From Lacunisphaera limnophila (GTDB taxonomy: Bacteria; Verrucomicrobiota; Verrucomicrobiia; Opitutales; Opitutaceae), in NCBI RefSeq assembly GCF_001746835.1, contig NZ_CP016094.1:2991501-3055500 (forward strand): a stretch of 64,000 nt of DNA, read 5' to 3'. Shown piece by piece: positions 1 to 64,000 of this stretch. Position 1 is the first letter of the stretch, and each line of letters starts with the position of its first letter. Below the pieces are notes generated by a model, which did no database searches, had not been told where the DNA came from, and was given only the letters and a program-made list of their open reading frames with translations. The translations under genes were made by a program, and so were the position numbers.

Positions 1-1
1 C

Positions 2-1603
2 AAGCACATGGGTTTCCACGACGCCACGGTCGACGGCGGCTGGACCGTTCCCGACGAGCCCTACACGCAGATCTCGGAGGACCCGGCGAAAAAGTTCGAG
101 TGGTGGCGCGCCCGCATGATGGGCGGCCGCACTAACCACTGGGCGCGCCATTCGCTGCGTAACGGCCCCTACGATTTCAAGCCCTACAGCCGCGACGGTC
201 TCGGCTTCGACTGGCCCTTCACCTACGACGAGATCGCGCCCTGGTACGACAAGGCCGAGATGCTGGTCGGCGTCTACGGCGAGAACGAGGGCATGGAAAA
301 CACGCCCGACTCCTCTCCCGGCGTCCTCCAGCCCGCGCCCGCCCCCCGCGCCAGCGAGTTGCTGGCCAAGAAACACATGGCCCCGCTCGGTATCCCGGTG
401 ATCCCGATCCACCGCGCCGTGCTCACGCAGCGCCAGGACGGCGAGAAGCTCTCCCAGATTCTCCACCCGGGCAACCCCAAGGCCCAGCGCATCCTCGCCC
501 AATCCATGAGCGAGCGCGCCGCCTGCTTCTGGGCCACGCCTTGCGGACGCGGCTGCGCCATCCGCGCCACGTACCAGTCCACCACCGTCCACCTGCCGCC
601 TGCTCTGGCCACCGGCAATCTCGACATCGTGGCCAATGCCATGGTGCGCGAGGTGACGCTCAACGCCAAGGGCCTCGCCGACGGCGTGGTCTACATCGAC
701 AAGACCACCGGCCTCGAGCACCGGCCCAAGGCCCGCGTCGTCGTCCTCGGCGCCAGCTCCTGCGAGTCGGTGCGCGTGCTCCTCAATTCCAAGTCCGCCC
801 GCTTCCCCCAGGGCCTGGCCAACACCACCGGTCTCGTAGGCAAGTACATCATGGACACGGTCGGCGCCAGCCTCAGCGGCCAGATCCCCGCCTTGGAGAA
901 CCTGCCGCCGCACAACGAGGACGGCGCGGGCGGTCTCCACGTTTACGCCCCGTGGTGGCTCTATGGTCCGCAGTTGCGCGGCGACCTCGGCTTCGCCCGT
1001 GGCTATCACATCGAGTTCGGCGGCGGCCGCTCCATGCCCGGCATGGGCGCGGGCGCCGGCCTGCAGAATTACACCCGTGGCAGTTACGGCCTGAAACTGA
1101 AGGAGGATGCCCGCCGCTTCTACGGCTCCACCATGTTCTTCTCCGGCCGCGGCGAGATGATCCCCAACGAGGGTTCCTACTGTGAGCTCGACCCGGTCGT
1201 GAAGGACAAGTGGGGCATTCCCGTGCTCCGCTTCGCCTGGGAATGGTCCGAGCACGAGCGCAAGCAGGCCGAGCACATGGAACGGACCTTCCGTGACATC
1301 ATCCTCGCCATGGGCGGCAAGGTCCTCGGCGCCTCGGGCAACCGCAAGCGCATCAGCCCCGACCACCCGATCGAGATCGGCGGCCGCGTCATCCACGAGG
1401 TCGGTGGCGCCATCATGGGCTCCGACCGCACCAAGTCCGTCACCAACCAATGGTGCCAGACCTGGGACGTGCCCAACCTCTACATGACCGACGGTGCGAC
1501 CTTCCCGTCCAACGCGGACAAGAACCCCACCATCACGATCATGGCCCTGGCCTGGCGCGCCGGCGAACACATGCTCGCCGAGATGAAGAAGGGGAATTTC
1601 TAA
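2..1603 (+). CDS. GMC family FAD-dependent oxidoreductase (5' end cut by window edge)
   Basis: The frame is open from base 2 without a start, so the N-terminal Rossmann FAD-binding part lies upstream of the window. About 533 residues remain. They carry GGRTNHW near the left end, a long substrate-binding middle, and a C-terminal block with HEVGG followed by NADKNPTITIMALAW, where GMC enzymes place their catalytic His/Asn pair. The family oxidises alcohol or sugar hydroxyls with FAD. A gluconate 2-dehydrogenase subunit 3-like gene follows 53 nt later, a pairing typical of periplasmic sugar dehydrogenases that pass electrons to the respiratory chain. From the isomerase/epimerase and Gfo/Idh/MocA genes downstream I infer a sugar or glycoside dehydrogenase. 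The substrate cannot be read from the sequence. Confidence 0.88.
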   Translation, partial: KHMGFHDATVDGGWTVPDEPYTQISEDPAKKFEWWRARMMGGRTNHWARHSLRNGPYDFKPYSRDGLGFDWPFTYDEIAPWYDKAEMLVGVYGENEGMENTPDSSPGVLQPAPAPRASELLAKKHMAPLGIPVIPIHRAVLTQRQDGEKLSQILHPGNPKAQRILAQSMSERAACFWATPCGRGCAIRATYQSTTVHLPPALATGNLDIVANAMVREVTLNAKGLADGVVYIDKTTGLEHRPKARVVVLGASSCESVRVLLNSKSARFPQGLANTTGLVGKYIMDTVGASLSGQIPALENLPPHNEDGAGGLHVYAPWWLYGPQLRGDLGFARGYHIEFGGGRSMPGMGAGAGLQNYTRGSYGLKLKEDARRFYGSTMFFSGRGEMIPNEGSYCELDPVVKDKWGIPVLRFAWEWSEHERKQAEHMERTFRDIILAMGGKVLGASGNRKRISPDHPIEIGGRVIHEVGGAIMGSDRTKSVTNQWCQTWDVPNLYMTDGATFPSNADKNPTITIMALAWRAGEHMLAEMKKGNF

Positions 1604-1626
1604 GCGGCCGTGGCCAGCCATCCCGA

Positions 1627-1654
1627 ATTTCAAATCTCAAATCTGAGATTCCCA
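1627..1654. repeat. Degenerate heptamer repeat (ATTTCAA/ATCTCAA type)
   Basis: Four units of 7 nt read ATTTCAA, ATCTCAA, ATCTGAG, ATTCCCA. The block ends 2 nt before the ATG at 1657, so it forms the untranslated leader of the next gene. It belongs to the 7-nt-period families described in the findings. Confidence 0.6.
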
Positions 1655-1656
1655 TC

Positions 1657-2297
1657 ATGAATCCCCATCTTCCCCGTCTCGACCGTCGCGCGGCCATCAA
1701 GTGGATGCTGGCCGCCTCGGCCACACTGGCTGTCACCGACCGCGGGGCCTTCGCCGCCCAAGCCGCCGCCCCCGCCACGAAGGGCTACGGCACCGACCCG
1801 CTCCTCAACCAGGAATACGCCCCGGCGCTTTCTGGCCGCTCACGATGACCGACGCCCAGCGCCGCACCGCCGCGGCCCTCTGCGGGCTCATCATCCCGGC
1901 CGAAGGCTCCGTCCCGAGTGCGGCGGACCTCATGGTCCACGACTTCATCGACGAGTGGATCAGCTCGCCGTATCCCGACCAGCAGGCCGATCGCGCGACC
2001 GTCCTCGCCGGCCTGGCTTGGATCGACACCGAGTCCCGCCGGCGCTTCGGCGCGGACTTCGCCGACCTGACGCCGGCGCAGATGGCCGCGATCGCCGACG
2101 ACGTCTGTCACGCCCCCGACGCCAAGCCCGAGCACGTCGAGGGCGCCCGCTTCTTCGCCAAGTTCCGCGACCTCACGGCCAGCGGCTTCTTCACCACCCC
2201 CGAGGGCATGTACGACCTCGGCTACCGCGGCAACACGCCCCTGGCCGAGTTCAAGGGTCCCCCGCGAGAAGTACTGGAGAAGCTGGGTTTGGTTTGA
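1657..2297 (+). pseudogene. Gluconate 2-dehydrogenase subunit 3 family protein, broken by a -1 frameshift
   Basis: The ATG at 1657 opens a frame with a twin-arginine-like leader (LDRRAAIKWMLAASATLAV) and the family's GYGTDPLLNQEY block. It then stops at 1846-1848. The rest of the protein (GAFWPLTMTDAQRRTAAALC through DLGYRGNTPLAEF to the stop at 2295-2297) continues in another frame. Adding one G at 1824-1825 restores the text YAPGAFWPLT expected of this family, giving about 213 residues. The family is the small subunit of membrane-bound sugar dehydrogenases and partners a GMC subunit, here the gene just upstream. Because that partner is intact and the lesion is one base in a CCCCGG run, sequencing error is as likely as true decay. 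Confidence 0.8.
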
Positions 2298-2310
2298 CCG
2301 TTGAAGGAGC

Positions 2311-2396
2311 GAGTAGCCAGTAGCGAGTAGCGAGCATCACGGAGCGCCGATTTCTGAGCATCTACTCACTACCCGCTACTCGCTACCCACTACCTA
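2311..2396. repeat. Two degenerate heptamer arrays (GAGTAGC and CTACTCG types)
   Basis: Positions 2311-2338 hold GAGTAGC, CAGTAGC, GAGTAGC, GAGCATC. Positions 2362-2396 hold CTACTCA, CTACCCG, CTACTCG, CTACCCA, CTACCTA. The two arrays are roughly reverse complements of each other, so the transcript of this spacer could fold back. The second ends 13 nt before the ATG at 2410. Confidence 0.7.
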
Positions 2397-2409
2397 ATCT
2401 TCCCCTACC

Positions 2410-3267
2410 ATGAACCGCCGCACCGCCCTCAGGACCCTCGCCGCCACCGCTCTGCCGTTCCTCGGCGCCCGCGCCCTGGCGGCTGCCGACCAACAACCCT
2501 CAACCGGCAGCCAACGTCCGCGTGAAACGCCCGCTTTCACGCTCGGCGTCGCCACCGTCACCCTCAAGAGCCTGCCGCTGGACAACATGGTCGCGGCCGT
2601 GCACCGCGCCGGGCTCGACACGATTTCCCTGCACCGCGCTCATTCGCCGTGGGAAAACCAACCCGGCCAGTGGCGCGACATTGCCGACCGGATCCACGCC
2701 GCCGGCATCAAGGTGGCCTGCTGCGGCGTGCTCTACCTTAAGAACGACGAGCCCGCGATCCGCCGCATGATGGAGTACACGAAAACCCTCGGCATTTCGC
2801 TCTTCAGCTGCAGCCCCGAGCCGGCCGCGCTGCCGGTTCTGAACAAGCTGGTCCAAGAATACGACCTGCGCGCCGCCATCCACAACCACGGGCCGGAGGA
2901 CAAGTCCTGGCCGTCAGTCAAAGGCGTGATGGACGCCATCGCCCCGCTCGACCCGCGCCTCGGGCTCTGCCTCGACGTCGGTCATTGCTACCGCAGCGGC
3001 GAGGACCCGGTGGCGATGATTCATGCCTGCAAGGACCGGCTCTATGACGTGCATCTGAAGGACACCATCGCCGCCGTCGGTCAGCACGGCGACACGCCAA
3101 TCGAGATGGGGCGGGGGAAGCTGGACCTGCGCGCGATCCTCGGTGCGCTCAAGGCCACCGGTTACGCCCATGGCGCCTGGCTCGAATACGAGAAGGACCC
3201 CAACGACCCGGTCCCCGGCCTCACCGAATCCGCCGGCTACATCCGCGGGTTGCTGGCCGCCCAGTAG
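2410..3267 (+). CDS. Sugar phosphate isomerase/epimerase family protein, exported
   Basis: This 285-residue protein begins with a twin-arginine/Sec-like leader (MNRRTALRTLAATALPFLGA followed by an Ala-rich cleavage region). It then shows the xylose-isomerase-like TIM-barrel pattern: FTLGVATVTLK at strand 1, HNHGPEDKSWP, LGLCLDVGH with metal-ligand type Asp and His, and YDVHLKD. Family members are metal-dependent isomerases, epimerases, or lyases acting on keto-sugars. The leader suggests it works in the periplasm next to the GMC dehydrogenase, which would fit processing of an oxidised sugar or glycoside. No clear Shine-Dalgarno is seen: TCTTCCCCTACC lies directly before the ATG. The exact reaction is unknown. 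Confidence 0.85.
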   Translation: MNRRTALRTLAATALPFLGARALAAADQQPSTGSQRPRETPAFTLGVATVTLKSLPLDNMVAAVHRAGLDTISLHRAHSPWENQPGQWRDIADRIHAAGIKVACCGVLYLKNDEPAIRRMMEYTKTLGISLFSCSPEPAALPVLNKLVQEYDLRAAIHNHGPEDKSWPSVKGVMDAIAPLDPRLGLCLDVGHCYRSGEDPVAMIHACKDRLYDVHLKDTIAAVGQHGDTPIEMGRGKLDLRAILGALKATGYAHGAWLEYEKDPNDPVPGLTESAGYIRGLLAAQ

Positions 3268-3372
3268 CGAGGAGTGGGCAGCGAGGAGTGCGCCAGTGCG
3301 ATCGATGCTTCCGCCCCCGAGGGCGGTCTCATCCTTCATATCGCAACCCACCGACAAGAGGCTGCGATTCCT

Positions 3373-3407
3373 CTACTCGCTACTCAGTACCCGCTACTCA
3401 CTACTTC
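3373..3407. repeat. Degenerate heptamer array (CTACTCG type)
   Basis: Five 7-nt units read CTACTCG, CTACTCA, GTACCCG, CTACTCA, CTACTTC. It is the same unit family as the array at 2362, about 1 kb away. It is followed by an AT-rich, promoter-like stretch before the MFS gene. Confidence 0.7.
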
Positions 3408-3435
3408 ATCAAAAATTTTGGTGTTCATTAATGGC

Positions 3436-3448
3436 GTAAACTGTTTTC
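3436..3448. promoter_or_regulatory. Candidate operator GTAAACTGTTTTC
   Basis: A near-palindrome (GTAAAC-T-GTTTTC) lies in a locally AT-rich stretch 40 bp upstream of the MFS start at 3489. The shape resembles LacI-family sugar-regulator operators. The window contains no LacI-type gene, so this is only a pattern-based suggestion. Confidence 0.25.
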
Positions 3449-3488
3449 ACTGGTGACGGTTTTTGCACCCCAACCCCCTCGATACCCC

Positions 3489-4709
3489 ATGAATCCCTCC
3501 CGTCTGTTCACGGCCAGTTGCGCCGCCCTGATCACCACTGCCATGAGTTTCGCCATCCGCGGTGGCGCGACCGGCGACTGGATCGCCCAGTTCAACCTGA
3601 CGAACGAGCAGGCCGGCTGGGTCAACGGCACGGCCTTCTGGGGCTTCACGCTCGCCATGATGTTCGGCGGCCCGCTCGTCGACACCCTCGGCTTCAAGAA
3701 GATCCTCGGCATCGCCTTCGTCGGCCACCTCGCCGGCATTCTGCTCACGATCTTCGCCTGGGATTTCTGGAGCCTCTTCGCCGGCACCTTGCTCTTCGGC
3801 ATCGCCAACGGCTCGGTCGAGGCGGCCTGCAATCCCCTCGTCGCCACGCTCTACCCGAAGGACCAGACCACCAAGCTCAACCATTTCCACGTGTGGTTCC
3901 CCGGCGGCATCGTGATCGGCGGCCTGCTCGCCTTCGTCTTCGCCAAGATGGGCCTCGGCTGGCAGGCGCAGTTCGCCACCATGTTGATCCCGCTCGCCGC
4001 CTACGGTTTCATGTTCATGGGCCAGGCGCTGCCCCAGACGCAGCGCGTGCAGCGCGGTGAGTCCACCGGCTCGATGTTCGCGGCCTGCGTCGCCCCGGGC
4101 TTCATCCTTATGGTGGCCTGCATGCTCCTCACCGCCGCCACCGAGCTCGGCTCCGGCCAGTGGATCCCGAATATTCTCTCGCACGCCGGCGTCTCGGGCA
4201 TCCTCGTTCTCGTCTGGATCAACGGCATCATGGCCGTCGGCCGCATGTTTGCCGGTCCCTTCGTCCACAAGCTCTCGCCCATCGGTATGCTCGTGATGAG
4301 TGCCATCCTCTCGACCCTCGGCCTCTACGCCATGAGCCACTCGACCGGCAACATGCTCTTCGCCGCCGCCACGGTCTTCGCCTTCGGCGTGTGCTTCTTC
4401 TGGCCCACGATGGTCGGCTACGTCGCCGAAAACTACCCGAAGACCGGCGCGCTCGGCATGGCCATCATCGGCGGCGCCGGCATGCTCTCCGTGAGCTTTG
4501 TGCTCCCGATCATCGGCCGCTGGTACGACGCCGGCATCGCCGCCCGCATGCCCGTGGGTGAGGCCCCCACCGGCGACGCCCTCGCTACCATCCAGTCCGC
4601 CGCCGGCCTCCAGGCCCTCGGCCAGGTCGCCGTCCTCCCGGTCGTGCTGACCGTTGTCTTCATCCTCATCGCCGTGATGAAGAAGAAGCCGGCCGCTGCG
4701 GCCCACTGA
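3489..4709 (+). CDS. MFS transporter, probable sugar or organic-acid carrier
   Basis: The 406-residue product is strongly hydrophobic with about 12 membrane segments in two halves and ends with a Lys/Ala-rich cytosolic tail (KKKPAAAAH). The first half has the conserved inter-helix stretch after TM2 (GGPLVDTLGFKKILG) typical of the major facilitator superfamily, and AACNPLVATLYP and FHVWFPGG resemble FucP/sugar-type MFS carriers. I chose the ATG at 3489; the frame is open further upstream but the extra residues do not look like protein. Position between two isomerase/epimerase genes suggests it imports the sugar or oxidised sugar handled by this cluster. The substrate is inferred only. Confidence 0.85.
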   Translation: MNPSRLFTASCAALITTAMSFAIRGGATGDWIAQFNLTNEQAGWVNGTAFWGFTLAMMFGGPLVDTLGFKKILGIAFVGHLAGILLTIFAWDFWSLFAGTLLFGIANGSVEAACNPLVATLYPKDQTTKLNHFHVWFPGGIVIGGLLAFVFAKMGLGWQAQFATMLIPLAAYGFMFMGQALPQTQRVQRGESTGSMFAACVAPGFILMVACMLLTAATELGSGQWIPNILSHAGVSGILVLVWINGIMAVGRMFAGPFVHKLSPIGMLVMSAILSTLGLYAMSHSTGNMLFAAATVFAFGVCFFWPTMVGYVAENYPKTGALGMAIIGGAGMLSVSFVLPIIGRWYDAGIAARMPVGEAPTGDALATIQSAAGLQALGQVAVLPVVLTVVFILIAVMKKKPAAAAH

Positions 4710-4733
4710 GCCCGGCGCCGCGCTGGGAAAGGG

Positions 4734-4846
4734 ACAAGTTTCAAGTAACAAGTGCCAAGAAACGAGCCAGTCCCCCTCTTGAAACTTGTTACTTGATCCC
4801 TGTTACTTGTTCCGTCCGTTCCTTGTTACCTGTCCCTTGATCCTTC
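4734..4846. repeat. Degenerate heptamer arrays (ACAAGTT/ACTTGTT types)
   Basis: Positions 4734-4761 read ACAAGTT, TCAAGTA, ACAAGTG, CCAAGAA. Positions 4784-4846 continue with ACTTGTT, ACTTGAT, CCCTGTT, ACTTGTT and decaying units for about nine repeats. The two parts are again reverse-complement-like, as at 2311-2396. Confidence 0.65.
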
Positions 4847-4852
4847 TCGCTT

Positions 4853-4879
4853 GGGTCACTGCGCGCGTTGCGGTGACCC
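4853..4879. promoter_or_regulatory. Inverted repeat GGGTCAC-N13-GTGACCC upstream of the isomerase gene
   Basis: Perfect 7-bp arms flank a GC-rich 13-nt centre, 38 bp before the ATG at 4918. There is no T-run, so a rho-independent terminator is unlikely. It may be an operator or an mRNA hairpin. The half-site core GTCAC/GTGAC is shared with the palindromes at 34876 and 35415, but the spacing differs. Confidence 0.3.
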
Positions 4880-4917
4880 TCGCTGACAACGTCTAATCCC
4901 TCAACCGCTCCCTCACC

Positions 4918-5955
4918 ATGCCTCGTTCCGTGACCCTCTTCACCGGCCAATGGGCCGACCTGCCTCTCACCAAGTTGGCCCCGCTCGCCAAGAAGCTGGG
5001 CTACGACGGCGTCGAACTCGCCTGCTGGGGCGACCACTTCGATGTCGATGCCGCGGCCTCGTCCGCGAAATACATCAAGGAGAAGTGGGAGCTGCTGCAG
5101 GATAACGGCCTCACCTGCTTTGCCGTCTCGAACCACCTCGTCGGCCAGGCGGTGTGCGACCTGATCGACGAGCGCCACAAGGCGATCCTCGCACCCGATG
5201 TCTGGGGCGATGGCGACCCCGAGGGCGTGCGCCGGCGCGCCGCGAAGAAGCTGATGCTCACCGCCAAGGCCGCCCGCCGCTTCTTCGACGCCAAGCCCGG
5301 CGCGACCAAGGGCGCCCCGGTCGTGGTCAACGGCTTCACCGGTTCCTCCATCTGGCACTCGATCTACGCCTTCCCGCCGACCTCGCAGGCCTACTGGGAC
5401 GCCGGTTTCGCCGACTTCGGCAAGCGCTTCGCCCCGATCCTCGCGGAGTTCGACAAGCAGAACGCCAACTTCGCCCTCGAGGTCCACCCGACCGAGATCG
5501 CCTTCGACATCGCCAGCGCCGAGCGCGCCCTCGCGGCCGTGAAGGGCCACAAGCGTTTCGGCTTCAACTACGACCCCTCGCACCTCGGTTACCAGGGCGT
5601 CGATTACGTGAAGTTCATCCGCACCTTCGGCCCGCGCATCTTCCACGCCCACATGAAGGACGTGTGGTGGGGCCACGGCAACGGCGAGGCCGGCGTCTTC
5701 GGCGGCCACACCAACTTCGGCGACGCCCGTCGCTTCTGGGATTTCCGCTCGGTGGGCCGCGGCGACATCAACTTCGAGGAGATCATCGTCGCCCTCAACG
5801 ACGTGAACTACACCGGCCCGCTCTCCGTCGAGTGGGAGGACATCCGCATGGATCGCGAGCACGGCGCCGCCGAGTCCTGCGCCTTCCTCCGCAAGCTCGA
5901 CTTCGCCCGCAGCCAGATCGCCTTCGACGCCGCCTTCGACAAGGAAAACCAGTAA
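4918..5955 (+). CDS. Sugar phosphate isomerase/epimerase family protein, cytosolic
   Basis: The product has 345 residues and no leader peptide. It shows the xylose-isomerase-like TIM-barrel signature: [16 protein letters not shown] at the N-terminal strand, [42 protein letters not shown] and [12 protein letters not shown]. These supply the Glu, Asp, His and Glu expected as metal ligands. It is a paralogue of the exported protein at 2410 but cytosolic, and the two Gfo/Idh/MocA dehydrogenases follow directly. Together they look like an intracellular arm for keto-sugar conversion. The reaction (isomerase, epimerase or keto-glycoside eliminase type) is not determinable from sequence alone. Confidence 0.87.
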
Positions 5956-5978
5956 GCCGCGCGGCGAGGCCCAATACC

Positions 5979-6010
5979 GAGACCTGAGACCTGAGACCTG
6001 AGACCTGAAA
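5979..6010. repeat. Heptamer repeat (GAGACCT)n
   Basis: Four near-identical GAGACCT units stand in the spacer after the isomerase gene. The same unit recurs at 34245-34279 and in altered form at 36254-36274. A run of seven T follows at about 6031. Confidence 0.75.
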
Positions 6011-6054
6011 GGGGTCCAATCAGCGACAGGTTTTTTTGGTCTTTGCCTTCATCC

Positions 6055-6128
6055 TCAGGTCTCAGGTTTCAAGTTTCAGGTTTCTCCGCCTCCTCCTTCT
6101 TCCTTCTTAATTCATCCTTCTTCCTTCC
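6055..6128. repeat. Two heptamer arrays (TCAGGTT and TCCTTCT types)
   Basis: Positions 6055-6085 read TCAGGTC, TCAGGTT, TCAAGTT, TCAGGTT. This is close to the reverse complement of the GAGACCT array upstream. Positions 6094-6128 read TCCTTCT, TCCTTCT, TAATTCA, TCCTTCT, TCCTTCC, ending 8 nt before the ATG at 6137. The second array is the pyrimidine-rich leader of the next gene. Confidence 0.7.
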
Positions 6129-6136
6129 CCAATCCC

Positions 6137-7219
6137 ATGAGCATCAAAATCGGAATCATCGGCGCCGGCGGCATGGCGAACTATCACGTGCCCGGCTTCC
6201 GCCAAGGCGGCGGCGAGGTCATCGCCCTATGTGACGTCAACGAGGCGGCCGCCCAGAAGGCCGCCGCCAAGCACGGCATCACCCGCGTCTTCACCGACGT
6301 GGGCGTCATGCTCAAGACCATGCCCGAGCTCGACGCCGTCTCGGTGATCGTGCCCAACAAGTTCCACGCGCCCCTCGCGCTCCAGTGCCTGGCGGCCGGC
6401 CGCCACGTGTTCTGCGAGAAGCCCCCCGCGCTGAGCGCCAAGCAGATGGCGCAGATGCTCGTCGCCGCCAAGAAGGCGAAGAAGAAGCTGATGTTCAATT
6501 TCAACAACCGCGCCCGGCCCGAGAGCTACGCCATGATGGACTACGTCGCGTCCGGCGCCGTCGGCACGATCAACACCTGCCAGGCCCGCTGGATCCGCCG
6601 CACCGGCATCCCCGGGTTCGGCGGCTGGTTCACCACCAAGGCACTCTCCGGCGGCGGCCCGCTCATCGATCTCCTCCACATGATCGACCTCGGGCTCTTT
6701 TTCATGGGCTACCCCGACCCGGCGCACGTTCTGGCCCGCACTTTCGACACCCACATCACCGACAAGTCCTTCAAGGGCCCCTGGGGCATCCCCGACGTGG
6801 CCAACGGCGTGACCGATGTCGAGGCCGCCGCCCACGGGTTCATCACCTTCAAGACCGGCCAGGCCATGTCGTTCCAGGTCTCCTGGGCCGAGATGAACCA
6901 GCGCGAGGAGGTGTCCGTCACCTTCCAGGGCACCAAAGCCGGCGGCATGGTCCGCCGCCTCTTCGGGGTCGATGGCATCGACGCCACCGGCATCGACAGC
7001 TGCGAACTCTACTCGCAGGAGCACGGCCGCCCCGTCAACCGCAGCATCCTCGTCCCGCCCGACGAGGCCATGGGCCGCATCCGCTCCGCCGCGAACTTTG
7101 TCCGCGCCATCACGGGCGCCGAGGCCCCGCTCAACACCCCCGAGCAGGCCCTGGCCCTGATGCGCATCATCGACGGCGCCTACAAGTCCTCCGCCACCGG
7201 GAAGCCCGTCGCGCTCTGA
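6137..7219 (+). CDS. Gfo/Idh/MocA family NAD(P)-dependent oxidoreductase
   Basis: This 360-residue protein opens with the Rossmann motif IGIIGAGGMANYHVPG (residues 4-19) and has the family's VIVPNKFHAPLALQCLAAGRHVFCEKP block, with the conserved EKP near residue 95. GGPLIDLLHMIDLGLFFMG follows, including the catalytic-region Asp/His pair. Such enzymes oxidise or reduce sugars, keto-sugars or inositols with a bound NAD(P). No export signal is seen. It lies between the cytosolic isomerase and a second family member, so I infer a role in redox steps on 3-keto or related sugars. Substrate not determinable. Confidence 0.88.
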   Translation: MSIKIGIIGAGGMANYHVPGFRQGGGEVIALCDVNEAAAQKAAAKHGITRVFTDVGVMLKTMPELDAVSVIVPNKFHAPLALQCLAAGRHVFCEKPPALSAKQMAQMLVAAKKAKKKLMFNFNNRARPESYAMMDYVASGAVGTINTCQARWIRRTGIPGFGGWFTTKALSGGGPLIDLLHMIDLGLFFMGYPDPAHVLARTFDTHITDKSFKGPWGIPDVANGVTDVEAAAHGFITFKTGQAMSFQVSWAEMNQREEVSVTFQGTKAGGMVRRLFGVDGIDATGIDSCELYSQEHGRPVNRSILVPPDEAMGRIRSAANFVRAITGAEAPLNTPEQALALMRIIDGAYKSSATGKPVAL

Positions 7220-7236
7220 GGCGCGGCGTAGCGAGT

Positions 7237-7271
7237 ACCCGCCGTCACCCTCCGGGCTATGGCGCGGCAAG
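7237..7271. repeat. Copy of the GACCCGCC…GGCAAG dispersed repeat
   Basis: About 35 bp matching the consensus CCCGCCTTCGCCC-NNN-GGGCTACGGCGCGGCAAG with a few changes. Ten or so copies in both orientations occur in spacers across the window (8666, 8926, 9666, 24259, 25848, 28756, 34198, 46292, 50920). Confidence 0.6.
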
Positions 7272-7330
7272 GTGAGCCCCAGCCTTGGCTCCTCCAGAGC
7301 CACGGCGCGGCAAGCAGGGTACCGGCCCAA

Positions 7331-7358
7331 AACAACTAACAACCAGCAACCAACAACT
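7331..7358. repeat. Heptamer repeat (AACAACC type)
   Basis: Units AACAACT, AACAACC, AGCAACC, AACAACT form the leader of the gene at 7372. The perfect version of this unit is at 8860-8894, and its reverse complement GGTTGTT recurs at 21096, 28738 and 36127. Confidence 0.7.
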
Positions 7359-7371
7359 CCTTCCTCCTCCC

Positions 7372-8547
7372 ATGAAACTTAATCGCAAACTCCGTATGGG
7401 CATGGTCGGCGGTGGCCGCGGTGCCTTCATTGGCGCCGTGCACCGCATGGCCGCCCGTCTCGATGGTGAGATCGACCTGGTCGCCGGCTGCTTCTCCTCC
7501 GATCCCGCGAAGTCCAAGGCTTCCGGCGAGGACTTCTTCCTCGATCCGTCCCGCGTCTACGCCAGCTACGCGGAGATGGCCAAGCGCGAGGCCGCGCTGC
7601 CCGCGGACCAGCGCATCGACTTCGTGTCGATCGTCACGCGCAACAACACGCATTACGCCGTGGCCAAGGCCTTCCTCGAGGCCGGCATCCACGTGGTGTG
7701 CGACAAGCCCCTGTGTTTCACGCTCGCCGAGGGCCGTAAGCTGCAGGCGCTGGTGAAGAAGAGCGGCCTGGTTTTCGCCCTCACGCACAACTACACCGGT
7801 TACCCGATGGTGAAGGAGGCCCGCGAGTGGGTCCGCGGCGGCCGACTCGGCCGGCTCCTGAAGATCGTCGTCGAGTACCCGCAGGGCTACGCCATCACCG
7901 CCCTCGAGCAGCAGGGCGACGGCGCCATTTCCAACTGGCGCATGGACCCGTCCGTGTCCGGCGCCTCCAACTGCATGGGCGACATCGGCACGCACGCGCA
8001 CAACCTCGCCCGTTACATCACCGGCCTGGAGATCGACGAGATCTGCGCCGAGCTGAGCACCTTCATCCCCGGCCGCCCGCTGGATGACGACGGCAACTGC
8101 TTGATCCGCTTCGCCGGTGGCGCCCGCGGCATCCTCTACGCCTCGCAGATCTCGAGCGGCGAGGAGAACAACCTCAACATCCGCGTCTTCGGCACGAAGG
8201 GCTCGCTCCAATGGTTCCAGGAGAACCCCAACGAGCTGATCTGGAAGAAAGCCGACGCCCCGCAGGAGGTCCACCGTCGCGGCAACAATTACCTGTCCGC
8301 CGCCGCCCAGGGCGCCGCGCGCACGCCCTTTGCTCACCCCGAGGGCTTCATCGAGGCCTTCGCCAACGTGTACCGCGCCGCCGCCACCGCGATCGCCGAC
8401 CAGGTCGCCGGCCGCAAGGCCCCGAAAGCCGGCTACGATTACCCCACGGTGGACGACGGCGTCGCCGGCCTGGCCTTCATCGAGAGCGTGGTGAAGAGCT
8501 CCAAGAAGGGCGCCAAGTGGGTGAAGTTCCCGAAAATGAAGGTGTGA
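7372..8547 (+). CDS. Gfo/Idh/MocA family oxidoreductase
   Basis: From the ATG at 7372 the product has 391 residues. It shows the Rossmann motif MGMVGGGRGAFIGAVH (residues 9-24), VSIVTRNNTHYAVAKAFLEAGIHVVCDKP with the family's E/DKP motif, then LTHNYTGYPMVKEAREWV and the GDIGTHAHNLARY segment with the conserved Asp and His. It is diverged from its neighbour at 6137, so the two probably handle different intermediates. The frame is open upstream to 7285, but that part overlaps dispersed repeats and the pyrimidine-rich CTCCTTCCTCCTCCC sits directly before 7372. It appears to be the last gene of the sugar cluster. Confidence 0.88.
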   Translation: MKLNRKLRMGMVGGGRGAFIGAVHRMAARLDGEIDLVAGCFSSDPAKSKASGEDFFLDPSRVYASYAEMAKREAALPADQRIDFVSIVTRNNTHYAVAKAFLEAGIHVVCDKPLCFTLAEGRKLQALVKKSGLVFALTHNYTGYPMVKEAREWVRGGRLGRLLKIVVEYPQGYAITALEQQGDGAISNWRMDPSVSGASNCMGDIGTHAHNLARYITGLEIDEICAELSTFIPGRPLDDDGNCLIRFAGGARGILYASQISSGEENNLNIRVFGTKGSLQWFQENPNELIWKKADAPQEVHRRGNNYLSAAAQGAARTPFAHPEGFIEAFANVYRAAATAIADQVAGRKAPKAGYDYPTVDDGVAGLAFIESVVKSSKKGAKWVKFPKMKV

Positions 8548-8575
8548 GGGTATGAGGAGGTGAGGGTTTGAGGAT
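8544..8575. repeat. Octamer repeat (GTGAGGGT type)
   Basis: Four 8-nt units read GTGAGGGT, ATGAGGAG, GTGAGGGT, TTGAGGAT. The array overlaps the stop codon of the oxidoreductase gene at 8545-8547. Related octamer arrays occur at 21136, 25893, 26209 and 36203. Confidence 0.7.
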
Positions 8576-8585
8576 AGGAGAGCAG

Positions 8586-8608
8586 GGGCGCCTTCGGGCG
8601 CCCTTTTT
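8586..8608 (+). terminator. Rho-independent terminator of the sugar cluster
   Basis: GGGCGCC pairs with GGCGCCC around a TTCG tetraloop and is followed by TTTTT. It lies 40 nt past the stop at 8547. A near copy is at 9748-9773. Confidence 0.8.
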
Positions 8609-8610
8609 GT

Positions 8611-8712
8611 TGTAGGGCGGGATCGCCGAATCCCGCCTTTTCCGCGTCCGCCTGGAGGGCCCGAGCTTGTCGCGCCGTAGCCTTGGCGAAGGCGGATCCG
8701 TGCGGGCCGTGA
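8611..8712. repeat. TGTAGGGCGGGATCGCC hairpin repeat, copy 1
   Basis: Starts TGTAGGGCGGGATCGCCGA and folds as GGCGGGAT/ATCCCGCC. The similarity continues through GAGGGCCCGA and TCCGTGCGGGCCGTG, shared with the copy at 9776-9848. Its left end matches the terminal inverted repeat of the 108-bp elements at 31808 and 43194. A copy of the CTTG…GCGAAGGCGGA repeat is embedded at 8666-8697. Confidence 0.6.
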
Positions 8713-8859
8713 CTTATCGCTCGATTGGGGCAGGGTCTGAACGCCCCCGTCTGCTTCCAACCCCCGATCCTCCGGATTTTAACCACGGATCACGCGGATG
8801 GATACGGATAAAATCACCAATAATACTAACCACCAATCACTAACGGACATTTAGTCCCC

Positions 8860-8894
8860 AACAACCAACAACCAACAACCAACAACCAACAACC
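8860..8894. repeat. Perfect tandem heptamer (AACAACC)x5
   Basis: Five identical AACAACC units with no mismatch. This is the cleanest example of the 7-nt-period repeats in the window. Confidence 0.9.
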
Positions 8895-8925
8895 CGCCCA
8901 CTTCATCCCCGCAAACAAGGATGCC

Positions 8926-8961
8926 CTTGCCGCGCCGAAGCCCAAAGGGCGAAGGCGGGTC
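8926..8961. repeat. CCCGCC…GGCAAG repeat, inverted orientation
   Basis: Reads CTTGCCGCGCCGAAGCCC then GGGCGAAGGCGGGTC, the reverse complement of the family consensus. A direct copy lies at 9666-9697, so the gene at 9051-9662 sits between oppositely oriented copies. Confidence 0.6.
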
Positions 8962-8977
8962 ATACCCTCCAATCCTC

Positions 8978-9016
8978 AATTCATTTGTTCGCGCCAATCT
9001 CGCGAACAAATGAATT
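8978..9016. promoter_or_regulatory. Perfect 16-bp inverted repeat upstream of the secreted-protein gene
   Basis: AATTCATTTGTTCGCG (8978-8993) and its exact reverse complement (9001-9016) flank a 7-nt loop, 34 nt before the ATG at 9051. No T-run follows. It could be a regulatory mRNA hairpin, an operator, or a terminator for read-through from the left. Confidence 0.55.
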
Positions 9017-9050
9017 TCCCCCCGGTCACATACGTCCATCCGGCTCCACC

Positions 9051-9662
9051 ATGAAATCATACTCTTCTGTCCTTTGTGCACCGTCCCCTGTCCTTGGTAA
9101 TCTGCCCTCCGTCCTCAGCTTCCCGGTTCTGGCCATTGCTCTTTGCGCCTTGCTCTTCACGACCACCAGCCGCGCGGCGGAAGCTACCCCGGCCGACGTG
9201 CCGGAGGTCAACCACTGGGTCTACCTGAGCGAGCTGCCCGAGCCGGCCGACCTGATGGCCAGCGCCGCCACGAACGGCCTGACCGTCGACCGGATCGACC
9301 GCACCGCCGAGCGGGTGGTGGTCACCTACAAGTACGACGACGGCCTGAAGAGCTCGATCGGCTACGCCCTCCTTTCTTCCGCCGGTTCGACTGACCGCGT
9401 GGTTGGCCGCGTGACGCGCACGACCCCGACCACCACGGTGGTGGAGCGGACGGTGGTGGAGCGTGAGCCTGAGATCATCTACGTCGACCGCACGCCCCGC
9501 ACCCGCGTGGTCTATCGCGACTACCGCGACGACTTCTGGCTCCCCCTGACCGTCGGCCTGGGCATCGGCTACATCTCCGGCCACAACAGCCACGGCCACT
9601 ACTACCCCCGCTACAGCGGCCACTACCGCAGCTATCGCGGCGGCTACCGCGGGAGGCACTGA
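9051..9662 (+). CDS. Secreted protein of unknown function with His/Tyr/Gly-rich C-terminus
   Basis: The product has 203 residues. A long Sec-type leader (residues 1 to about 43, with VLAIALCALLFTTTSRAAEA at the cleavage region) precedes a small domain (EVNHWVYLSELPEPADLM through VVVTYKYDDGLKSSIGYALL). A Thr/Val/Glu-rich linker (TTTVVERTVVEREPEIIYVD) follows, then a short hydrophobic stretch (LPLTVGLGIGYISG) and a His/Tyr/Arg/Gly-rich tail. I recognise no enzyme motif. Similar tails are common in cell-envelope proteins. The frame runs upstream to 8985 but overlaps the inverted repeat, so the ATG at 9051 is preferred. It is monocistronic, with a terminator at 9748. Confidence 0.6.
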   Translation: MKSYSSVLCAPSPVLGNLPSVLSFPVLAIALCALLFTTTSRAAEATPADVPEVNHWVYLSELPEPADLMASAATNGLTVDRIDRTAERVVVTYKYDDGLKSSIGYALLSSAGSTDRVVGRVTRTTPTTTVVERTVVEREPEIIYVDRTPRTRVVYRDYRDDFWLPLTVGLGIGYISGHNSHGHYYPRYSGHYRSYRGGYRGRH

Positions 9663-9665
9663 GGG

Positions 9666-9697
9666 CCCGCCTTCTCCCCAGGGCTACGGCGCGGCAA
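9666..9697. repeat. CCCGCC…GGCAAG repeat, direct copy
   Basis: Reads CCCGCCTTCTCCCCA then GGGCTACGGCGCGGCAAG, 3 nt after the stop of the gene at 9051. Confidence 0.6.
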
Positions 9698-9747
9698 GCA
9701 GACGTCGGACGGCAGACAGCAGACCACAAATTTTCTTGGCCACAAAG

Positions 9748-9773
9748 GGGCGCCTCCGGGCGCCCTTTTTTTT
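9748..9773 (+). terminator. Rho-independent terminator
   Basis: GGGCGCC/GGCGCCC stem with a TCCG tetraloop and eight T. It is almost identical to the terminator at 8586 and is likewise followed directly by TTGTAGGGCGGGATCGCC, so the terminator and repeat appear to travel together. Confidence 0.82.
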
Positions 9774-9775
9774 GT

Positions 9776-9848
9776 TGTAGGGCGGGATCGCCGAATCCCG
9801 CCTTCTTCGTGTCCCCCTAGAGGGCCCGACTCCGTGCGGGCCGTGCCT
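9776..9848. repeat. TGTAGGGCGGGATCGCC hairpin repeat, copy 2
   Basis: Matches copy 1 at 8611 through GAATCCCGCCTT and again through GAGGGCCCGA and TCCGTGCGGGCCGTG. Confidence 0.6.
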
Positions 9849-10067
9849 TGGCGGAACGCCCGATCCCTTTAGCCGCGAAAAACGCAAGAGGCGCAAAACG
9901 CCGGGGGCGAGGGTGGGGGTGTTGGTTGTTTGTTGAGGGCTGTTCGGGATGCCGTCCCAACAACGGACCACCACCAGCCAACAACAAATATCTTCCCACC
10001 CCTGGCCGCACCTGTACGTTGGCCTTGGGCCACGCCCGCCGGCGTCTTCCGGCGATTTTGCATACTC

Positions 10068-11270
10068 ATGCTCCGCTCTCTCCTCTTTCTTGCCCTCGTC
10101 GTCACGGCGTTTGCCCAGGTTCCGATTGGTGCGACCAAGAAGGAGGTCATTGATAGCCTTGGCTGGCCAAAAAGCTCTTCATCAGGTCCGGGACGGGAGA
10201 TTTTGAACTATTCCGGCTATACGATTTTGCTCGTCGATGGGCGGGTTGAGAAATTGACGGCGAAGCCAGTGGAAGCTCCGACTCGACCGAGATCAGTGGC
10301 GCCCGTGGCGCGGCCCGCTCCCAGCGCACCTGTTCAGGTGAGAGTACCCACACCCGAGGAAATGCTCGGTCCCAATGTTGACCGTACTAATGCGCGGCCG
10401 ACCTTATCGACCGGGCCCAGCCCTGCCAAACAGGCTCAGCCGCAGGTTGCACTCCAACCTCCGGCGCCTCCGCCGATGGCCAAGGCCATCGTCCGGCCCC
10501 CTGTTGATCCCTTCGCCGGGCTCAAAAAAATGCTGATCATTATGGGCGTTGGCTTTGCCTTGCTTGGCGCTCTTAGTGTCATTCACCGAGAGAAGCTGAG
10601 GAAGAGGGAAGAGGAGATTCGGTTTCTTGGACGCGGATCGCCGGCCGAACCGCCGTTGCTGCCAATGCCTTTAATGCCAAGTGGCACACGGCCAGATCCC
10701 TTGCGAGAGGGCTGGTCGATGGACCTTTTGAAGCAGATGGAGTGGCACCGCTTTGAGCATGTGGTTGCAGCCTATGAAAAGCAGCTGGGGCACGATGCGG
10801 AACTGACCGGCTTTGGGGCCGATGGCGGGATTGATGTGCTGGTGTATGAAAAAGGCACCCGGTTGCTCAAGCGGGTGATCCAATGCAAGGCCTTCAATAA
10901 CCAGCGGGTCGGCGTGGACCTAGTCCGCGCATTTTATGGGGCGATGACGCTGCAGAAAGTATCGAGTGGCGCCTTCTACACCACCGGCACCTATACCGAC
11001 GACGCGATGGCGATAGGACGCGCCAACCCCAATCTTGAGCTGGTCGATGGCCAAGCTTTCCTCTTCCATATCTTGCAGCTGCCTTTGTCGGCCCAATTGC
11101 AGCTCTTCGATGTCGCCACCGAAGGCGACTACACGACGCCGACCTGCGCCAGCTGCGGGGTGAAAATGATCCTGAAAACCGCGGAGAAGGGTAGGGACAG
11201 TGGCAACCGCTTCTGGGGCTGCCGCAACTACCCCCGCTGCCGGAACACCCTGAGAATGGCCCAATCTTGA
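10068..11270 (+). CDS. Membrane-anchored Mrr-like restriction endonuclease with topoisomerase-type zinc finger
   Basis: The 400-residue product has an unusual order of parts. Residues 1-18 look like a Sec leader (MLRSLLFLALVVTAFAQ). Residues 19-64 resemble a BamE/SmpA-like repeat (PIGATKKEVIDSLGWP, then NYSGYTILLVDGRVEKL). A Pro-rich linker leads to a membrane segment (LIIMGVGFALLGALSVI, about 156-172) followed by Arg/Lys, which places the rest in the cytosol. Residues 225-300 are an Mrr-type PD-(D/E)XK domain with FE230, GGID256 and QCK274. Residues 360-391 hold a CxxC…C…C zinc finger like those of topoisomerase I. Mrr proteins cut modified DNA. It lies directly upstream of the type I system. 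The frame opens at 9930, but the ATG at 10068 starts the leader. Confidence 0.82.
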   Translation: MLRSLLFLALVVTAFAQVPIGATKKEVIDSLGWPKSSSSGPGREILNYSGYTILLVDGRVEKLTAKPVEAPTRPRSVAPVARPAPSAPVQVRVPTPEEMLGPNVDRTNARPTLSTGPSPAKQAQPQVALQPPAPPPMAKAIVRPPVDPFAGLKKMLIIMGVGFALLGALSVIHREKLRKREEEIRFLGRGSPAEPPLLPMPLMPSGTRPDPLREGWSMDLLKQMEWHRFEHVVAAYEKQLGHDAELTGFGADGGIDVLVYEKGTRLLKRVIQCKAFNNQRVGVDLVRAFYGAMTLQKVSSGAFYTTGTYTDDAMAIGRANPNLELVDGQAFLFHILQLPLSAQLQLFDVATEGDYTTPTCASCGVKMILKTAEKGRDSGNRFWGCRNYPRCRNTLRMAQS

Positions 11271-11320
11271 ACTTCAACTTAAACTTCCGACTTCAGACTG
11301 GCGCCCGGCGCCCAGCGCCG

Positions 11321-11336
11321 TAGCGTCAAAACGCTA
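11321..11336. other. Short perfect hairpin TAGCGT-CAAA-ACGCTA
   Basis: A 6-bp stem with a 4-nt loop stands between the Mrr-like gene and hsdR, next to a GGCGCCC-rich stretch. No T-run follows, so terminator function is unlikely. It may mark an operator or a repeat remnant. Confidence 0.3.
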
Positions 11337-11413
11337 AACCGCCGGTGTTGAACGAGTCGAAGCGACTTGGCAATCAACGGGCCCGCCGACAGTTTCGCGC
11401 CACTGCTTTACCC

Positions 11414-13789
11414 ATGCCCGACTTGGATAAGAAATCTCTCACCGAGGCGGACATCCGTTCCAAATTCATAACACCCGCACTCGTCGGGCTGAATGGTGAG
11501 AAGTGGAATCTGATGACCCAGATTCGAGAGGAAGCATTTTTCACTAAAGGGCGGGTCATCGTTCGAGGCAAAACGGTCAAACGGGGCGAGGCCAAGAAGG
11601 CCGACTACATCCTGTCCTATAAACCGAACCTGCCCCTCGCGGTTGTCGAGGCCAAGGACAACAACCACTCGGTCGGCGCAGGCATGCAACAGGCGCTGGA
11701 GTATGCTGAGATTCTCGACGTGCCCTTTGCCTATAGTTCCAACGGTGACGCATTCCTTGAACACGACCGCACGGTCACGAGCGGTCGGGTCACGCGCGAG
11801 ATCCCGCTCGATCAGTTCCCCACGGCGGAGGAACTGTGGGCCCGCTACCGCCAGGCCAAGGGCTTCTCCGCCAAGCAGGAAGCCGTCGCCACCCAAGACT
11901 ACTACGACGACGGCTCGCGCAAGATCCCCCGGTACTATCAGCACATCGCGATCAACCGCACGGTTGACGCCATCGCCCGGGGCGAAAACCGCATCCTGCT
12001 CGTCATGGCGACCGGCACGGGCAAGACCTACACCGCTTTCCAGATCATCTGGCGGCTGTGGAAGTCCGGCGCCAAGAAACGCATCCTCTTCCTCGTCGAT
12101 AGAAACATCCTCGCCGACCAGACGAAGACCAACGACTTCAAGCCATTCGGCCAGGCGATGACCAAGATTACCAATCGCACCGTCGACAAGGCATTCGAGA
12201 TCTACCTCTGCCTCTACCAGGCCGTCACCGGCACCGAGGAAGAACGCAACATCTACAAGCAGTTCTCCCCCGACTTCTTCGACCTGATCGTCGTGGACGA
12301 GTGTCACCGCGGCAGCGCCGATAATGACGCCGCCTGGCGGCAGGTGCTCGAATACTTCAGCTCTGCGACCCAGATCGGGCTCACTGCCACGCCGAAGGAG
12401 ACCAAGACCGTCTCCAACATCGAATACTTCGGCGAACCCATCTACACCTACTCCCTTCGCCAAGGCATCTCCGACGGCTTCCTCGCGCCCTACAAGGTTG
12501 TTCGCCTCGGCCTCGACAAGGATCTCGACGGCTGGCGGCCGGAAGCCGGGCAGACCGACAAATACGGGCAGATCATCGAGGACCGCGAATACAACTCCAA
12601 GGACTACGACCGCAACCTCGTCCTCGAAAAGCGCACGACCCTCGTCGCCGCCAAGGTCACCGAGTTCCTGAAGGCCACCAACCGCTTCGCCAAGACCATC
12701 ATCTTCTGCGAAAACATCGACCATGCTGAGCGCATGCGACAGGCCATGGTCAACGCCAACCCCGACCTCGCCGCCGCCAACGCCAAATACGTGATGCGCA
12801 TCACCGGCGACAACGACGAGGGCAAGGCCCAGCTCGACAACTTCATCGATCCCGAGTCCACGTATCCGGTCATCGCCTGCACGTCGCGCCTCATGAGCAC
12901 CGGCGTCGATGCCCAGACCTGCCACCTCATTGTCCTGGATCGCAGCATCGCCTCCATGACCGAGTTCAAGCAGATCATCGGCCGCGGCACCCGGATCAAC
13001 GAGGACTACGGCAAACTCTACTTCACAATCATGGATTTCCGGCAGGTGACGGCCCTCTTCGCCGACCCGGATTTCGACGGCGAGCCGATGCAGATCTACT
13101 CGCCTGGTCCCGGTGAAACTCCGGTCCCACCGGACGAAGATCCCGAGGATGGTCTTGAGGAGCCGCCGGGTGGGGTGGTGAAGGAACCGCCAGGTGGATT
13201 TGGTGATCCAGAGCCAGGCCCAGTCCGGACGAAATATTACGTCAACAACGTCGAGGTCCGTGTCGCCACCGAGCGGGTCCAGTATCTCGATGCCAACGGC
13301 AAGCTCATCACCGAGTCGCTCAAGGACTACTCCCGCAAGACCGTCCGCTCGGCCTACGCCTCGCTCGAGGATTTCCTCACCGTCTGGCGTGACGCCGAGC
13401 GGAAGCAGGCGATCCTCGAAGAACTTGCGGCCAAGGGTGTCTTCCTCGACGAGCTCGCCGAGCAGGTCGGCCGTGATTACGACGCCTTCGACCTCGTCTG
13501 CCACGTCGCCTTCGAAGCTCCGCCGCTAACCCGGAAGGAACGCGCCGAGAAGGTGAAAAAGCGCAACGTCTTCGGCAAGTATGGCGGCCAGGCCCGCGCC
13601 GTGCTCGATGCCCTGCTCCAGAAATATGCCGACAGCGGCCTCAAGAGCGTCGAGTCGCTGGAGATCCTCAAGGTCGACCCGCTCACCGCCTATGGAACCC
13701 CGATGGAGATCGTTGCCCTCTTCGGTGGCAAACCCTCCTACGTTGCTGCCGTCCGCGAGCTCGAAACGGCGCTCTATCAAGTGGCATGA
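11414..13789 (+). CDS. hsdR: Type I restriction endonuclease subunit R
   Basis: The 791-residue protein is the ATP-dependent translocase and nuclease of a type I restriction-modification system. The N-terminal nuclease has D64 with VVEAKD (E79, K81). The motor shows Walker A ATGTGKT (about residue 199-205), the DECH box (about 295-298), a SF2 motif III-like GLTATP, and motif VI QIIGRGTR. An acidic/Pro-rich linker (about 570-590) leads into the C-terminal subunit-binding region. It would cut DNA lacking methylation once assembled with HsdM and HsdS. The stop overlaps the next start (ATGA at 13786). The frame is open to a TTG at 11345, but the ATG at 11414 matches the family N-terminus. The gene order R, DUF2971, M, S is unusual. 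Confidence 0.95.
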   Translation: MPDLDKKSLTEADIRSKFITPALVGLNGEKWNLMTQIREEAFFTKGRVIVRGKTVKRGEAKKADYILSYKPNLPLAVVEAKDNNHSVGAGMQQALEYAEILDVPFAYSSNGDAFLEHDRTVTSGRVTREIPLDQFPTAEELWARYRQAKGFSAKQEAVATQDYYDDGSRKIPRYYQHIAINRTVDAIARGENRILLVMATGTGKTYTAFQIIWRLWKSGAKKRILFLVDRNILADQTKTNDFKPFGQAMTKITNRTVDKAFEIYLCLYQAVTGTEEERNIYKQFSPDFFDLIVVDECHRGSADNDAAWRQVLEYFSSATQIGLTATPKETKTVSNIEYFGEPIYTYSLRQGISDGFLAPYKVVRLGLDKDLDGWRPEAGQTDKYGQIIEDREYNSKDYDRNLVLEKRTTLVAAKVTEFLKATNRFAKTIIFCENIDHAERMRQAMVNANPDLAAANAKYVMRITGDNDEGKAQLDNFIDPESTYPVIACTSRLMSTGVDAQTCHLIVLDRSIASMTEFKQIIGRGTRINEDYGKLYFTIMDFRQVTALFADPDFDGEPMQIYSPGPGETPVPPDEDPEDGLEEPPGGVVKEPPGGFGDPEPGPVRTKYYVNNVEVRVATERVQYLDANGKLITESLKDYSRKTVRSAYASLEDFLTVWRDAERKQAILEELAAKGVFLDELAEQVGRDYDAFDLVCHVAFEAPPLTRKERAEKVKKRNVFGKYGGQARAVLDALLQKYADSGLKSVESLEILKVDPLTAYGTPMEIVALFGGKPSYVAAVRELETALYQVA

Positions 13790-14469
13790 ATTTGAAAATT
13801 ACAAAGCCACCCGCGCGGCCGTTCCTTAACCGCTATACTAGCCTACCGGTTCTTCTGGATATTCTTGTCCATAGACAAATTGTTCTTCTGAAGCCAAGCT
13901 CATGGGAGGATCGGAGTGATTCTTTCTACCTCGAGCGCTATAAGGATGAGAAGAAGCTAAAGACGGTCTTGGCGCTGTGCTTTTCCACCAAACGAGAGAC
14001 CTTCCATCATTGGAAAGTATTCTCTGCCGGGTCAGGAGGTGTTTGCGTTGAGTTCGACAAGGCTATGTTGCTAGATGGCCTAACTCCTGCAGAAGGTTTT
14101 ATGCTTCGGAAAGTCGACTATGCCTTTATCAATGATGTCGTCTCGCGACGTCCTAAGTTAGGAGACTGGCCGTTTTTGAAACGAAAACCTTTTGAGGACG
14201 AGGGGGAGTTCCGAATTATCTACGAAAATAAAGGCAAGGAGGAGCGAACAAAGGCGATTCCGATTCAACTTTCTTGCATCCGGATGATAACCCTTAGCCC
14301 ATGGTTACCGGAGACTGTCGCCAAAACCGTAACAAAGGTGCTGAAAAATCTACCTGGTTGCAGTGCCATTCCCGTGGTCCGCTCATCTTTGCTTGAGACC
14401 ACTCGTTGGAAGTTTGCGATAAATCCAATTAAGACTGGAAGCAGTCAGACTCCCGAAATCATCGTCTAA
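13786..14469 (+). CDS. DUF2971-like protein inserted in the hsd operon
   Basis: The 227-residue protein overlaps hsdR by 4 nt (ATGA) and is therefore translationally coupled. RPFLNRYTSLPVLLDILVHR, LLKPSSWEDRSDSFYLE, ALCFSTKRETFHHWKVFSAG and GVCVEFDKAML match the pattern I know for DUF2971: the Tyr-x-Ser start, the WxD motif and the late 'cfS…W..Y..g..GvcieF' block. Molecular function is unknown; members turn up in phage and defence neighbourhoods. Base composition is clearly poorer in GC than hsdR and hsdM, which suggests separate acquisition. It may modulate the restriction system or protect against an independent threat. Confidence 0.65.
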   Translation: MNLKITKPPARPFLNRYTSLPVLLDILVHRQIVLLKPSSWEDRSDSFYLERYKDEKKLKTVLALCFSTKRETFHHWKVFSAGSGGVCVEFDKAMLLDGLTPAEGFMLRKVDYAFINDVVSRRPKLGDWPFLKRKPFEDEGEFRIIYENKGKEERTKAIPIQLSCIRMITLSPWLPETVAKTVTKVLKNLPGCSAIPVVRSSLLETTRWKFAINPIKTGSSQTPEIIV

Positions 14470-14484
14470 ACTTTCCGCCCACCC

Positions 14485-15942
14485 ATGCCCAACGTCTCCA
14501 ACCTCGTCAAAACCATCCAGGACATCATGCGCAAGGACGCCGGCACCTACGGCGATGCGCAGCGCCTGGAGCAGCTCGGCTGGATGTTTTTCCTGAAGAT
14601 CTTCGATGATCGGGAAAAAGAGATGGAGCTCGTGCGCGACAGCTACAAGTCACCCCTCCCCAAGCATCTTCGCTGGTCCACCTGGGCCACCGATGCCGAG
14701 GGCATCACCGGCGACGCCCTGCTCGACTTCGTCAACAACACCCTCCTGCCGAAGCTCAAGGCCATGACCGGCGGAGGCGACAAGATCGCCGGCCTCATCC
14801 GCATGGCCTTCGAGGATGCCAACAACTACATGAAGAACGGCACGTTGATGCGCCAGGTTATCAACAAGATCAACGGCATCGACTTCAACGCCTCCGATGA
14901 CCGCCACATGTTCGGCGACATCTACGAAAAACTCCTCAAGGACCTCCAGTCCGCGGGCAACGCCGGCGAGTTCTACACCCCGCGCGCTGTCACCCAGTTC
15001 ATCGTCGAGCAGGTCAACCCCCGCCTCGGCGAGACCATCCTCGACCCCGCCTGCGGTACCGGTGGCTTCCTCGTCTGCGCCATCGAGCACCTCCGCAAGC
15101 AGGCCAAGACGCCGGCCCACGAGCGCACCATCCAGGACTGCTTCGCCGGCATCGAAAAGAAGCACCTACCGCACGTCCTGTGCATGACCAATCTCCTCCT
15201 ACACGGCATCGACGTCCCTTCCAACGTCCGTCACGACAACACCCTCGCCCGCCCCCTGCGCGACTGGGGTCCGAAGGAGCGCGTGGACGTCATCGTCACC
15301 AACCCGCCCTTCGGCGGCATGGAGGAGGACGGCATCGAGTCCAACTACCCCGCCGAGTTCCGCACCCGCGAGACCGCCGACCTCTTCCTCGTGCTCCTCA
15401 TGAAGATCCTCATGCCCGGCGGCCGCGCCGGACTCGTGCTGCCCGACGGCACCCTCTTCGGCGAAGGCGTCAAGACCCGCATCAAGGAAGCCCTCCTCAC
15501 CGAGTGCAACCTGCACACCATCGTCCGCCTGCCCAACGGCGTTTTCAGTCCCTACACCGGTATCCGCACCAATCTCCTCTTTTTCACCAAGGGCGCGCCC
15601 ACCCGCGATGTCTGGTATTACGAGCACCCCTATCCACCCGGCGCCAAGAGCTACAACAAGGGCAAACCCATCCGCATTGAGGAGTTCGAGGCCGAGCGCG
15701 CCTGGTGGGGTGAGGAAAAAGACGGCTTCAAGTCCCGTGTGGAAAACGAGCAGGCCTGGCGCGTCTCTCTCGACACGATCAAGGCCAGCAACTTCAACCT
15801 CGACCTCAAGAACCCGCATGCCACCGACGACGGCCCCGGCGACGTGGACCACCTCCTGCCAGAATACGAAAAGCTCCTCGCCCAGATCGCCGCTACGCGC
15901 GCGACGCTGAAGAAGGAACTGCAGCACGCGCTCTCCAGGTAG
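14485..15942 (+). CDS. hsdM: Type I restriction-modification DNA methyltransferase subunit M
   Basis: The 485-residue protein has an N-terminal helical domain (LVKTIQDIMRKDAGTYGDAQ), then the N6-adenine methyltransferase motifs: motif I DPACGTGGF (residues 188-196, AdoMet binding) and motif IV NPPF (about residue 273). GEFYTPRAV at about 161-169 is the usual HsdM signature just before motif I. It methylates adenine in the target chosen by HsdS, protecting host DNA and completing the restriction complex. It starts 15 nt after the DUF2971-like gene, with CTTTCCGCCCACCC rather than a Shine-Dalgarno directly before ATG. Length and motifs look intact. Confidence 0.96.
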   Translation: MPNVSNLVKTIQDIMRKDAGTYGDAQRLEQLGWMFFLKIFDDREKEMELVRDSYKSPLPKHLRWSTWATDAEGITGDALLDFVNNTLLPKLKAMTGGGDKIAGLIRMAFEDANNYMKNGTLMRQVINKINGIDFNASDDRHMFGDIYEKLLKDLQSAGNAGEFYTPRAVTQFIVEQVNPRLGETILDPACGTGGFLVCAIEHLRKQAKTPAHERTIQDCFAGIEKKHLPHVLCMTNLLLHGIDVPSNVRHDNTLARPLRDWGPKERVDVIVTNPPFGGMEEDGIESNYPAEFRTRETADLFLVLLMKILMPGGRAGLVLPDGTLFGEGVKTRIKEALLTECNLHTIVRLPNGVFSPYTGIRTNLLFFTKGAPTRDVWYYEHPYPPGAKSYNKGKPIRIEEFEAERAWWGEEKDGFKSRVENEQAWRVSLDTIKASNFNLDLKNPHATDDGPGDVDHLLPEYEKLLAQIAATRATLKKELQHALSR

Positions 15943-15977
15943 AGGCGGTTGCCCAAAACTGCCCTCTTTTTTCCGTG

Positions 15978-17633
15978 ATGGAACTCACCACCTTCTTCTC
16001 AAAGTTCGACCAGTTCGCCGACGCGCCTGATGCGGTGGCGAAAATGCGAGATCTGGTTCTGCACTTGGCAGTCACTGGGAATCTTGTTCGGCAGAACTCA
16101 ATCGAGCAACCTGCGGACGAGCTATTGGTTGAGGTTAGGCAGTCGCGCGACAAACTCGTCAAGGACGGCACCATCCGACGGGTTGAGGCATTGCCACCAC
16201 TGACCAACGATGATGTTCCATTTGAATGCCCCGCCGGTTGGGCATGGGTCAGGTTCGGTGAGATCTCATCGTCATACCGTGGGCACAATCCGCCCAAGAG
16301 TTTGTTTAAGGACAAACCCAGTCTTGGATATGTCCGCTTCATCCAGCAACGCGATTTTCGCACTGACGATTACGCGGTGTATGTTCCAGAATCTAGGCAC
16401 CTCAAACTCGTGAAGAAGGGCGAAATCGTGATGGCCGCTTATGGCAACATCGGGAACACTTGTCGAACCGTTGAGGGCGCATTCAATGTGGCGATAGCAA
16501 AAGTACTGGAGATTCCGCCGGTCGCGCGTGACTACATCGACCTGCTAATTCGGTCCGACTTCATCCGCGGCGCACTTGAGAAGGTTTCAAGTCGCGTTGC
16601 TGTTTCTTCAATGAGTAGCGACCACATGCGGTCTCTCGCGGTTCCTCTCCCGCCCCTTGCTGAGCAGAAGCGGATCGTGGCGAAGGTGGGTAATCTGATG
16701 GCATTGTGTGATCGGCTGGAGGCGCTAGGTAAGGAGAAGGAGTCCCGGCTTGCCGGGATCGCCCGCGCTTCGTTGGCCCGCTTCGCCGATGCGCCCACCC
16801 CGGCCAACCTCCCGTTCCTCTTCCACCCGTCCTACGCCATCCCCCCCGCCGACCTCCGCAAATCCATCCTCGCCCTCGCCGTCCAAGGCAAACTCGTCCC
16901 TCAAGACCCCAACGACGAACCGGGTGAGGTGATTCTCCAACGTATTCACTCGGACTACTCGTCCAAGATACGTGCGAACCAGTCCGAGCCAAACGACGAC
17001 GTTGTAGAACTTCCATTCGAGCTTCCAAAAGGTTGGTCGGCATCACGACTGGGTTCCATCTTGAACCCGAAAAGAGGCATTTCTTACGGCGTCATCAAAC
17101 TCGGTGCTGAGCCTCAGCAAGGCGGTGTATTCATCCTTCGCTGTAGCAACGTCCGCTTTCGTAGAATTGATTTGCACGGCATTCGGAAAGTGACGGAACA
17201 GCTCTCGTCCGAATTTAGCCGGACGATTCTCGAAGGCGGCGAAGTCTTGATCAATGTCCGCGGAACCCTTGGAGGCTGCGCAGTGGTTCCACCAGAGCTG
17301 AAAGGCTACAATATTGCGCGCGAGGTCGCCGTGATTCCCGTTCACACTGAGATCGATCCCACATTCCTCCTCAATGTGATCGCGTCGCCCTTCTTCCAAG
17401 ACCGAGTCGATGAAAACTTACGAGGCATTGCCTACGAAGGTTTGAATCTCGGCTTGTTGCGCGATTTTCTTATCCCCATACCACCTCTCGCCGAACAACA
17501 CCGGATCGTGGCGAAAGTAGAGCAACTGATGGTCTTGGTGGAGGCGTTGGAAACGCAGCTCGCCGCCTCCCGCGTCACCGCCGCGAACTTACTCTCAGCC
17601 CTCGTCGCCGAACTCACCGCCGCGCATAGCTAA
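15978..17633 (+). CDS. hsdS: Type I restriction-modification specificity subunit S
   Basis: The product has 551 residues with the classical two-target-domain layout. The first target-recognition domain opens with FECPAGWAWVRFGEI and ends at PPLAEQKRIVAKVGNLMALC (about residue 226). A central helical region follows. The second domain opens with FELPKGWSASRLGSIL and closes with PPLAEQHRIVAKVEQLM (about residue 502). These repeated PPLAEQ segments lead into the helices that bind HsdM. Base composition drops within both recognition domains, as expected where specificity modules recombine. I preferred the ATG at 15978 over the GTG one codon earlier. The stop overlaps the next start by 1 nt (TAATG). 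Confidence 0.94.
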   Translation: MELTTFFSKFDQFADAPDAVAKMRDLVLHLAVTGNLVRQNSIEQPADELLVEVRQSRDKLVKDGTIRRVEALPPLTNDDVPFECPAGWAWVRFGEISSSYRGHNPPKSLFKDKPSLGYVRFIQQRDFRTDDYAVYVPESRHLKLVKKGEIVMAAYGNIGNTCRTVEGAFNVAIAKVLEIPPVARDYIDLLIRSDFIRGALEKVSSRVAVSSMSSDHMRSLAVPLPPLAEQKRIVAKVGNLMALCDRLEALGKEKESRLAGIARASLARFADAPTPANLPFLFHPSYAIPPADLRKSILALAVQGKLVPQDPNDEPGEVILQRIHSDYSSKIRANQSEPNDDVVELPFELPKGWSASRLGSILNPKRGISYGVIKLGAEPQQGGVFILRCSNVRFRRIDLHGIRKVTEQLSSEFSRTILEGGEVLINVRGTLGGCAVVPPELKGYNIAREVAVIPVHTEIDPTFLLNVIASPFFQDRVDENLRGIAYEGLNLGLLRDFLIPIPPLAEQHRIVAKVEQLMVLVEALETQLAASRVTAANLLSALVAELTAAHS

Positions 17634-18469
17634 TGACCGCCATTCCATCAGCAGAACTACACACGCCCGATGAGTTGCTCGCGAACGCATCAGCGATGTA
17701 CGCCTCTGGCGACCCCAAGCTCTTCCGCGGGGCGATTCTCGAATCGATTACGGCGCTTGAAGCTTTTGTTCAGCGGACTGTGTTTCGTTCTCTTGAAGGC
17801 CGCCTTGACCCGCTCTTGGTGAAGTGGCTGGAGGAGAAAACTAGAATGGACTTTGACAGCCGTCTGTCAGTTCTGACGCAGGTGGCAACCGGATTGCCTA
17901 TCAATAAGTCGTCGGAACTTTGGGACGGCTATAAGAAGGCCAAGGAGATTCGAAACAAGGTGGTACACTCGGGGCGGAAGGTCACGGCCATGGACGTGGA
18001 ATTGGTGATGGCAAGTGTTCGTGATTGGCTTTCGTATTTGGGCACTACAGTCGAACTTGAAGCAGTGTTGCTCACTCTCAAACGATGGGTTGAACAGAGC
18101 CCGAAGCCGCCCATCGAGAACGAGGCGCAAGCGATTCAACTTGTTGCTCAGTACTTTCACCAAAGCGCAGCAGCCAGGATAACAATCGAGGCCGAAATTA
18201 ACACGGGTGGACGTCGGCATCGAGCCGACATGATTTTGGATTTTGGCCCTCGAAAGGTTCTGGTCGAAACCAAGTTTCCCCGACTCGCAAACAATGTTCG
18301 CAACGTCATCCGGGATGCTGTCGAACAGGCGGACGCCAAGCGGCAGGCGGCAAACATTGGACAAGCGTGTGTGATTGCCTTTTTGAGGAAGCGCCCCGAG
18401 GGAGTCTCAGATGTCGTCGAACGACACAAGGGCGGGGGAATTCTTTCCATCGCAATCGAGACTCACTAA
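17633..18469 (+). CDS. Protein with HEPN-like and PD-(D/E)XK nuclease-like domains, coupled to hsdS
   Basis: The 278-residue protein starts on the last base of the hsdS stop codon. Residues 14-150 are all helical. They contain KEIRNKVVHSGR, in which R107 and H112 form the Rx4H motif of HEPN ribonucleases, preceded by an ALEAFVQRTVF helix. Residues 160-275 look like a small alpha/beta nuclease: HRADMILDFGPRKVLVETKF gives D199, E212 and K214 in the D…ExK arrangement. I know no named family with this pairing, so the domain calls rest on motifs only. The tight coupling to hsdS suggests co-regulation with the restriction system, perhaps as a second-line abortive effector. Confidence 0.6.
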   Translation: MTAIPSAELHTPDELLANASAMYASGDPKLFRGAILESITALEAFVQRTVFRSLEGRLDPLLVKWLEEKTRMDFDSRLSVLTQVATGLPINKSSELWDGYKKAKEIRNKVVHSGRKVTAMDVELVMASVRDWLSYLGTTVELEAVLLTLKRWVEQSPKPPIENEAQAIQLVAQYFHQSAAARITIEAEINTGGRRHRADMILDFGPRKVLVETKFPRLANNVRNVIRDAVEQADAKRQAANIGQACVIAFLRKRPEGVSDVVERHKGGGILSIAIETH

Positions 18470-18510
18470 ATGGCCGCCCTCGTTGTCGAGTTCACCACCG
18501 CATAAATATT

Positions 18511-18843
18511 ATGCCCACCACCGCACAATTCGTTCGCGCGCTTAACGCCATGCCCGATCCGTCGCGAAAGATGAAGCAACTCCTTCGGGCTCACGCCAAA
18601 GCACCCAATCACGTCTCCACTGCGCGGAAACTTGCAGAGAAAGCGGACTACAAGAGTTGGCGTGGCATGAACCTGCAATACGGGCTGCTAGGGAATCGCG
18701 TCGGTAAAAAATTGGGTTTACCCGTCGCGGATCTATCCGTCTTGGCCGATTTTATTAAACGCGATAAGCTCGCGAACAAGGAGTGGCTGATCCTGATGAA
18801 GCCCGCTTTCGCAAAAGCCGTAATGCAGATGCCTTGGTTCTGA
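18511..18843 (+). CDS. Small basic helical protein with NLQYG motif
   Basis: This 110-residue protein starts at the ATG at 18511. The stretch LLRAHAKAPNHVSTARKLAE, then YKSWRGMNLQYGLLGNRVGKKLG, resembles a small helical domain I remember from the N-termini of some HNH or McrA-like endonucleases, where it stands next to the nuclease. Here it stands alone with no nuclease residues of its own. The gene for a NucS-like nuclease starts 8 nt after its stop, so the pair could be a split two-part system. Its role is not known. It lies in the lower-GC part of the island. Confidence 0.5.
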   Translation: MPTTAQFVRALNAMPDPSRKMKQLLRAHAKAPNHVSTARKLAEKADYKSWRGMNLQYGLLGNRVGKKLGLPVADLSVLADFIKRDKLANKEWLILMKPAFAKAVMQMPWF

Positions 18844-18851
18844 ACGTACCC

Positions 18852-19946
18852 ATGCCCATCCAACACGCCATCTGGAAAGTCGGAGCCCAGCCGACGCCGC
18901 TTAACACCACCAAACTATCCAGCGAGCAGGCACTGGAGGACATGATCGTCCGCGAGCCGGGCATTCTATCTGCCGAATGGATGCTCATCGGCCGGCAGGA
19001 GCAGACAGGGTTCGGGGGACGCATCGACCTCCTTGCTATCGCCCCGGACGCTTCCCTCGTTCTGATCGAACTTAAGCGCGGCCGGTCACCGCGTGACCTC
19101 GTCGCCCAGGCCCTGGACTATGGTTTCTGGGTCGAGCGACTCACGACCGATAAAATTGCCCAGATTTATCAGCGCTTCTCGGGCGGGGGCAGCCTGAGCG
19201 ACGCGTTCCGGGCCCGCTTTGGCGTGGAACTCGATGAAGAGACCCTGAACGAATCCCACCAGATCGTCGTGGTCGCCGCCGAGCTCGATGATGCCAGCGA
19301 GCGGATCGTCCAGTATCTCAACGACCACGAGATCGCCATCAACGTCCTCTTCTTCCAGGTCTTCCAGCATGGTGCCGACCAACTCCTCAGCCGTGCGTGG
19401 CTGATCGACCCAGGCGAGACGCAGGCCAATGTCGCCTCAACCACCACCAAGAGGAAGGGCGAGAAAGAACCTTGGAATGGCGAATACTATGTCTCCTTCG
19501 GCACCGGCGGGTCTCGCACCTGGGAGGACGCTCGGAAATTTGGCTTCATCAGCGCCGGCGGCGGGAGCTGGTATACCCAGACTCTGAAGCTCCTGTCTCC
19601 CGGCGACCGCGTTTGGGTGAAAGACCCTGGCACCGGCTACCTCGGCGTTGGACGCGTCCTTGAGCCGGTCGTTTCGGTCAATGACTTCAAGGTGAAGACC
19701 TCGACAGGGGAGAAGCCCGCCTTGGCAGTGCTTTCCACCGCCGCCCGCCTTCGCGAGCGAGCCGAGGACCCTGAGAAAGCAGAGCACTTCGTCCGCGTCG
19801 AGTGGCTTGATACAGTGTCTGTTGAAAAGGCGATCAACGAAGTCGGACTCTTCGGCAACCAGAACACCGTCTGCCAGCCCACGACCCCAAAATGGCGGCA
19901 CACGGTGGAGCGCCTTAAGCTGCACTTCACGAAATGGGAGAGGTGA
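18852..19946 (+). CDS. NucS-like (DUF91) nuclease with a PUA/EVE-like segment
   Basis: The 364-residue product has EQALEDMIVREPGIL followed by GGRIDLLAIAPDASLVLIEL, then KRGRSPRDLVAQALDY. This is the D59…E73-x-K75 core of NucS/DUF91 PD-(D/E)XK nucleases. From about residue 212, YYVSFGTGGSRTWEDARKFG, then FISAGGG and LSPGDRVWVKDPGTGYLGVG resemble PUA/EVE-type folds, which often read modified bases. A nuclease plus base reader would fit a modification-dependent (type IV) restriction enzyme, though I cannot confirm that. I chose the ATG at 18852 because an upstream in-frame start overlaps the preceding gene. The 3' end overlaps the HEPN gene by 13 nt. Confidence 0.65.
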   Translation: MPIQHAIWKVGAQPTPLNTTKLSSEQALEDMIVREPGILSAEWMLIGRQEQTGFGGRIDLLAIAPDASLVLIELKRGRSPRDLVAQALDYGFWVERLTTDKIAQIYQRFSGGGSLSDAFRARFGVELDEETLNESHQIVVVAAELDDASERIVQYLNDHEIAINVLFFQVFQHGADQLLSRAWLIDPGETQANVASTTTKRKGEKEPWNGEYYVSFGTGGSRTWEDARKFGFISAGGGSWYTQTLKLLSPGDRVWVKDPGTGYLGVGRVLEPVVSVNDFKVKTSTGEKPALAVLSTAARLRERAEDPEKAEHFVRVEWLDTVSVEKAINEVGLFGNQNTVCQPTTPKWRHTVERLKLHFTKWER

Positions 19947-20398
19947 CAGTGCAGCAGGGCAAAGAACATCAGGAGGTGCTAAACGAAGCCTATCGTCGAA
20001 TTGGCCGGAACTTGTTCGTTTTCCAGGAGATCGAGCTGACGCTGAAAACGCTTCTTCATGATGGCCACTTGCAGATTACAGCCAGTCAACTGCAGAGGCT
20101 GATTGCAGAGCGTGGCGCAAAACCCGACAAACGGACGCTCGGGCAGCTGATCGATCCCCTCATTGACCATCACCTCACGCCATTTGATCCGGACACGATT
20201 CCTCAGAAACCTAGCAATGAGATATCGATAAGCCTCAGAGTAACCTTCAAATTCACTCTGAAGGAGCGAGAATCCATGATGAAAGAGCTGGATGACCTGG
20301 TGACCGAACGTAACGAACTGGTTCATACGCTACTCTTGCGACATCGCTTTGATACCGAAGAGGGATGTATTTCGGCCTGCAAGGATCTGGAACGCTAG
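19934..20398 (+). CDS. HEPN-like protein, possibly truncated by an in-frame amber codon
   Basis: The 154-residue product overlaps the nuclease gene by 13 nt. It is helical, with FVFQEIELTLKTLLHDGHL at the front and LVTERNELVHTLLLRH near the end. R126 and H131 form the Rx4H motif of HEPN domains. The reading frame ends at TAG (20396-20398) but continues open in the same frame for 35 further codons to TAA at 20504-20506, with a plausible helical text (MILPVRNNLRAMVRAMHKM). A TGG to TAG change would explain this, as would read-through. HEPN proteins beside nucleases commonly act as RNases or as toxin halves. Substrate unknown. Confidence 0.6.
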   Translation: MGEVTVQQGKEHQEVLNEAYRRIGRNLFVFQEIELTLKTLLHDGHLQITASQLQRLIAERGAKPDKRTLGQLIDPLIDHHLTPFDPDTIPQKPSNEISISLRVTFKFTLKERESMMKELDDLVTERNELVHTLLLRHRFDTEEGCISACKDLER

Positions 20399-20506
20399 GA
20401 GGAGATGATATTGCCTGTCCGAAACAATCTGCGCGCCATGGTCCGGGCCATGCACAAGATGAAGCCAGATATCTTGAAGGCTCTGCAGGATCTAAAATTC
20501 AGTTAA
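20399..20506 (+). pseudogene. In-frame continuation of the HEPN-like gene after the amber codon
   Basis: These 35 codons plus stop lie in the same frame as the gene ending at 20398 and encode an amphipathic, basic helix that fits the C-terminus of a HEPN fold. An internal ATG at 20405 with GGAGGAG just upstream could also start a separate 33-residue peptide. I think a formerly single gene is more likely. Confidence 0.45.
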
Positions 20507-20568
20507 GATATAGCCGGCAATCCCGGCAATGCACTTGCGGGCTGCAAGCTGTCCAGTAGGCATGGCGG

Positions 20569-21087
20569 ATGGAAACGGGTCGTGAGGATCAGCTGAAGTT
20601 CGCCAAGCATTTTGAGCGGGCGCAGGGGTGGCTGTTGCTGGAGAACTACACGGCGGCGGATCGGGCGCTGCGGCTCATTCCGAAGACGTTTCGGGGGCGG
20701 CCAGAAGTGGCGCAGTTCCGGGCGCAGTTGCATCTGGCGGCGGGGCGGTGGGCGCGGGCGGTGCCGCTGCTGCGGCGGTTGCAGAAGCAGGATCCGACGG
20801 AGCCGCAATATGCCGTGAGCCTGGCCTTTGCGGTACGGCGGGCGCAGTCCATCGCGAAGGCGGAGCAGATCCTGCTGGAAGCCAGTCGGCGCTTTCCCCA
20901 CGAGGCGGTCATCTGGTTCAACCTCGCCTGCTATGCCGCCCAGCAGGGCGATATCCCCAACGCCTTCGGCTTGCTCCGCGCCGCCGTCAACCGGGACGTG
21001 GCCTACCGCGATCTGGCCAAGACCGATAGCGATCTGGCTCCGTTCTGGGCGGCTGTGAACGCGGGGACGGTGGAGAAGCCGTGGTGA
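20569..21087 (+). CDS. Tetratricopeptide-repeat-like protein
   Basis: The 172-residue, leaderless protein consists of paired helices spaced like TPR units: FERAQGWLLLENYTAADRAL, then FRAQLHLAAGRWARAVPLLR, then AVSLAFAVRRAQSIAKAEQI and WFNLACYAAQQGDIPNAFGL. It ends DLAPFWAAVN, a pattern seen in small bacterial TPR proteins whose last repeat is followed by D(P/A)LxxLW-like text. TPR proteins are adaptors for protein-protein contact. It lies just outside the defence island, and GC content returns to the genome level here. No partner can be named. Confidence 0.7.
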   Translation: METGREDQLKFAKHFERAQGWLLLENYTAADRALRLIPKTFRGRPEVAQFRAQLHLAAGRWARAVPLLRRLQKQDPTEPQYAVSLAFAVRRAQSIAKAEQILLEASRRFPHEAVIWFNLACYAAQQGDIPNAFGLLRAAVNRDVAYRDLAKTDSDLAPFWAAVNAGTVEKPW

Positions 21088-21095
21088 GTATGGGT

Positions 21096-21123
21096 GGTTG
21101 TTGGTTGTTTGTTGTCGGTTGTT
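21096..21123. repeat. Heptamer repeat (GGTTGTT)n
   Basis: Units GGTTGTT, GGTTGTT, TGTTGTC, GGTTGTT follow the stop of the TPR gene by 8 nt. GGTTGTT is the reverse complement of the AACAACC unit at 8860. Confidence 0.75.
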
Positions 21124-21135
21124 GGGGGGATTGAA

Positions 21136-21170
21136 GGGTTTGAGGGTATGAGGGTGCGAGGAGGTGAGGG
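21136..21170. repeat. Octamer repeat (GGGTATGA type)
   Basis: Units GGGTTTGA, GGGTATGA, GGGTGCGA, GGAGGTGA with exact 8-nt period. Confidence 0.7.
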
Positions 21171-21259
21171 CAGTTCGCTCTTGGCTCCCTGGACTGGCGT
21201 TCTAGCCTGTTGGAATTGTCCGTGGAACACGGACAGATCAGTTTACTCTCTCCTCTATC

Positions 21260-22159
21260 ATGACCTGGACCCAAGGATTCTTCGCTGTTGGCTATTTCTT
21301 TTTCTTTATCGTGTGCGCCCTCGCACTCGTGTGGTGGCAGCGGCGGCAACGGAAGACGCGCAAGCCGTTTGGCGATGACACACGGCTACTGCGCACTGCC
21401 GGGGAAACCCAGCTGAAGATTTTCAGTAAGTTTGAAGAGGACTTCGCTCTGTGGCTTGGAACCGCTGCCGGAGTGCCGGCGCTCATTGTGGGCACGATGC
21501 TGCCGCTGACCCTGAAAATGCCCGATATTCTTCAGTGGGCCTGGCTGGGTCTCACGGTTTTGGTCTTCATCGGCTCTTTTTACGTGGCCGTGCGCTGGTT
21601 CGCCAAGAAGACCGAAGAGATGAGCAACCGCTACCTCGGTTACTTCGGCGAGCGGATCGTGGCGGAGCACCTGGAGCCTTTGAAGGGGCAGGGGTGGCGC
21701 ATTCTGCATGACGTGCCGTTCCAGAACAACGGGACCAAGTTCAACCTCGACCACATTGCCATCGGGCCGCAGGGCGTGTTTGCCATCGAGACCAAGACCC
21801 GCCGCAAGGGGAACGCCCGGCCAGGATTCGACGATCACCGGGTCTTCTTTGACGGCCGCGACCTCGAGTGGCCTTGGGGCAACGACAATCACGGCCTGGA
21901 GCAGGCCGAGCGCAACGCGATGGAGCTGACCAAGGTTATCAAGGCCGAGACCGACGAGCGCGTCCACGTGACCCCGATTCTGACCCTGCCTGGATGGTTC
22001 GTGGAGCCCCGTCCGTCGCGGGCCACCCGGATGTGCCGCGTCACCAATCCCAAGGGCCTCACCAAGTTTCTCCCCAGCGGCCCGGCGGTGCTCGACGCCG
22101 CCAAGATCGCCGCCATCGCCACCAAACTCGAGGCCCGTTGCCGGGATGTGGAGTATTGA
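21260..22159 (+). CDS. Membrane protein with NERD nuclease-related domain
   Basis: The 299-residue protein has one membrane helix at the N-terminus (FFAVGYFFFFIVCALALVWW), two more at about residues 77-115, and then a cytosolic domain. NRYLGYFGERIVAEHLEPL, FNLDHIAIGPQGVFAIETKT and RKG match the NERD pattern: an E at the helix, D in 'DHIAIGP' and ExK in 'IETK', the same arrangement as PD-(D/E)XK nucleases. NERD proteins are thought to process DNA, but their biology is poorly known. A membrane-tethered form next to a defence island invites a defence role, though that is only inferred. CTCTCTCCTCTATC precedes the ATG. Confidence 0.82.
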   Translation: MTWTQGFFAVGYFFFFIVCALALVWWQRRQRKTRKPFGDDTRLLRTAGETQLKIFSKFEEDFALWLGTAAGVPALIVGTMLPLTLKMPDILQWAWLGLTVLVFIGSFYVAVRWFAKKTEEMSNRYLGYFGERIVAEHLEPLKGQGWRILHDVPFQNNGTKFNLDHIAIGPQGVFAIETKTRRKGNARPGFDDHRVFFDGRDLEWPWGNDNHGLEQAERNAMELTKVIKAETDERVHVTPILTLPGWFVEPRPSRATRMCRVTNPKGLTKFLPSGPAVLDAAKIAAIATKLEARCRDVEY

Positions 22160-22309
22160 GCGGCAAGTGGCCGCTCTATGGGAGCGAGGGGCTCGGACCT
22201 CGGGTCTGGGAGGGGTGATTACCGGGTCACATCCATCTTCCCCGCATGCCCCAATGGCGTAACCCCAAACCGGGCTTGCGGGGAGGAGGGGATCGGCTAG
22301 GGTGCGGGC

Positions 22310-22525
22310 ATGAGCTTCAACGAGGTCTTGGCCGAGCTGCCCGCGCTGACCGTCGAGCAACGCCAGTTGCTTATGCGTCGGGCCTTGGAACTCGACGACC
22401 TCCCGCTGTCACCTGCGGATGAAGCTCTGGTTCGGGAACGATCCGCCGACTATCACGCCAATCCGGCGGCTGCGATCAGCCTGCAAGAAATGGAAAACCG
22501 TCTACGGGCCCGCAAGGGGCCATGA
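22310..22525 (+). CDS. Antitoxin of the addiction-module (RelB/ParD-like) type
   Basis: This 71-residue acidic helical protein (FNEVLAELPALTVEQRQLLM through EMENRLRARKG) matches the small addiction-module antitoxins that pair with ParE/RelE toxins. These usually repress their own operon and neutralise the toxin with their C-terminal helix. The toxin gene overlaps the stop by 4 nt (ATGA). The spacer upstream contains a long imperfect inverted repeat (TCCCCGCA … TGCGGGGA), which could be part of autoregulation. Confidence 0.78.
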   Translation: MSFNEVLAELPALTVEQRQLLMRRALELDDLPLSPADEALVRERSADYHANPAAAISLQEMENRLRARKGP

Positions 22526-22821
22526 CCTGGAAGGTGGTGTTTAATCCACGCGTCGAGGATGATGTGCTCCAGGCCGCGGCATGGTATGAGAGCAAGCGGC
22601 CTGGCCTAGGTGATGCGCTTATCGATGAATTGATCGCGGTGTGGCGCAGTCTGGGCGAGAATCCGCTCCTGGGCGCCCGTAAACATCCGTCCCGGAATCT
22701 TCGCTGGCGCTTTCCGGAGCGATTCCCGTACCGGGTGCTCTACGAGGTGGACGAGGTTTCTCGCACCGTCGTGGTGCTGGCTGTGCTCCACGCAGCCCGG
22801 CATCCGGCGACGGGGGCCTGA
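22522..22821 (+). CDS. ParE/RelE superfamily toxin
   Basis: The 99-residue protein shows the family fold: VVFNPRVEDDVLQAAAWYES in the first strand and helix, ENPLLGARKHPSRNLRWRF, then the conserved FPYRVLYEVDEVSRTVVVLA strand pair and ending HAARHP. ParE members poison gyrase and RelE members cleave mRNA on the ribosome. Which applies here cannot be told from sequence. It is co-translated with the upstream antitoxin. Confidence 0.85.
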   Translation: MTWKVVFNPRVEDDVLQAAAWYESKRPGLGDALIDELIAVWRSLGENPLLGARKHPSRNLRWRFPERFPYRVLYEVDEVSRTVVVLAVLHAARHPATGA

Positions 22822-22947
22822 GGAATTCGTCCTTGGCTCGCCGCGTGGGCCTTCTAGCTTTTCGTCACTGTCCGGGGCCACGGGTGGTATTCGAGTATGT
22901 TTACAGAGTAACGAGCCCGCTTGTTCTATGAACACGGCTTCAACCTT

Positions 22948-23619
22948 ATGTCCCATCCCATGCACTTCGTCTTAGTCGATTTTCAGAACGTCACGAAAGT
23001 CGATCTCGATCGCCTCTCGGTCGATAACGTGGTGTTGCTGCTTTTTCTGGGCGAGAACCAGAAGAAGCTGTCCGCCAGCCTCGAAAGGCAGGTCATCCAT
23101 CACCCGGCGGAAGTGCGTTTGATCAAAGTGGGCGAATCCACACCGAACGCCTTGGATAAGAAACTATCGGGCTATCTGGGAGGTTTGTGTTCCCGTCATC
23201 GGGAGGCCGATTTCTACATTGTGTCAAAAGACAAGGATTTCGACCTGGTGGTGTCGTGCTTGCGTGGAACCGGCCTACGCGTGGACCGATATGATGCCTT
23301 CGAAGAGATGCCCATTGTCGCGCCCAAGAAAGGGGGATCATCGAGGCCGCCGTTCCCCATGGTGATGCCGGTCGAGGCTCCTGTTCAGCTGCCCGTGACA
23401 CCCACGCCCAAAGGGGCGGCGGATAAAATGGCCAAATTCATCCTGCATCTACGCAGAAGCCAGGCTTCCAACCGCACTAAACTGGAGCATTCCATCGCGG
23501 CCTATTTCAAGCCCTCGCTACCGGCCGGCGGGATGAAAGGTGTGATCGCCGAGCTGAAGAAACGCGGCGTGGTAGCTATCGATGACAAAGATCACGTCAC
23601 CTACCCGGCCCCCACTTAG
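22948..23619 (+). CDS. PIN/NYN-like ribonuclease-type protein with C-terminal winged-helix-like region
   Basis: From the ATG at 22948 (an alternative is 22960) the product has 223 residues. MHFVLVDFQNVTKVDLDRL carries the first acidic residue of NYN/PIN folds. Later ADFYIVSKDKDFDLVVSCLR gives the central acidic motif, with Asp residues spaced as in NYN proteins. After a Pro-rich linker (about 125-165) the tail (KMAKFILHLRRSQASNRTKL … MKGVIAELKKRGVV) looks like an OST-HTH/winged-helix RNA-binding domain. This combination suggests an RNA-directed nuclease. The target is unknown. Confidence 0.65.
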   Translation: MSHPMHFVLVDFQNVTKVDLDRLSVDNVVLLLFLGENQKKLSASLERQVIHHPAEVRLIKVGESTPNALDKKLSGYLGGLCSRHREADFYIVSKDKDFDLVVSCLRGTGLRVDRYDAFEEMPIVAPKKGGSSRPPFPMVMPVEAPVQLPVTPTPKGAADKMAKFILHLRRSQASNRTKLEHSIAAYFKPSLPAGGMKGVIAELKKRGVVAIDDKDHVTYPAPT

Positions 23620-23742
23620 CGACTTAGCGGCTTTGCGTGATTCGCCGATCGTGTCCTTTTTCGGGTCTTTCGTTCGTTAAGATTGTGAAGGTCGGGAAAC
23701 CCGACCTGAAAGCTGAGGCCATAACCACACCCCAACATAATC

Positions 23743-24225
23743 ATGAAATCCAAGCCCAAGAACATCATCTGCCTGTGGTACACCAAGGACGCTCTCGCGG
23801 CGGCGAGGTTCTACGCCAAGACGTTCCCGAAGAGCAAGGTGACGGGCGTGCACAAGGCACCGGGTGATTTTCCCGGGGGCAAGAAGGGGCAGGTCCTGAC
23901 GGTGGAATTCACCGTGATGGGCATCCCCTGTCTCGGCCTCAACGGCGGCGACGCCTTTAAGCAAACTGAGGCGTTTTCGTTCCAGGTCGCCACCGACTCG
24001 CAGAAGGAGACCGACAAGTATTGGAACGCAATCGTGGGGAACGGCGGCCAGGCAAGCTACTGCGGCTGGTGCAAGGACAAGTGGGGTCTGAACTGGCAGA
24101 TCACCCCGCGAGTGCTCACCGAAGCCATGATCGCCGGCGGGGACGAAGCGAAGCGCGTCTTCGCGGCCATGATGGACATGGGCAAGATCGACGTGGCGAA
24201 GATCGAGGCGGCGCGCCGCGGGTAG
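23743..24225 (+). CDS. VOC-superfamily protein (3-demethylubiquinone methyltransferase-like/PhnB type)
   Basis: The 160-residue product begins IICLWYTKDALAAARFYAKT, followed by FPKSKV, the standard first betaalphabeta unit of this family. LTVEFTVMGIPCLGLNGG and FSFQVATDSQKETDKYWNAI follow, then GGQASYCGWCKDKWGLNWQI with PR. Despite the historical '3-dmu-9_3-mt' label, most members are not methyltransferases, and their substrates are unknown. The C-terminal MMDMGKIDVAKIEAA is also typical. The protein is cytosolic and appears to be a single-gene unit. Confidence 0.82.
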   Translation: MKSKPKNIICLWYTKDALAAARFYAKTFPKSKVTGVHKAPGDFPGGKKGQVLTVEFTVMGIPCLGLNGGDAFKQTEAFSFQVATDSQKETDKYWNAIVGNGGQASYCGWCKDKWGLNWQITPRVLTEAMIAGGDEAKRVFAAMMDMGKIDVAKIEAARRG

Positions 24226-24258
24226 GGGTAGAAGTCAGAGGACAGAGGGCAGAGGTCG

Positions 24259-24294
24259 GACCCGCCTTCGCTGTGCGAGCTTCGGCGCGGCAAG
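24259..24294. repeat. GACCCGCC…GGCAAG dispersed repeat
   Basis: Reads GACCCGCCTTCGCTG then CGAGCTTCGGCGCGGCAAG, in the spacer after the VOC gene. Confidence 0.55.
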
Positions 24295-24450
24295 GGCCGG
24301 GTACGAGTGGGTTGGTCGATTTTGGTCACAGAGAAGAGGGAGAGTGTCCCTGGTCCCTACTTAGCGGCTCTGCGACTTTGCGTGAAAAATCCGGGATTGG
24401 AGCCGATTTAGTGTGGATTAGTGGATAAGTCGCTCCCTGCTTCTTTTCGC

Positions 24451-24534
24451 ATGCCCAAGCTCGTTCTCATCATGGCCGTCCTGCTCCTGGTCTTCAGTGT
24501 CCTGGCTGTTTTTAAGGACAGGATCTTCAAATGA
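24451..24534 (+). CDS. Very small single-span membrane protein (27 residues)
   Basis: The ATG at 24451 opens a 27-codon frame, MPKLVLIMAVLLLVFSVLAV then FKDRIFK, with one hydrophobic segment and a basic end. Its stop TGA at 24532-24534 overlaps the ATG of the DUF1294 gene (ATGA), the arrangement of a translationally coupled pair. This supports real translation. It may be a leader peptide that sets translation of the next gene or a small partner protein of it. No family known to me. Confidence 0.5.
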   Translation: MPKLVLIMAVLLLVFSVLAVFKDRIFK

Positions 24535-24950
24535 AGCCCGAACGCGGTAATGACCGGAGCCTGCTCTCGCCTTTGCACTTACTCTTGCTGGCGGGGTTGC
24601 TCGTGCTGCCGGGGTGGGCGATTTATCGGGGGCTGGGGCCGACGTTCGCGGCCTACGCGGCCGGGTGGGTCTCAGCCATCTCCCTACTGGCGGTGTTCAT
24701 CACCTGGCTCGATAAGCGGCGCGCTCAGAGCCAAGGCTCGCGCGAACCGGAGAGTATGCTCCACCTGTTGGAATTGATCGGCGGCTGGCCGGGGGCGTTT
24801 CTGGCCCAGCGCTTCTTTCGCCACAAGACGGCCAAGGGGTCCTACCAGTTCATGTTCTGGCTCATCGTGCTCATCCACCAGGCCCTGGCCGCGGATTATC
24901 TGATGGGGTGGTGGGCCGTCCGGACGGGGTGGCGGTTGATCGGGGCATAG
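24531..24950 (+). CDS. DUF1294 membrane protein
   Basis: The 139-residue protein has three to four membrane segments (LLLLAGLLVLPGWAIY, FAAYAAGWVSAISLLAVFI, FMFWLIVLIHQALAADYL). Between them lies the DUF1294 hallmark: YxxDKRxA-like WLDKRRAQ, ExxLHLLELIGGWPGAFLAQ and RFFRHKT with KGSYQF. Members are often fused to or found beside cold-shock domains, and their role is unknown. No cold-shock domain is present here, so this is the membrane-only form. It is coupled to the 27-residue gene upstream. Confidence 0.82.
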   Translation: MKPERGNDRSLLSPLHLLLLAGLLVLPGWAIYRGLGPTFAAYAAGWVSAISLLAVFITWLDKRRAQSQGSREPESMLHLLELIGGWPGAFLAQRFFRHKTAKGSYQFMFWLIVLIHQALAADYLMGWWAVRTGWRLIGA

Positions 24951-25153
24951 AGCAGTGGAGCTGAATCCGGAGCGGGAGAAGATCGCGGAGGCACGAAAGA
25001 GCGGAAGCGCGGAGCAACCGCCGTCGCCCGAAGGGCTGGAACACGGCAGCAGGATTGGTCGTGGCGGACGATGGACTTTTTCGTATTTCCGCTCCTCCGC
25101 GTTTCCGCGATCCCGGATTCTTCGCTTGGCGCCGGGCGGAGTCGCGGCATTGA

Positions 25154-25846
25154 ATGAGAGCGATGCGCTTGCAGCTCCTGCTTGGCTTGATGGTGGGCTT
25201 TTTCGGGGTCGTCCGCGGACAGTCGCCTTACACGGAGACGGAGGTCGCGGGCTTTAAGGTTCGGTCCAAGGCGGACTGTTTTGCGGGGGCTGTGCCGGCG
25301 GAGGTGCGGGATTTCCAGGCGAAGCTTCGCGCGCAGATCGATCAGCTCAACCGCGTGCTGCCGGCCGACAAGCTGCAACGGCTGCGGCAGATCCCGCTCT
25401 ATGTCCATAAGGGCGAGCACCGGGCTTGGGGCGCCGCGCACCACCCGTCGCGCGAGTGGCTGGTGAAGAACGGCTACCCGGCGGAGATGGCCAACAGCAT
25501 CGAGATCTTCAACTGGAGTGAATTCCGCACGCTCGTCGAGACCCAGCCGGCCTGTCTGCTCCACGAATACGCCCACGGCTGGCAGCACCTGGCGCCGGGG
25601 ATGACCCAGCTCATCAAGCCGGCCTACCAGCAGGCGCTGAGGGCGGGGCTTTACCAGTCGGTCGACTACGTGGGAGAACCCTCGCCGCGGAAGGCCTACG
25701 CCCTCGAGAATGACCGCGAGTATTTCGCGGAGTTGTCCGAAGCTTATTTCGGCCGGAACGATTTCTTCCCCTTCGTCCGGGGGGAACTGCAGGCCTACGA
25801 TCCGGCAGGGTATGCGATGATCGAGCGGGTGTGGGGCGTGAGGTGA
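25154..25846 (+). CDS. Secreted zinc-metallopeptidase-like protein (HExxH)
   Basis: The 230-residue protein has a Sec leader (about 1-23, LQLLLGLMVGFFGVVRGQS). Residues 137-141 form HEYAH in the context ACLLHEYAHGWQHLAP. A downstream NDREYFAELSEAYFGRNDFF provides E193, a likely third zinc ligand on a following helix. This layout matches gluzincin-type secreted hydrolases. An ATG at 25163 is an alternative start. It is not clear whether the protein is an active peptidase. Its location outside the cell is supported by the leader. Confidence 0.72.
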   Translation: MRAMRLQLLLGLMVGFFGVVRGQSPYTETEVAGFKVRSKADCFAGAVPAEVRDFQAKLRAQIDQLNRVLPADKLQRLRQIPLYVHKGEHRAWGAAHHPSREWLVKNGYPAEMANSIEIFNWSEFRTLVETQPACLLHEYAHGWQHLAPGMTQLIKPAYQQALRAGLYQSVDYVGEPSPRKAYALENDREYFAELSEAYFGRNDFFPFVRGELQAYDPAGYAMIERVWGVR

Positions 25847-25847
25847 G

Positions 25848-25882
25848 CCGGCCTTCGCCCTGCGGGCTACGGCGCGGCGAAG
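25848..25882. repeat. GACCCGCC…GGCAAG dispersed repeat
   Basis: Reads GCCGGCCTTCGCCC then GGGCTACGGCGCGGCGAAG, starting at the stop codon of the metallopeptidase-like gene. Confidence 0.55.
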
Positions 25883-25892
25883 CAGAGGAGTT

Positions 25893-25957
25893 GAGGGTGC
25901 GAGGGTATGAGGGTGTGAGGATTGGGGATCTCAAATCTCAGATTTCAAATTTGAAAT
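25893..25957. repeat. Octamer array followed by a heptamer array
   Basis: Octamers GAGGGTGC, GAGGGTAT, GAGGGTGT, GAGGATTG are followed 5 nt later by heptamers CTCAAAT, CTCAGAT, TTCAAAT, TTGAAAT. The end unit GAGGATTG also closes the octamer array at 26209-26240. Confidence 0.7.
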
Positions 25958-26155
25958 GAGGTCTGCGGGGCGCGGACCTCGGGGGATGGCCGGACCGGTC
26001 GCCCAGCGTTGCCCTGATGGTGGCCGGCCACGAGAGGGAGTATAGTCTTCCCATCACAAGCGAGACAGTGCCGGGGTGGAACGAGGCCGAATAAGCCCTC
26101 CGAACCATTTAACCGGGTCCTGCCCCGCTTGTGATATTTTTATGCCTGAGCGGCG

Positions 26156-26198
26156 CCCTTCGACATGGCTCAGGGTGATTTGCCGGGCAAATCAGAGG
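26156..26198. repeat. CCCTTCGAC…CTCAGGGTGATTTGCC repeat
   Basis: CCCTTCGACATGGCTCAGGG then TGATTTGCC and GGCAAATCAGAG, with self-complementary halves (GATTTGCC/GGCAAATC). Close copies are at about 34152-34196 and 36166-36205. Confidence 0.55.
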
Positions 26199-26208
26199 GC
26201 GGGATCGA

Positions 26209-26240
26209 GAGGGTATGAGGGTGTGAGGGTGCGAGGATTG
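26209..26240. repeat. Octamer repeat (GAGGGTAT type)
   Basis: Units GAGGGTAT, GAGGGTGT, GAGGGTGC, GAGGATTG with exact period 8. Confidence 0.7.
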
Positions 26241-26353
26241 GAGGGGGCATTCGGAGCGCGACCTAGGTCGCTGGCCCACGGTTAGTACCGCAGCGAGGTC
26301 GCTGCGGCTCCAGAATCGGGCAACAACCAACAACGACTTCCCATCCGTAATCC

Positions 26354-26442
26354 TGTCACTTGATACCTGATACTTGTTACTTGTTTCCTCCTGCATTGAG
26401 ATCCGCGTTTTCAGATTTGAGATCTGGCATTTGCGATTTGTG
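26354..26442. repeat. Two heptamer arrays (TGATACT and ATTTGAG types)
   Basis: Positions 26354-26388 read TGTCACT, TGATACC, TGATACT, TGTTACT, TGTTTCC. Positions 26408-26442 read TTTTCAG, ATTTGAG, ATCTGGC, ATTTGCG, ATTTGTG. They lie upstream of the GH5 start at 26486. Confidence 0.7.
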
Positions 26443-26485
26443 ACGGCGGGCGGGGGCGATAGCGTGGGAGTCTACCCCGTTGCCT

Positions 26486-27691
26486 ATGACTACCCCCTTC
26501 AATCGTCGGGCGTTTATTGCTTCCACTGCTCTCGCCGGACTGGGCCTAGCGGCCTTCGGCGCGACCACGGCTTCGACTTCAACTCCTGCCCCAAACCGGC
26601 AGCCGAACCGGCTACCCCGCTGGCGGGGATTTAACCTGCTCGATTTCTTTTCGCCCGACCCGACGCACCGGCGCGGGGGGACGACGGAGGACCACCTCCG
26701 CTGGATCGCGGACTGGGGGTTCGACTTTGTGCGGCTGCCCATGGCTTACCCATACTACCTGGACATCGACCGCACGCGGAATGTCACGCCCGAGGATGTG
26801 CTGCGCTTCGACCCGCGGCGGGTGGACGAGATCGATGGCTTGGTGTCCCTCGCGCACAAGCACGGCCTCCACGTGAGCCTCAACTTGCACCGGGCGCCGG
26901 GGTACTGTGTGAACGCCGGGTTCCACGAGCCCTACAACCTCTGGCGCGACCAGGAGGCGCTGGACGCGTTCTGCGCCCATTGGTCCCTGTGGGCGAAACG
27001 CTATGCGGGGGTGTCCCGCGAGCGCATCAGCTTCGACCTCGTCAACGAACCGAGCATGCGGGAGGACATGAACGACCAGCATTCGGCCCGCAGCTCCGTG
27101 CCGGGTGATGTCTACCGTCGCGTGGCCCTGGCGGCCGCCGGCGCCATCCGGGCGGCGAATCCGGCGCATCTGGTCATCGCCGACGGCAACGACGTGGGCA
27201 CGCGCGTCATCCCCGAGATCACCGATCTGGACATCGGCCAGAGCTGCCGCGGCTATCACCCGGGCATCATCTCGCATTACCGGGCACCCTGGGCTTTCAA
27301 GGATGTGTCCAATCTGCCCGAACCTCGCTGGCCGGGTCAGATCGAGTGGCGCAACGTCGACGCCGCCACGGGCCAGACGTCGGTGCGGACGGAGACGCTC
27401 AGCCGCGCGATGCTGGAGGAATTCTACCAGCCCTGGATCGCGCTCAAGGAGCAGGGGGTGGGGGTGCATTGCGGCGAGTGCGGGTGCTGGAATAAGACGC
27501 CACATGAGGTCTTCCTGGCGTGGTTCGGCGACGTGCTGGACATCCTCACGACAAACGGCATCGGCTACGCCTTGTGGCAGTTCGACGGGGATTTCGGCGT
27601 CCTGAACTCCGGGCGGGCCGACGTGGTCTACGAAGACTGGCACGGGCAGAAGCTGGATCGGAAGCTGCTGGCGTTGCTGCAGAAGTACTGA
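26486..27691 (+). CDS. Glycoside hydrolase family 5-like enzyme, exported
   Basis: From the ATG at 26486 the product has 401 residues. It starts with a twin-arginine-like leader (FNRRAFIASTALAGLGLAAF). The mature part is a TIM barrel: RWRGFNLLDFF, WGFDFVRLPMAY, GLHVSLNLHRAPGYCVN, then FDLVNEPS with the acid/base Glu near residue 187 and VHCGECGCW with the likely nucleophile Glu near 329. WQFDGDFGVLNS at the end is also typical of GH5. It should act on a beta-linked glucan or mannan outside the cytoplasm. The substrate cannot be chosen from sequence. A TTG two codons upstream is a less likely start. Confidence 0.85.
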   Translation: MTTPFNRRAFIASTALAGLGLAAFGATTASTSTPAPNRQPNRLPRWRGFNLLDFFSPDPTHRRGGTTEDHLRWIADWGFDFVRLPMAYPYYLDIDRTRNVTPEDVLRFDPRRVDEIDGLVSLAHKHGLHVSLNLHRAPGYCVNAGFHEPYNLWRDQEALDAFCAHWSLWAKRYAGVSRERISFDLVNEPSMREDMNDQHSARSSVPGDVYRRVALAAAGAIRAANPAHLVIADGNDVGTRVIPEITDLDIGQSCRGYHPGIISHYRAPWAFKDVSNLPEPRWPGQIEWRNVDAATGQTSVRTETLSRAMLEEFYQPWIALKEQGVGVHCGECGCWNKTPHEVFLAWFGDVLDILTTNGIGYALWQFDGDFGVLNSGRADVVYEDWHGQKLDRKLLALLQKY

Positions 27692-27726
27692 GGATGGGGG
27701 AGAAACCTGAGACCTGAAGGGAATCA

Positions 27727-27754
27727 GTTGTCGGATGTTGGTTGCTGGTTGTTG
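27727..27754. repeat. Heptamer repeat (GTTGTTG type)
   Basis: Units GTTGTCG, GATGTTG, GTTGCTG, GTTGTTG in the spacer after the GH5 gene. Confidence 0.6.
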
Positions 27755-27794
27755 GGTCGAGGCAGGAGAAGCGGAAGACCGAGGACGGGGAGGT

Positions 27795-27851
27795 GGGCGG
27801 CGAGCTAGCTCGCGCAGGATTCGGAGCGCGTCCGAGGTCGCTGGCCCATGG
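27795..27851. repeat. GGCGAGCTNGCTCGCGCAGG…TCGCTGGCCCA repeat
   Basis: Contains GGCGAGCTAGCTCGCGCAGG then TTCGGAGCGCG and GAGGTCGCTGGCCCATGG. Related copies lie at 26251-26281, 31701-31791, 36286-36340 and about 54770-54790. Confidence 0.55.
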
Positions 27852-27986
27852 ATAATTGACCCACAGAGGCACGGAGACACAGAGAGACTTTCCTGGGTTC
27901 GAACCTTTGTGTCTTCGTGGTGAACCTCGGCTTCTATGGATTATGTGCTTTTTGTGGGCTGGGGGTTCCGATAGGTCTATTCCTGC

Positions 27987-28706
27987 GTGAATTCCCTGCA
28001 GCCCCTTCCTCCCTACCACCGCATCCGGGCGGTGGGATCGTTTGCGGAACTGGCGGCGGCACGCCTGGCGGACGGCGTGAATGCGTTGTGCTGGGAGCGG
28101 ACACTGGCGGGGGATTTCGCGGAGGTCGTGCGGGCGCTGGCGGCGGCGCGTCACGATGAAGAAGCCATCGACGTGGTCGACGAAGACCGGCTGAAAGCAC
28201 TGGCACTGAGCGCCCGGGGAAAAGAGGCGGTCGCGGTCATCCTCCAGGACCTGCGTTGGCTGCGGGAGCAGGAGCGCGATCCGGTGTTGAATTGCATTTA
28301 CGGCTACCCGCGGGATGAGGAGGCGGGGCCGGTAGTAACAGATGTGTTTTCCTGGCACGCGGACAGCGCGCCGGTCGAGGCCGATACTTGGCTGTGCACC
28401 TATCACGGCTCGCCGAGCGAGGGTCTGCGTAACGAGGAGACGCGGCGGAAGGTGGACGACGCGGTGATCCGGGCCGAGCTGCTCCGGACCTACGGTGGGG
28501 CGGATGACGAGGGGTTCCAGGAATTTCTGCACGAGCACTGCTACGATCTGCATTATGCGCCGAAGCCGGGGGCGCAGCCGTATTCCTTCGGGATCAGGAA
28601 TCTCTGGCGCATCGCCGTCGACTGGCCGGGCAGCCCGGTGCCGCCCTGCGTGCACCGCGCCCCGGCGACGATCGCGGGGGAGCCGCGGTTGATGGTGATT
28701 TGCTAG
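27987..28706 (+). CDS. DUF1826-like protein (tentative)
   Basis: The 239-residue, leaderless protein starts at a GTG. LADGVNALCWERTLAGDFAE, VILQDLRWLREQERDPVLNC, DVFSWHADSAPVEADTWLCT with YHG, and the ending PCVHRAPATIAGEPRLMVIC recall DUF1826. The arrangement HxD … GSPSEG … VHR resembles the iron-binding facial triad of 2-oxoglutarate-type oxygenases. I cannot confirm this fold without a profile search. The protein contains several Cys and Trp residues around this core. It is not obviously linked to its neighbours and appears monocistronic. Confidence 0.5.
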   Translation: MNSLQPLPPYHRIRAVGSFAELAAARLADGVNALCWERTLAGDFAEVVRALAAARHDEEAIDVVDEDRLKALALSARGKEAVAVILQDLRWLREQERDPVLNCIYGYPRDEEAGPVVTDVFSWHADSAPVEADTWLCTYHGSPSEGLRNEETRRKVDDAVIRAELLRTYGGADDEGFQEFLHEHCYDLHYAPKPGAQPYSFGIRNLWRIAVDWPGSPVPPCVHRAPATIAGEPRLMVIC

Positions 28707-28737
28707 GGGCGGGAGCTAGGCGCGAGGCGCGCCTAGC

Positions 28738-28819
28738 GGTTGTTGGTTGTTAGTTGACCCGCCTTCGCCCGGGGGGCTACGGCGCGGCAAGGGGGGCAAG
28801 ATTTCAGATTTGAGATTTG
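28738..28819. repeat. Heptamers GGTTGTT, a GACCCGCC…GGCAAG copy, then heptamers AGATTTG
   Basis: 28738-28758 reads GGTTGTT, GGTTGTT, AGTTGAC. 28756-28791 is a GACCCGCCTTCGCCC … GGGCTACGGCGCGGCAAG copy. 28799-28819 reads AGATTTC, AGATTTG, AGATTTG. Three repeat families are packed into 82 bp. Confidence 0.65.
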
Positions 28820-28986
28820 GGCCGGGGGGCTCGCGGCTTCAGGGTCGTCGAGCAACCGCGCACCGCTTGCTCGCAAATTCTGCATGACTTTGGGCAAGGG
28901 GTGCAGCGATCACGGGGGGGGCCGGGACTATATTCACCGGCCGGCGATGATCCCCGTCGCGGCAATTCACGGTCGCTCCCCCTCCC

Positions 28987-29469
28987 ATGATCGAAACCGT
29001 CTCCTTCCGGCTCAATGACCGCCCGGTGCGGCTGCGCGTGGATCCCAAGCGGACCCTCCTGTGGGTCTTGCGCACGGAACTCGAGTTGACGGGCGCCAAA
29101 CATGGCTGCGGCGTCAGCGAGTGCGGGGCCTGCACCGTCCTGGTCAACGACCGGCCCGTCCGCGCCTGCGGCGCGAAGATCAAGTCCGTGGCGGGCAAGG
29201 AGGTCGTGACGATCGAGGGCCTGGCCAAGGGAACGGCCCTGCATCCGTTGCAGCAGGCCTTCGTCGAGCACGACGCCCTGCAATGTGGTTTTTGTACCCC
29301 CGGCATGATTCTTTCGGCCTACGGATTCCTACGCACGCATCCCAATCCGACTTACGAGGACGTCCTCAAGGGCATGGATCGCAACCTCTGCCGGTGCGGC
29401 GCCCACAAGCGCATCGTCGAGGCCATCCTGGCGGCCGCGGCGGCCATGCGGGAGGCAACCGTCCCATGA
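28987..29469 (+). CDS. Molybdenum hydroxylase, [2Fe-2S] subunit
   Basis: The 160-residue protein has the plant-type ferredoxin cluster CGVSECGACTVLVN … C near residues 40-60 and the second cluster set CGFCTPGM and CRCG with the helical C-terminal domain. This is the small electron-transfer subunit of xanthine-dehydrogenase-family enzymes such as isoquinoline 1-oxidoreductase (IorA) and aldehyde oxidoreductases. It overlaps the large-subunit gene by 4 nt (ATGA at 29466). No FAD subunit is found nearby, pointing to the two-subunit class that donates electrons to a cytochrome or another external acceptor. Confidence 0.92.
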   Translation: MIETVSFRLNDRPVRLRVDPKRTLLWVLRTELELTGAKHGCGVSECGACTVLVNDRPVRACGAKIKSVAGKEVVTIEGLAKGTALHPLQQAFVEHDALQCGFCTPGMILSAYGFLRTHPNPTYEDVLKGMDRNLCRCGAHKRIVEAILAAAAAMREATVP

Positions 29470-31628
29470 ACCCGGTCACCCCTTCTCCGGTCGGTCTGGT
29501 GGCGGCCTCCGCCAGCCGTCGCAACTTCCTGAAGCGCTTTGGCTCCGGCCTCTTCATTTGCATCGTGGTGGGCCACGCGCTGGGGGAGGAGGAGTCGGAA
29601 GCGTCATTCCAGACCAAGCCCCGCGTGGTCCCGAAGGGGACGATCGATTTTAACGCCCTGCTGCGCATCGGGGAGGACGGACGCGTGACCTGCTTCACGG
29701 GCAAGATCGAGATGGGGCAGGGGCCCGTCACCTCGCTGCCCCAGATGCTGGCTGAGGAACTCGATGTGGCGGTGGATGACATCGACATCGTGATGGGCGA
29801 CACCGATCTCTGTCCCTATGACCAAGGCACCTGGGGCTCGCTGACCACGCGGGTCTTTGGCCTCCAATGGAGTCAGGCCGGGGCGGCGGCGCGCACGGTG
29901 TTGCTCGAGCTGGCGGCGGAAGCCCTGCGCGTTCCCGTGACCGGGCTGACCGTCCGGCAGGGCGTGGTGAGCGTGACGAGCGATCCCTCGCGCCGGATCA
30001 GTTATGGACAGCTCACCCAGGGGCGGCGGATCGAACGCGAGCTGGTGGTGCCCCCGGTGCTCAAGCAACCGTCCGAATTCAAGGTGGTCGGCCAACCGCT
30101 GCGCCGGCGCGATGCCCGCGACAAGGTGACCGGCAAGGCGAAATACACCGGCGACCTCCGCCTCCCGGGCATGCTCTATGCCAGCATCCTGCGGCCGCCG
30201 GCCCACGGCGCGACCTTGCGGCGGATCGATGCCTCGGCCGTGCACGGGCGCGACGGCTGCCTCGTGGTGCAGGAACCGGATCTCGTGGCCGTGTTGCATG
30301 AGTTGCCGGAGCGCGCGGAGGAGGCCTTGCCGGACCTGCAGGCGGAGTTCGACCCCTCGCCCTCGACCCTCGACAACGGCAACCTCTACACGCATCTGGC
30401 GCAAGCTGAGGTCCCGTCGCGGGTGGTGAAGCAGGCCGGCGAGCTGGAACGCGGCCGGGCCCGGGCGGTGCGGCCGCTGGAGGCGACCTATTTCAATGCC
30501 TATGTGGCCCATGCCGCCATGGAGCCGCACACGGCGCTGGCGCAGGTGGTGGACGGAAAGGTCACGGTCTGGGCCTCCACGCAGAATCCCTTTGGCGTGC
30601 GGGCGGAGATTGCGCAGGTCCTCGGGGTGCCCGAGGAGCAGGTGCGGGTGATCACCCCGTTTGTGGGCGGCGGTTTTGGCGGCAAGGCGATGAACCGCCA
30701 GGCCGTGGAGGCCGCGCGGCTGGCCCGGGCCACGGGGCGGCCGGTGCAGGTCGCCTGGTCGCGCGAGGAGGAGTTTTCCCTCAGCAACAGCCGTCCGGCG
30801 GCCGTGGTGCGGGTGGCGGCTGGCCTCGATGACGCGGGGCGGATCGCTTTCTGGGACTACGCCGTGCGGTTTGCCGGCGACCGGGGGTCGGACCTGCTCT
30901 ACGATGTGCCCGACCACCGGATCAGCGCCGTGGGCAACTTCAACGGACCGCCGGAGGTACATCCGATGCCGATCGGCGCGTGGCGTGCCCCCGGGTGCAG
31001 CACCAACGCGTTTGCCCGTGAGTCCCATATCGACCGCCTGGCGGAACTGGCCGGGGTCGATCCCATCGAGTTCCGGCTGCGTCATCTCACCAACCCCCGC
31101 GCCCGCCGGGTGCTTGAGGCGGCGGCGGCCGGCTGGGGCTGGCAACCGGGGCAGGGCGTGACCGGGCGCGGCCTCGGGGTGGCGCTCGGCCTGGATGCCG
31201 GTACCTATGTGGCCACGATCGCCGAGGTGGCGGTCGATCCCGTGACGGGCGCGGTGCGGGTGAAGCGCGTGCTCTGCGCGCAGGACATGGGCCGCGTGAT
31301 CAATCCCGCCGGCGCGAAGGAGCAGATGGAAGGCTGCATCATGATGGGCTTGGGCTATGCGTTGACGGAGGAAATCCGCTTCAAGGCGGGAGTGGTGCTC
31401 GACACGAATTTCGACACCTACGAATTGCCGCGCTTCTCCTGGCTGCCGAAAATCGAGACCGTCATCCTCGACCTGATGGATGAGCCGGCCCAGGGCGGCG
31501 GCGAGCCGGCCGTCATCGTGATGGGCGCGGTCCTGGCGAACGCGATCCATGACGTGACCGGCGCCCGCCTGCTCGAACTCCCGATGACGCCGGCGCGGGT
31601 GAAGGCGGCGATGGGGGGAGTAGCATAA
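29466..31628 (+). CDS. Molybdenum hydroxylase, molybdopterin-binding large subunit with twin-arginine-like leader
   Basis: The 720-residue protein begins with a leader (SRRNFLKRFGSGLFICIVVG) typical of the IorB-like class, so the complex may be exported together with its [2Fe-2S] partner. The first half has RRRDARDKVTGKAKYTGDLR; the molybdopterin-binding motif FVGGGFGGKAMNRQ lies near residue 399. Close to the end GGGEPAVIVMGAVLANAIHD contains the GE(P) catalytic Glu expected in the family. Substrates range from aldehydes to N-heterocycles and cannot be deduced here. Maturation usually needs an XdhC-type factor, which is not in this window. Confidence 0.9.
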   Translation: MNPVTPSPVGLVAASASRRNFLKRFGSGLFICIVVGHALGEEESEASFQTKPRVVPKGTIDFNALLRIGEDGRVTCFTGKIEMGQGPVTSLPQMLAEELDVAVDDIDIVMGDTDLCPYDQGTWGSLTTRVFGLQWSQAGAAARTVLLELAAEALRVPVTGLTVRQGVVSVTSDPSRRISYGQLTQGRRIERELVVPPVLKQPSEFKVVGQPLRRRDARDKVTGKAKYTGDLRLPGMLYASILRPPAHGATLRRIDASAVHGRDGCLVVQEPDLVAVLHELPERAEEALPDLQAEFDPSPSTLDNGNLYTHLAQAEVPSRVVKQAGELERGRARAVRPLEATYFNAYVAHAAMEPHTALAQVVDGKVTVWASTQNPFGVRAEIAQVLGVPEEQVRVITPFVGGGFGGKAMNRQAVEAARLARATGRPVQVAWSREEEFSLSNSRPAAVVRVAAGLDDAGRIAFWDYAVRFAGDRGSDLLYDVPDHRISAVGNFNGPPEVHPMPIGAWRAPGCSTNAFARESHIDRLAELAGVDPIEFRLRHLTNPRARRVLEAAAAGWGWQPGQGVTGRGLGVALGLDAGTYVATIAEVAVDPVTGAVRVKRVLCAQDMGRVINPAGAKEQMEGCIMMGLGYALTEEIRFKAGVVLDTNFDTYELPRFSWLPKIETVILDLMDEPAQGGGEPAVIVMGAVLANAIHDVTGARLLELPMTPARVKAAMGGVA

Positions 31629-31700
31629 GGTCGGGGCTTCCGCCGACTTAGCGCGCGAGGACGTCGCAAGCGACGACCATACAGTAGAACGGCAGGCTTA

Positions 31701-31791
31701 AGGCGAGCTGGCTCGGGCGGGTAGCGGCGCGCGACCCTTTCGGCAAGCTCACGGCCCTGAGTCAGCCGAACGGGCAAGGGCGCGGCCCACG
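31701..31791. repeat. Composite dispersed repeat (GGCGAGCTGGCTCG … CCCTTTCGGCAAGCTCA …)
   Basis: Includes GCGCGACCCTTTCGGCAAGC then a GCCCTGAGTCAGCCGAACGG segment and GGCAAGG…GGCCCACG. The same modules appear in a different order at 36286-36418. Confidence 0.55.
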
Positions 31792-31807
31792 ACGAATCAG
31801 GCGGTGA

Positions 31808-31915
31808 TGTAGGGCGGGGTCGCCGAACCCCGCCTTTCTGCGATGACCATATCACGTTCACGGCGGGGTTGCTTCGCCATCTCCGCCGAGCCTCCGTCGG
31901 CGACCCCGCCCTACA
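31808..31915. mobile_element. 108-bp MITE-like element, copy 1 (19-bp terminal inverted repeats)
   Basis: Left end TGTAGGGCGGGGTCGCCGA; the right end is its exact reverse complement, ending CCCGCCCTACA. The core has CATATCACGTTCACGGCGGG and no coding capacity. A second element of exactly 108 bp is at 43194-43301. No target-site duplication is obvious. Confidence 0.65.
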
Positions 31916-31991
31916 AATTGCCCCGCGCCGCCGCGACGCCGGCCAATCTCCCGCTTGTGAATCGGGCGCGGGGTGATTCAGTGGTCGCACG

Positions 31992-34121
31992 ATGATACCC
32001 CGCATCCTGGTTCTGCTGGCTTGTGTCTTCACGGTTACGGTCCGCGCGGAGCGCGTGTACGTGTTGCATGAGGCCGGCAGCCCGCAGGCGGCGTATGCGG
32101 CGCGGAAACTGGGGGAGGCGTTGCGGGGGCAGGGCCATGAGGTGCTGGCGGAGAGGGCGGGGTATGACCGGTTGGTCAGCCTGGCGATCCACCGCGAGCG
32201 GCTCGGGCCGGAGGCGTTTCTGATCATCCCGGAGGGGAAGGTGATCACGGTGTACGGCGGTGATGCCCGCGGCCTGATCTATGGCACCCTCGCGCTCGCG
32301 GACTCGTTGCGCCAGGGCACGCCGCTGGGTGAGGTGAAGGCCGCGGCGGACCAGCCGCGGTTGGAGTTCCGCGGCATCAAATACAACCTGCCGTGGGAGA
32401 CCTACCGCGAGAGCTCGGCGCTCAGCCAGCACATCCCGGTGGCGAAGGATTTGAAATACTGGGAGGCGTTTTTGGACATGATGGTCGCCAACCGTTTCAA
32501 CGTGGTGAGCCTGTGGAACCTGCACCCGTTCACCTTCATGGTGCGGCCGGCGAACTTCCCGGAGGCCAGCCCGTGGTCGGAGGTGGAGCAGGAGGAGTGG
32601 CGGCAGCTCTACCGCGGTATCTTCCGGCTGGCGAAGGAGCGCGGGCTCGACACGTACATCGTCCACTGGAGCATCTTCGTGAGCAAGGAGCTGGCGGCGG
32701 CGCACGGCGTGGCGAAGAAGAATTTCTACCCGCACTACTATGTGGACGGCGACACCTCGGAGATCGTGCGCCGGTATATCCGGGAGAGCGTGACGCAGGT
32801 TCTCAACGAATACCCGGACCTCGACGGCATCGGCCTCTCGCACGGCGAGGGCATGGCGGGGATGACGCCGCTCGAGCGGCAGAAGTGGATGGATGACGTG
32901 ATCGTGGCGGGCATGCTCGATGCGAACCGCAAGGTGAAGCTGATTCACCGCGTGCCATTCTCGTCGGGGCTGTCCTCGGCCGGCGGCACGAGCAACGAGG
33001 TCGAGCAGGTGACGCGAGCGGCGATGGAGCAGCTGGGCGACCGGTTTGACGGGCCGATCTGGGTGGAGATGAAGTTCAACTGGTCGCATGCCCACACGAC
33101 GCCAAAGTTCGTGAAGGTGCACGGCGGCAAGCTGGGGGACACGTATTTCAAGCCGGCGCCGAAGAACTACAAGGTCACGTGGATGGCCCGGAACGAGGAC
33201 TTCTTCGCCCTGCGCTGGGGCGTGCCGGATTTCATCCGCCAGCATATCCGCCTCAATGCGGTGGAGGACTATGTCGGCGGGTATTTTGTGGGTTCGGAGT
33301 GCTACATCCCGGCGCTGGACTATTTCACGGCGGTGAAGGATCCCGTGGACTGGAAGTGGGCCTTCGAGCGGCAGTGGCTGTTTTATCAGCTGTGGGGCCG
33401 GCTGCTCTACAACCCGGACACGCCCGACGCGGTCTTTCAAGGGGAGTTCAACCGGCGCTATGGCGCGAAGGGGGACAACCTGCTGCGGGCCTACGCGCTG
33501 GCCTCGAACACCCAGATGCGGCTGGGCTCGCTGTATGATTCACGCTGGGATTTCACGCTCTACGGAGAGGGGTTCCTGGCGCTGCAAGGGGAGTACACGA
33601 AGTACATCGGCGTGGATGAGCTGATCGGCCACGCGGTGATGGACCCGGCGTATGTGTCGGTGAAGGATTACGTCGCGACGCTGGCCAAGGGCGGGAGCTA
33701 CGGCCCGGAGCGGATCACGCCCCCGGTGCTGGCGGATTTGCTCGAGCGGGATTGCCGCGAGGCACTGGGGCTGGTGGCGGGGATCGATACGACCGGCAAC
33801 GCCACGCTGCGTTACGAGGTGGCGGACGTGCAAACCTGGGCGCAGCTCGGCTTGCACTTGGCGGCGAAGCTGCGGGGCGCGGTGGCGCTTCAGCGTTTCC
33901 GTACGGGTGGCGCGGCGGCGGACAAAGAGGTGGCGATCGCGCAACTGGAGCAGGCGGTCGGGCACTGGGACGAGGTCGTCAAGATCACGCGGCCGCTGTA
34001 CCGCGACATGCCGCTCACGCACTACAACCATAACTTTTTCCATACGAACCCGGACAACCTGTTTCACTGGGCGCGGATCCGGGACGAGGTCGCGCAGGAT
34101 GTGGCGGTGGCGCGGGAGTGA
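31992..34121 (+). CDS. Secreted glycoside hydrolase of the family-20/67-like superfamily
   Basis: The 709-residue protein has a Sec leader (IPRILVLLACVFTVTVRAE). An N-terminal domain (about 20-115, with AYAARKLGEALRGQGHEVL and ITVYGGDARGLIYGTLALAD) looks like the zincin-like domain of GH20 and GH67 enzymes. A TIM barrel follows: LEFRGIKYNLPWETYRE, YWEAFLDMMVANRFNVVSLW, DTYIVHWSIFVSKEL and LDGIGLSHGEGM (a candidate catalytic Glu). The helical C-terminal part lacks a recognisable carbohydrate-binding module. I infer an exo-acting glycosidase such as an alpha-glucuronidase or hexosaminidase relative. Exact activity unknown. Confidence 0.7.
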   Translation: MIPRILVLLACVFTVTVRAERVYVLHEAGSPQAAYAARKLGEALRGQGHEVLAERAGYDRLVSLAIHRERLGPEAFLIIPEGKVITVYGGDARGLIYGTLALADSLRQGTPLGEVKAAADQPRLEFRGIKYNLPWETYRESSALSQHIPVAKDLKYWEAFLDMMVANRFNVVSLWNLHPFTFMVRPANFPEASPWSEVEQEEWRQLYRGIFRLAKERGLDTYIVHWSIFVSKELAAAHGVAKKNFYPHYYVDGDTSEIVRRYIRESVTQVLNEYPDLDGIGLSHGEGMAGMTPLERQKWMDDVIVAGMLDANRKVKLIHRVPFSSGLSSAGGTSNEVEQVTRAAMEQLGDRFDGPIWVEMKFNWSHAHTTPKFVKVHGGKLGDTYFKPAPKNYKVTWMARNEDFFALRWGVPDFIRQHIRLNAVEDYVGGYFVGSECYIPALDYFTAVKDPVDWKWAFERQWLFYQLWGRLLYNPDTPDAVFQGEFNRRYGAKGDNLLRAYALASNTQMRLGSLYDSRWDFTLYGEGFLALQGEYTKYIGVDELIGHAVMDPAYVSVKDYVATLAKGGSYGPERITPPVLADLLERDCREALGLVAGIDTTGNATLRYEVADVQTWAQLGLHLAAKLRGAVALQRFRTGGAAADKEVAIAQLEQAVGHWDEVVKITRPLYRDMPLTHYNHNFFHTNPDNLFHWARIRDEVAQDVAVARE

Positions 34122-34151
34122 CCCGCCCGCGCCCGGGGGTCTTTGGCTCGA

Positions 34152-34196
34152 CGCCCTTCGACTTCGCTCAGGGTGATTTGCCGGGGCAAATCAGAG
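34152..34196. repeat. CCCTTCGACTTCGCTCAGGGTGATTTGCC repeat
   Basis: CCCTTCGACTTCGCTCAGGG, then TGATTTGCC and GGCAAATCAGAG with self-complementary halves. It is directly followed by a CCCGC…GGCAAG copy at 34198-34233. Confidence 0.55.
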
Positions 34197-34197
34197 T

Positions 34198-34233
34198 GAC
34201 CCGCTTTCGCCCGGTGGGCTACGGCGCGGCAAG
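34198..34233. repeat. GACCCGCC…GGCAAG dispersed repeat
   Basis: GACCCGCTTTCGCCC then GGGCTACGGCGCGGCAAG. Confidence 0.6.
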
Positions 34234-34244
34234 GGGGGGCGGGC

Positions 34245-34320
34245 GAGACCTGAGACCTGAAACCTGAGACCTGAGACCTGAAATTGGACGACGACAGGGA
34301 TCTGTGATTTCAAATTTCAA
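34245..34320. repeat. Heptamer repeats (GAGACCT)5 and (ATTTCAA)2
   Basis: 34245-34279 holds GAGACCT, GAGACCT, GAAACCT, GAGACCT, GAGACCT. 34307-34320 holds ATTTCAA twice. These lie after the glycosidase gene and before the convergent DUF2934 gene. Confidence 0.75.
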
Positions 34321-34348
34321 ATGGTCGGCCGGGGCCCACTCGGCCGGG

Positions 34349-34714
34349 TCAGTTCGAGTGGGGTTTGGGCCAGACGGGCTTGCCGGTGACGGCGGGCTTG
34401 CTGTGGGGGGCGGAGTGGTGCGCGGTCTGGGGGGCGCGGGCCTCGTGTTTTTGGAGCGCGAGGGTGATGGCCTCCTTCTCGGCCTGGGCGGGCGAGACCT
34501 GGTAGGAGGCGAGGTTGTCGGCGACGGTCGAAGCGTGGGTGGCTGCACCGAAAGGGTCCCCCTTGGGCTTGCGGCCCAGCTTGCGCTCGGCTTCGAGCCA
34601 GATCTCGTCGTCGCAGCCGGTGGGGCAGCCCCGGGATTGCCAGAGCTGGTGGGCGTATTGGGCAATGTCGGCGTGGGGATGGGCGTCCGGGCTAGGGGTC
34701 GGGAGAGAGTTCAT
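34349..34714 (-). CDS. DUF2934 protein
   Basis: On the minus strand, the ATG at 34714 gives 121 residues. HADIAQYAHQLWQSRGCPTG then CDDEIWLEAERKLGRKPKG is the DUF2934 signature: a short helical motif with AxxLWxxRGxPxGxxxxxWxxAE. The C-terminal half is Pro/His/Lys-rich and probably disordered (ARAPQTAHHSAPHSKPAVTG). DUF2934 occurs in many plant- and soil-associated bacteria with no known function. The frame is open upstream of 34714, but the extra part is Arg/His/Pro-rich without similarity to the family. It is convergent with the glycosidase gene. Confidence 0.75.
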   Translation of the reverse strand: MNSLPTPSPDAHPHADIAQYAHQLWQSRGCPTGCDDEIWLEAERKLGRKPKGDPFGAATHASTVADNLASYQVSPAQAEKEAITLALQKHEARAPQTAHHSAPHSKPAVTGKPVWPKPHSN

Positions 34715-34875
34715 GCTATGTTCAACCCCGTCGTGCAGGTGTGGTTCCGGGTATTTCCGGGCGGAGCTATGCCCATGGGCATGAGGCGCACCCCCGCGGA
34801 CCCGGTCGGGTTGAGTCGATCGCGCCCTGTGGGCCGGTTGCTCCGCCACAGGCACGAAGATCCTCCCCTCCGGAA

Positions 34876-34898
34876 CATGTCACGTATTAAGTGACATG
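34876..34898. promoter_or_regulatory. Palindrome CATGTCAC-N7-GTGACATG upstream of the HTH gene
   Basis: Perfect 8-bp arms (34876-34883, 34891-34898) flank GTATTAA. The site lies 73 bp upstream of the HTH start at 34972. It has the same architecture (TGTCAC-N7-GTGACA, AT-rich centre) as the four-site array at 35415-35577 on the other side of that gene. It is a candidate autoregulatory operator. Confidence 0.6.
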
Positions 34899-34971
34899 GG
34901 ATGGGGGCCGACCTGATCTAAGGCCGTTTCATGGGTCGGATAGTCGCCCACGCTGGGGCTAGCTTGGGGGT

Positions 34972-35346
34972 ATGTATCGCTATGCTCTCTCGAGCCCGGT
35001 GGACGATCCGGGTGGCGGCCCCATCGGGGCCTTGCTGACCGCGGCATTAGTCATGGCCCAAGAAGCCCCCAAGGCCTTCCGCATCGAGGCGAAGCGTCGC
35101 ACCCGACGTGGCGGCGGCACGCTGCGGCCGGGGGCGGGTACGCCTCTCTGGAACGAACTCAAACGCCGGTTGCGACCCCACCTCAGAAAATATGGCAAGC
35201 AGGCCAATCTCGGGCGATTGCTCGGGCTGCCCCGTCAACGCGTCAATGCCTACGTGACCGGCGGTGGGGAAATGCCCGATGCAGAGCGCACGCTCCAGCT
35301 CCTGGTCTGGCTGGTGCTCGTGGAGCGGGGGAAGCCGCCGGGTTGA
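34972..35346 (+). CDS. Small helix-turn-helix protein, candidate regulator of the flanking palindromes
   Basis: The 124-residue protein is Arg/Gly-rich in the N-terminal half (IEAKRRTRRGGGTLRPGAG). The C-terminal half (about 74-118) has RPHLRKYGKQANLGRLLGLP then RQRVNAYVTGGGEMPDAERT. This reads as a XRE/Cro-like fold: 'anlgrllglprqrvnayv' supplies the scaffold and recognition helices, and 'pdaertlqll' follows as in the family. Palindromes with the core TGTCAC-N7-GTGACA lie 73 bp upstream and 68-230 bp downstream. I infer that this protein binds them. Fold assignment is by motif only. Confidence 0.6.
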   Translation: MYRYALSSPVDDPGGGPIGALLTAALVMAQEAPKAFRIEAKRRTRRGGGTLRPGAGTPLWNELKRRLRPHLRKYGKQANLGRLLGLPRQRVNAYVTGGGEMPDAERTLQLLVWLVLVERGKPPG

Positions 35347-35414
35347 GGATGCGGCGGGTGTCGCCTGTCACACAAACGGTGCCACAATCGTCAGTCGTCC
35401 AAGGCCGGATGATG

Positions 35415-35577
35415 TGTCACCTATTGCGTGACATGTTTGCGAAGCGCCGTCGGTGGGGCAGCTGGCACTTATTATGAGACAGGTATACGGATGCGCCGAG
35501 GAGGTGAACACGTCACTTAATACGTGACATGTGCGGCGGCTCGTACGGATCCAGAAGATGTCACTTATTAAGTGACG
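35415..35577. repeat. Four palindromes at exact 48-bp spacing
   Basis: Sites start at 35415 (TGTCAC-CTATTGC-GTGACA), 35463 (TGGCAC-TTATTAT-GAGACA, degenerate), 35511 (CGTCAC-TTAATAC-GTGACA) and 35559 (TGTCAC-TTATTAA-GTGACG). Each is 19 bp and the 29-bp intervals differ in sequence. The array ends 30 bp before the Nudix start at 35608. It could be a multi-site operator or an iteron-like binding array. Four units, a short degenerate repeat and no cas genes argue against CRISPR. Confidence 0.75.
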
Positions 35578-35607
35578 TGTTGGGGGCGAGAGGGCTAGGG
35601 TCGAGGG

Positions 35608-36123
35608 ATGGGACAGAATCTGGAGGAACTCTTTGATGTCGTGGATGAGCAGGACCGCGTGATCGGGCAGGAGCGGCGGCGTGAGGTGCACCGGCTCGGG
35701 CTGCGGCACCGGGCGGTGCACCTGCTCGTGGTGAACCGGGCGGGGCGGGTGTTTCTGCACCAGCGCTCGAGGCAGAAGGATCTGTTTCCGGGCTACTGGG
35801 ATTCCTCCGCGGCGGGGCATGTGGGTGCGGGCGAGGACTACGACGGCACGGCCGTGCGGGAGTTGGAGGAGGAGCTCGGGTGCCGGCCGGACCAGCCGCC
35901 GCGGCCGCTGTTCAAGATCGAGGCGCGGCCGGAGACGGGGCAGGAATTTGTGTGGGCCTACCTGGTGGAGGCGGAGGGGCCGTTTGTGCTGCACCCCGAC
36001 GAAATCGAGCGCGGGGACTGGTTCACCAAGGAGGAGATCGACCGCTGGCTGGTGGAGCGGCCGCAGGAGATCGCGCCGGCGCTGCACTATATCTGGCCGA
36101 GGGTGAGGCCTCACCTGGGGTGA
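35608..36123 (+). CDS. Nudix hydrolase (isopentenyl-diphosphate isomerase-like)
   Basis: The 171-residue protein has a complete Nudix box, GHVGAGE (70-76), seven residues, REL (84-86) and EEELG (87-91), fitting Gx5Ex7REUxEExGU. The flanks LEELFDVVDEQDRVIGQERR and DLFPGYWDSSAAGHVGAGED resemble the YfcD/Idi-like group that hydrolyses nucleoside-diphosphate derivatives or acts on isoprenoid-type diphosphates. The start follows the palindrome array by 30 bp, so it is the most likely target of that regulation. Substrate unknown. Confidence 0.88.
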   Translation: MGQNLEELFDVVDEQDRVIGQERRREVHRLGLRHRAVHLLVVNRAGRVFLHQRSRQKDLFPGYWDSSAAGHVGAGEDYDGTAVRELEEELGCRPDQPPRPLFKIEARPETGQEFVWAYLVEAEGPFVLHPDEIERGDWFTKEEIDRWLVERPQEIAPALHYIWPRVRPHLG

Positions 36124-36126
36124 GGC

Positions 36127-36154
36127 GGTTGTTGGTTGAGGGTTGTTGGTTGTT
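36127..36154. repeat. Heptamer repeat (GGTTGTT)n
   Basis: Units GGTTGTT, GGTTGAG, GGTTGTT, GGTTGTT directly after the Nudix stop. Confidence 0.75.
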
Positions 36155-36165
36155 GGGGCCGGGCC

Positions 36166-36274
36166 CCTTCGACTTCGCTCAGGGTGATTTGCTGGCAAAT
36201 CAGAGGGTGTGAGGGCGCGAGGGTATGAGGGTGTGAGGATTTGGGGGCTGGATCCTGAGACCTGAGGCCTGAGA
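36166..36274. repeat. CTTCGACTTCGCTCAGGG repeat, octamer array and heptamer array
   Basis: 36166-36205 is the CCCTTCGACTTCGCTCAGGG type with TTTGCTGGCAAA. 36203-36242 has five octamers GAGGGTGT, GAGGGCGC, GAGGGTAT, GAGGGTGT, GAGGATTT. 36254-36274 has CCTGAGA, CCTGAGG, CCTGAGA. Confidence 0.65.
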
Positions 36275-36285
36275 TCGGGTCGGGT

Positions 36286-36418
36286 GGGCGGCGAGTTGGC
36301 TCGCGCAGGGTTCGGAGCGCGACCTAGGTAACTGGCCTACGACAGACACCGGAGCGCGACCCTTTCGGCAAGCTCAAGGCCCTGTGCCAGTCGAACGGGC
36401 AAGGTCGCTGGCCCACGG
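36286..36418. repeat. Composite dispersed repeat (GGCGAGTTGGCTCGCGCAGG …)
   Basis: Modules GGCGAGTTGGCTCGCGCAGG, GGAGCGCGACCTAGGT, GCGACCCTTTCGGCAAGCTC, GAACGGGCAAGG and TCGCTGGCCCACGG. The same modules in other orders are at 26251, 27795 and 31701. Confidence 0.6.
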
Positions 36419-36503
36419 GAAGTAACGCAACGGGGTCGCGGCGGCTTCAGGATCGGCCCAACAACCAACAACGAACCACCGATAACGGGCGGCGCCGCCG
36501 CCA

Positions 36504-36740
36504 CTACTGCGGTCTCTGTCCCTTCAGGTCGTTGAATTCCTTCGTGCTCATCAGGCGGCGGGGGAGGCGGCGCTCGGCCTCGCTGAGGAGGCGGTCCCAT
36601 TGCTCGTCCTTCGGCTCGAAGAGCTCCCAGGAGGAGTGGTGGCCATGCTTGCGGTTGAACACGACGTGTCCGCCATGAAACCGCACCTTGATGTGCCATT
36701 TCTTGCCTTCCTCGTCTTTGTCCCACCAGCCGAATTCCAT
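36504..36740 (-). CDS. Small hypothetical protein
   Basis: On the minus strand, the ATG at 36740 (or 36746) yields 78 to 80 residues. The text MEFGWWDKDEEGKKWHIKVR then FHGGHVVFNRKHGHHSSWEL is rich in aromatic and charged residues and ends with a helical RLLSEAERRLPRRLMS. It reads as a folded small protein with codon use like the neighbours. I know of no family name or function. It is divergent from the LolA-like gene, with about 220 bp between them. Confidence 0.6.
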   Translation of the reverse strand: MEFGWWDKDEEGKKWHIKVRFHGGHVVFNRKHGHHSSWELFEPKDEQWDRLLSEAERRLPRRLMSTKEFNDLKGQRPQ

Positions 36741-36959
36741 GCCCATGCGGGCAGGTTGGGTGGGGAACACCCACGCTGCCAAGTACCAAGTGGCATGGAA
36801 CAAGGAGCAAGGAGTCACGGCGGGGAGCTTAGGGCTAAGCGCTGAGGGCGTGGGCAGGTGACACGGGGGCGGGAGGTCGAGCCAACCTGCCCGGAGGTCA
36901 GGTTCCACCTTTATACCTGTTACTTGCCACGGGCGACTCCGGTCCCATTGTGGCGGGGA

Positions 36960-37673
36960 ATGCTCATTCGAAAATGCATCCTCGGGCTCACCTTGCTCTC
37001 GCTGGCGGTCAGCGGACAGGCGCAGCTAGGCGCGGAGATTGCGCAGAAGCATGCGGAGCGGGCGGGCGACAAGCTCGCGGCGGTGAAGTCGCTGCGGGCG
37101 GAGGGGCGGACCTTCATCAGCGGGGAGATGGTGCCGTTCACGCTCACGGCGGAGCGGCCGAACCGGTTGCGGGTGGACAGCTTTTCGCCGGTGCGCCGGG
37201 TGATCCAGGGTTACGATGGGGAGAGCCCGCCGTGGATCAGTCACTCGGAGCACAAGGGCGGCGCGATCCAGGCCATGCCGGCGCCCGATGCGAAGGATTA
37301 CATCGCCAATGCGGACTTCGACGGCCCGCTCGTGAACTACGCGGCCAAAAAGTATTCCGTGGACTACGCGGGTGAGGACACGATCGAGGGGCGCCGGGCC
37401 TACAAGCTCCTGATGATGAGCCCCAGCGACGACATCTTCTTCCTGTGGGTGGACACCGAAAACCACGAGGTGGTGAAGCGCACGGTGTACCGGGCCAACC
37501 AGCAGGGCCGCGTGACGATCGAGACTTTCTTCAAGGACTTCCGTCCGGTGGCCGGCGTGTTGCAGCCGCACCGCATCGAGACGACGTCCAATGGGCGGCT
37601 GGTCTACGTGATGGTGATCGACGAGATGAAGGCGAACGTCGAGGTGCCGGTGGGGACGTTTGCGGCGCCGTAA
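36960..37673 (+). CDS. LolA-like outer-membrane lipoprotein-sorting family protein
   Basis: The 237-residue protein has a Sec leader (LIRKCILGLTLLSLAVSGQA). The mature part contains KLAAVKSLRAEGRTFISGEM, then FTLTAERPNRLRVDS, GRRAYKLLMM, DDIFFLWVDTENHEVVKRTV and FKDFRPVAGVLQPHRIETTS. This is the half-barrel pattern of LolA/LolB-like proteins, close to those annotated as outer membrane lipoprotein-sorting proteins. It would bind lipid or acyl chains in the periplasm. It is more likely a paralogue than the housekeeping LolA, since no lol genes lie nearby. The start was chosen at the leader. Confidence 0.72.
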   Translation: MLIRKCILGLTLLSLAVSGQAQLGAEIAQKHAERAGDKLAAVKSLRAEGRTFISGEMVPFTLTAERPNRLRVDSFSPVRRVIQGYDGESPPWISHSEHKGGAIQAMPAPDAKDYIANADFDGPLVNYAAKKYSVDYAGEDTIEGRRAYKLLMMSPSDDIFFLWVDTENHEVVKRTVYRANQQGRVTIETFFKDFRPVAGVLQPHRIETTSNGRLVYVMVIDEMKANVEVPVGTFAAP

Positions 37674-37760
37674 GGCACCAAGGCAGGGTCTCACGCAAAG
37701 GCGCTAAGACGCGAAGAAGAGAGGAGTGGGCTCCTTGGCGGCTTGGCGGCTTTGCGTGAA

Positions 37761-38573
37761 CTAGGAATCCTTCGACAGCTCGGCGGCGCGGGCGGTGGCG
37801 GCGGCGATGGTGTCGCGGAGGGTGGCGCGGAAGTCGCGCTGGGCGAGGACCTGGAGGCCGGCATAGGTGGTGCCGTTGGGCGAGGTCACCTTGTCGCGGA
37901 GCGTCTCGGGGGGCTGGCCGCTGCGGGCGAGGAGCCGGGCGGCGCCGAGGGTCGTCTCGAGGGCGGCGCGGTAGGCGACGTCGGGGGGCAGGCCGGCGGC
38001 GACGGCGGCGTCGCGGAGACCGGCGACAAATTCAAAGAGGAAGGCCGGGCCGCTGCCGCCGACGGCCGTCAGGGCATCGAAATAGGATTCGTCGAGGGCG
38101 GCGAACTGGCCGAGGGCGTTGAGCAGGCGCTCAACGAGGGCGCGGTCGGCCTCGGCCAGGGGCGCGAGGGAGCAGTAGGGGGTGAAGGCGGCGCCGATGG
38201 CGGCGGGGGTGTTGGGCATCGTGCGCACGAGGGCGCGGGCGTGCGGGAAGGTGCGGGCGAGGGTGGCGAGTTTTTTGCCGGCGAGGACGGAGAGCACGAG
38301 TTTGCCGCGGGTGAGCTCGGCGAGGCGCGGGTCGGCGGCGGCGAGGGATTGGGGCTTGAAGGCGACGATGACGGTGTCGGCCCCGGCGAGCAGGCGGGCG
38401 AGGTCGGCCTCATGGCCGATGCCGGTGTCGGCGGCGAGCTTCCGGGCGGTTTCGCCGCCCTTGCTGGTGCAGACCAGGTCGGCGGGCGCGCAGACCTTCT
38501 CGTCCAGCAGGCCGCGGACGATGGCGGATGCGAGGTTACCGGCGCCGAGGAAGGCGATGCGGGGGGAGGGCAT
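37761..38573 (-). CDS. proC: Pyrroline-5-carboxylate reductase
   Basis: The 270-residue protein catalyses the last step of proline biosynthesis, the NAD(P)H-dependent reduction of pyrroline-5-carboxylate. It begins with RIAFLGAGNLASAIVRGLL (Rossmann GxGxxxxA), has VIVAFKPQSL, VRTMPNTPAAIG and the C-terminal signature DALTAVGGSGPAFLFEFV, plus VTSPNGTTYAGLQVL. Length matches the family. A heptamer repeat (38625-38652) lies in the spacer upstream on the way to the kinase gene. Confidence 0.95.
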   Translation of the reverse strand: MPSPRIAFLGAGNLASAIVRGLLDEKVCAPADLVCTSKGGETARKLAADTGIGHEADLARLLAGADTVIVAFKPQSLAAADPRLAELTRGKLVLSVLAGKKLATLARTFPHARALVRTMPNTPAAIGAAFTPYCSLAPLAEADRALVERLLNALGQFAALDESYFDALTAVGGSGPAFLFEFVAGLRDAAVAAGLPPDVAYRAALETTLGAARLLARSGQPPETLRDKVTSPNGTTYAGLQVLAQRDFRATLRDTIAAATARAAELSKDS

Positions 38574-38624
38574 GGGGGCGGGGGACTGAGGATAGAGGAC
38601 GGATGACAGAGGGCGGAGGGGCTG

Positions 38625-38652
38625 AAATTAGAAATCTGAGATTTGAAATTTA
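38625..38652. repeat. Heptamer repeat (AAATCTG type)
   Basis: Units AAATTAG, AAATCTG, AGATTTG, AAATTTA lie between proC and the kinase gene; the remaining 230-bp spacer shows nothing else recognisable. Confidence 0.6.
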
Positions 38653-38801
38653 CGGCGCGGGGACGGGAGGGAAAGTGGGAATGGCCGGGGGGAAGGGCAA
38701 GAGTGCATCGCGGGGCGATAAGGAGGCCCGCGGCGAGTTCGCCGCAGCTCCATTCGACAGCCAGCAACCGAATACGGACAACCACCGGCGCGTTGCGCCG
38801 G

Positions 38802-39917
38802 TTACTTGTTCCGGCGCTCGAGGGGGTGGCGGATGATGCAGATCGCGCCGCCGCCGGGGCGGTCGGTGAGGGTGACCTCGCCGCCGAGGTTGCGCATCGA
38901 GTGGCGGGCGATGGTGAGGCCCATGCCCACGCCGACCGTGTGCTTGGTGCTGGTGAAAGGCTCGAAGGCGTGCTCGCGGATCTCGGGATCGATGCCGCGG
39001 CCCTTGTCCTCGACCTTGATGAGGGCGAAGCGGCCCTCCTCGGGTTTGTCGATGATCTCGGTGCGGACGTTGATGAGGCGGTCCTCGTCGGGGGCGTCGC
39101 CGTAGCTTTCCCAGGCGTTGATGAGGGCCTTGGAGAGGATCTCCTCGAACACCTCGACGTTGGTGTCGATGAGGATCTCGCCGGCGCCGTTCTCGACGGT
39201 GACGGGGCGGTCGATCTTGTGCTCGATCTGGAAGCGGCGGATGCCGCTGTCGACCATGCGGACGAGGCTGGCGCGGATGAGAGGCGGGCGGTTCTTCACC
39301 ACGAGGCCGGTGAGCTGCTTGATGATGCCGACGATGCGGTTGACCGCGTCCTCGAGGTGCTGGGAATTCTTTTTCACCAGCTCGGGCTTGTCGTGGTAGG
39401 CCTTGATGAGGTCGACGTAGCCGATGACGACGCCGAGGAGGTTGTTGAGATTGTGGGCGATGCCCTGGGTGACGGCGCCGATGGTGGCGGTGCGGCGGGA
39501 GTCGCCGAGGCGGCGCTGGAGGTCGATGAGCTCGCGGTTGATGGCGACGAAGCGGAGCTGGGTCTGGACGCGGGCGAGGGTCTCGTCGAGGTCGATGGGC
39601 TTGGTGATGTAGTCGACGGCGCCGACCCCGAGGCCCTCGATCTTGCCCTCCTTGGAGGTGCGGGCGGTGATGAAGATGACGGGGATGGACTTGGTCTCGT
39701 CGTCGGCCTGGAGGCGGGTGCAGACCTCGATGCCGTCCATCTCGGGCATCATGACATCGAGGAGGATGAGATCGGGCTTGTCGGCGGCGACGAGGTTCAG
39801 GGCTTCCTGACCGGAGTAGGCGGTGGCCACATTCATTCCCTCGCGCTCCAACTTGCGCTTCAGCAACTGGACGTTGATGGGTTGGTCATCGACGACCAGA
39901 ATCTTCGGGGTGGCCAT
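38802..39917 (-). CDS. Hybrid protein: receiver domain followed by histidine kinase
   Basis: The 371-residue soluble protein starts with a CheY-like receiver: KILVVDDQ, phospho-acceptor D54 in LILLDVMMPEMDG, and T/K residues in FITAR and TKPID. It continues with a kinase: H-box H155 in GAVTQGIAHNLNNLLGVVIG, and an ATPase domain with ALINAWESYGD (N box), DKGRGIDPEIR and GVGMGLTIARHSMRNLGGEV. REC-first, soluble kinases are usually part of multi-step phosphorelays. A stand-alone receiver gene lies at 43313, which could be a partner. The start at 39917 was chosen because it begins at the receiver fold. Confidence 0.9.
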   Translation of the reverse strand: MATPKILVVDDQPINVQLLKRKLEREGMNVATAYSGQEALNLVAADKPDLILLDVMMPEMDGIEVCTRLQADDETKSIPVIFITARTSKEGKIEGLGVGAVDYITKPIDLDETLARVQTQLRFVAINRELIDLQRRLGDSRRTATIGAVTQGIAHNLNNLLGVVIGYVDLIKAYHDKPELVKKNSQHLEDAVNRIVGIIKQLTGLVVKNRPPLIRASLVRMVDSGIRRFQIEHKIDRPVTVENGAGEILIDTNVEVFEEILSKALINAWESYGDAPDEDRLINVRTEIIDKPEEGRFALIKVEDKGRGIDPEIREHAFEPFTSTKHTVGVGMGLTIARHSMRNLGGEVTLTDRPGGGAICIIRHPLERRNK

Positions 39918-40016
39918 GGTGTGTACCGGCCATGAAAGACCTTTGCCGAAGACAGGCAAGAACCAGTTGCGCCGTGGGTTGGGAGAAAACCCCCACGGGG
40001 ACTGGGGGCCGGCGGA

Positions 40017-40685
40017 TCAGGCCGCCGGGCGGGCGGAGCGGGCTTTGCGCCATTCGCGGAAGAATTCCACGACGATGGGCACGACGGACAGAATGATGAT
40101 GGCGAGGATGACCAGCTTGAAGTTCTTTTGGACGAAAGGCTGGTTGCCGAAGAAGAAGCCGGCGTAGGTGAAGAAGTAGATCCAGATGAAACCGCCGATG
40201 AGGTTGTAGGCGAGGAAGCGGGGGTAGGTCATCGCGCCGACGCCGGCGATGAACGGCACGAAGGTGCGGACGATGGGGACGAAGCGGGCGAGGATGACGG
40301 CGCGGCCGCCGTATTTCTCGAAGAATTCGTGGGCGCGCTCGAGATGCTTTTTGCGGAGCCAGATCGAGTCCTCGCGCTTGAAGACGGCGGGGCCGATTTT
40401 CTTGCCGACCCAGTAGTTGAGCGTGTCCCCGAGGAAGGCGGCCACGAAGAGCAGCGCGGCCATGGCGTGGACGTTGAGGCCGGTCTCGGGCTTGGCGCAG
40501 AAGGCGCCGGCGGCGAAGAGCAGGGAGTCGCCGGGCAGGAGCGGCATCACGACGAGGCCGGTCTCCGCGAAGATGATCAGGAAGAGGATGCCGTAGGTCC
40601 ACGCGCCGTACGCGGCGATGATCTCCGCCAGGTGGCGGTCGATGTGGAGGATGAAGTCGAACAGCTTCTTCGCGAGGTCGAACAT
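40017..40685 (-). CDS. DedA family membrane protein
   Basis: The 222-residue product has the DedA/SNARE-associated pattern: five to six membrane segments, GILFLIIFAETGLVVMPLLP then GDSLLFAAGAF, the ALLFVAAFLGDTLNYWVGKK loop and GGRAVILARFVPIVRTFVPF with IAGVGAMTYPRFLAYN. The family flips phospholipids or undecaprenyl phosphate across the membrane and supports envelope integrity. The conserved Glu and Arg of the re-entrant regions (FAETG, ARFVPIVRT) are present. I chose the ATG at 40685. Confidence 0.92.
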   Translation of the reverse strand: MFDLAKKLFDFILHIDRHLAEIIAAYGAWTYGILFLIIFAETGLVVMPLLPGDSLLFAAGAFCAKPETGLNVHAMAALLFVAAFLGDTLNYWVGKKIGPAVFKREDSIWLRKKHLERAHEFFEKYGGRAVILARFVPIVRTFVPFIAGVGAMTYPRFLAYNLIGGFIWIYFFTYAGFFFGNQPFVQKNFKLVILAIIILSVVPIVVEFFREWRKARSARPAA

Positions 40686-40748
40686 GGCGGGCAACAAAAA
40701 GGGCAGGTCGCGAGCGAGCCTGCCCCAAAGGGTGAGTTGGAAGACCGC

Positions 40749-40907
40749 TTAGACGTCGGCCTTGGTCTTGCGGAGACCCTGGACGCGATCGCCCTCCTTC
40801 CACTGGCCGCGCTTCTTGAGCAGGGCGACGCGCTCGAAGCGCTTGAGGACGTTACGTTTGACGACCACGCCGCCGCCGGGGGCCTTGAGACTGGGATGCT
40901 GGGACAT
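40749..40907 (-). CDS. Small basic protein (Chlamydiae/Verrucomicrobia type)
   Basis: The ATG at 40907 yields a 52-residue protein rich in Lys and Arg (MSQHPSLKAPGGGVVVKRNV then LKRFERVALLKKRGQWKEGD). It matches, from memory, the small basic protein family found across Verrucomicrobia and Chlamydiae. Its function is uncertain; a ribosome or RNA association is plausible because of charge. It supports the taxonomic placement of the window. It lies between cutA and dedA on the same strand. Confidence 0.8.
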   Translation of the reverse strand: MSQHPSLKAPGGGVVVKRNVLKRFERVALLKKRGQWKEGDRVQGLRKTKADV

Positions 40908-40921
40908 AAAGGGATGCTGGT

Positions 40922-41260
40922 TTAAGGTGATTTTGTCTGCTGGAAGGGTAGGGAAGTAGAGTTCGCGATAGCCCATGACAAGTATTTTTCGCCCACGTTT
41001 TCGGCGCTGACCTCAATCCACTCGGGAACGGCGTAGGGGTGGTGGCGGTGGATCCAGGCGCTGAGGGAGGAGGCGTTGCCCGGCAAATACTTGAAACAGA
41101 CCCGAAATTCCTCGGTTTGGGTCATTTTACCCTCCCAGTGGTAGTGGGAAGTGACCGGGCCCTCGACTTGGGCGCAGGCGGCCAGCCGGGCCTCGACGGC
41201 GCCCCGGGCCAGGCGGTCGGCGTCGGCGCGGTGTTCGGTGGTGGTCCAGGCGACGAACAT
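40922..41260 (-). CDS. cutA: Divalent-cation tolerance protein CutA
   Basis: The 112-residue protein starts MFVAWTTTEHRADADRLARG, then VEARLAACAQV, YHWEGKMTQTEEFRVCFKYL and HPYAVPEWIEV. This is the CutA1 fold (trimeric, ferredoxin-like). The family is linked to copper tolerance in Escherichia coli, but its general role is debated. It is shorter at the front than some homologues, which is common. It is divergent from rpoZ, with 166 bp between. Confidence 0.9.
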   Translation of the reverse strand: MFVAWTTTEHRADADRLARGAVEARLAACAQVEGPVTSHYHWEGKMTQTEEFRVCFKYLPGNASSLSAWIHRHHPYAVPEWIEVSAENVGEKYLSWAIANSTSLPFQQTKSP

Positions 41261-41426
41261 GGTGGAAGCTTCACCAGCCCTGCGTTTTCCGCAAAGCCAA
41301 AATCCGGCCGGGGGCGGGGATAGCCCCAGGCGGCTGCGGCAGGATGAGCGATCCAGCCCGGCAACAACTTAGCCCTTGACGCTCCCGGGGCCAAACCTAG
41401 GTGTTTCCCTTCCTTTTTCCGCATCC

Positions 41427-41627
41427 ATGAGAGACGAATACATCCGCGAGGCCCAGAAAGTCATCAACGACCCGAACATCCTGATCAACGTGGTTTCGCG
41501 CCGCGTGAAGCAGCTTCGCCGCGGCAGCCGTCCCCTCGTGGAATCGCTCGAGAAGCTGAGCCCCGAGGACATCGCGCTGCGCGAGGTCGCCGAGGGCAAG
41601 ATCAGCTACGAGCTGCACACGGCCTGA
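41427..41627 (+). CDS. rpoZ: DNA-directed RNA polymerase omega subunit
   Basis: The 66-residue protein has the RpoZ pattern: NPNILINVVSRRVKQLRRGS in the role of the 'yrlvniva.RarqL' helix and DIALREVAEGKISYEL at the C-terminus. Omega helps assemble the beta-prime subunit and is often the target of ppGpp. It starts the rpoZ-smpB-thrB block. TTTCCCTTCCTTTTTCCGC precedes the ATG rather than a clear Shine-Dalgarno. A terminator follows at 41714. Confidence 0.85.
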   Translation: MRDEYIREAQKVINDPNILINVVSRRVKQLRRGSRPLVESLEKLSPEDIALREVAEGKISYELHTA

Positions 41628-41713
41628 GCCGGCGTGTCGCCTTCCTAGCGCGTTGAGGGCACCCGCCTTCGCCCAGCAACGCCTAAGCGCGTTGAGGGCA
41701 ACGCGCTCCACCC

Positions 41714-41743
41714 AGCGAGGCTCCGGCCTCGCTTCTTTGTTTG
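41714..41743 (+). terminator. Rho-independent terminator after rpoZ
   Basis: AGCGAGGC pairs with GCCTCGCT around a TCCG tetraloop and is followed by TCTTTGTTT. It suggests that smpB has its own promoter or depends on read-through. Confidence 0.7.
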
Positions 41744-41746
41744 CCG

Positions 41747-41767
41747 ACATGCGCCGACGGCGCATGT
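41747..41767 (+). promoter_or_regulatory. Hairpin just upstream of smpB
   Basis: A perfect 9-bp stem ACATGCGCC/GGCGCATGT with a GAC loop ends 12 nt before the ATG at 41780, placing it over the expected ribosome-binding region. It could limit smpB translation. Confidence 0.4.
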
Positions 41768-41779
41768 TGATCCCGTCTC

Positions 41780-42253
41780 ATGGCCGCCCAGAAGCACGAT
41801 CCCACCCGTTATACCGAGATGCGCAATGCCAAGGCGCTGCGGGACTATTTCGTGCACGACAAGTTCGAGGCGGGGGTGAAGCTGACGGGTACGGAGGTGA
41901 AGTCGATCCGCGCGGGCAAGGCGCAGATCACGGACGCCTTCGCCCGGATTGAGAAGGGGGAGGTCTGGCTCTACAACGCGTACATCGAGGAGTATTCGCA
42001 CGGCGGGCTGTCGCAGCACTCGCCCCGGCGGCCGCGCAAGCTGCTCCTGCGCCAGCCAGAGATCCGCAAGCTGCTGCAGGAAGTCGAGACCGCGGGCCGC
42101 CAGATCGTGGCGCTGCGCATGTATTTCAAGGAAGCGCTCGTGAAAGTTGAGATTGCCACCGCCACCGGCAAGAAGCAGTTCGACAAGCGCGAAGACTTGA
42201 AAAAACGCGAACAGAACCTCGAAGCCCGCCGCGCCCTCCACTCCCGCCGATGA
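41780..42253 (+). CDS. smpB: SsrA-binding protein SmpB
   Basis: The 157-residue protein carries FEAGVKLTGTEVKSIRAGKA, then WLYNAYIEEYSHG, RPRKLLLRQPEI and the C-terminal basic tail KKREQNLEARRALHSRR. It binds tmRNA and delivers it to stalled ribosomes for trans-translation. No tmRNA gene is in the window. The start of thrB overlaps its stop by 4 nt (ATGA at 42250). Confidence 0.96.
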   Translation: MAAQKHDPTRYTEMRNAKALRDYFVHDKFEAGVKLTGTEVKSIRAGKAQITDAFARIEKGEVWLYNAYIEEYSHGGLSQHSPRRPRKLLLRQPEIRKLLQEVETAGRQIVALRMYFKEALVKVEIATATGKKQFDKREDLKKREQNLEARRALHSRR

Positions 42254-43188
42254 AGCTCCCCGTCCTCCGCTCCCGCCGTCTCCCCGCCGAAGTCACCGTC
42301 CGCGTGCCCGGCAGCACATCCAATTGCGGCGCGGGCTTCGACTCGCTGGGCATGGCCCTCAGCATCTACAACGAGATCACGCTGACCCGCGGCGACTGGC
42401 GCGGCTCCCGTCCGGGCGCGGCCAGCGACACGCACGGCCTGGACATGGCCGACGAGGCCGCCGGCCTGTTCTTCGTGCGGGCCGGGGTCGAGGAGATCGG
42501 CTACACCCTCGCCATCCGCGGCGAGGTCCCGATGTCCCGTGGCCTGGGCTCGAGCGTCACGCTGCGCGCGGGCGTGGTGGCCGGGTTGAACGAACTTACC
42601 GGTGCGAAGCTGAGCAAGGACGACCTTTGTTCATTGGTAACCCAGCTCGAGGGCCATCCCGACAACGCCACGCCGGCGGTGATCGGGGGCTTTTGTGTGG
42701 CGCGGTGCGACGCGAGCACGGGCGAACTGCTCGGCGTGCTGCGCAAGCCCATCGGGAAGGAACTGTGCTTCGTGGTGGCCTCGCCCAACCAGGAGCTGGA
42801 GACGAAGAAGGCGCGCGGCATTTTGCCGAAGGAGCTGCCGTACTTCGATGCGGTGAAGAGCGTGAACAGCGCAACGTACGTCGTGGCGGCCTTCCTCACG
42901 GGCGAATACGACCGCCTGCGGCACGCGGTGAAGGATTTCCTGCACGAACCCTACCGGTTGCCGCTGATCCCCGGGGCCAAGCCCGCGATCGAGGCCGGCG
43001 TCGCCGCCGGGGCGCTGACCGGCTGGCTGAGTGGCAGCGGCTCAAGTGTGCTGTGCGTCGCGCGGCCGAAGGATGCGGCGAAGGTGGGCCGGGCGATGGC
43101 GGCGGCGTTTACCGCGCACAAGCTGACGGCCACGGTGCATGCGCTGTATGCGGACAACGACGGGTTGAAGATCGTCAAGCGGGGGTGA
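42250..43188 (+). CDS. thrB: Homoserine kinase
   Basis: The 312-residue GHMP-type kinase phosphorylates L-homoserine in threonine biosynthesis. VTVRVPGSTSNCGAGFDSLG at the start, PMSRGLGSSVTLRAGVVAGL (ATP-binding GLGSS motif) and GHPDNATPAVIGGFCVA, then LSGSGSSVLCVA near the end are the GHMP motifs and match ThrB. It is co-translated with smpB. Confidence 0.92.
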   Translation: MKLPVLRSRRLPAEVTVRVPGSTSNCGAGFDSLGMALSIYNEITLTRGDWRGSRPGAASDTHGLDMADEAAGLFFVRAGVEEIGYTLAIRGEVPMSRGLGSSVTLRAGVVAGLNELTGAKLSKDDLCSLVTQLEGHPDNATPAVIGGFCVARCDASTGELLGVLRKPIGKELCFVVASPNQELETKKARGILPKELPYFDAVKSVNSATYVVAAFLTGEYDRLRHAVKDFLHEPYRLPLIPGAKPAIEAGVAAGALTGWLSGSGSSVLCVARPKDAAKVGRAMAAAFTAHKLTATVHALYADNDGLKIVKRG

Positions 43189-43193
43189 GGGGA

Positions 43194-43301
43194 TGTAGGG
43201 CGGGATCTCCGAATCCCGCCTTCGTTCGAGTATGATATCACGTTCGAGGCGGGGTTGCGGCGCCCTCTCCGCCAAGCCTCCGTCGGCGACCCCGCCCTAC
43301 A
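43194..43301. mobile_element. 108-bp MITE-like element, copy 2
   Basis: Exactly the same length as the copy at 31808-31915. The right end is the intact 19-bp terminal repeat; the left end has two changes (GGGATCTCC instead of GGGGTCGCC). The interior shares CGCCTT, ATATCACGTTC and GGCGGGGTTGC with copy 1. It lies between thrB and the convergent receiver gene and fills that spacer. Confidence 0.65.
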
Positions 43302-43312
43302 ATCAACCTGGC

Positions 43313-43753
43313 TCAGGCGTGCTTGAAGGGATTCGTCGAGCTGATGACCTTCGGCGGGTTGGCGTCGGGCCAGTATTTCACGACCTCCTCGGCGAGGGCG
43401 GTCCATTTGAAGGGTTTGCGGACGACGCATTTCAGCGACGGCACGGCGGCAAGCTCGCGCGGGGTGAACGACATGTTGTAGGCCGTGATCATGACCGCCG
43501 GGATGGTGGGGTTGATCTTCTGCACGGCGGCCACGAATTCGAGGCCGTTCATGTCGGGCATCTGGTAATCGGTGATGATGATGCCGACATTGAGTTTGGG
43601 CATCGCGCGGAGCGCGTCGGCGGGCTTGGTGAAACCATGGACCGGGCAGGCGAGGTGCTCGCTGAGCAACTGCTGCAACAGGTCGATGTAGGAAAATTCG
43701 TCGTCCACGAGCACGACAATTTTGTCTCCATTCTTGGCGGGGGATGATGACAT
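43313..43753 (-). CDS. Stand-alone response regulator (receiver domain only)
   Basis: The 146-residue protein begins KIVVLVDDEFSYIDLLQQLL and has the phospho-acceptor Asp in IIITDYQMPDMNGLEFV (D62), VMITAYN with the conserved Thr/Ser region, and K in CVVRKPFKW. No output domain follows, so it probably relays phosphate or binds a protein target. The REC-kinase at 38802 is a possible partner. Its last codons lie 12 bp from the MITE-like element. Confidence 0.88.
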   Translation of the reverse strand: MSSSPAKNGDKIVVLVDDEFSYIDLLQQLLSEHLACPVHGFTKPADALRAMPKLNVGIIITDYQMPDMNGLEFVAAVQKINPTIPAVMITAYNMSFTPRELAAVPSLKCVVRKPFKWTALAEEVVKYWPDANPPKVISSTNPFKHA

Positions 43754-43825
43754 ACGCGGTTTGCCGTGGCCCGGGCAGCGCACTTGTTTGCAGGGAAAAC
43801 TGCTTGCCGTCCAGCGGATTAAGGC

Positions 43826-44317
43826 ATGCATGGCGAGATGCTGCATGTGGTCCTGTTTCAGCCGCAGATTCCCCAGAACACCGGCAACATCGGCCGGATG
43901 TGCGCGGTGACGCGGTCGCGGCTGCATCTGATCCACCCGCTGGGGTTTGAGGTGACGGACAAGAACCTGAAGCGGGCGGGCATGGACTACTGGTTTTCGC
44001 TGGATGTGCACCACCATGCCGACTGGGCGGCGTTCAAGGCCAGTCCGGCGGCGCCGGCGCGGTTGTGGCTCTTTACGACCCATGCGACCCGGGGGTTCTG
44101 GGACGTGCGGTATGCCGACGGGGACGGGCTGGTTTTTGGCAACGAGGAGGCCGGGGCGCCGGACTGGCTGCATGCGGAGCTGGCGGATGCGCAACGGGTG
44201 AAGATCCCGCATGCTAATGGGGAGCTCCGTTCGCTCAACCTGTCGACGGCGGCCGGGATCGCGACGTATGAGGCGCTGCGGCAGGTGGGGATGCCGGCGG
44301 CAGGGAAGTCCGATTGA
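43826..44317 (+). CDS. trmL: tRNA (cytidine(34)-2'-O)-methyltransferase
   Basis: The 163-residue SPOUT-fold protein methylates the wobble ribose of certain leucine tRNAs in known family members. MLHVVLFQPQIPQNTGNIGR matches the TrmL N-terminus, and GLVFGNEEAGAP with IPHANGELRSLNLSTAAGIA forms the knotted AdoMet site. An ATG at 43838 (MLHVV) fits the family N-terminus better than the one at 43826, so the true start may be there. Confidence 0.92.
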   Translation: MHGEMLHVVLFQPQIPQNTGNIGRMCAVTRSRLHLIHPLGFEVTDKNLKRAGMDYWFSLDVHHHADWAAFKASPAAPARLWLFTTHATRGFWDVRYADGDGLVFGNEEAGAPDWLHAELADAQRVKIPHANGELRSLNLSTAAGIATYEALRQVGMPAAGKSD

Positions 44318-44453
44318 AATCGCCAGGTGGGCCGCCAGATCGCCCATTCGACATGCTCAGGGCCCCGAGCCAGTCACGGGGCTGGCACCAGACGGTAGCC
44401 GGATGTGGCGTGAGCAAGCTCACCGCCCACGGGATCAGCGCGACGGCCCCGAG

Positions 44454-45038
<585 letters not shown>

Positions 45039-45111
45039 TCATAGACCGCCGCTGCATGGGGGCGGGAAATCGTAGGATTGCCAAGGTTGCCGGGGCGCGC
45101 TCGACTCGGGC

Positions 45112-45714
45112 ATGCGTTTCACCGTGGCCAACTGGCTGACCGTTTCCCGCGTGCCATCGATGTTCATCATCGTGTGGCTGATGAACCGTGAATTCCAGTG
45201 GGCGGCGACAATCGCGTTCTGGCTCTTCATCGCGGCGGCGCTGACCGACTGGTTTGACGGCATGGTGGCGCGGGCGCGGGGCGAGGTGTCGTCGTTCGGG
45301 CGGTTCATGGATGCGATCATCGACAAGGTGATGGTGATCGGCCTGATGATCGCGCTCGTCGTCGGCGGGTATTTCATGGGCCACGAGGTGGCGGCGATGG
45401 TGCTGTTGCTCTTCATCCTCGGCCGCGAGTTTGCGGTGTCGGGCATGCGGATGGCGGCGGCGGTGAAAGGCATCACGATCGAGGCCGACCAGGGGGGCAA
45501 GGTGAAGACCTTCATCCAGCTCAACGCCATCGGCTGGCTGATGGGTGCGCGGATGTTCCAGCGGGATTTCGGCGAGCTGTTCCGGGGAAGCGAGGGGCTG
45601 ATCGTGCAGGTGATCCACTGGACGGGCATCGGCCTGTTCGTGTTGTCGGCCGTGCTGACCATCACCTCGGGCTATTCGTATTTCCGCCGGCACGGGCACG
45701 TGGTGCTGGACTGA
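45112..45714 (+). CDS. pgsA: CDP-diacylglycerol--glycerol-3-phosphate 3-phosphatidyltransferase
   Basis: The 200-residue membrane protein has the CDP-alcohol phosphatidyltransferase motif DGMVARARGEVSSFGRFMDA with IIDK (D-G-x2-A-R-x8-G-x3-D-x3-D form), beginning near residue 46. It has about five to six membrane segments, with MRFTVANWLTVSRVPSMFII at the N-terminus. The enzyme makes phosphatidylglycerophosphate. PgpA, the next enzyme, is encoded immediately downstream. Confidence 0.94.
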   Translation: MRFTVANWLTVSRVPSMFIIVWLMNREFQWAATIAFWLFIAAALTDWFDGMVARARGEVSSFGRFMDAIIDKVMVIGLMIALVVGGYFMGHEVAAMVLLLFILGREFAVSGMRMAAAVKGITIEADQGGKVKTFIQLNAIGWLMGARMFQRDFGELFRGSEGLIVQVIHWTGIGLFVLSAVLTITSGYSYFRRHGHVVLD

Positions 45715-45777
45715 ATTTCGCCGCGGATGACACGGATCGTGCCGGATGAATCCAAGGCAGGTTAAAATTCTTTTGTC

Positions 45778-46293
45778 ATGAAACTGACTGAACCGACGTG
45801 GCCGCGGGTGTTGCCGACCGGGCTGGTCGTGGGGCTCGCCACGCTCGGACCGCTGGGGGCGCGGTTGCCGGCGCCCGGGACCTGGGGGTCGCTGGCGGGG
45901 GTGTTTTATACCTTGGTGTTTTTCGGGCGGATCGGGTGGGTGCCGACGCTGCTGATCACGGTCGCGTTGAGCTATCTCGCGGTCGGCATCACGGGCGAGG
46001 CGGCCAAGCGCATGAACAAAAAGGATCCGGGCGAGGTGAACCTGGATGAGTTCATCGTCATGCCCCTGGTTTTTCTCGGTTGGCAGAGCGGGTATCCGGC
46101 GGCCTGGCCGGTGTGGGTGGTGCTGGGGGTGGGGTTCGGCCTGTTCCGGTTGTTCGATATTTTAAAACCCTTCGGCATCTCCCGGCTGCAACGCTGGCCG
46201 GGTGGGTGGGGAATCGTGGCGGATGATTTTGTGGCCGCGCTGGCGGCGTGCGGGGCGCTGCATGGGGTCGCGTGGCTGGCGACGTGGTGGTGA
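45778..46293 (+). CDS. pgpA: Phosphatidylglycerophosphatase A
   Basis: The 171-residue membrane protein shows APGTWGSLAGVFYTLVFFGR, DPGEVNLDEFIVMPL and FDILKPFGISRLQRW, then GGWGIVADDFVAALAACGAL. These are the PgpA hallmarks, with acidic residues in DPGEVNLDE and DDF. It dephosphorylates phosphatidylglycerophosphate, completing phosphatidylglycerol synthesis after PgsA. The two genes are separated by 63 nt. Confidence 0.93.
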   Translation: MKLTEPTWPRVLPTGLVVGLATLGPLGARLPAPGTWGSLAGVFYTLVFFGRIGWVPTLLITVALSYLAVGITGEAAKRMNKKDPGEVNLDEFIVMPLVFLGWQSGYPAAWPVWVVLGVGFGLFRLFDILKPFGISRLQRWPGGWGIVADDFVAALAACGALHGVAWLATWW

Positions 46294-46326
46294 CCCGCCG
46301 TCGCCCGGTGGGCTAAGGCGCGGCAA
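46292..46326. repeat. GACCCGCC…GGCAAG dispersed repeat
   Basis: GACCCGCCGTCGCCC then GGGCTAAGGCGCGGCAAG, starting at the stop codon of pgpA. Confidence 0.55.
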
Positions 46327-46446
46327 GAGATGAGGGCGGGGGCAACGTCGGGGCGTAAAGCCCTCCCGCATTCGGGCAGGTTATTCTACGCCGATGGTCG
46401 AACAGCCCGCCCTGAGGTCGGCCCTAAGAGTGAAGTCCCGCGGGCT

Positions 46447-47358
46447 TCACTTCGTGTCGGGCGCGGTGCGGCGGCTGCGCACGTTGTCCATGAACTGGCG
46501 GAAGGTGACCTCGGCGCGGACGCGGCTGTTGGTGCTGAACTGGGAGCCGTCAGGGCCCCAGGAGGCGCGGGCGCCCAGGCCCAGGATCCACTGGGTCTTG
46601 GAATTCAAGGTGTATTTCCGGGGCACGTACCAGAGAAAGCCGGGCCGGACGTGAAGGAAGTGGTCGGTGGTGTCACCGATGACGGCGGTGGTGGCGTAGG
46701 TGGTGGTGAGGGTCCACTTGATCCAGCCGAGGTCGTAGATCGCGCCGGCGGTGAAGTTCAGCGCGTGATCCCGGGGCTGGTTGAGGGCGGGGGTGCCGAT
46801 GATGTCGCTTGCGGTGATGAGATCGAAACCGGCGCCGGAGAAGGTGGTGAGGCGCGGGTTGTGCGAGGAATGGTGCTGGATCAGGAAACCAGGGGCGAAG
46901 TGGTTCAGGCCGTCGGTCAGGTCGACCGGCGGATTGCCGACGGGCGTCTCGATGTTCACGAAGAGGCTGGTCTCGAAGTTGGAGCGGGGCCACTCGGGCA
47001 GGATGTATTTGGCGCCGAGCCGCACTTCCGCGATGCCGTAGCCGCCGTTGCCGCGGAAGCCGTGGGTGAAATACGCGGCGGCTTCGGGGCTGATCTCCAG
47101 GCGGTCGTTGATGGCCCAGCGGAAGCCGGTGTCGAGCCGCATGGTGTCGCGACGGAACAGGTCGCCGACGTGCGGGTGCAGGGTCAGCTTGATCGTGCCG
47201 GGTGGATCGATGGTGGGGAGGTCGAAGTCAAACAGCCCGCGGATGCGGGTGGTGAGGGGCGGATTTTCCTGCGGAGATGTGATGTTGCCCGCGGGGACCG
47301 GTTGGGCCGGGGCGGACAGCCCGGCCAGCAGGAGGGGGAGGAGCAGAAGGCGACGCAT
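46447..47358 (-). CDS. Predicted outer-membrane beta-barrel protein
   Basis: The 303-residue protein has a Sec leader (MRRLLLLPLLLAGLSAPAQP). Its sequence alternates hydrophobic and polar residues with many aromatic-ended strands (TIKLTLHPHVG, LDTGFRWAINDRLEISPEA, FETSLFVNIETPVGN, KWTLTTTYATTAVIG). This is typical of an outer-membrane barrel of about 10-12 strands. I recognise no named family. It is the last gene of a four-gene minus operon after the NusG-like gene, 3 nt apart, so the NusG-like factor may help express it. A palindrome at 46429-46451 overlaps the stop codon. Confidence 0.65.
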   Translation of the reverse strand: MRRLLLLPLLLAGLSAPAQPVPAGNITSPQENPPLTTRIRGLFDFDLPTIDPPGTIKLTLHPHVGDLFRRDTMRLDTGFRWAINDRLEISPEAAAYFTHGFRGNGGYGIAEVRLGAKYILPEWPRSNFETSLFVNIETPVGNPPVDLTDGLNHFAPGFLIQHHSSHNPRLTTFSGAGFDLITASDIIGTPALNQPRDHALNFTAGAIYDLGWIKWTLTTTYATTAVIGDTTDHFLHVRPGFLWYVPRKYTLNSKTQWILGLGARASWGPDGSQFSTNSRVRAEVTFRQFMDNVRSRRTAPDTK

Positions 47359-47361
47359 GGA

Positions 47362-47874
47362 TCAGGGCAGAAGTTGGAGGCTTTCGAGTGGGAGGCGCAC
47401 CAGCAGGCCTTGCTGGAGCACGTCCACTGACACGACGATTCCCTGCGGGTTCGCCGGGTCGTCGACGTAGCCCTCCAGGCCGTGGAGCGGGCCGCCGACG
47501 ACCTTGACGTGGGTGCCCTTCCGCATGAGCGGGTGGACGGCGGCCTCGAGGCCGGAGGCGCAGATGAGCTTCACATCCTCCAGCTGGCGGAGAAAGCTGG
47601 CCTCGTTCTCGACCAGCATGGCGCGGACGAGCAGGTCCTGCTGGTAGATGCGGGCCTTCCGCTCCGGTTCGATGCGGGTGAAGACGTAGCCGGCAAAGAG
47701 GGGCTTGGTGAAGGTCTTTTTCTGCGTGCCGTAGCGCCGCACGCTCTTGATCAACGGCAGGTAGTGGGCGAAACCCTCCCGGCCCATGGCGTCGTCAAAT
47801 TTCTTTTCGCAGCGGGGCTTGGTGTGGCAGACGAACCAGCGCGGTTCGGCGAAGTCGGGCAGATACTGTCCCAT
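47362..47874 (-). CDS. NusG/RfaH-like transcription antitermination factor
   Basis: The 170-residue protein has the NGN domain pattern (PRWFVCHTKPRCEKKFDDAM, then LPLIKSVRRYGTQKKTFTKP with LFAGYVF) and a C-terminal KOW segment (GTHVKVVGGPLHGLEGYVDD). This resembles RfaH/UpxY-type specialised NusG paralogues rather than the housekeeping NusG: no secE or rpl neighbours are present. Such factors help RNA polymerase through long envelope operons. It sits between aroQ (4 nt) and the barrel gene (3 nt). Confidence 0.85.
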   Translation of the reverse strand: MGQYLPDFAEPRWFVCHTKPRCEKKFDDAMGREGFAHYLPLIKSVRRYGTQKKTFTKPLFAGYVFTRIEPERKARIYQQDLLVRAMLVENEASFLRQLEDVKLICASGLEAAVHPLMRKGTHVKVVGGPLHGLEGYVDDPANPQGIVVSVDVLQQGLLVRLPLESLQLLP

Positions 47875-47878
47875 GGCC

Positions 47879-48313
47879 TCAGAGCGCCGCCAGCCGCCGC
47901 AGGGCCTCGAGGTAACCGGGGAAGCCCTGGCCGCTGACCATGCCGACACAGGCGGCCGCGGTCATCGAGTGGCGGCGGAATTTTTCGCGTTTCTTGATGT
48001 CCGAAATATGCACCTCGATGGCCGGGAGCGGGGCGACGCTCTTCAGGGCGTCGTGGAGGGCGATGCTGGTATGGGAGTAGGCGCCGAAGTTGACGAGGTA
48101 ACCGTTGATGCCGGCGTCCGCCAGGGCGTGGATGCGGTCGATGAGGGCGCCCTCGTGGTTGGACTGGAAGAAGGTGACGCCGACGCCGAGCACCCGGGCC
48201 TCGGTGCGGATGAGTTTCTCCAGGTCCTTGAGGGTGGCCGTGCCGTAGACCGCCGGCTCGCGGCGGCCGAGGCGGTTGAGGTTGGGGCCGTGGAGAATGG
48301 CGAATTTTTTCAT
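47879..48313 (-). CDS. aroQ: Type II 3-dehydroquinate dehydratase
   Basis: The 144-residue protein carries LHGPNLNRLGRREPAVYG at the start (the active-site loop RREPxxYG), FQSNHEGALIDRI, and IEVHISDIKKREKFRRHS. It dehydrates 3-dehydroquinate in the shikimate pathway. One oddity: the highly conserved NPGAYTHTS segment reads NFGAYSHTS here, with Phe instead of Pro. The remaining catalytic residues (Tyr, Asn, His, Arg) are present. It is second in the minus operon after nif3. Confidence 0.93.
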   Translation of the reverse strand: MKKFAILHGPNLNRLGRREPAVYGTATLKDLEKLIRTEARVLGVGVTFFQSNHEGALIDRIHALADAGINGYLVNFGAYSHTSIALHDALKSVAPLPAIEVHISDIKKREKFRRHSMTAAACVGMVSGQGFPGYLEALRRLAAL

Positions 48314-48401
48314 GAGGACGCGCGCACAGGAGGAAACGGAGGGAAGAGAGAAAAAGGGGGCGGAGGCAAGACTGGGTTGCCTGGGTTGTCCGCGGGTGAA
48401 A

Positions 48402-49154
48402 TCAAAGCGGGTTGTCGGTCTCGATGAATTCCCAGGGGAGGCGGAATTTTTTGGCGAGCTCGGCGGCGAGGGCCTTCACGCCATGGGTCTCGGTGGCGTA
48501 GTGGCCGCAGCAGATGAGGTTGAGTTTGTGTTCCTGGGCGTAGTTGAACCACTCCTCGCGGAGCTCGCCGGTGATGAGCGTGTCGACCCCGGCGGCGACG
48601 AGGTGGGGCACGGCGCCGTTGCCGGAGCCGCTGCAGAAGGCGACGAGCTTCGGGGTGGGGGAGCCGCACTCGATGGAGACGACGCGCGGGTAGAGTTCCT
48701 CGAGCCGGGCGCAGAGCTGGGCGCGCTTGAACCGGTTGGGGGCGATCCAGCCGATGAGCTCGTTCTCGTGGGGGAGGAACTGGCGGCGGGGCTTCAGACC
48801 GAGCTGGCGGGCCATGAGCACGTTGTTGCCGAGATCCTCGTGGGCATCGAGGGGCAGGTGGCTGGAGTAGACCGCGCAGTTGCCGCGGACCAGGGCGGAG
48901 TACCGGCCATAGACACCCCCGGTGAGGGGCTGGACGCCGCCCCAGAAGAGGCCGTGGTGGACGATGAGAAAATCCACGCCACGCGCGACGGCCTGCTCGA
49001 AGGGCACGAGGCCGGCGTCGACGGCGGCGCCGATGCGGGTGACCCGGCCGTCGTTGGCGACCTGCAGGCCGTTGTGCGCGCCGGGGAAGTCCTTGAACGA
49101 AGGACGCCGGGTGCGTTTGTCGCAGTATTCGACCAGTTGGGAGAGCGAAGCCAT
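48402..49154 (-). CDS. Nif3-like dinuclear metal-centre protein
   Basis: The 250-residue protein matches the NIF3/YbgI family: NGLQVANDGRVTRIGAAVDA, VDFLIVHHGLFWGG with the metal-ligand His pair, AVYSSHLPLDAHEDLGNNVL, and GELREEWFNYAQEHKLNLIC then CGHYATETHGVKAL, which supplies further His and Glu ligands. Family members bind two metal ions and may act as hydrolases (the GTP cyclohydrolase label is not well supported). It heads the minus operon with aroQ. Confidence 0.9.
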   Translation of the reverse strand: MASLSQLVEYCDKRTRRPSFKDFPGAHNGLQVANDGRVTRIGAAVDAGLVPFEQAVARGVDFLIVHHGLFWGGVQPLTGGVYGRYSALVRGNCAVYSSHLPLDAHEDLGNNVLMARQLGLKPRRQFLPHENELIGWIAPNRFKRAQLCARLEELYPRVVSIECGSPTPKLVAFCSGSGNGAVPHLVAAGVDTLITGELREEWFNYAQEHKLNLICCGHYATETHGVKALAAELAKKFRLPWEFIETDNPL

Positions 49155-49270
49155 GGCGGCAGGCTGGGGGAGGGCGCCGGTGCGTGCAAGCGGGCTGTTG
49201 GGGCGGGGCGGAAGCGGGGCGGTGAAGAAGGGTTGCCAGTGAGGGGGCGGCGGCCAACTTGGGTCTGATC

Positions 49271-49753
49271 ATGGCCAAGAAAGCTTCGCCCCCCAGCCCC
49301 ATCGACCTCATCGCCCAGGCCACCGAGTCCTTCCCGCACCGGCCGAGTTGGGACGAGTATTTCATGGCCACGGCCAAGCTGATCGCCTCGCGTTCCAACT
49401 GCGAACGGCTGAACGTCGGCTGCGTGATTGTCTCGTCGGGCCAGCGCAAGAACCGCCTGATCGCGGCCGGCTACAACGGCTGGCTGCCGGGCACGCCGCA
49501 CGCTTCGCGCATGCGGGACGGGCATGAGCAGGCGACGGTTCACGCCGAGCAGAACGCCATCGCCGACGCCGCCCGGCGCGGCTCGAGCGTCGACGGGTGC
49601 ACGGCGTACGTGACCCATTACCCGTGCATCAATTGCGCCAAGATCCTCGCGGCCTCCGGCATCGCCGAGATCAAGTACCACGACGACTACCACAACGACC
49701 CGCTGGTCCAGCCGATCCTGCGGGAGGCCGGCGTGAAGGTCATCAAGCTGTGA
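49271..49753 (+). CDS. Deoxycytidylate (dCMP) deaminase-like protein
   Basis: The 160-residue zinc deaminase starts at the ATG at 49271. SWDEYFMATAKLIASRSNCE is followed by RLNVGCVIVS, RLIAAGYNGWLPGTPHAS, then TVHAEQNAIADAARRG (HAE motif, zinc ligand and general acid/base) and THYPCINCAKIL (PCxxC zinc ligands). Deamination of dCMP feeds dUMP for thymidylate synthesis. A TTG four codons upstream is an alternative start. Confidence 0.9.
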   Translation: MAKKASPPSPIDLIAQATESFPHRPSWDEYFMATAKLIASRSNCERLNVGCVIVSSGQRKNRLIAAGYNGWLPGTPHASRMRDGHEQATVHAEQNAIADAARRGSSVDGCTAYVTHYPCINCAKILAASGIAEIKYHDDYHNDPLVQPILREAGVKVIKL

Positions 49754-49769
49754 CGGGCTGCGGATCGCG

Positions 49770-50333
49770 ATGAAGGAACGCCGCCATGCCGGGAAAACCC
49801 AGAGCCTCGCGGGGCAGATGCTGCTCGCGCATCCGGGGCTGGAGGACCCGAATTTCCGGCGTACGGTCGTGCTGCTCTCCGGGCATGACGAAGCCGGGGC
49901 CATGGGCGTGGTGCTGAACCGGCCGATGGGCAAGCAGCTGGGCGAGGTGAACGCGGAGTTCGCCCACAGTCCGCTGGCCGGGGTACCGCTGTATGCCGGG
50001 GGACCGGTGGATCCGCAGAGCCTGATTCTCGTGAGCTGGCAATGGATCGTGGCCGACCAGGCCTTTCAGCTGACCTTTGGCATCGAGGTGGAGCAGGCGC
50101 ACGAATTGATCGGCCGGCCGGGACTCACCATGCGGGCCTTCATCGGTTATGCCGGTTGGAGCAAAGGCCAGTTGGAAAACGAATTGCAGCACGATACTTG
50201 GGTCACGACCCCGGTGGAGGGCGACTGGTTGTTGAAGCATGACGGGGTGCCGCTGTGGCGGGGGCTGATCAGCCATCTGGACCCGGATCTCAAGCTGATG
50301 GCCGACGCACCGGATGACCCGTCCGTAAATTAG
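49770..50333 (+). CDS. YqgE/AlgH family protein
   Basis: The 187-residue protein has the UPF0301 pattern: [20 protein letters not shown], then [20 protein letters not shown] and [43 protein letters not shown] and [12 protein letters not shown]. Its biochemical role is not settled. AlgH was linked to alginate regulation in Pseudomonas. It follows the dCMP deaminase gene by 16 nt, so they probably share a transcript. Confidence 0.92.
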
Positions 50334-50442
50334 GGGCATCAGCGGGTTAGGCGTGACCGCGACTGCGGGCGGGAGCCACTTGCGAGGGAAAAAATATTTT
50401 CCTTTGACACGGCTTCGCGGGCCCCCCTTCTTCTGTTCCTTT

Positions 50443-50568
50443 ATGAAAGTTGTTTCCTCCATCAAATCCGCCAAGCTACGTCACCCGGCCTGCCAGGTTG
50501 TCCGTCGCAAGGGTAAGATTTACGTCATCAACAAGGTCGAGCCGCGTTACAAGGCGCGCCAAGGCTGA
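50443..50568 (+). CDS. rpmJ: Ribosomal protein bL36
   Basis: The 41-residue, very basic protein from the ATG at 50443 reads [20 protein letters not shown] then [20 protein letters not shown], the L36 pattern in the longer form without the full zinc-binding Cys set (only one Cys). It is followed 19 nt later by rpmE, a pairing common for the zinc-independent paralogues made under zinc limitation. CTTCTTCTGTTCCTTT precedes the ATG. Confidence 0.88.
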
Positions 50569-50587
50569 TTAACCTCCCCCTTTTACC

Positions 50588-50842
50588 GTGAAGACCGAAG
50601 GCCATCCCGCTCTCAACAACGTCTGTTTCCTCGACATCGGAACCGGCAAGAAATTCCTGACCAAGTCGACGATGAAGTCCGCCCGGACCGAGAAGATCGA
50701 CGGCCAGGACTACTTCGTCGTCGTGCGCGACGTGACCATGGATTCGCATCCCGCCTACACCGGCGAGAAGCGCCTCGTGGACACGGCCGGCCGCGTCGAG
50801 AAGTTCACCACGAAGTTCAAGCGCGCCACCAAGGTCAAGTAA
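50588..50842 (+). CDS. rpmE: Ribosomal protein bL31 type B
   Basis: The 84-residue protein starts at a GTG. KTEGHPALNNVCFLDIGTGK, then KFLTKSTMKS, MDSHPAYTGEKRLVDTAGRV with EKF are L31 features. The CxxC zinc motif of type A is absent, marking the type B form. Together with rpmJ this gives a candidate zinc-independent ribosomal pair. A terminator follows at 50867. Confidence 0.92.
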   Translation: MKTEGHPALNNVCFLDIGTGKKFLTKSTMKSARTEKIDGQDYFVVVRDVTMDSHPAYTGEKRLVDTAGRVEKFTTKFKRATKVK

Positions 50843-50866
50843 GGCGCCGGCCGACTTGTCCCCCGA

Positions 50867-50893
50867 AGCCCTCCCGTTGCGGAGGGCTTTTTT
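50867..50893 (+). terminator. Rho-independent terminator after rpmE
   Basis: AGCCCTCC pairs with GGAGGGCT across a CGTTGC loop and runs into TTTTT. It is 25 nt past the rpmE stop. Confidence 0.85.
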
Positions 50894-50919
50894 GTTTTCC
50901 GGCCCGGCCGGAAAACAAT

Positions 50920-50947
50920 CGCGCCATAGCCCGGAGGGCGAAGGCGG
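50920..50947. repeat. GACCCGCC…GGCAAG dispersed repeat, inverted and partial
   Basis: CGCGCCATAGCCC then GGGCGAAGGCGGAT, the reverse complement of the family core. It lies just downstream of the rpmE terminator. The next 260 bp up to the phosphatase gene also include CTTCACTTCGCTCAGGATGA at about 51118. Confidence 0.5.
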
Positions 50948-51210
50948 ATGATGGCGTGGGGCAAGACCGGGCGTCGCACTGGATCAAGCCCGCGCGGAGC
51001 GCAGGCTCCCCCTTTCTGCCGGATGACCCGGGAACGGGTCGGGTTGGCGCCACGAACGTCACGGGTTGCTTGGGGCGTGAGCAAGCTCACCGCCCACCGC
51101 CGAACCACTCGGATCCTTCACTTCGCTCAGGATGACAGGTTCCGGTGGTCCGGCTCCTCGGTGGGTATCCGAGTCATCCCGGGCTAAAAAGCCTTTCCTC
51201 CGGCGCAGCG

Positions 51211-51876
51211 GTGTGTTCCGTGTGTGCCGTGGCCCAACCCTGCAAACTCCTCTGTCTCGACTGCGATTCTACGCTCAGCGCCATTGAGGGCGTGGATGAG
51301 TTGGCTCGGCTGCGCGGGCCCGCCGTGTTGGCGGAGGTCGCGGCGATGACCAATGACGCGATGGACGGGAAGATCCCGTTGGAATCGGTGTTCGCCCGCC
51401 GGCTCGAGATCATCCGTCCCGGCCGGGCCGAGGCCGAGGCGATCGGGCAGCTTTACATCAAGGATATCGAGCCGACCGCGGTGGCGACCCTCGCCGCGCT
51501 GCGGGCCGCGGGCTGGACCCCGGTGATCGTCAGTGCGGGCTACACGCAGGTCATCGAGCCGCTGGCCCGGCTGTTGGGCATCACGCGGATCGAGGCCGTG
51601 CGGCTGGAATTTGATGCGGCGGGGAACTACACCGGTTTTGACGCCGGACATCCCGCCACGCGCAAGGGGGGGAAGCCCGAGATCGTCCGCGCCCTGAAGG
51701 CTGAGTTCCGCCCGGTCCGCGCTGTCGCCGTGGGGGACGGGGTGAGCGACCTGGAGACGCGTGATGAGGTTGACCTGTTCGTGGGATTTGGTCGCTATGC
51801 GGAGCGCGCCAAGGTGAAGGCCGGGGCGCACGCCTACATCAAGTCCCTGGCCGAGCTCACCACGCTGCTCGCCTAA
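51211..51876 (+). CDS. Phosphoserine phosphatase-like HAD-IB protein
   Basis: The product from the GTG at 51211 has about 221 residues; GTG at 51220 or 51229 are equally possible, and the frame upstream overlaps repeat DNA. CLDCDSTLSAIEGVDELARL carries the HAD nucleophile in DCDST. VIVSAGYTQVIEPLARLLGI provides motif II, and RKGGKPEIV with VGDGVSDLETRDEVDLFVGF motifs III and IV. This fits SerB, the last step of serine synthesis, although HAD-IB relatives with other substrates exist. Confidence 0.82.
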   Translation: MCSVCAVAQPCKLLCLDCDSTLSAIEGVDELARLRGPAVLAEVAAMTNDAMDGKIPLESVFARRLEIIRPGRAEAEAIGQLYIKDIEPTAVATLAALRAAGWTPVIVSAGYTQVIEPLARLLGITRIEAVRLEFDAAGNYTGFDAGHPATRKGGKPEIVRALKAEFRPVRAVAVGDGVSDLETRDEVDLFVGFGRYAERAKVKAGAHAYIKSLAELTTLLA

Positions 51877-51903
51877 CCAACCCGGGCCGAGGCCCCTGCA
51901 CCC

Positions 51904-53400
51904 ATGAAGCCACGCACCTCCCTGCTGATCAGCATCCTGCTCCTGACGCCAGTTTTCGGGTTCGCGGCCACCGCTGCGCCGGCCGAGCCGTTTCCCCGCG
52001 ACCTCGCCAGCTACGCCGAGCCCGAGGGGATGGGCGTGCTGGAGGTGATCCGGGCCCGGGCCGCGGCCGAGCCCTTCAACGTCGTGGCGACGGTGATCTT
52101 CGTGCTGGCCGTGCTGCATACCTTTGCCACGGCCAAGATCCGGCACTGGGCGCATGTGGTCGAGGAGCGCCACCACGCGATGCTCAAACGGCGCAACCGG
52201 CCGCAGGACATCGACGGCGACGGCCAGCCCGACGAGGTGAGTTTCCTCGGGCAGATCCTGCATTTCTTCGGGGAGGTGGAGGCGGTGTTTGGCATTTGGG
52301 TACTCGTGCTGGGCGGGGCGATCATCGCCATGAAAGGCATGGACACGGCGGTGTTTTACCTGGCGGAGACGGTCAATTTCACGGAGCCGATGTTTGTGGT
52401 CGTGATCATGGCGCTGGCGTCGACCCGGCCGGTCATGCGGCTGGCGGAGCAGAGCCTGCGGCTGGTGGCCTCGCTGGGCCGCGGCCGGCCGGTGGCCTGG
52501 TGGTTTTCGATCCTGACGGTCGCCCCCCTGCTCGGTTCGTTCATCACGGAGCCGGCGGCGATGACGATCTCCGCCCTGCTGCTCGGCAAGCAGTTCTACG
52601 ACCTGAAGCCGTCGGTGAAGCTGATGTATGCGACCCTGGGCCTGCTCTTCGTGAATATTTCCATCGGCGGCACGCTCACGCACTTCGCGGCGCCCCCCGT
52701 GCTGATGGTCGCGGCGGCGTGGGGCTGGGACTTCACGTACATGATCACGAATTTCGGCTGGCACGCGGTCAGCGGCATCGTGATCTCGAACGTGGTGTAT
52801 TTCCTCATCTTCCGGAAGGAGCTGCTCGCGCTGAAACCGGCGGACCGGTCCGGCGAGCGGGTGGAGGAGCCCGTCCCGGCCTGGGTCACGGGCGTGCACC
52901 TGCTGTTCCTGGGCTTCACGGTCTGGGCGGCCCATCATCCGGTGTTGTTCGTGGGTGGCTTCCTGTTCTTCCTGGCCTTTGCCCAGGCGACGGCGCACCA
53001 CCAGAGCAAGGTGGAGTTGCGCGGCCCCATGCTGGTTGGCTTTTTCCTCGGGGGTCTGGTGATCCACGGCGGCCTGCAAGGGTGGTGGATTGAGCCGGTG
53101 CTGGGCAGCCTGGGGGAGGTCCCGCTGTTCGCCGGGGCGACGATTCTCACGGCCTTCAATGACAATGCCCTTATCACCTACCTGGCGACCCTGGTGCCGG
53201 GCTTCAGCGAGGAGTTGAAGTATGCGGTCGTGGCCGGGGCCGTGACGGGCGGCGGCCTGACGGTGATCGCCAATGCCCCGAATCCCGCCGGCCAGTCCAT
53301 CCTGCAGCGGTATTTCCCGGGCGGCGTGTCGCCATTCGGCCTGCTGTTGGGCGCCATGGTGCCGACTGCTATCGTGGCATTCTCCTTTATGGTGCTTTGA
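51904..53400 (+). CDS. Putative sodium/proton antiporter (large type)
   Basis: The 498-residue protein has a cleavable-looking leader (LLISILLLTPVFGFAATAAP) and about 11 membrane segments. FTEPMFVVVIMALASTRPVM, PLLGSFITEPAAMTISALLL, FVNISIGGTLTHFAAPPVLM and LTAFNDNALITYLATLV resemble the Na_H_antiport_2-like group annotated as putative Na+/H+ antiporter. Its stop is 20 nt before the start of a second antiporter gene, so the two are probably co-expressed. Confidence 0.8.
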   Translation: MKPRTSLLISILLLTPVFGFAATAAPAEPFPRDLASYAEPEGMGVLEVIRARAAAEPFNVVATVIFVLAVLHTFATAKIRHWAHVVEERHHAMLKRRNRPQDIDGDGQPDEVSFLGQILHFFGEVEAVFGIWVLVLGGAIIAMKGMDTAVFYLAETVNFTEPMFVVVIMALASTRPVMRLAEQSLRLVASLGRGRPVAWWFSILTVAPLLGSFITEPAAMTISALLLGKQFYDLKPSVKLMYATLGLLFVNISIGGTLTHFAAPPVLMVAAAWGWDFTYMITNFGWHAVSGIVISNVVYFLIFRKELLALKPADRSGERVEEPVPAWVTGVHLLFLGFTVWAAHHPVLFVGGFLFFLAFAQATAHHQSKVELRGPMLVGFFLGGLVIHGGLQGWWIEPVLGSLGEVPLFAGATILTAFNDNALITYLATLVPGFSEELKYAVVAGAVTGGGLTVIANAPNPAGQSILQRYFPGGVSPFGLLLGAMVPTAIVAFSFMVL

Positions 53401-53420
53401 GCGGCCGGCATGGCTCCTGC

Positions 53421-54731
53421 ATGCTCCCGCCCATGTCCATTATGCTGCCGGTCGCGTCTGGGAGTCCGACGGAGATCCCGCCGGCCCTGATCATTCCCTT
53501 TGGCCTGCTGTTGTTGCTCATCGCGGTGATGCCGCTGAGCCCGGCCCGCGTGAAGCACTTCTGGGAGCATTATTACCCGTTTGTCGCGCTGGGCCTGGGC
53601 CTGGTGGTCGGCGCCTATTACCTGCTACAGGTGCCGGCGGGCGGGACCACGATCCTGCATACGGTGCAGGAGTATTTCTCATTCATCTGCCTGATCGGTT
53701 CGCTGTTCGTCGTGGCCGGGGGCATCCACCTGAAGGTGCGGGGGTCGGCCTCGCCGGTGGAGAACGTGGTGTTCCTGACCGTGGGGGCGCTGGCGACCAA
53801 CCTCATCGGGACCACTGGGGCCTCGATGCTGCTGATCCGGCCTTGGATCCGGATGAACCAGCCGCGGATCACGGCGTACCACATCGTCTTTTTCATCTTC
53901 ATCATCGCCAACTGCGGCGGCGCGTTGACGCCGATTGGGGATCCGCCGCTGTTCCTTGGTTACCTGCGCGGGGTGCCATTTTTCTGGCTGGTGGAGCATG
54001 CGATGCTGCCCTGGCTGGGTTGTCTGGGCCTGTTGCTCGGGGTGTTTTACCTGATCGACCGGCGTAATTTCATCCGGCTGGACCCGGCACTCCGGGCCCG
54101 GGCGGAAGCGGCGGACACCTGGCGGTTTGAGGGCGGCGTGAACGTGCTCTTTTTGCTGGTGATCGTGGGTGCCGTGTTCCTGCCGTCCGTGCCGTTCCTG
54201 CGCGAGGGAGTGATGATCGCCGCCGCGGTGGCCTCGTACCGGTTGACGGCGGCGGGGGTGCACGGGAAGAACGAGTTCAGCTTCGGCCCGATCAAGGAGG
54301 TGGCGTGGCTCTTCATCGGCATCTTCCTGACGATGATGCCCGCGCTGGACTATCTCGGGCAGCACGGCCGGGAATTTGGCTTCGCGCATCCGCTCCAGTA
54401 TTTTTTCTCGACGGGCGCGCTGTCCGCCGTGCTCGACAACGCCCCGACCTACCTGAACTTCCTCAAGCTGGCCGAGGCGAGCCTGGTGGCTCCGGGGGCC
54501 GGCGTGGCCGCCTTGCTGGTGGAGGCCCCGCGCTTTGTGGTCGCGGTGAGCCTGGGCGCGGTGTTCTTCGGGGCCATGACCTACATCGGCAACGGCCCGA
54601 ATTTCATGGTCAAGAGCATCGCCGAGAGCGCGAACGTGAAGGTCCCGACCTTCTTCGGGTACGTGTTCAAGTACAGCCTGCCCGTGCTGCTGCCGATCCT
54701 GGCACTGGTGGGCTGGCTGTTTGTGCGCTGA
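53421..54731 (+). CDS. Sodium/proton antiporter, NhaD/CitMHS-like
   Basis: The 436-residue protein has about 11 membrane segments. NLIGTTGASMLLIRPWIRMN, FIIANCGGALTPIGDPPLFL, WLFIGIFLTMMPALDYLGQH and LSAVLDNAPTYLNFLKLAEA, then GAMTYIGNGPNFMVKSIAES are characteristic of the NhaD/IT superfamily with its ion-binding TPIGDP and DNAPT motifs. It exchanges Na+ or Li+ for protons in known relatives. The ATG at 53433 is an alternative start. A tandem arrangement of two different antiporters suggests pH or salt homeostasis. Confidence 0.86.
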   Translation: MLPPMSIMLPVASGSPTEIPPALIIPFGLLLLLIAVMPLSPARVKHFWEHYYPFVALGLGLVVGAYYLLQVPAGGTTILHTVQEYFSFICLIGSLFVVAGGIHLKVRGSASPVENVVFLTVGALATNLIGTTGASMLLIRPWIRMNQPRITAYHIVFFIFIIANCGGALTPIGDPPLFLGYLRGVPFFWLVEHAMLPWLGCLGLLLGVFYLIDRRNFIRLDPALRARAEAADTWRFEGGVNVLFLLVIVGAVFLPSVPFLREGVMIAAAVASYRLTAAGVHGKNEFSFGPIKEVAWLFIGIFLTMMPALDYLGQHGREFGFAHPLQYFFSTGALSAVLDNAPTYLNFLKLAEASLVAPGAGVAALLVEAPRFVVAVSLGAVFFGAMTYIGNGPNFMVKSIAESANVKVPTFFGYVFKYSLPVLLPILALVGWLFVR

Positions 54732-54794
54732 CGCGGACGCAGGCAGAGCGCGGCGCAAGCCAGGAGCGCGAGCGAGCTCGCTGGCCCACGGGGG

Positions 54795-56063
54795 TCAGGG
54801 GAACAGCCCGCGTTTTGCCTTGGCTTCGGCGACGCGGCTGATGCCGAGAACGAGGGCGGCGGTGCGGCGGCTGCAGCCGTACTTTTTCTTCGTCTCCTCG
54901 ACGGAGGCCTTCGCCTTGGCGAGCATGCGGTAGAGTTTGTCGAAGACCTCGTTTTTCGACCAGTAGTAGTTCTGCTGGTTCTGGAGCCATTCGAAGTAGG
55001 AGACGATGACGCCGCCCGAGTTGCAAAGGACGTCGGGGATGACCTCGATGTCGGCGCGCTCGGCGAGGATGGCGTCGGCCTTGTTGGTCACGGGGCCATT
55101 GGCGCCCTCGGCGAGGATGCGGCATTTCAGCTTCGCGGCGTTCTGGTCGGTGATGACGCGCTCGAGGGCGGCGGGGATCAGCACGGTGCAGGGTAGCTCG
55201 AGGAGCTGCTCGTTGGTGATAGGCTCGCCGCCGGGGAAGCCCTGGAGGGTCTTGTGCTCGGCGATCCAGGCCTGGGCGGCCTTGAGGTCGAGGCCCTTGG
55301 GGTTGTGGACGCCGCCGGTGTAGTCGGAGATCGCGATGATCTCCGCGCCCCAGTGGTAGAGCGCGTGGCCGGCCTCGCTGCCGACGTTGCCGAAGCCCTG
55401 GATGGCGACGGTGGTGTTCTCCGGCTCGATGCCGAGGTCCTGGAGGTAGGACTTGACGAACCAGGCCACGCCCTCGCCGGTGGCCTCGCGGCGGCCGAGG
55501 GAGCCGCCGAGGGCGATGGGTTTGCCGGTGATCACGCCGGGGTCGAAGTGGCCCTTGTGGTTGGAATAGGTGTCGACCATCCAGCCCATGACCTGCTCGT
55601 TGGTGCCGACATCCGGCGCAGGGATGTCGACGTTGGGCCCGATGAAGGGCAGGATTTCCTGCATGTAGCGGCGGGAGAGGCGCTCGAGCTCGTTGGCCGA
55701 GAGCAGGCGCGGGTCGACGACGACCCCGCCCTTGGCGCCGCCGTAGGGCAGGCCGGCGAGGGAGCATTTCCAGCTCATCCACATGGCGAGGGCGGCGACC
55801 TCGCCGAGCGAGACGTCATGGTGGAAGCGGATGCCGCCCTTGGCGGGGCCGGTGGAGAGGTTGTGCTGGACGCGGTAGCCCTCGAAGATCTCGATGCGGC
55901 CGTCGTCCATCCGGACGGGCATGGAGACGACGACGCAGCGGCGGGGGCGCTTGGTGCGTTCGCGGAGGCCCGCGTCGAGGCCGAGGATGTCGGCCGCGAG
56001 GTCAAATTGGGTGCAGGCCTGTTGGAAGACAGGCGACTGGTAGATCGTGTTGTTGAGTGCCAT
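54795..56063 (-). CDS. gdhA: Glu/Leu/Phe/Val dehydrogenase family protein, probably glutamate dehydrogenase
   Basis: The 422-residue protein shows GPAKGGIRFHHDVSLGEVAA then ALAMWMSWKCSLAGLPYGGA with KGG (the catalytic Lys region), IPAPDVGTNEQVMGWMVDTY, and the NAD-binding segment TVAIQGFGNVGSEAGHALYH. It interconverts glutamate and 2-oxoglutarate with NAD(P)H in known members. The N-terminal VSMPVRMDDGRIEIFEGYRV is typical of this class. Placement as glutamate-specific is by overall similarity from memory. It is convergent with the antiporter pair. Confidence 0.9.
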   Translation of the reverse strand: MALNNTIYQSPVFQQACTQFDLAADILGLDAGLRERTKRPRRCVVVSMPVRMDDGRIEIFEGYRVQHNLSTGPAKGGIRFHHDVSLGEVAALAMWMSWKCSLAGLPYGGAKGGVVVDPRLLSANELERLSRRYMQEILPFIGPNVDIPAPDVGTNEQVMGWMVDTYSNHKGHFDPGVITGKPIALGGSLGRREATGEGVAWFVKSYLQDLGIEPENTTVAIQGFGNVGSEAGHALYHWGAEIIAISDYTGGVHNPKGLDLKAAQAWIAEHKTLQGFPGGEPITNEQLLELPCTVLIPAALERVITDQNAAKLKCRILAEGANGPVTNKADAILAERADIEVIPDVLCNSGGVIVSYFEWLQNQQNYYWSKNEVFDKLYRMLAKAKASVEETKKKYGCSRRTAALVLGISRVAEAKAKRGLFP

Positions 56064-56267
56064 GGGGTAGGGGCCGGGGCCCGGTTTTTTGTTGGCCGCA
56101 GCATGGCAGGCGGCACGGGTTTAGCAATTGGCTTCCATTCCGGTCCGGTGGGACCGCCGGCGGCGGGAAATGACCGGGGGCGGCTGCTGACACAGGGTTG
56201 TCAGCGTGCTATGTTATTGTCCGTCGTCCCGTAAGTCCCTTTCAAGAGATCAGCCAACCGCCGGATC

Positions 56268-58289
56268 ATGCCCTTGTTCAAACTTCATTCCGACTACCAG
56301 CCCACCGGGGACCAGCCGCAGGCGATCCAGGCGCTGGTGGAGTCGTTGCGGGCGGGCAACCGGCACCAGACGCTGCTGGGCGTCACGGGCTCGGGCAAGA
56401 CCTTCACCATGGCGAACGTGATCGCGCAGCTGGACCAGCCGGCGCTGATCATCTCGCACAACAAGACGCTCGCGGCGCAGCTCTACTCGGAGTTCAAGGC
56501 CTTCTTCCCGGAGAACGCGGTCGAGTACTTCGTCAGCTACTACGACTACTACCAGCCCGAGGCCTACGTGCCTTCGAGCGACACCTTCATTGAGAAGGAC
56601 TCGTCCATCAACGAGGAGATCGAGCGCCTGCGCATTGCCACGACCAGCTCGCTGGTGAGCCGGCGGGACGTGATCGTGGTGGCCAGCGTCTCGTGCATCT
56701 ACGGGCTGGGTTCGCCCGAGGAATTTTTCGCGATGCGCATCGGCCTGCAGCGGGGCGCCACGCTGAACCGCAACAAGTTCCTCGAGCGGCTGGTGGACAA
56801 TCTGTACGAGCGGAACGACTATGACCTGAAGCGCGGCGCCTTTCGGGTGCGTGGCGACACGGTGGACGTGATGCCGGCCTACCTGGAGCACGGGCTGCGG
56901 GTGGAGTTTTTCGGCGACGAGATCGAGGCGCTGACCGAGTTCGAGCCGGTGAGCGGCGCGGTGCTGCGCAAGATCGACCAATTCGACCTCTACCCGGCGA
57001 ACCAGTATGTGACCTCGCGCGGCAAGCTGGACGTCGCCCTCGGCCGGATCAAGGCCGAGCTGGAGGAGCGCGTAGCCTTCTTCGAGCAGAAGCAGCAGTA
57101 CCTCGAGGCGCAGCGCGTGCGGATGCGCACGACCTACGACCTCGAGATGCTGCAGGAGATGGGCTTTTGCAGCGGCATCGAGAACTACTCCCTGCATCTG
57201 ACCGGGCGGCAGCGGGGCGACCGGCCGTTCTGCCTCGTGGACTTTTTCCCGAAGGATTTCCTGACGCTCGTGGACGAGAGCCATGTGTCGATCCCGCAGA
57301 TCGGCGGCATGTTCAACGGCGACCTCGCGCGCAAGTCGACGCTGGTGAATTTCGGTTTCCGCCTGCCCTCGGCGCTGGACAACCGGCCGCAGAGCTTCGC
57401 CGAATTTCAGCAGATCACGGGTCAGACCGTCTACGTGTCGGCGACGCCGGCGCCCTTTGAGCTGGGGTTGTCCACGGTGATCGCCGAGCAGGTGATCCGG
57501 CCGACGGGCCTGCTGGACCCGGAGATCACGATCCGGCCCACCAAGGGCCAGGTGGAGGACCTGATCGGCGAGGTGCGCCTCGCGGTCGAGCAAGGAGAAC
57601 GTGTGCTGGTGACCACGCTCACCAAACGCTTGTCCGAGGATCTGACCTCCTACATGCGCGACGCCAAGGTCCGGGTGGAATACCTGCATTCCGACATCGA
57701 CGCCCTCGAGCGGGTCGAGATCCTGCGCAATCTGCGCAAGGGCAACTTCGATGTGCTGATCGGCATCAACCTGCTGCGCGAAGGGCTGGATCTGCCCGAG
57801 GTGGCGCTGGTGGCGGTGCTGGATGCGGACAAGGAGGGCTTCCTGCGCAGCGCCACGAGCCTGATGCAGACGGCGGGACGGGCGGCCCGGCACGAGAAGG
57901 GGCGGGTTATTTTCTACGCGGACAAGATCACGGACTCGATCCAGCGGACGATGGAGGAGGTCACGCGGCGTCGCGCCAAGCAGCTCGCCTACAACCAGGA
58001 GCACGGCATCACACCCCGCAGCGTGAAGCGCGGGGTGCAGGCCAGCCTGCACACTTATGACGGCACGGGCACCGACCTGAACACGGAGGCGGTGGCGGAG
58101 TCGGCGGACGACGTGGCGGCGGTGATTGCGGAGCTGGAGGACGACATGCAGGTGGCCGCGAACAAGCTGGAGTTCGAACGCGCCGCCCTGCTGCGCGACC
58201 AGATCAACGCGTTGAAGTCAGGGGACTACAAGTCGACCGGGAAGAAGCAGGCCGGGTACGGGCGGAAAGGCAAAAAGAAGGGGAAGTAG
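56268..58289 (+). CDS. uvrB: Excinuclease ABC subunit B
   Basis: The 673-residue protein has the UvrB order: Walker [16 protein letters not shown] near residue 38-52, the beta-hairpin [20 protein letters not shown] with TFIEKD, the DEAD-like [24 protein letters not shown] and [20 protein letters not shown] in the second helicase half, then QTAGRAARH. The C-terminal UVR motif ([20 protein letters not shown], then AALLRDQI) contacts UvrC. It verifies DNA damage in nucleotide excision repair. Confidence 0.98.
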
Positions 58290-58329
58290 GGAGGAGCGAA
58301 ATCACGGCGGGGTCGCCGTGGCTCCAGAA

Positions 58330-58359
58330 TAAAAAAATGGGCGCACGCAAGGTGCGCCC
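58330..58359 (-). terminator. Rho-independent terminator for the minus-strand gene at 58385
   Basis: Read on minus, GGGCGCAC pairs with GTGCGCCC around CTTGC and is followed by ATTTTTTTATT. It also lies 40 nt past the uvrB stop and could partly serve that gene. Confidence 0.7.
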
Positions 58360-58384
58360 TACAGGGATCCGATTATCCCGGGTT

Positions 58385-59059
58385 TTACTCCGGCTGGATC
58401 TTGCCGCCGTGGTTTTGGCGGCACTCGTTCATGACGCGGAGCCAGATCTCGCGGAGGTCGAAGAGGCGCGGTGTGGCGTATTCCTTAAAGCGGAGCGCAT
58501 GCGGGGTGGCGGAGGCGTCGGGCTCGTTCAGGCGGGCCAGCGTGAGATTGAGTTCACGAAGGGCCTTCTTGAAGAGGACGACGGCGAGGGTGTAGTCGCC
58601 CATTTCGAGGGCTTGTACGGCCTGGAGCGCCTGTTCGTGACCACGGTAGAGGAGGGACTGCAGGGTGATGCCAAGGGCGGGGGAGACACGATCAGGCTGG
58701 GTGGCGACACGCTCCCAGTGCGCCAGCAGGCTCAGGTAGAGGGCGCGGGTGGAAATATAGACCGGGTTGCGGTGGAGGGTATAGGGGTCCCATTCGCCGT
58801 CGAAAATCTCACCCACCTCATCCAAGTCGACCTCCTCGTCGAGGGCCTCGGGAGGCTCGGCGAGCTCCCAGCCCATGCGGCGGGCCGCTTCGTCAATCCG
58901 GTCCATCGAGACGGGCAACTGGTCGTAATGCTTGATGTAGTCGCGGACGGCGGTCTCTTGGTTGGCGAGGTATTTCTGCCAGTCAGCCTCGCTCCAGGAA
59001 AGTTCTCCGCAATCGTCCCAGTCGTTATCGAACAGCCCGTCGGATTCAGGATTGATCAT
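58385..59059 (-). CDS. Conserved hypothetical acidic protein
   Basis: On the minus strand, the ATG at 59059 yields 224 residues. The N-terminal third is acidic and aromatic (GLFDNDWDDCGELSWSEADW), followed by a helix-rich body: YLANQETAVRDYIKHYDQLP, RIDEAARRMGWELAEPPEAL, YISTRALYLSLLAHWERVAT and GHEQALQAVQALEMGDYTLA. The paired helices suggest a TPR-like or four-helix fold without catalytic residues. I recognise no family. It is separated from the FkbM gene by about 145 bp. Confidence 0.65.
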   Translation of the reverse strand: MINPESDGLFDNDWDDCGELSWSEADWQKYLANQETAVRDYIKHYDQLPVSMDRIDEAARRMGWELAEPPEALDEEVDLDEVGEIFDGEWDPYTLHRNPVYISTRALYLSLLAHWERVATQPDRVSPALGITLQSLLYRGHEQALQAVQALEMGDYTLAVVLFKKALRELNLTLARLNEPDASATPHALRFKEYATPRLFDLREIWLRVMNECRQNHGGKIQPE

Positions 59060-59203
59060 GTAAGGAAGGCGCCTTGCGGCGTCGGGGCAAAGAGTGCTTA
59101 GACCATGCCGGCTGGCAAATAAAATTCCGGTCCGGCCGGCCGGCGCACGCGGGCGACTGGTGTGCGCAGGAGGTTGCCTTCGCAACATCCTGAAGCTGCA
59201 TGG

Positions 59204-59947
59204 CTAGGCGATTTTCTCCCACACCCAGTCGGTGCCCCGTACCCGCCACTCATACGTGTCATCAAATCGGGCGCGAGCCTCCCGCTGCTCCGTGGGGTCG
59301 AGATGGATGTATTCCATGATGATGAAAGTCGGCTGCCGGATCGACAGATCCAGCTGGCGAAGGATTTTCCAATCCCACCCTTCCGCGTCGATATGCAAAA
59401 CATCCAGGTGACTCACGCCACCTTGGGCGAAGACCCCCTCCAAGGTCAGGCCTCGGAGCGGCAATGCGCGGATGTAAGGTTCAAGCCGGGCGCAATCGGG
59501 GTGCTTGAGGATATGATTCCTGTCCAGTGACCCCAACAGGTCGGGTTCAACGGTCAGATCCGGGAAGAGCGATTTAGCCGCGGGATCAACGTAATAGAAC
59601 GTGGCGGGAGACCCATCGTTTACTGCCGCGGCCAGGTACGTGAAGCGCGGAGAGTTGCCCCAGCACCTACGGGCACCGTCAAGCAGGTGGGGCACCGGTT
59701 CGACGAAGACACAGCGCATCAGCGGGCGGCTGATTAGCAGGGCCGCCGTGGGGTCATCTTGGAAACCATCGTTGGAGCCGATCTTCACGATCGTCGCATC
59801 AGGCGGCAGCTTGCGGCTGCGGCGGAGCTCAAACTCCAGTGAGGTCCGGCCCGTGAGACCCCGCCACAATCCCTCCAGCGCCCCGCCCAGAACAGGCAAA
59901 GTCTTGACCTTTTGGCGGAAAGTGAGGGCAGCAACGGCGTGGGTCAT
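59204..59947 (-). CDS. FkbM-type methyltransferase domain protein
   Basis: From the ATG at 59947 (a GTG ten codons upstream is possible) the product has 247 residues. TIVKIGSNDGFQDDPTAALL is a class I AdoMet-binding motif, CVFVEPVPHLLDGARRCWGN gives motif II, and HLDVLHIDAEGWDWKILRQL carries the FkbM motif D-x-E-G. These are the standard features of the FkbM methyltransferase superfamily, which methylates sugars, polyketides or lipids. The acceptor is unknown. No glycan biosynthesis cluster is next to it. Confidence 0.85.
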   Translation of the reverse strand: MTHAVAALTFRQKVKTLPVLGGALEGLWRGLTGRTSLEFELRRSRKLPPDATIVKIGSNDGFQDDPTAALLISRPLMRCVFVEPVPHLLDGARRCWGNSPRFTYLAAAVNDGSPATFYYVDPAAKSLFPDLTVEPDLLGSLDRNHILKHPDCARLEPYIRALPLRGLTLEGVFAQGGVSHLDVLHIDAEGWDWKILRQLDLSIRQPTFIIMEYIHLDPTEQREARARFDDTYEWRVRGTDWVWEKIA

Positions 59948-60068
59948 GCGAGGGTCTACAGGCTCCGGTACGACCACGGTGCGGTCAAGCGCCCGCAGGC
60001 TGGTCTCTGTCCGGTCACCCTGCGACGGAAAGGATTGTCACGCTGGGGCCCGGGGCTTTGCTGGCGCC

Positions 60069-60344
60069 ATGTCCGGGGTTTATCATGCGACGGTTTATTT
60101 CAGCGGCCGGGTGCAGGGCGTGGGCTTTCGCTACCAGACCCTGCAGGTGGCCAAGGAATTCGATGTTTCCGGCTGGGTGGGCAACCTGGCGGATGGCCGG
60201 GTGCAACTCGAGGCCGAGGGCCGGGCGCAGGAGGTGAAGGATTTCATCGCGGCGGTGCAGGAAAGGATGGAGGGCCACGTCCGCAAGGTTGAGCAGACCA
60301 GCGGCACCCGCCCGCCGGAATTCGTCGGTTTTGCCATGCGCTGA
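60069..60344 (+). CDS. acyP: Acylphosphatase
   Basis: The 91-residue protein carries YFSGRVQGVGFRYQTLQVAK (signature GRVQGVGFR with catalytic Arg) and VSGWVGNLADGRVQLEAEGR with the catalytic Asn. It hydrolyses acyl phosphates such as acetyl- or carbamoyl-phosphate. The frame is open far upstream, but the ATG at 60069 gives the normal family length. The ABC transporter gene starts 2 nt after its stop. Confidence 0.93.
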   Translation: MSGVYHATVYFSGRVQGVGFRYQTLQVAKEFDVSGWVGNLADGRVQLEAEGRAQEVKDFIAAVQERMEGHVRKVEQTSGTRPPEFVGFAMR

Positions 60345-60346
60345 CC

Positions 60347-61120
60347 ATGCTGATTGGCGACCACTGGGCGGTGGAATTGGACGGCTTCTCGAAAAGGCAT
60401 GCGGCCGGCCGCGGGCCGGGCGAGCGGGTGATGGCGGTCGAGGGCCTGACGCTCAAACTCGCGCCGGGGCAGATCCTCGGCTTGCTGGGGCCCAACGGTT
60501 CGGGCAAGACGACGACGCTGAAGGCCCTGGCGGGCCTGTTGGTCCCGACCACCGGCCGGTGCCGGATCATGGGGGCGGAGGCCGGCAGCACCGGGGCACG
60601 GGCCCTGGTGGGCTACCTGCCAGAGGCGGTCCGGTTCGCCCCGCATCAAACGGGCGAGGAATTTCTGCAGTATTGTGCCGGCCTCAGTTCACTGCCACCC
60701 GCGCGGGCCGAGGCCCGGATCAAGACGGTGCTGGCCTGGACCGCGCTGGGACCGGCGGCCGGCCGGCGGATCGCCACGTACTCCAAAGGCATGGCGCAGC
60801 GGCTCGGGCTGGCCCAGGCGGTGTTGCACGAGCCGCGGGTCGTGCTGCTCGACGAACCGACCAGCGGGCTCGACCCCGAGGGCCGGCTGGCGTTGGTGCG
60901 CCTGATCCGTGACCTGGCGGGGCAGGGGTGTGCCGTGGTACTGACCTCGCATCTGCTCGCGCAGGCCGAGGAGGTGTGTGACCGGCTGGCGTTGCTCGGG
61001 CGGGGCCGGCTGTTGGTGAGCGGCCCCACGGCCGAGCTGCTGGGCGCGCAGACCCGGCCGGTGGCGGGGGCGTCGCGGCTGGAGGAACTCTATCTGGAGA
61101 AAATCCATGCCGACGTCTGA
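60347..61120 (+). CDS. ABC transporter ATP-binding protein
   Basis: The 257-residue protein has Walker A LLGPNGSGKTTTLKALAGLL (about residues 44-63), the signature-like YSKGMAQRLGLAQAVLHEPR, and Walker B VVLLDEPTSGLD, then the switch His in SHLLAQAEEV. It energises an ABC-2-type exporter with the permease whose gene overlaps its end by 14 nt. The cargo is unknown. Its layout (NBD, permease, TPR-like protein) resembles export systems of the NatAB/gliding type. Confidence 0.93.
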   Translation: MLIGDHWAVELDGFSKRHAAGRGPGERVMAVEGLTLKLAPGQILGLLGPNGSGKTTTLKALAGLLVPTTGRCRIMGAEAGSTGARALVGYLPEAVRFAPHQTGEEFLQYCAGLSSLPPARAEARIKTVLAWTALGPAAGRRIATYSKGMAQRLGLAQAVLHEPRVVLLDEPTSGLDPEGRLALVRLIRDLAGQGCAVVLTSHLLAQAEEVCDRLALLGRGRLLVSGPTAELLGAQTRPVAGASRLEELYLEKIHADV

Positions 61121-61900
61121 AACCGATCCCTTCCCCGCGGGGGCGGCGCTGCGGCGCGGGCGGCTCGTGGCGCAGCAGACCCTGGCCGAGGCGCTGCGGT
61201 TGCGTCTGACAGTGCTCTTCGGCGGGGCGGGGGCGGCGCTGGTGTTGTTGGCGCTGGGTCTGCAGGACTTCAATTTTGGGGCGGCGGAACTGACCTTCAT
61301 CGCGGATTTCGGCCTCGGGGTGATCAGCCTGTTCGGCACGCTGCTCGCGGCGCTGGGCATGGCTCACCTGTATTTCCGCGGGATCGAGGGCGGGGTGGCC
61401 GCGTGCCTGCTGACGCGCGCGGTGCGGCGCGGGGAATACCTCGCCGGCCAGCTGGCGGGCGTGTTGGCGCTGTTGGCGCTGTACACCGCCGGCCTGACGC
61501 TGGTCCTGGCCGGCATCCTCCTTGGGCGGGGGCCCAACTCGGGGTGGCTTCCCTGCCGCTGCCGTTGCTCCTGCAGGCGGGCGCGCTGGTGTGGCTCAAG
61601 ATCTCGCTCGTGGCCGCCATGACGCTGCTCGTGTGCAGTTACGCGGGCTCCGCGCTGTTTGCGAGTGTGGCCGGCCTGATGCTCGCGGTGGCGGCGCACC
61701 TGCGACCCTTCACGGCGGCCGAGGGTTGGCTGGCCTGGTTGCGGGTCTGGCCGAATCTCGGGCTGTTCGATCCCGCGCCCTTGCTCGCGGGGACGGGCTT
61801 TGGTCTGCCGGGCCTGTTGGCGCTGGCGGGTTACTGGCTGGCGTACCTGATGCTCTTTGGCGGACTCGCGGCGTATGTCTTCTCGCACCGTGAATTTTAA
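61107..61900 (+). pseudogene. ABC-2-type permease, broken by a -1 frameshift in a G run
   Basis: The ATG at 61107 opens the gene, with VLFGGAGAALVLLALGLQDF and LGVISLFGTLLAALGMAHLY as first membrane spans. At 61541-61544 (TCGGGGTGG) the frame breaks and would stop at 61622. The remaining spans (LPLLLQAGALVWLKISLVAA, LLVCSYAGSALFASVAGLML, LLALAGYWLAYLMLFGGLAA) continue in another frame to 61900. One extra G restores GPNSGVASLPLPLLL and about 264 residues. Its ATPase partner is intact, so sequencing error is as likely as true loss of function. Confidence 0.8.
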
Positions 61901-62597
61901 GCGGCGCCACCAGGTGTGGCCTCCCCTCCTGCTGCTGGCCGCAGGGTGGGTGCTGCGGCCACTGGAGCCGCGATTGCTGGGTCCGGGTGACGTCCCACGG
62001 CTGGCGGCGGCGGGTGGGATCCCGGTGGCGGTGCTGGGGGGGATGCGGTCCGCTGCGGCCGGGGCCTACTGGCTGCGGGCCAACCTGGCGTGGGAACGGC
62101 AGGATCCGGTCGAGACCCGGGTCTGGCTGGAGCGGACGGTGGCGGCCGATGAACGCCCCCTGTATTTCTGGCTCAATGCGGCGCGGATGATCGCGCATGA
62201 TTTTCCGGCATGGCGCCTGACGGCGGATGCGCCGCTCGCGCTGCGGCAGCGGGTGGAACGGGAGCAGGCGGAGGCGGCGCTGGCCTGGCTGGACACCGGC
62301 GTGCGGCGGCGCGGACCCGCGGCCGGGCTTTACCTCGAGATGGCCGACCTCCGGCTGCGGGTGCTGGGGGACCGGGAGGGCGCGGCGCGGTTGTTCCGGC
62401 TGGCGGCGGAGCAGCCGGGGGCGCCTTGGCAAGCCGCCCGGCTGCATGCCGAGATGTTGCGGCTGCTCGGGCGACCGGCGGAGGCGCTGGCCTGGCTGCG
62501 ACAGATCCTGCCGGGGTTGCCGGCGGACGACCCGGCGGCCCGGCGGGAAGTCGTGGTGCAGCGGATTGCAGAGCTGGAGCGCCTGACGGGCGGGTGA
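61875..62597 (+). CDS. Membrane-anchored protein with TPR-like C-terminal part
   Basis: The 240-residue protein overlaps the permease frame by 26 nt. One membrane segment (VWPPLLLLAAGWVLRPL) is followed by helix pairs that resemble tetratricopeptide units (RSAAAGAYWLRANLAWERQD, RPLYFWLNAARMIAHDFPAW, DREGAARLFRLAAEQPGAPW, RLHAEMLRLLGRPAEALAWL). It probably assists the ABC exporter or another envelope machine. No family name is known to me. Confidence 0.68.
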   Translation: MSSRTVNFKRRHQVWPPLLLLAAGWVLRPLEPRLLGPGDVPRLAAAGGIPVAVLGGMRSAAAGAYWLRANLAWERQDPVETRVWLERTVAADERPLYFWLNAARMIAHDFPAWRLTADAPLALRQRVEREQAEAALAWLDTGVRRRGPAAGLYLEMADLRLRVLGDREGAARLFRLAAEQPGAPWQAARLHAEMLRLLGRPAEALAWLRQILPGLPADDPAARREVVVQRIAELERLTGG

Positions 62598-62643
62598 TGA
62601 GCCTTTGACAAGGCCGGGGGATGCACTTGGAGTGGTGCCATTC

Positions 62644-63318
62644 ATGAACGACGAACTGCTGATCCACTGGCCCTACCTGCTGGGCGCCCTGGCGATGCTG
62701 TGGTTTCCCCGGCAATGGCTGCGCAACGGGGCCCGGTTGTTCAAGCGCCGTCGCCGGTCGGAAAGCGCATTGGAAAAGCTGACGGGCCGGGGCGCCCGCG
62801 ACCCCGATGACAAGTCGGTCCACCTGGGGAAGGAGTTCACGACCTTTCGCAACTACATCGACCTGTTCCGCGGCCTCGCCGGCGGGTACGGCCTGTCGAC
62901 CTTTGCCTTCACCGCCACGGGCCCGGACGCGGCGACGACCCTGCTGCTGATTCAGGGCGGGGTGCTGCTGGTGGCGGGATTCATCCAGGCGGTGCGGTTC
63001 GACGGGGGGCGGCTGAGTTACTTTGCGCCGATCTTCTGGTTCGTCGGCCTCAGCGCCGGGTTCCCCGCCCATTACACGGGGCTCTTTTCGTTCATCCTCG
63101 TGCTGGCGATCAACCCCGCGATCCCGAATCCGCGTCTCTTTCTCACGGCCTATGGGATGATTCTCCTCGGGCTGGGTTTGGTGTTTGGCGCCCCGTCGAT
63201 GCCCAATGCGATGGCGGCGGGCCTGGTGTTGCTGGTGCCGCTGGCGAGTTTGCTGTCCAAGCGCCCGGTGGTGATTTTCTCGCGGAAGCCCCGGGCGACC
63301 GCGGGGGTTTCCGGATGA
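62644..63318 (+). CDS. Hypothetical membrane protein
   Basis: From the ATG at 62644 the product has 224 residues. It starts with one span (HWPYLLGALAMLWF), then a basic cytosolic stretch (RLFKRRRRSESALEKLTGRG), and four to five further spans (ATTLLLIQGGVLLVAGFIQA, IFWFVGLSAGFPAHYTGLFS, FILVLAINPAIP, GMILLGLGLVFGAPS). No family is recognised. Its stop overlaps the menA start by 4 nt (ATGA at 63315), so the two are co-translated. Confidence 0.65.
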   Translation: MNDELLIHWPYLLGALAMLWFPRQWLRNGARLFKRRRRSESALEKLTGRGARDPDDKSVHLGKEFTTFRNYIDLFRGLAGGYGLSTFAFTATGPDAATTLLLIQGGVLLVAGFIQAVRFDGGRLSYFAPIFWFVGLSAGFPAHYTGLFSFILVLAINPAIPNPRLFLTAYGMILLGLGLVFGAPSMPNAMAAGLVLLVPLASLLSKRPVVIFSRKPRATAGVSG

Positions 63319-64000
63319 CTGCGACCGCGGGCTGGCGACCCTGGCTGGAAGCCGCGCGGCCGCGGACGTTGCCCGCGGCGGTGATCCCGGTGATGGTCGG
63401 CACGGCGCTGGCGGCGGCGCACGGGGCGGCGGATTATGTCCAGGCTGTGGTCTGCCTGACGTTTGCCGTGCTGGTGCAGATCGGGACGAATTTCGCGAAC
63501 GACTACTTTGACTTCGTGCAAGGGGCCGACACGCCGGCGCGGGTGGGGCCGCGGCGTGCGGTGGCGGCGGGCCTGATCGCGCCGGGGCGGATGCTGGCGG
63601 CGACGGCGGGGGTGCTCGGGGTGGCGTTTGCGGTGGGGCTGGTGCTGGTGATCAAGGGCGGGTGGGTGCTGCTGCCGATCGGCATCCTCAGCATCGTGTG
63701 CGCCGTCGCCTACACCGGCGGGCCGTTTCCACTCGGGTACAACGGGCTGGGGGATGTCTTCGTGTTCATTTTCTTCGGGCTGGTCGCGGTCGGGGCCACG
63801 TTTTACGTGCAGACAGGCGGCGTGACGTCGGATGTCGTGTCCTGCGCGGCCGCCATCGGGCTGCTGGCGGCGAACATCCTGGTCGCGAACAATTATCGGG
63901 ACGTCGAGACCGACACCCGTGCCGGCAAGCGGACGCTGGTGGTGCGCTTCGGGCGCCGGTTTGCCGTCTGGCAGTATGCCGGGTCGCACCTCGTGGCGCT
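63315..64000 (+). CDS. menA: 1,4-dihydroxy-2-naphthoate prenyltransferase, 3' end cut by window edge
   Basis: The frame is open from the ATG at 63315 to the end of the window with no stop (228 codons). It starts WLEAARPRTLPAAVIPVMVG then carries the prenyltransferase motifs NFANDYFDFVQGAD (first Asp-rich motif) and NNYRDVETDTRAGKRTLVVR (second). Both fit MenA, the membrane enzyme that prenylates DHNA in menaquinone synthesis. Membrane segments alternate as expected. It points to menaquinone use by this organism. Confidence 0.93.
   Translation, partial: MTATAGWRPWLEAARPRTLPAAVIPVMVGTALAAAHGAADYVQAVVCLTFAVLVQIGTNFANDYFDFVQGADTPARVGPRRAVAAGLIAPGRMLAATAGVLGVAFAVGLVLVIKGGWVLLPIGILSIVCAVAYTGGPFPLGYNGLGDVFVFIFFGLVAVGATFYVQTGGVTSDVVSCAAAIGLLAANILVANNYRDVETDTRAGKRTLVVRFGRRFAVWQYAGSHLVA

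What the first reader, a model, noticed from the sequence alone, without database searches (positions are those of the whole stretch)
1627..38652. Degenerate tandem repeats with an exact 7-nt period in the spacers, many unit sequences, often forming gene leaders
At more than twenty loci the spacer divides cleanly into 7-nt units that vary by one or two bases: 1627 (ATTTCAA), 2311 (GAGTAGC), 2362 and 3373 (CTACTCG), 4734 and 4784 (ACAAGTT/ACTTGTT), 5979 and 34245 (GAGACCT), 6055 (TCAGGTT), 6094 (TCCTTCT), 7331 and 8860 (AACAACC, five perfect copies), 21096, 28738 and 36127 (GGTTGTT), 25930, 26354, 26408, 27727, 28799, 36254, 38625. The period stays at 7 while the unit changes completely, and several arrays end within 15 nt of a start codon (1657, 2410, 6137, 7372). 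Arrays often come in reverse-complement pairs that could form long hairpins. From memory, the closest analogue is the STRR heptamer system of filamentous cyanobacteria. A common slippage or copy mechanism acting on 7-nt words would explain one period with many sequences.
Basis: partly seen in the sequence, partly recalled or inferred. Interest (0 to 1): 0.78.

Follow-up and report, generated by a model that had tools for sequence, protein, structure and literature searches.

The report
Inverted seven-letter word arrays between genes
Short gaps between genes in this bacterium hold arrays of 7-letter DNA words that often face each other as mirror-image arms, and related species carry different words at the same gap, so the layout persists while the wording is replaced.

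Summary
All 22 named sites show a 7-nt period. In 1.2 Mb of the same genome, spacers hold 57 lag-7 arrays against 0-5 at lags that are not multiples of 7, and 1 in shuffled spacers. Of 89 codirectional arrays in 2.06 Mb, 63 belong to five dispersed word families. Of 39 start-proximal arrays, 21 face a complementary arm 1-23 nt after the previous stop codon. They are one class of a larger set of inverted modules (arm and loop each about 27 nt), with 8-9-nt words and GTAG-type REP dimers. At one orthologous junction in 46 loci, word class or presence changed at least 21 times. Neighbouring AGTAGCG units avoid identity here and in other genomes, and arms of one module match no better than arms swapped between modules in five of six word families. 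Simple unit slippage is not enough. Best reading: REPIN-like inverted modules gained and replaced at gene junctions in a genome without a Shine-Dalgarno signal. Closest print precedent: Xanthomonas GGGAATC heptamers. New variant of a known kind.

The parts
1619..1646 (+). ATTTCAA/TCTCAAA-type heptamer array just before predicted start 1657 (weak gene call)
   Evidence: 15/21 lag-7 matches
2308..2334 (+). AGTAGCG arm, 5' arm of a stop-to-start module, 10 nt after the stop ending at 2297
   Evidence: TRF period 7; inverted repeat score 17
2362..2393 (+). CTACYCR arm, 3' arm of the same module, 16 nt before start 2410
3370..3404 (+). CTACYCR arm in the 3268-3488 spacer; a decayed AGTAGCG-like stretch follows the stop at 3267 (by eye)
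   Evidence: 14/21, weak
4729..4760 (+). ACAAGTT-type 5' arm, 19 nt after the stop ending at 4709
   Evidence: inverted repeat score 18
4777..4813 (+). CTTGTTA-type 3' arm
5979..6008 (+). GAGACCT x4.3, 5' arm, 23 nt after the stop ending at 5955
   Evidence: 21/21 at lag 7; inverted repeat score 22
6055..6084 (+). AGGTCTC/TCAGGTT 3' arm of the same module
6094..6127 (+). TTCTTCC array, leader of gene 6137, second word family in the same spacer; no complementary arm found
7331..7357 (+). AACAACC leader array, 14 nt before start 7372; no complementary arm found
   Evidence: 17/21
8858..8894 (+). CCAACAA x5.3 perfect array in a long spacer
   Evidence: 21/21
21095..21125 (+). GGTTGTT array starting 7 nt after the stop ending at 21087
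   Evidence: 18/21
25928..25955 (+). TCTCAAA array; opposite-sense TTTGAGA array at 26413 in the same 894-nt spacer
   Evidence: 17/21
26358..26385 (+). ACTTGTT/ACTTGAT array
   Evidence: 18/21
26413..26440 (+). TTTGAGA array
   Evidence: 15/21
27724..27751 (+). GGTTGCT/GGTTGTC array 32 nt after the stop ending at 27691
   Evidence: 16/21
28729..28756 (+). GGTTGTT array after the stop ending at 28706
   Evidence: 15/21
28799..28826 (+). AGATTTG array
   Evidence: 15/21
34245..34281 (+). GAGACCT x5.3 array
   Evidence: 19/21
36127..36156 (+). GGTTGTT array 3 nt after the stop ending at 36123; facing CCAACAA array at 36458-36479 in the same convergent spacer
36246..36273 (+). CCTGAGA array between those two arms
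   Evidence: 15/21
36458..36479 (+). CCAACAA array, inverted partner of 36127
38574..38651 (-). GGACGGA/TCCTCCG and AAATTTC arrays; the former ends at the start of minus-strand gene 37761-38573
37691..37759 (.). convergent-spacer module with CGCAAAG-type words (8-9 nt spacing)
   Evidence: inverted repeat score 19
24981..25112 (.). module with GATCGCGGAGG...CCTCCGCG-type arms, not period 7
   Evidence: inverted repeat score 16
43194..43301 (.). GTAG-tagged REP-like dimer (TGTAGGGCGGG...CCCGCCCTACA)
31808..31915 (.). GTAG-tagged REP-like dimer

Best explanation
Many of the arrays are arms of intergenic inverted-repeat modules. A typical module reads: stop codon, a few nt, about 4 units of a heptamer (usually purine-rich), a loop of about 27 nt, about 4 units of the reverse complement, some nt, next start codon. 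The modules behave like REPINs or REP dimers: each genome holds its own repertoire of word families, and modules are gained, lost and replaced at gene junctions, most often close behind stop codons. Shown here: dispersal of a few families, inverted same-family pairing, junction position, and different words at an orthologous junction in related genomes. Inferred: they move or are copied as DNA elements and stay where they do no harm. The pyrimidine-rich, G-poor arm lies in front of start codons in a genome with no Shine-Dalgarno signal, so it may serve as an unstructured leader. Slippage would then only adjust unit number, with identical neighbours being lost. The mobilising enzyme is not identified.
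For: Inverted repeats with score at least 14 occur in 101 of 593 codirectional, 39 of 135 convergent and 9 of 163 divergent spacers of 60-260 nt, against 1, 0 and 0 in one shuffle of each spacer. Arm median 27, loop median 27; 5' arm within 12 nt of the stop in 67% against 43% for random placement. 21 of 39 start-proximal arrays have a complementary arm (score 12 or more) after the stop; 14 of 39 reach p 0.02 or less against 60 other spacers, which include the same families. 20 of 28 spacers with two or more arrays hold an inverted same-family pair, purine/G-rich form first in all 20. Orthologous junctions with G012 and G017: where this genome has a module the relative has one in 8 of 9; where it has none, 18 of 54 (Fisher p 0.0026); in 7 of those 8 the words differ by eye. 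One junction in 48 loci: 23 with inverted repeats in 7 classes, 19 compact spacers under 70 nt, 6 neither; at least 21 changes of label on the tree of 46. Patchy repertoires: AGTAGCG pattern in 11 of 145, GAGACCT pattern in 15 of 145 genomes. Shine-Dalgarno-like 4-mers at 1,492 genes: 9.7% near, 8.1% far; E. coli by a near-identical script 60% and 6% of 53.
Against: Loops are shared within the GTAG family (25% of pairs score 10 or more) but hardly within word families (CACAGAG 0/21, CGCAAAG 0/10, CGCGGAT 0/10, AAGGAAG 5% of 78, AGTAGCG 11% of 45, the last two partly arm remnants). Loops of word families match the rest of the sampled genome about as poorly as shuffled loops. Fresh copies of whole modules should share loops. 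No target duplication was tested and no transposase link was shown; this genome has two Y1 transposase hits, tied to no module. With both spacers 60-300 nt the ortholog test weakens (8/9 against 12/24, p 0.056), and in the eighth shared junction (3243851) the relative keeps an arm like ours beside another module. L025 and L027 share much of a loop, so that pair looks inherited, not two arrivals. 3' arms are not closer to starts than random placement (50% within 20 nt against 59%). 18 of 39 start-proximal arrays had no complementary arm. One pair seen by eye (25928/26413) and the modules at 702594 and 1470135 run pyrimidine-first; over all words 73 of 101 5' arms are over half purine.
Confidence: 0.45

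Rival explanations
1. Local replication slippage with a preferred 7-nt step makes the arrays in place, as the first reader proposed and as Mrazek 2007 proposed for bacterial heptamers (known here only through PMC4679880 and PMC4692102).
For: Period 7 far exceeds other periods. Some arrays are perfect (5979, 8858). Arm length differs between L025 and L027 while much of the loop is kept. A perfect GAGACCT run of at least 13 units in G012.
Against: Adjacent identical units are depleted in AGTAGCG arrays: 5/44 against 27% here (p 0.0095); 4/50 against 25% in other genomes (p 0.0016); and in listed pattern hits of four genomes 10/51, 3/29, 6/46, 1/24 against 30-33%. TTCTTMM: 23/86 against 37% (p 0.021). 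GAGACCT shows no depletion (9/25 against 37%). The same families recur genome-wide and paired arms share one family.
Confidence: 0.17
2. The modules are RNA hairpins kept by selection between cistrons: they bring stop and start codons together, guard the upstream mRNA end, or are cut by a double-strand RNase; any word serves as long as the arms pair.
For: Similar arm and loop sizes across unrelated words and reuse of the same junction. Between loci of one family arms differ less than loops: CACGGAA 4% and 9% against 49%, AGTAGCG 14% and 19% against 38%, CACGAAA 17% and 14% against 57%, though some pairs may be separate arrivals.
Against: Among mismatches in 101 codirectional modules G-U type is rarer than A-C type (71 against 104, p 0.015), the opposite of selection for RNA pairing; convergent 26 against 31, divergent 5 against 7. 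Arms of one module pair no better than arms swapped between modules in 5 of 6 word families; the sixth, CACGAA (p 0.0038), mixes words. T-runs of 4 follow 5 of 112 modules, so they are not intrinsic terminators.
Confidence: 0.2
3. The arms are DNA or RNA binding arrays for word-specific proteins, or translation leaders bound by S1 or cold-shock type proteins.
For: Start-proximal arrays are C 43%, T 35%, G 9% (28 of 89 codirectional arrays). No Shine-Dalgarno signal. Proposed for TAACTGA arrays in PMC4679880.
Against: Needs a different binder for each word, does not explain the facing arm after the stop codon, and was not tested here.
Confidence: 0.1

Closest known systems
GGGAATC heptamer repeats of Xanthomonas and GGGGA(C/T)T of Nostoc (Rehm et al. 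2015, PMC4692102; abstract and passages seen)
   Same: Heptamers, mostly four units, between codirectional genes, G-rich strand sense after stop and antisense before start; 70 and 75 facing pairs in two Xanthomonas species; rare between divergent genes.
   Different: There one G-rich word per lineage, explained by G-quadruplexes; here several families, most without G-runs, and different words at an orthologous junction in related genomes.
REP / REPIN elements, GTAG-tagged palindromes (PMC3733652, passages seen; PMC3116915, listing only)
   Same: Short inverted elements, genome-specific families; dimers with variable spacers are reported, and O. terrae (Verrucomicrobia) is called highly enriched in GTAG repeats. 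GTAG-type dimers sit beside the word modules here.
   Different: Word modules have tandem-array arms, no constant GTAG/CGTC end tag and mostly unshared loops.
TAACTGA direct repeats of Beggiatoaceae (PMC4679880, abstract and sections 3, 8, 13 read)
   Same: Heptamer arrays right before start codons, mostly without a Shine-Dalgarno sequence.
   Different: One word, direct arrays; 169 direct sets against one indirect repeat.
STRR heptamers of filamentous cyanobacteria (recalled; Calothrix case mentioned in PMC4692102)
   Same: Several heptamer words in intergenic arrays.
   Different: Other phylum and words; whether STRR form such inverted modules was not looked up.
GGGACCG x4 elements of Geobacter metallireducens (PMC2700814, passages seen)
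   Same: Four tandem heptamers at many loci (49).
   Different: One alignable family, also inside genes.

Membership tests
Bacterial heptanucleotide simple sequence repeats | Tandem 7-nt units over-represented in spacers | tested here: met
   57 lag-7 arrays against 0-5 at lags not multiples of 7 and 1 shuffled
Cyanobacterial STRR | Cyanobacterial host | tested here: not met
   Closest loci are Opitutaceae
Cyanobacterial STRR | The STRR words themselves | not tested
   Words are recalled only and were not searched
Xanthomonas/Nostoc G-quadruplex heptamers | Runs of three or more G in each unit | tested here: not met
   AAGGAAG, GAGACCT and CCAACAA units hold no GGG on either strand; AGTAGCG arrays hold GGG only at the G-variant of a unit (listing, by eye)
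Xanthomonas/Nostoc G-quadruplex heptamers | Word sense after stop, antisense before start, facing pairs | tested here: met
   20 of 28 multi-array spacers hold such a pair
REP / REPIN | GTAG or CGTC tag beside a palindrome | tested here: not met
   Seen for the GTAG families only; AAGGAAG, GAGACCT, CACAGAG arms carry no such tag; AGTAGCG contains GTAG in every unit, not as one end tag
REP / REPIN | Inverted dimer at gene ends, genome-specific families | tested here: met
REP / REPIN | Mobilised by a Y1 (RAYT) transposase | tested here: inconclusive
   Y1_Tnp in 25 of 38 genomes, 2 hits here, no link to a word
Intrinsic terminators | Hairpin followed by T-run | tested here: not met
   TTTT within 12 nt after the 3' arm in 5 of 112
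MITE | Shared interior | tested here: not met
   Interiors mostly not shared in word families
MITE | Target duplication | not tested
   -

The most novel reading that the evidence does not exclude
Each genome owns a small vocabulary of words that an unknown enzyme writes, unit by unit from a degenerate template, onto both sides of a break or junction, which is then closed with filler. The layout (word)n - unique filler - (reverse complement)n, with words running toward the centre, arms drawn independently from one pool and neighbours seldom alike, is that of two fused miniature telomere-like ends. It would be a non-transposon way of seeding repeats.
Probability: 0.05. Interest if true: 0.9.

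Novelty: new variant of a known kind. Interest (0 to 1): 0.55.

Why it matters
In the papers seen, heptamer arrays in bacteria are put down to polymerase slippage or to G-quadruplexes. Here the same layout is built from words most of which cannot form quadruplexes, neighbouring units avoid identity, and the word at one junction differs between close relatives while the layout stays. That separates layout from sequence and makes the origin and use of such modules testable in Opitutaceae that can be grown.

Tried and rejected
Rejected or weakened: (1) purely local slippage (neighbour tests). (2) RNA helix kept by compensatory change (swapped-arm test; G-U against A-C, (14 against 25)). (3) Palindrome made in place by template switching: the two arms of a module should then match each other better than arms of other modules, and in five of six word families they do not. 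(4) Intrinsic terminators. (5) Loops as copies from elsewhere in the sampled half of the genome: mean longest match 12.2-13.8 against 11.6-13.5 for shuffled loops in word families, no test of the difference. (6) G-quadruplex: few G-runs. (7) Control that failed: the reversed-pattern control is useless for TTCTTMM because the pattern is its own reverse. (8) A claim dropped on checking: that AGTAGCG came to the studied junction four separate times. The tree needs four gains or losses, but L025 and L027 share much of a loop, so repeated loss or replacement fits as well; I lowered the main odds from 0.5 to 0.45 and raised slippage from 0.15 to 0.17.

Caveats: gene calls come from a home-made caller that gives a small bonus to Shine-Dalgarno-like starts. 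Only 2.06 of 4.2 Mb was read. One search's 'relatives' row (0/18) held a duplicate species and was replaced by the de-duplicated test. In one search pairs from one array overlap, G024's list was cut, and its arrays partly repeat those. L023 was labelled CACGGAA by the script though its arms read mostly CACGAAA. The junction study used the 47 of 83 relatives' loci in which both genes were found, plus this genome; the tree left out L068 and L070 as same-species copies of L006 and L040, and 14 of its 43 inner branches are unresolved. Of 30 loci fetched, 14 were distinct. 14 of 83 relatives' loci hold a lag-7 array in their few spacers. Print searches: six sequence strings (none), and term sets (none; 15 of 46 listed; 12 of 15 listed); in the listings I saw no report of these words in this group. 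Nothing wider is claimed.
Full report
Observation. The window lies at 2991501-3055500 of a single-contig 4.2 Mb genome. On the tree of one protein its closest row is a Lacunisphaera metagenome bin. Across 1.2 Mb, spacers hold 57 lag-7 arrays, 24 at lag 14, 11 at lag 21 and 0-5 at the other lags from 2 to 24; shuffled spacers hold 1 and coding DNA 12 in 1.05 Mb. In 2.06 Mb there are 87 at lag 7, 34 at lag 14, 13 at lag 8, 7 at lag 9. E. coli has none in 11.8 kb of spacers, and same-genus G012 has 7 in 37.8 kb.

Word families. One search lists 56 arrays in 1.2 Mb. Of 89 arrays in codirectional spacers of 2.06 Mb, 63 fall in five families: AGTAGCG 23, AAGGAAG 23, GAGACCT 6, CCAACAA 6, CCGTCCG 5; the rest are rarer words. 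Variation is held to certain positions: in units close to CTACYCR (at least 5 of 7, so partly by choice), position 5 is T 130 / C 66, position 7 mainly G 114 / A 60, and each other position holds one base in over 85% of units. The same two-state alphabet is seen in other genomes. The CTACYCR pattern occurs in 11 of 145 genomes of the phylum, 9 of them among the 15 of this family (63 overlapping hits here, 0 in G012). GARACYT occurs in 15 of 145, including distant families (87 hits in G012, 21 here). TTCTTMM occurs in 12 of 145, without a usable control. A spaced relative, CACGRAA with 2-nt linkers, occurs in 11 of 96, not in this genome.

Layout. In codirectional spacers, 27 arrays near the stop are A 34% G 33% and 28 near the start are C 43% T 35% G 9%; 34 more lie elsewhere in the spacer. 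Of 39 start-proximal arrays, 21 have a complementary stretch (score 12 or more) 1-23 nt after the preceding stop. Of 28 spacers with two or more arrays, 20 hold an inverted pair of one family, in all 20 with the purine- or G-rich form first. The other 8 hold different families or repeats in one sense, and one of them (25928/26413 in the window) holds a pair inverted by eye that runs pyrimidine-first. A period-free search finds inverted repeats (score 14 or more) in 101 of 593 codirectional, 39 of 135 convergent and 9 of 163 divergent spacers, against 1, 0 and 0 in one shuffle of each. The set includes heptamer families, 8-9-nt families (CACAGAG, CGCAAAG, CGCGGAT) and GTAG-tagged REP-like dimers; arms and loops each have a median of 27. 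5' arms crowd the stop codon (67% within 12 nt against 43% by chance), while 3' arms do not crowd the start (50% within 20 nt against 59% by chance); 73 of 101 5' arms are over half purine.

Turnover at one place. In 48 loci with the gene pair 4918-5955 and 6137-7219 (47 of 83 relatives' loci, and this genome), the junction is compact (under 70 nt) in 19, holds an inverted repeat (score 12 or more) in 23, and neither in 6. The words include GAGACCT (here), AGTAGCG, CACGGAA, CACGAAA, CACAGAG and CGCTAA. On the protein tree of 46 rows the label (word class, compact or none) changes at least 21 times (shuffled mean 25.4, none of 200 as low, so there is some inheritance). AGTAGCG needs four separate gains or losses even by well-supported branches. 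Sister rows differ: this genome GAGACCT against L006 AGTAGCG; L027 AGTAGCG against L024 CACAGAG. L025 and L027 share much of a loop, so their module is probably one old copy that was replaced or lost in their sister rows. Against G012 and G017, junctions that hold a module here hold one in the relative in 8 of 9 cases, against 18 of 54 otherwise (p 0.0026); with both spacers 60-300 nt, 8 of 9 against 12 of 24 (p 0.056). By eye the words differ in 7 of the 8 shared junctions; in the eighth (3243851) the relative keeps an arm like ours beside another module.

Tests of mechanism. Slippage predicts that neighbours are alike. In AGTAGCG arrays identical neighbours are 5 of 44 against 27% expected here (p 0.0095), 4 of 50 against 25% in 19 distinct arrays from 18 loci of other genomes (p 0.0016), and 10 of 51, 3 of 29, 6 of 46 and 1 of 24 against 30-33% in the listed pattern hits of G124, G119, G014 and G024 (p 0.002-0.025, pairs not independent). 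In TTCTTMM arrays they are 23 of 86 against 37% (p 0.021); in GAGACCT arrays there is no departure (9 of 25 against 37%). Selection for an RNA stem predicts more G-U than A-C mismatches and better pairing within than between modules. Found: G-U 71, A-C 104 in codirectional modules (p 0.015), and no better pairing within modules in AGTAGCG, AAGGAAG, CACAGAG, CGCAAAG and CGCGGAT (p 0.24-0.86); CACGAA, a mixed family, gives p 0.0038. Copying of whole modules predicts shared loops: seen for the GTAG family (25% of pairs), rare in the word families, whose loops match the rest of the sampled genome about as poorly as shuffled loops. The modules are not intrinsic terminators. The origin of the inverted pair is therefore open. 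I rank REPIN-like gain and replacement first, because dispersal, patchiness and different words at the same junction are shown, but the unshared loops speak against simple copying of the whole unit.

Leaders. Shine-Dalgarno-like 4-mers are 9.7% near and 8.1% far upstream of 1,492 genes, 7.5% and 6.1% of 294 in G012, and 60% and 6% of 53 in E. coli with a near-identical script. Leaders here lose G and gain C toward the start. A pyrimidine-rich arm before a start is thus at least compatible with starting translation; that it helps is inference.

Comparison. The nearest print case is GGGAATC in Xanthomonas: four-unit heptamers, facing pairs (70 and 75 cases), sense after stop and antisense before start (PMC4692102, passages seen). 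Its quadruplex explanation cannot apply to words without G-runs. TAACTGA arrays before starts (PMC4679880, abstract and sections 3, 8, 13) and GTAG repeats of O. terrae (PMC3733652, passages) are further relatives. The proposal that 7 nt reflects the stretch held by the polymerase is Mrazek 2007 as cited in those papers; I did not read the original. The searches listed no paper that I recognised as describing these words in this group.

Verdict. What seems new is that one layout is filled by many interchangeable words, with turnover at a fixed junction and, in the AGTAGCG family above all, neighbours that avoid identity.

Noticed in passing
2.06 Mb of the genome; 1,492 genes: No Shine-Dalgarno signal (9.7% near against 8.1% far) and a C-rich base run before starts; the same lack of signal in G012 (294 genes).
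   Followed up: partly
window 31808-31915 and 43194-43301; 40 modules of score 13 or more in 2.06 Mb: GTAG-tagged REP-like dimers, a quarter of loop pairs alike; the most common named inverted family in the sampled part.
   Followed up: partly
window 8544, 25892, 26209, 36203: GAGGGTGT/TGAGGGTG arrays with period 8 (16 at 8544), a second period class.
   Followed up: no
own genome 702594 and 1470135; L256: A pyrimidine-first module (TCATTCTCGTTCTC...GAGAACGA-like), opposite in polarity to most other words; at 1470135 and in L256 it sits next to an AGTAGCG-family array.
   Followed up: no
window 35507-35581 and 8978-9016: Strong inverted repeats unlike the word families (AACACGTCACTTAATACGTGACAT; perfect 16-nt arms AATTCATTTGTTCGCG).
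   Followed up: no
G012 contig position 2187349-2187444: A perfect run of at least 13 GAGACCT units, longer than the perfect arrays in the window (5.3 units).
   Followed up: no
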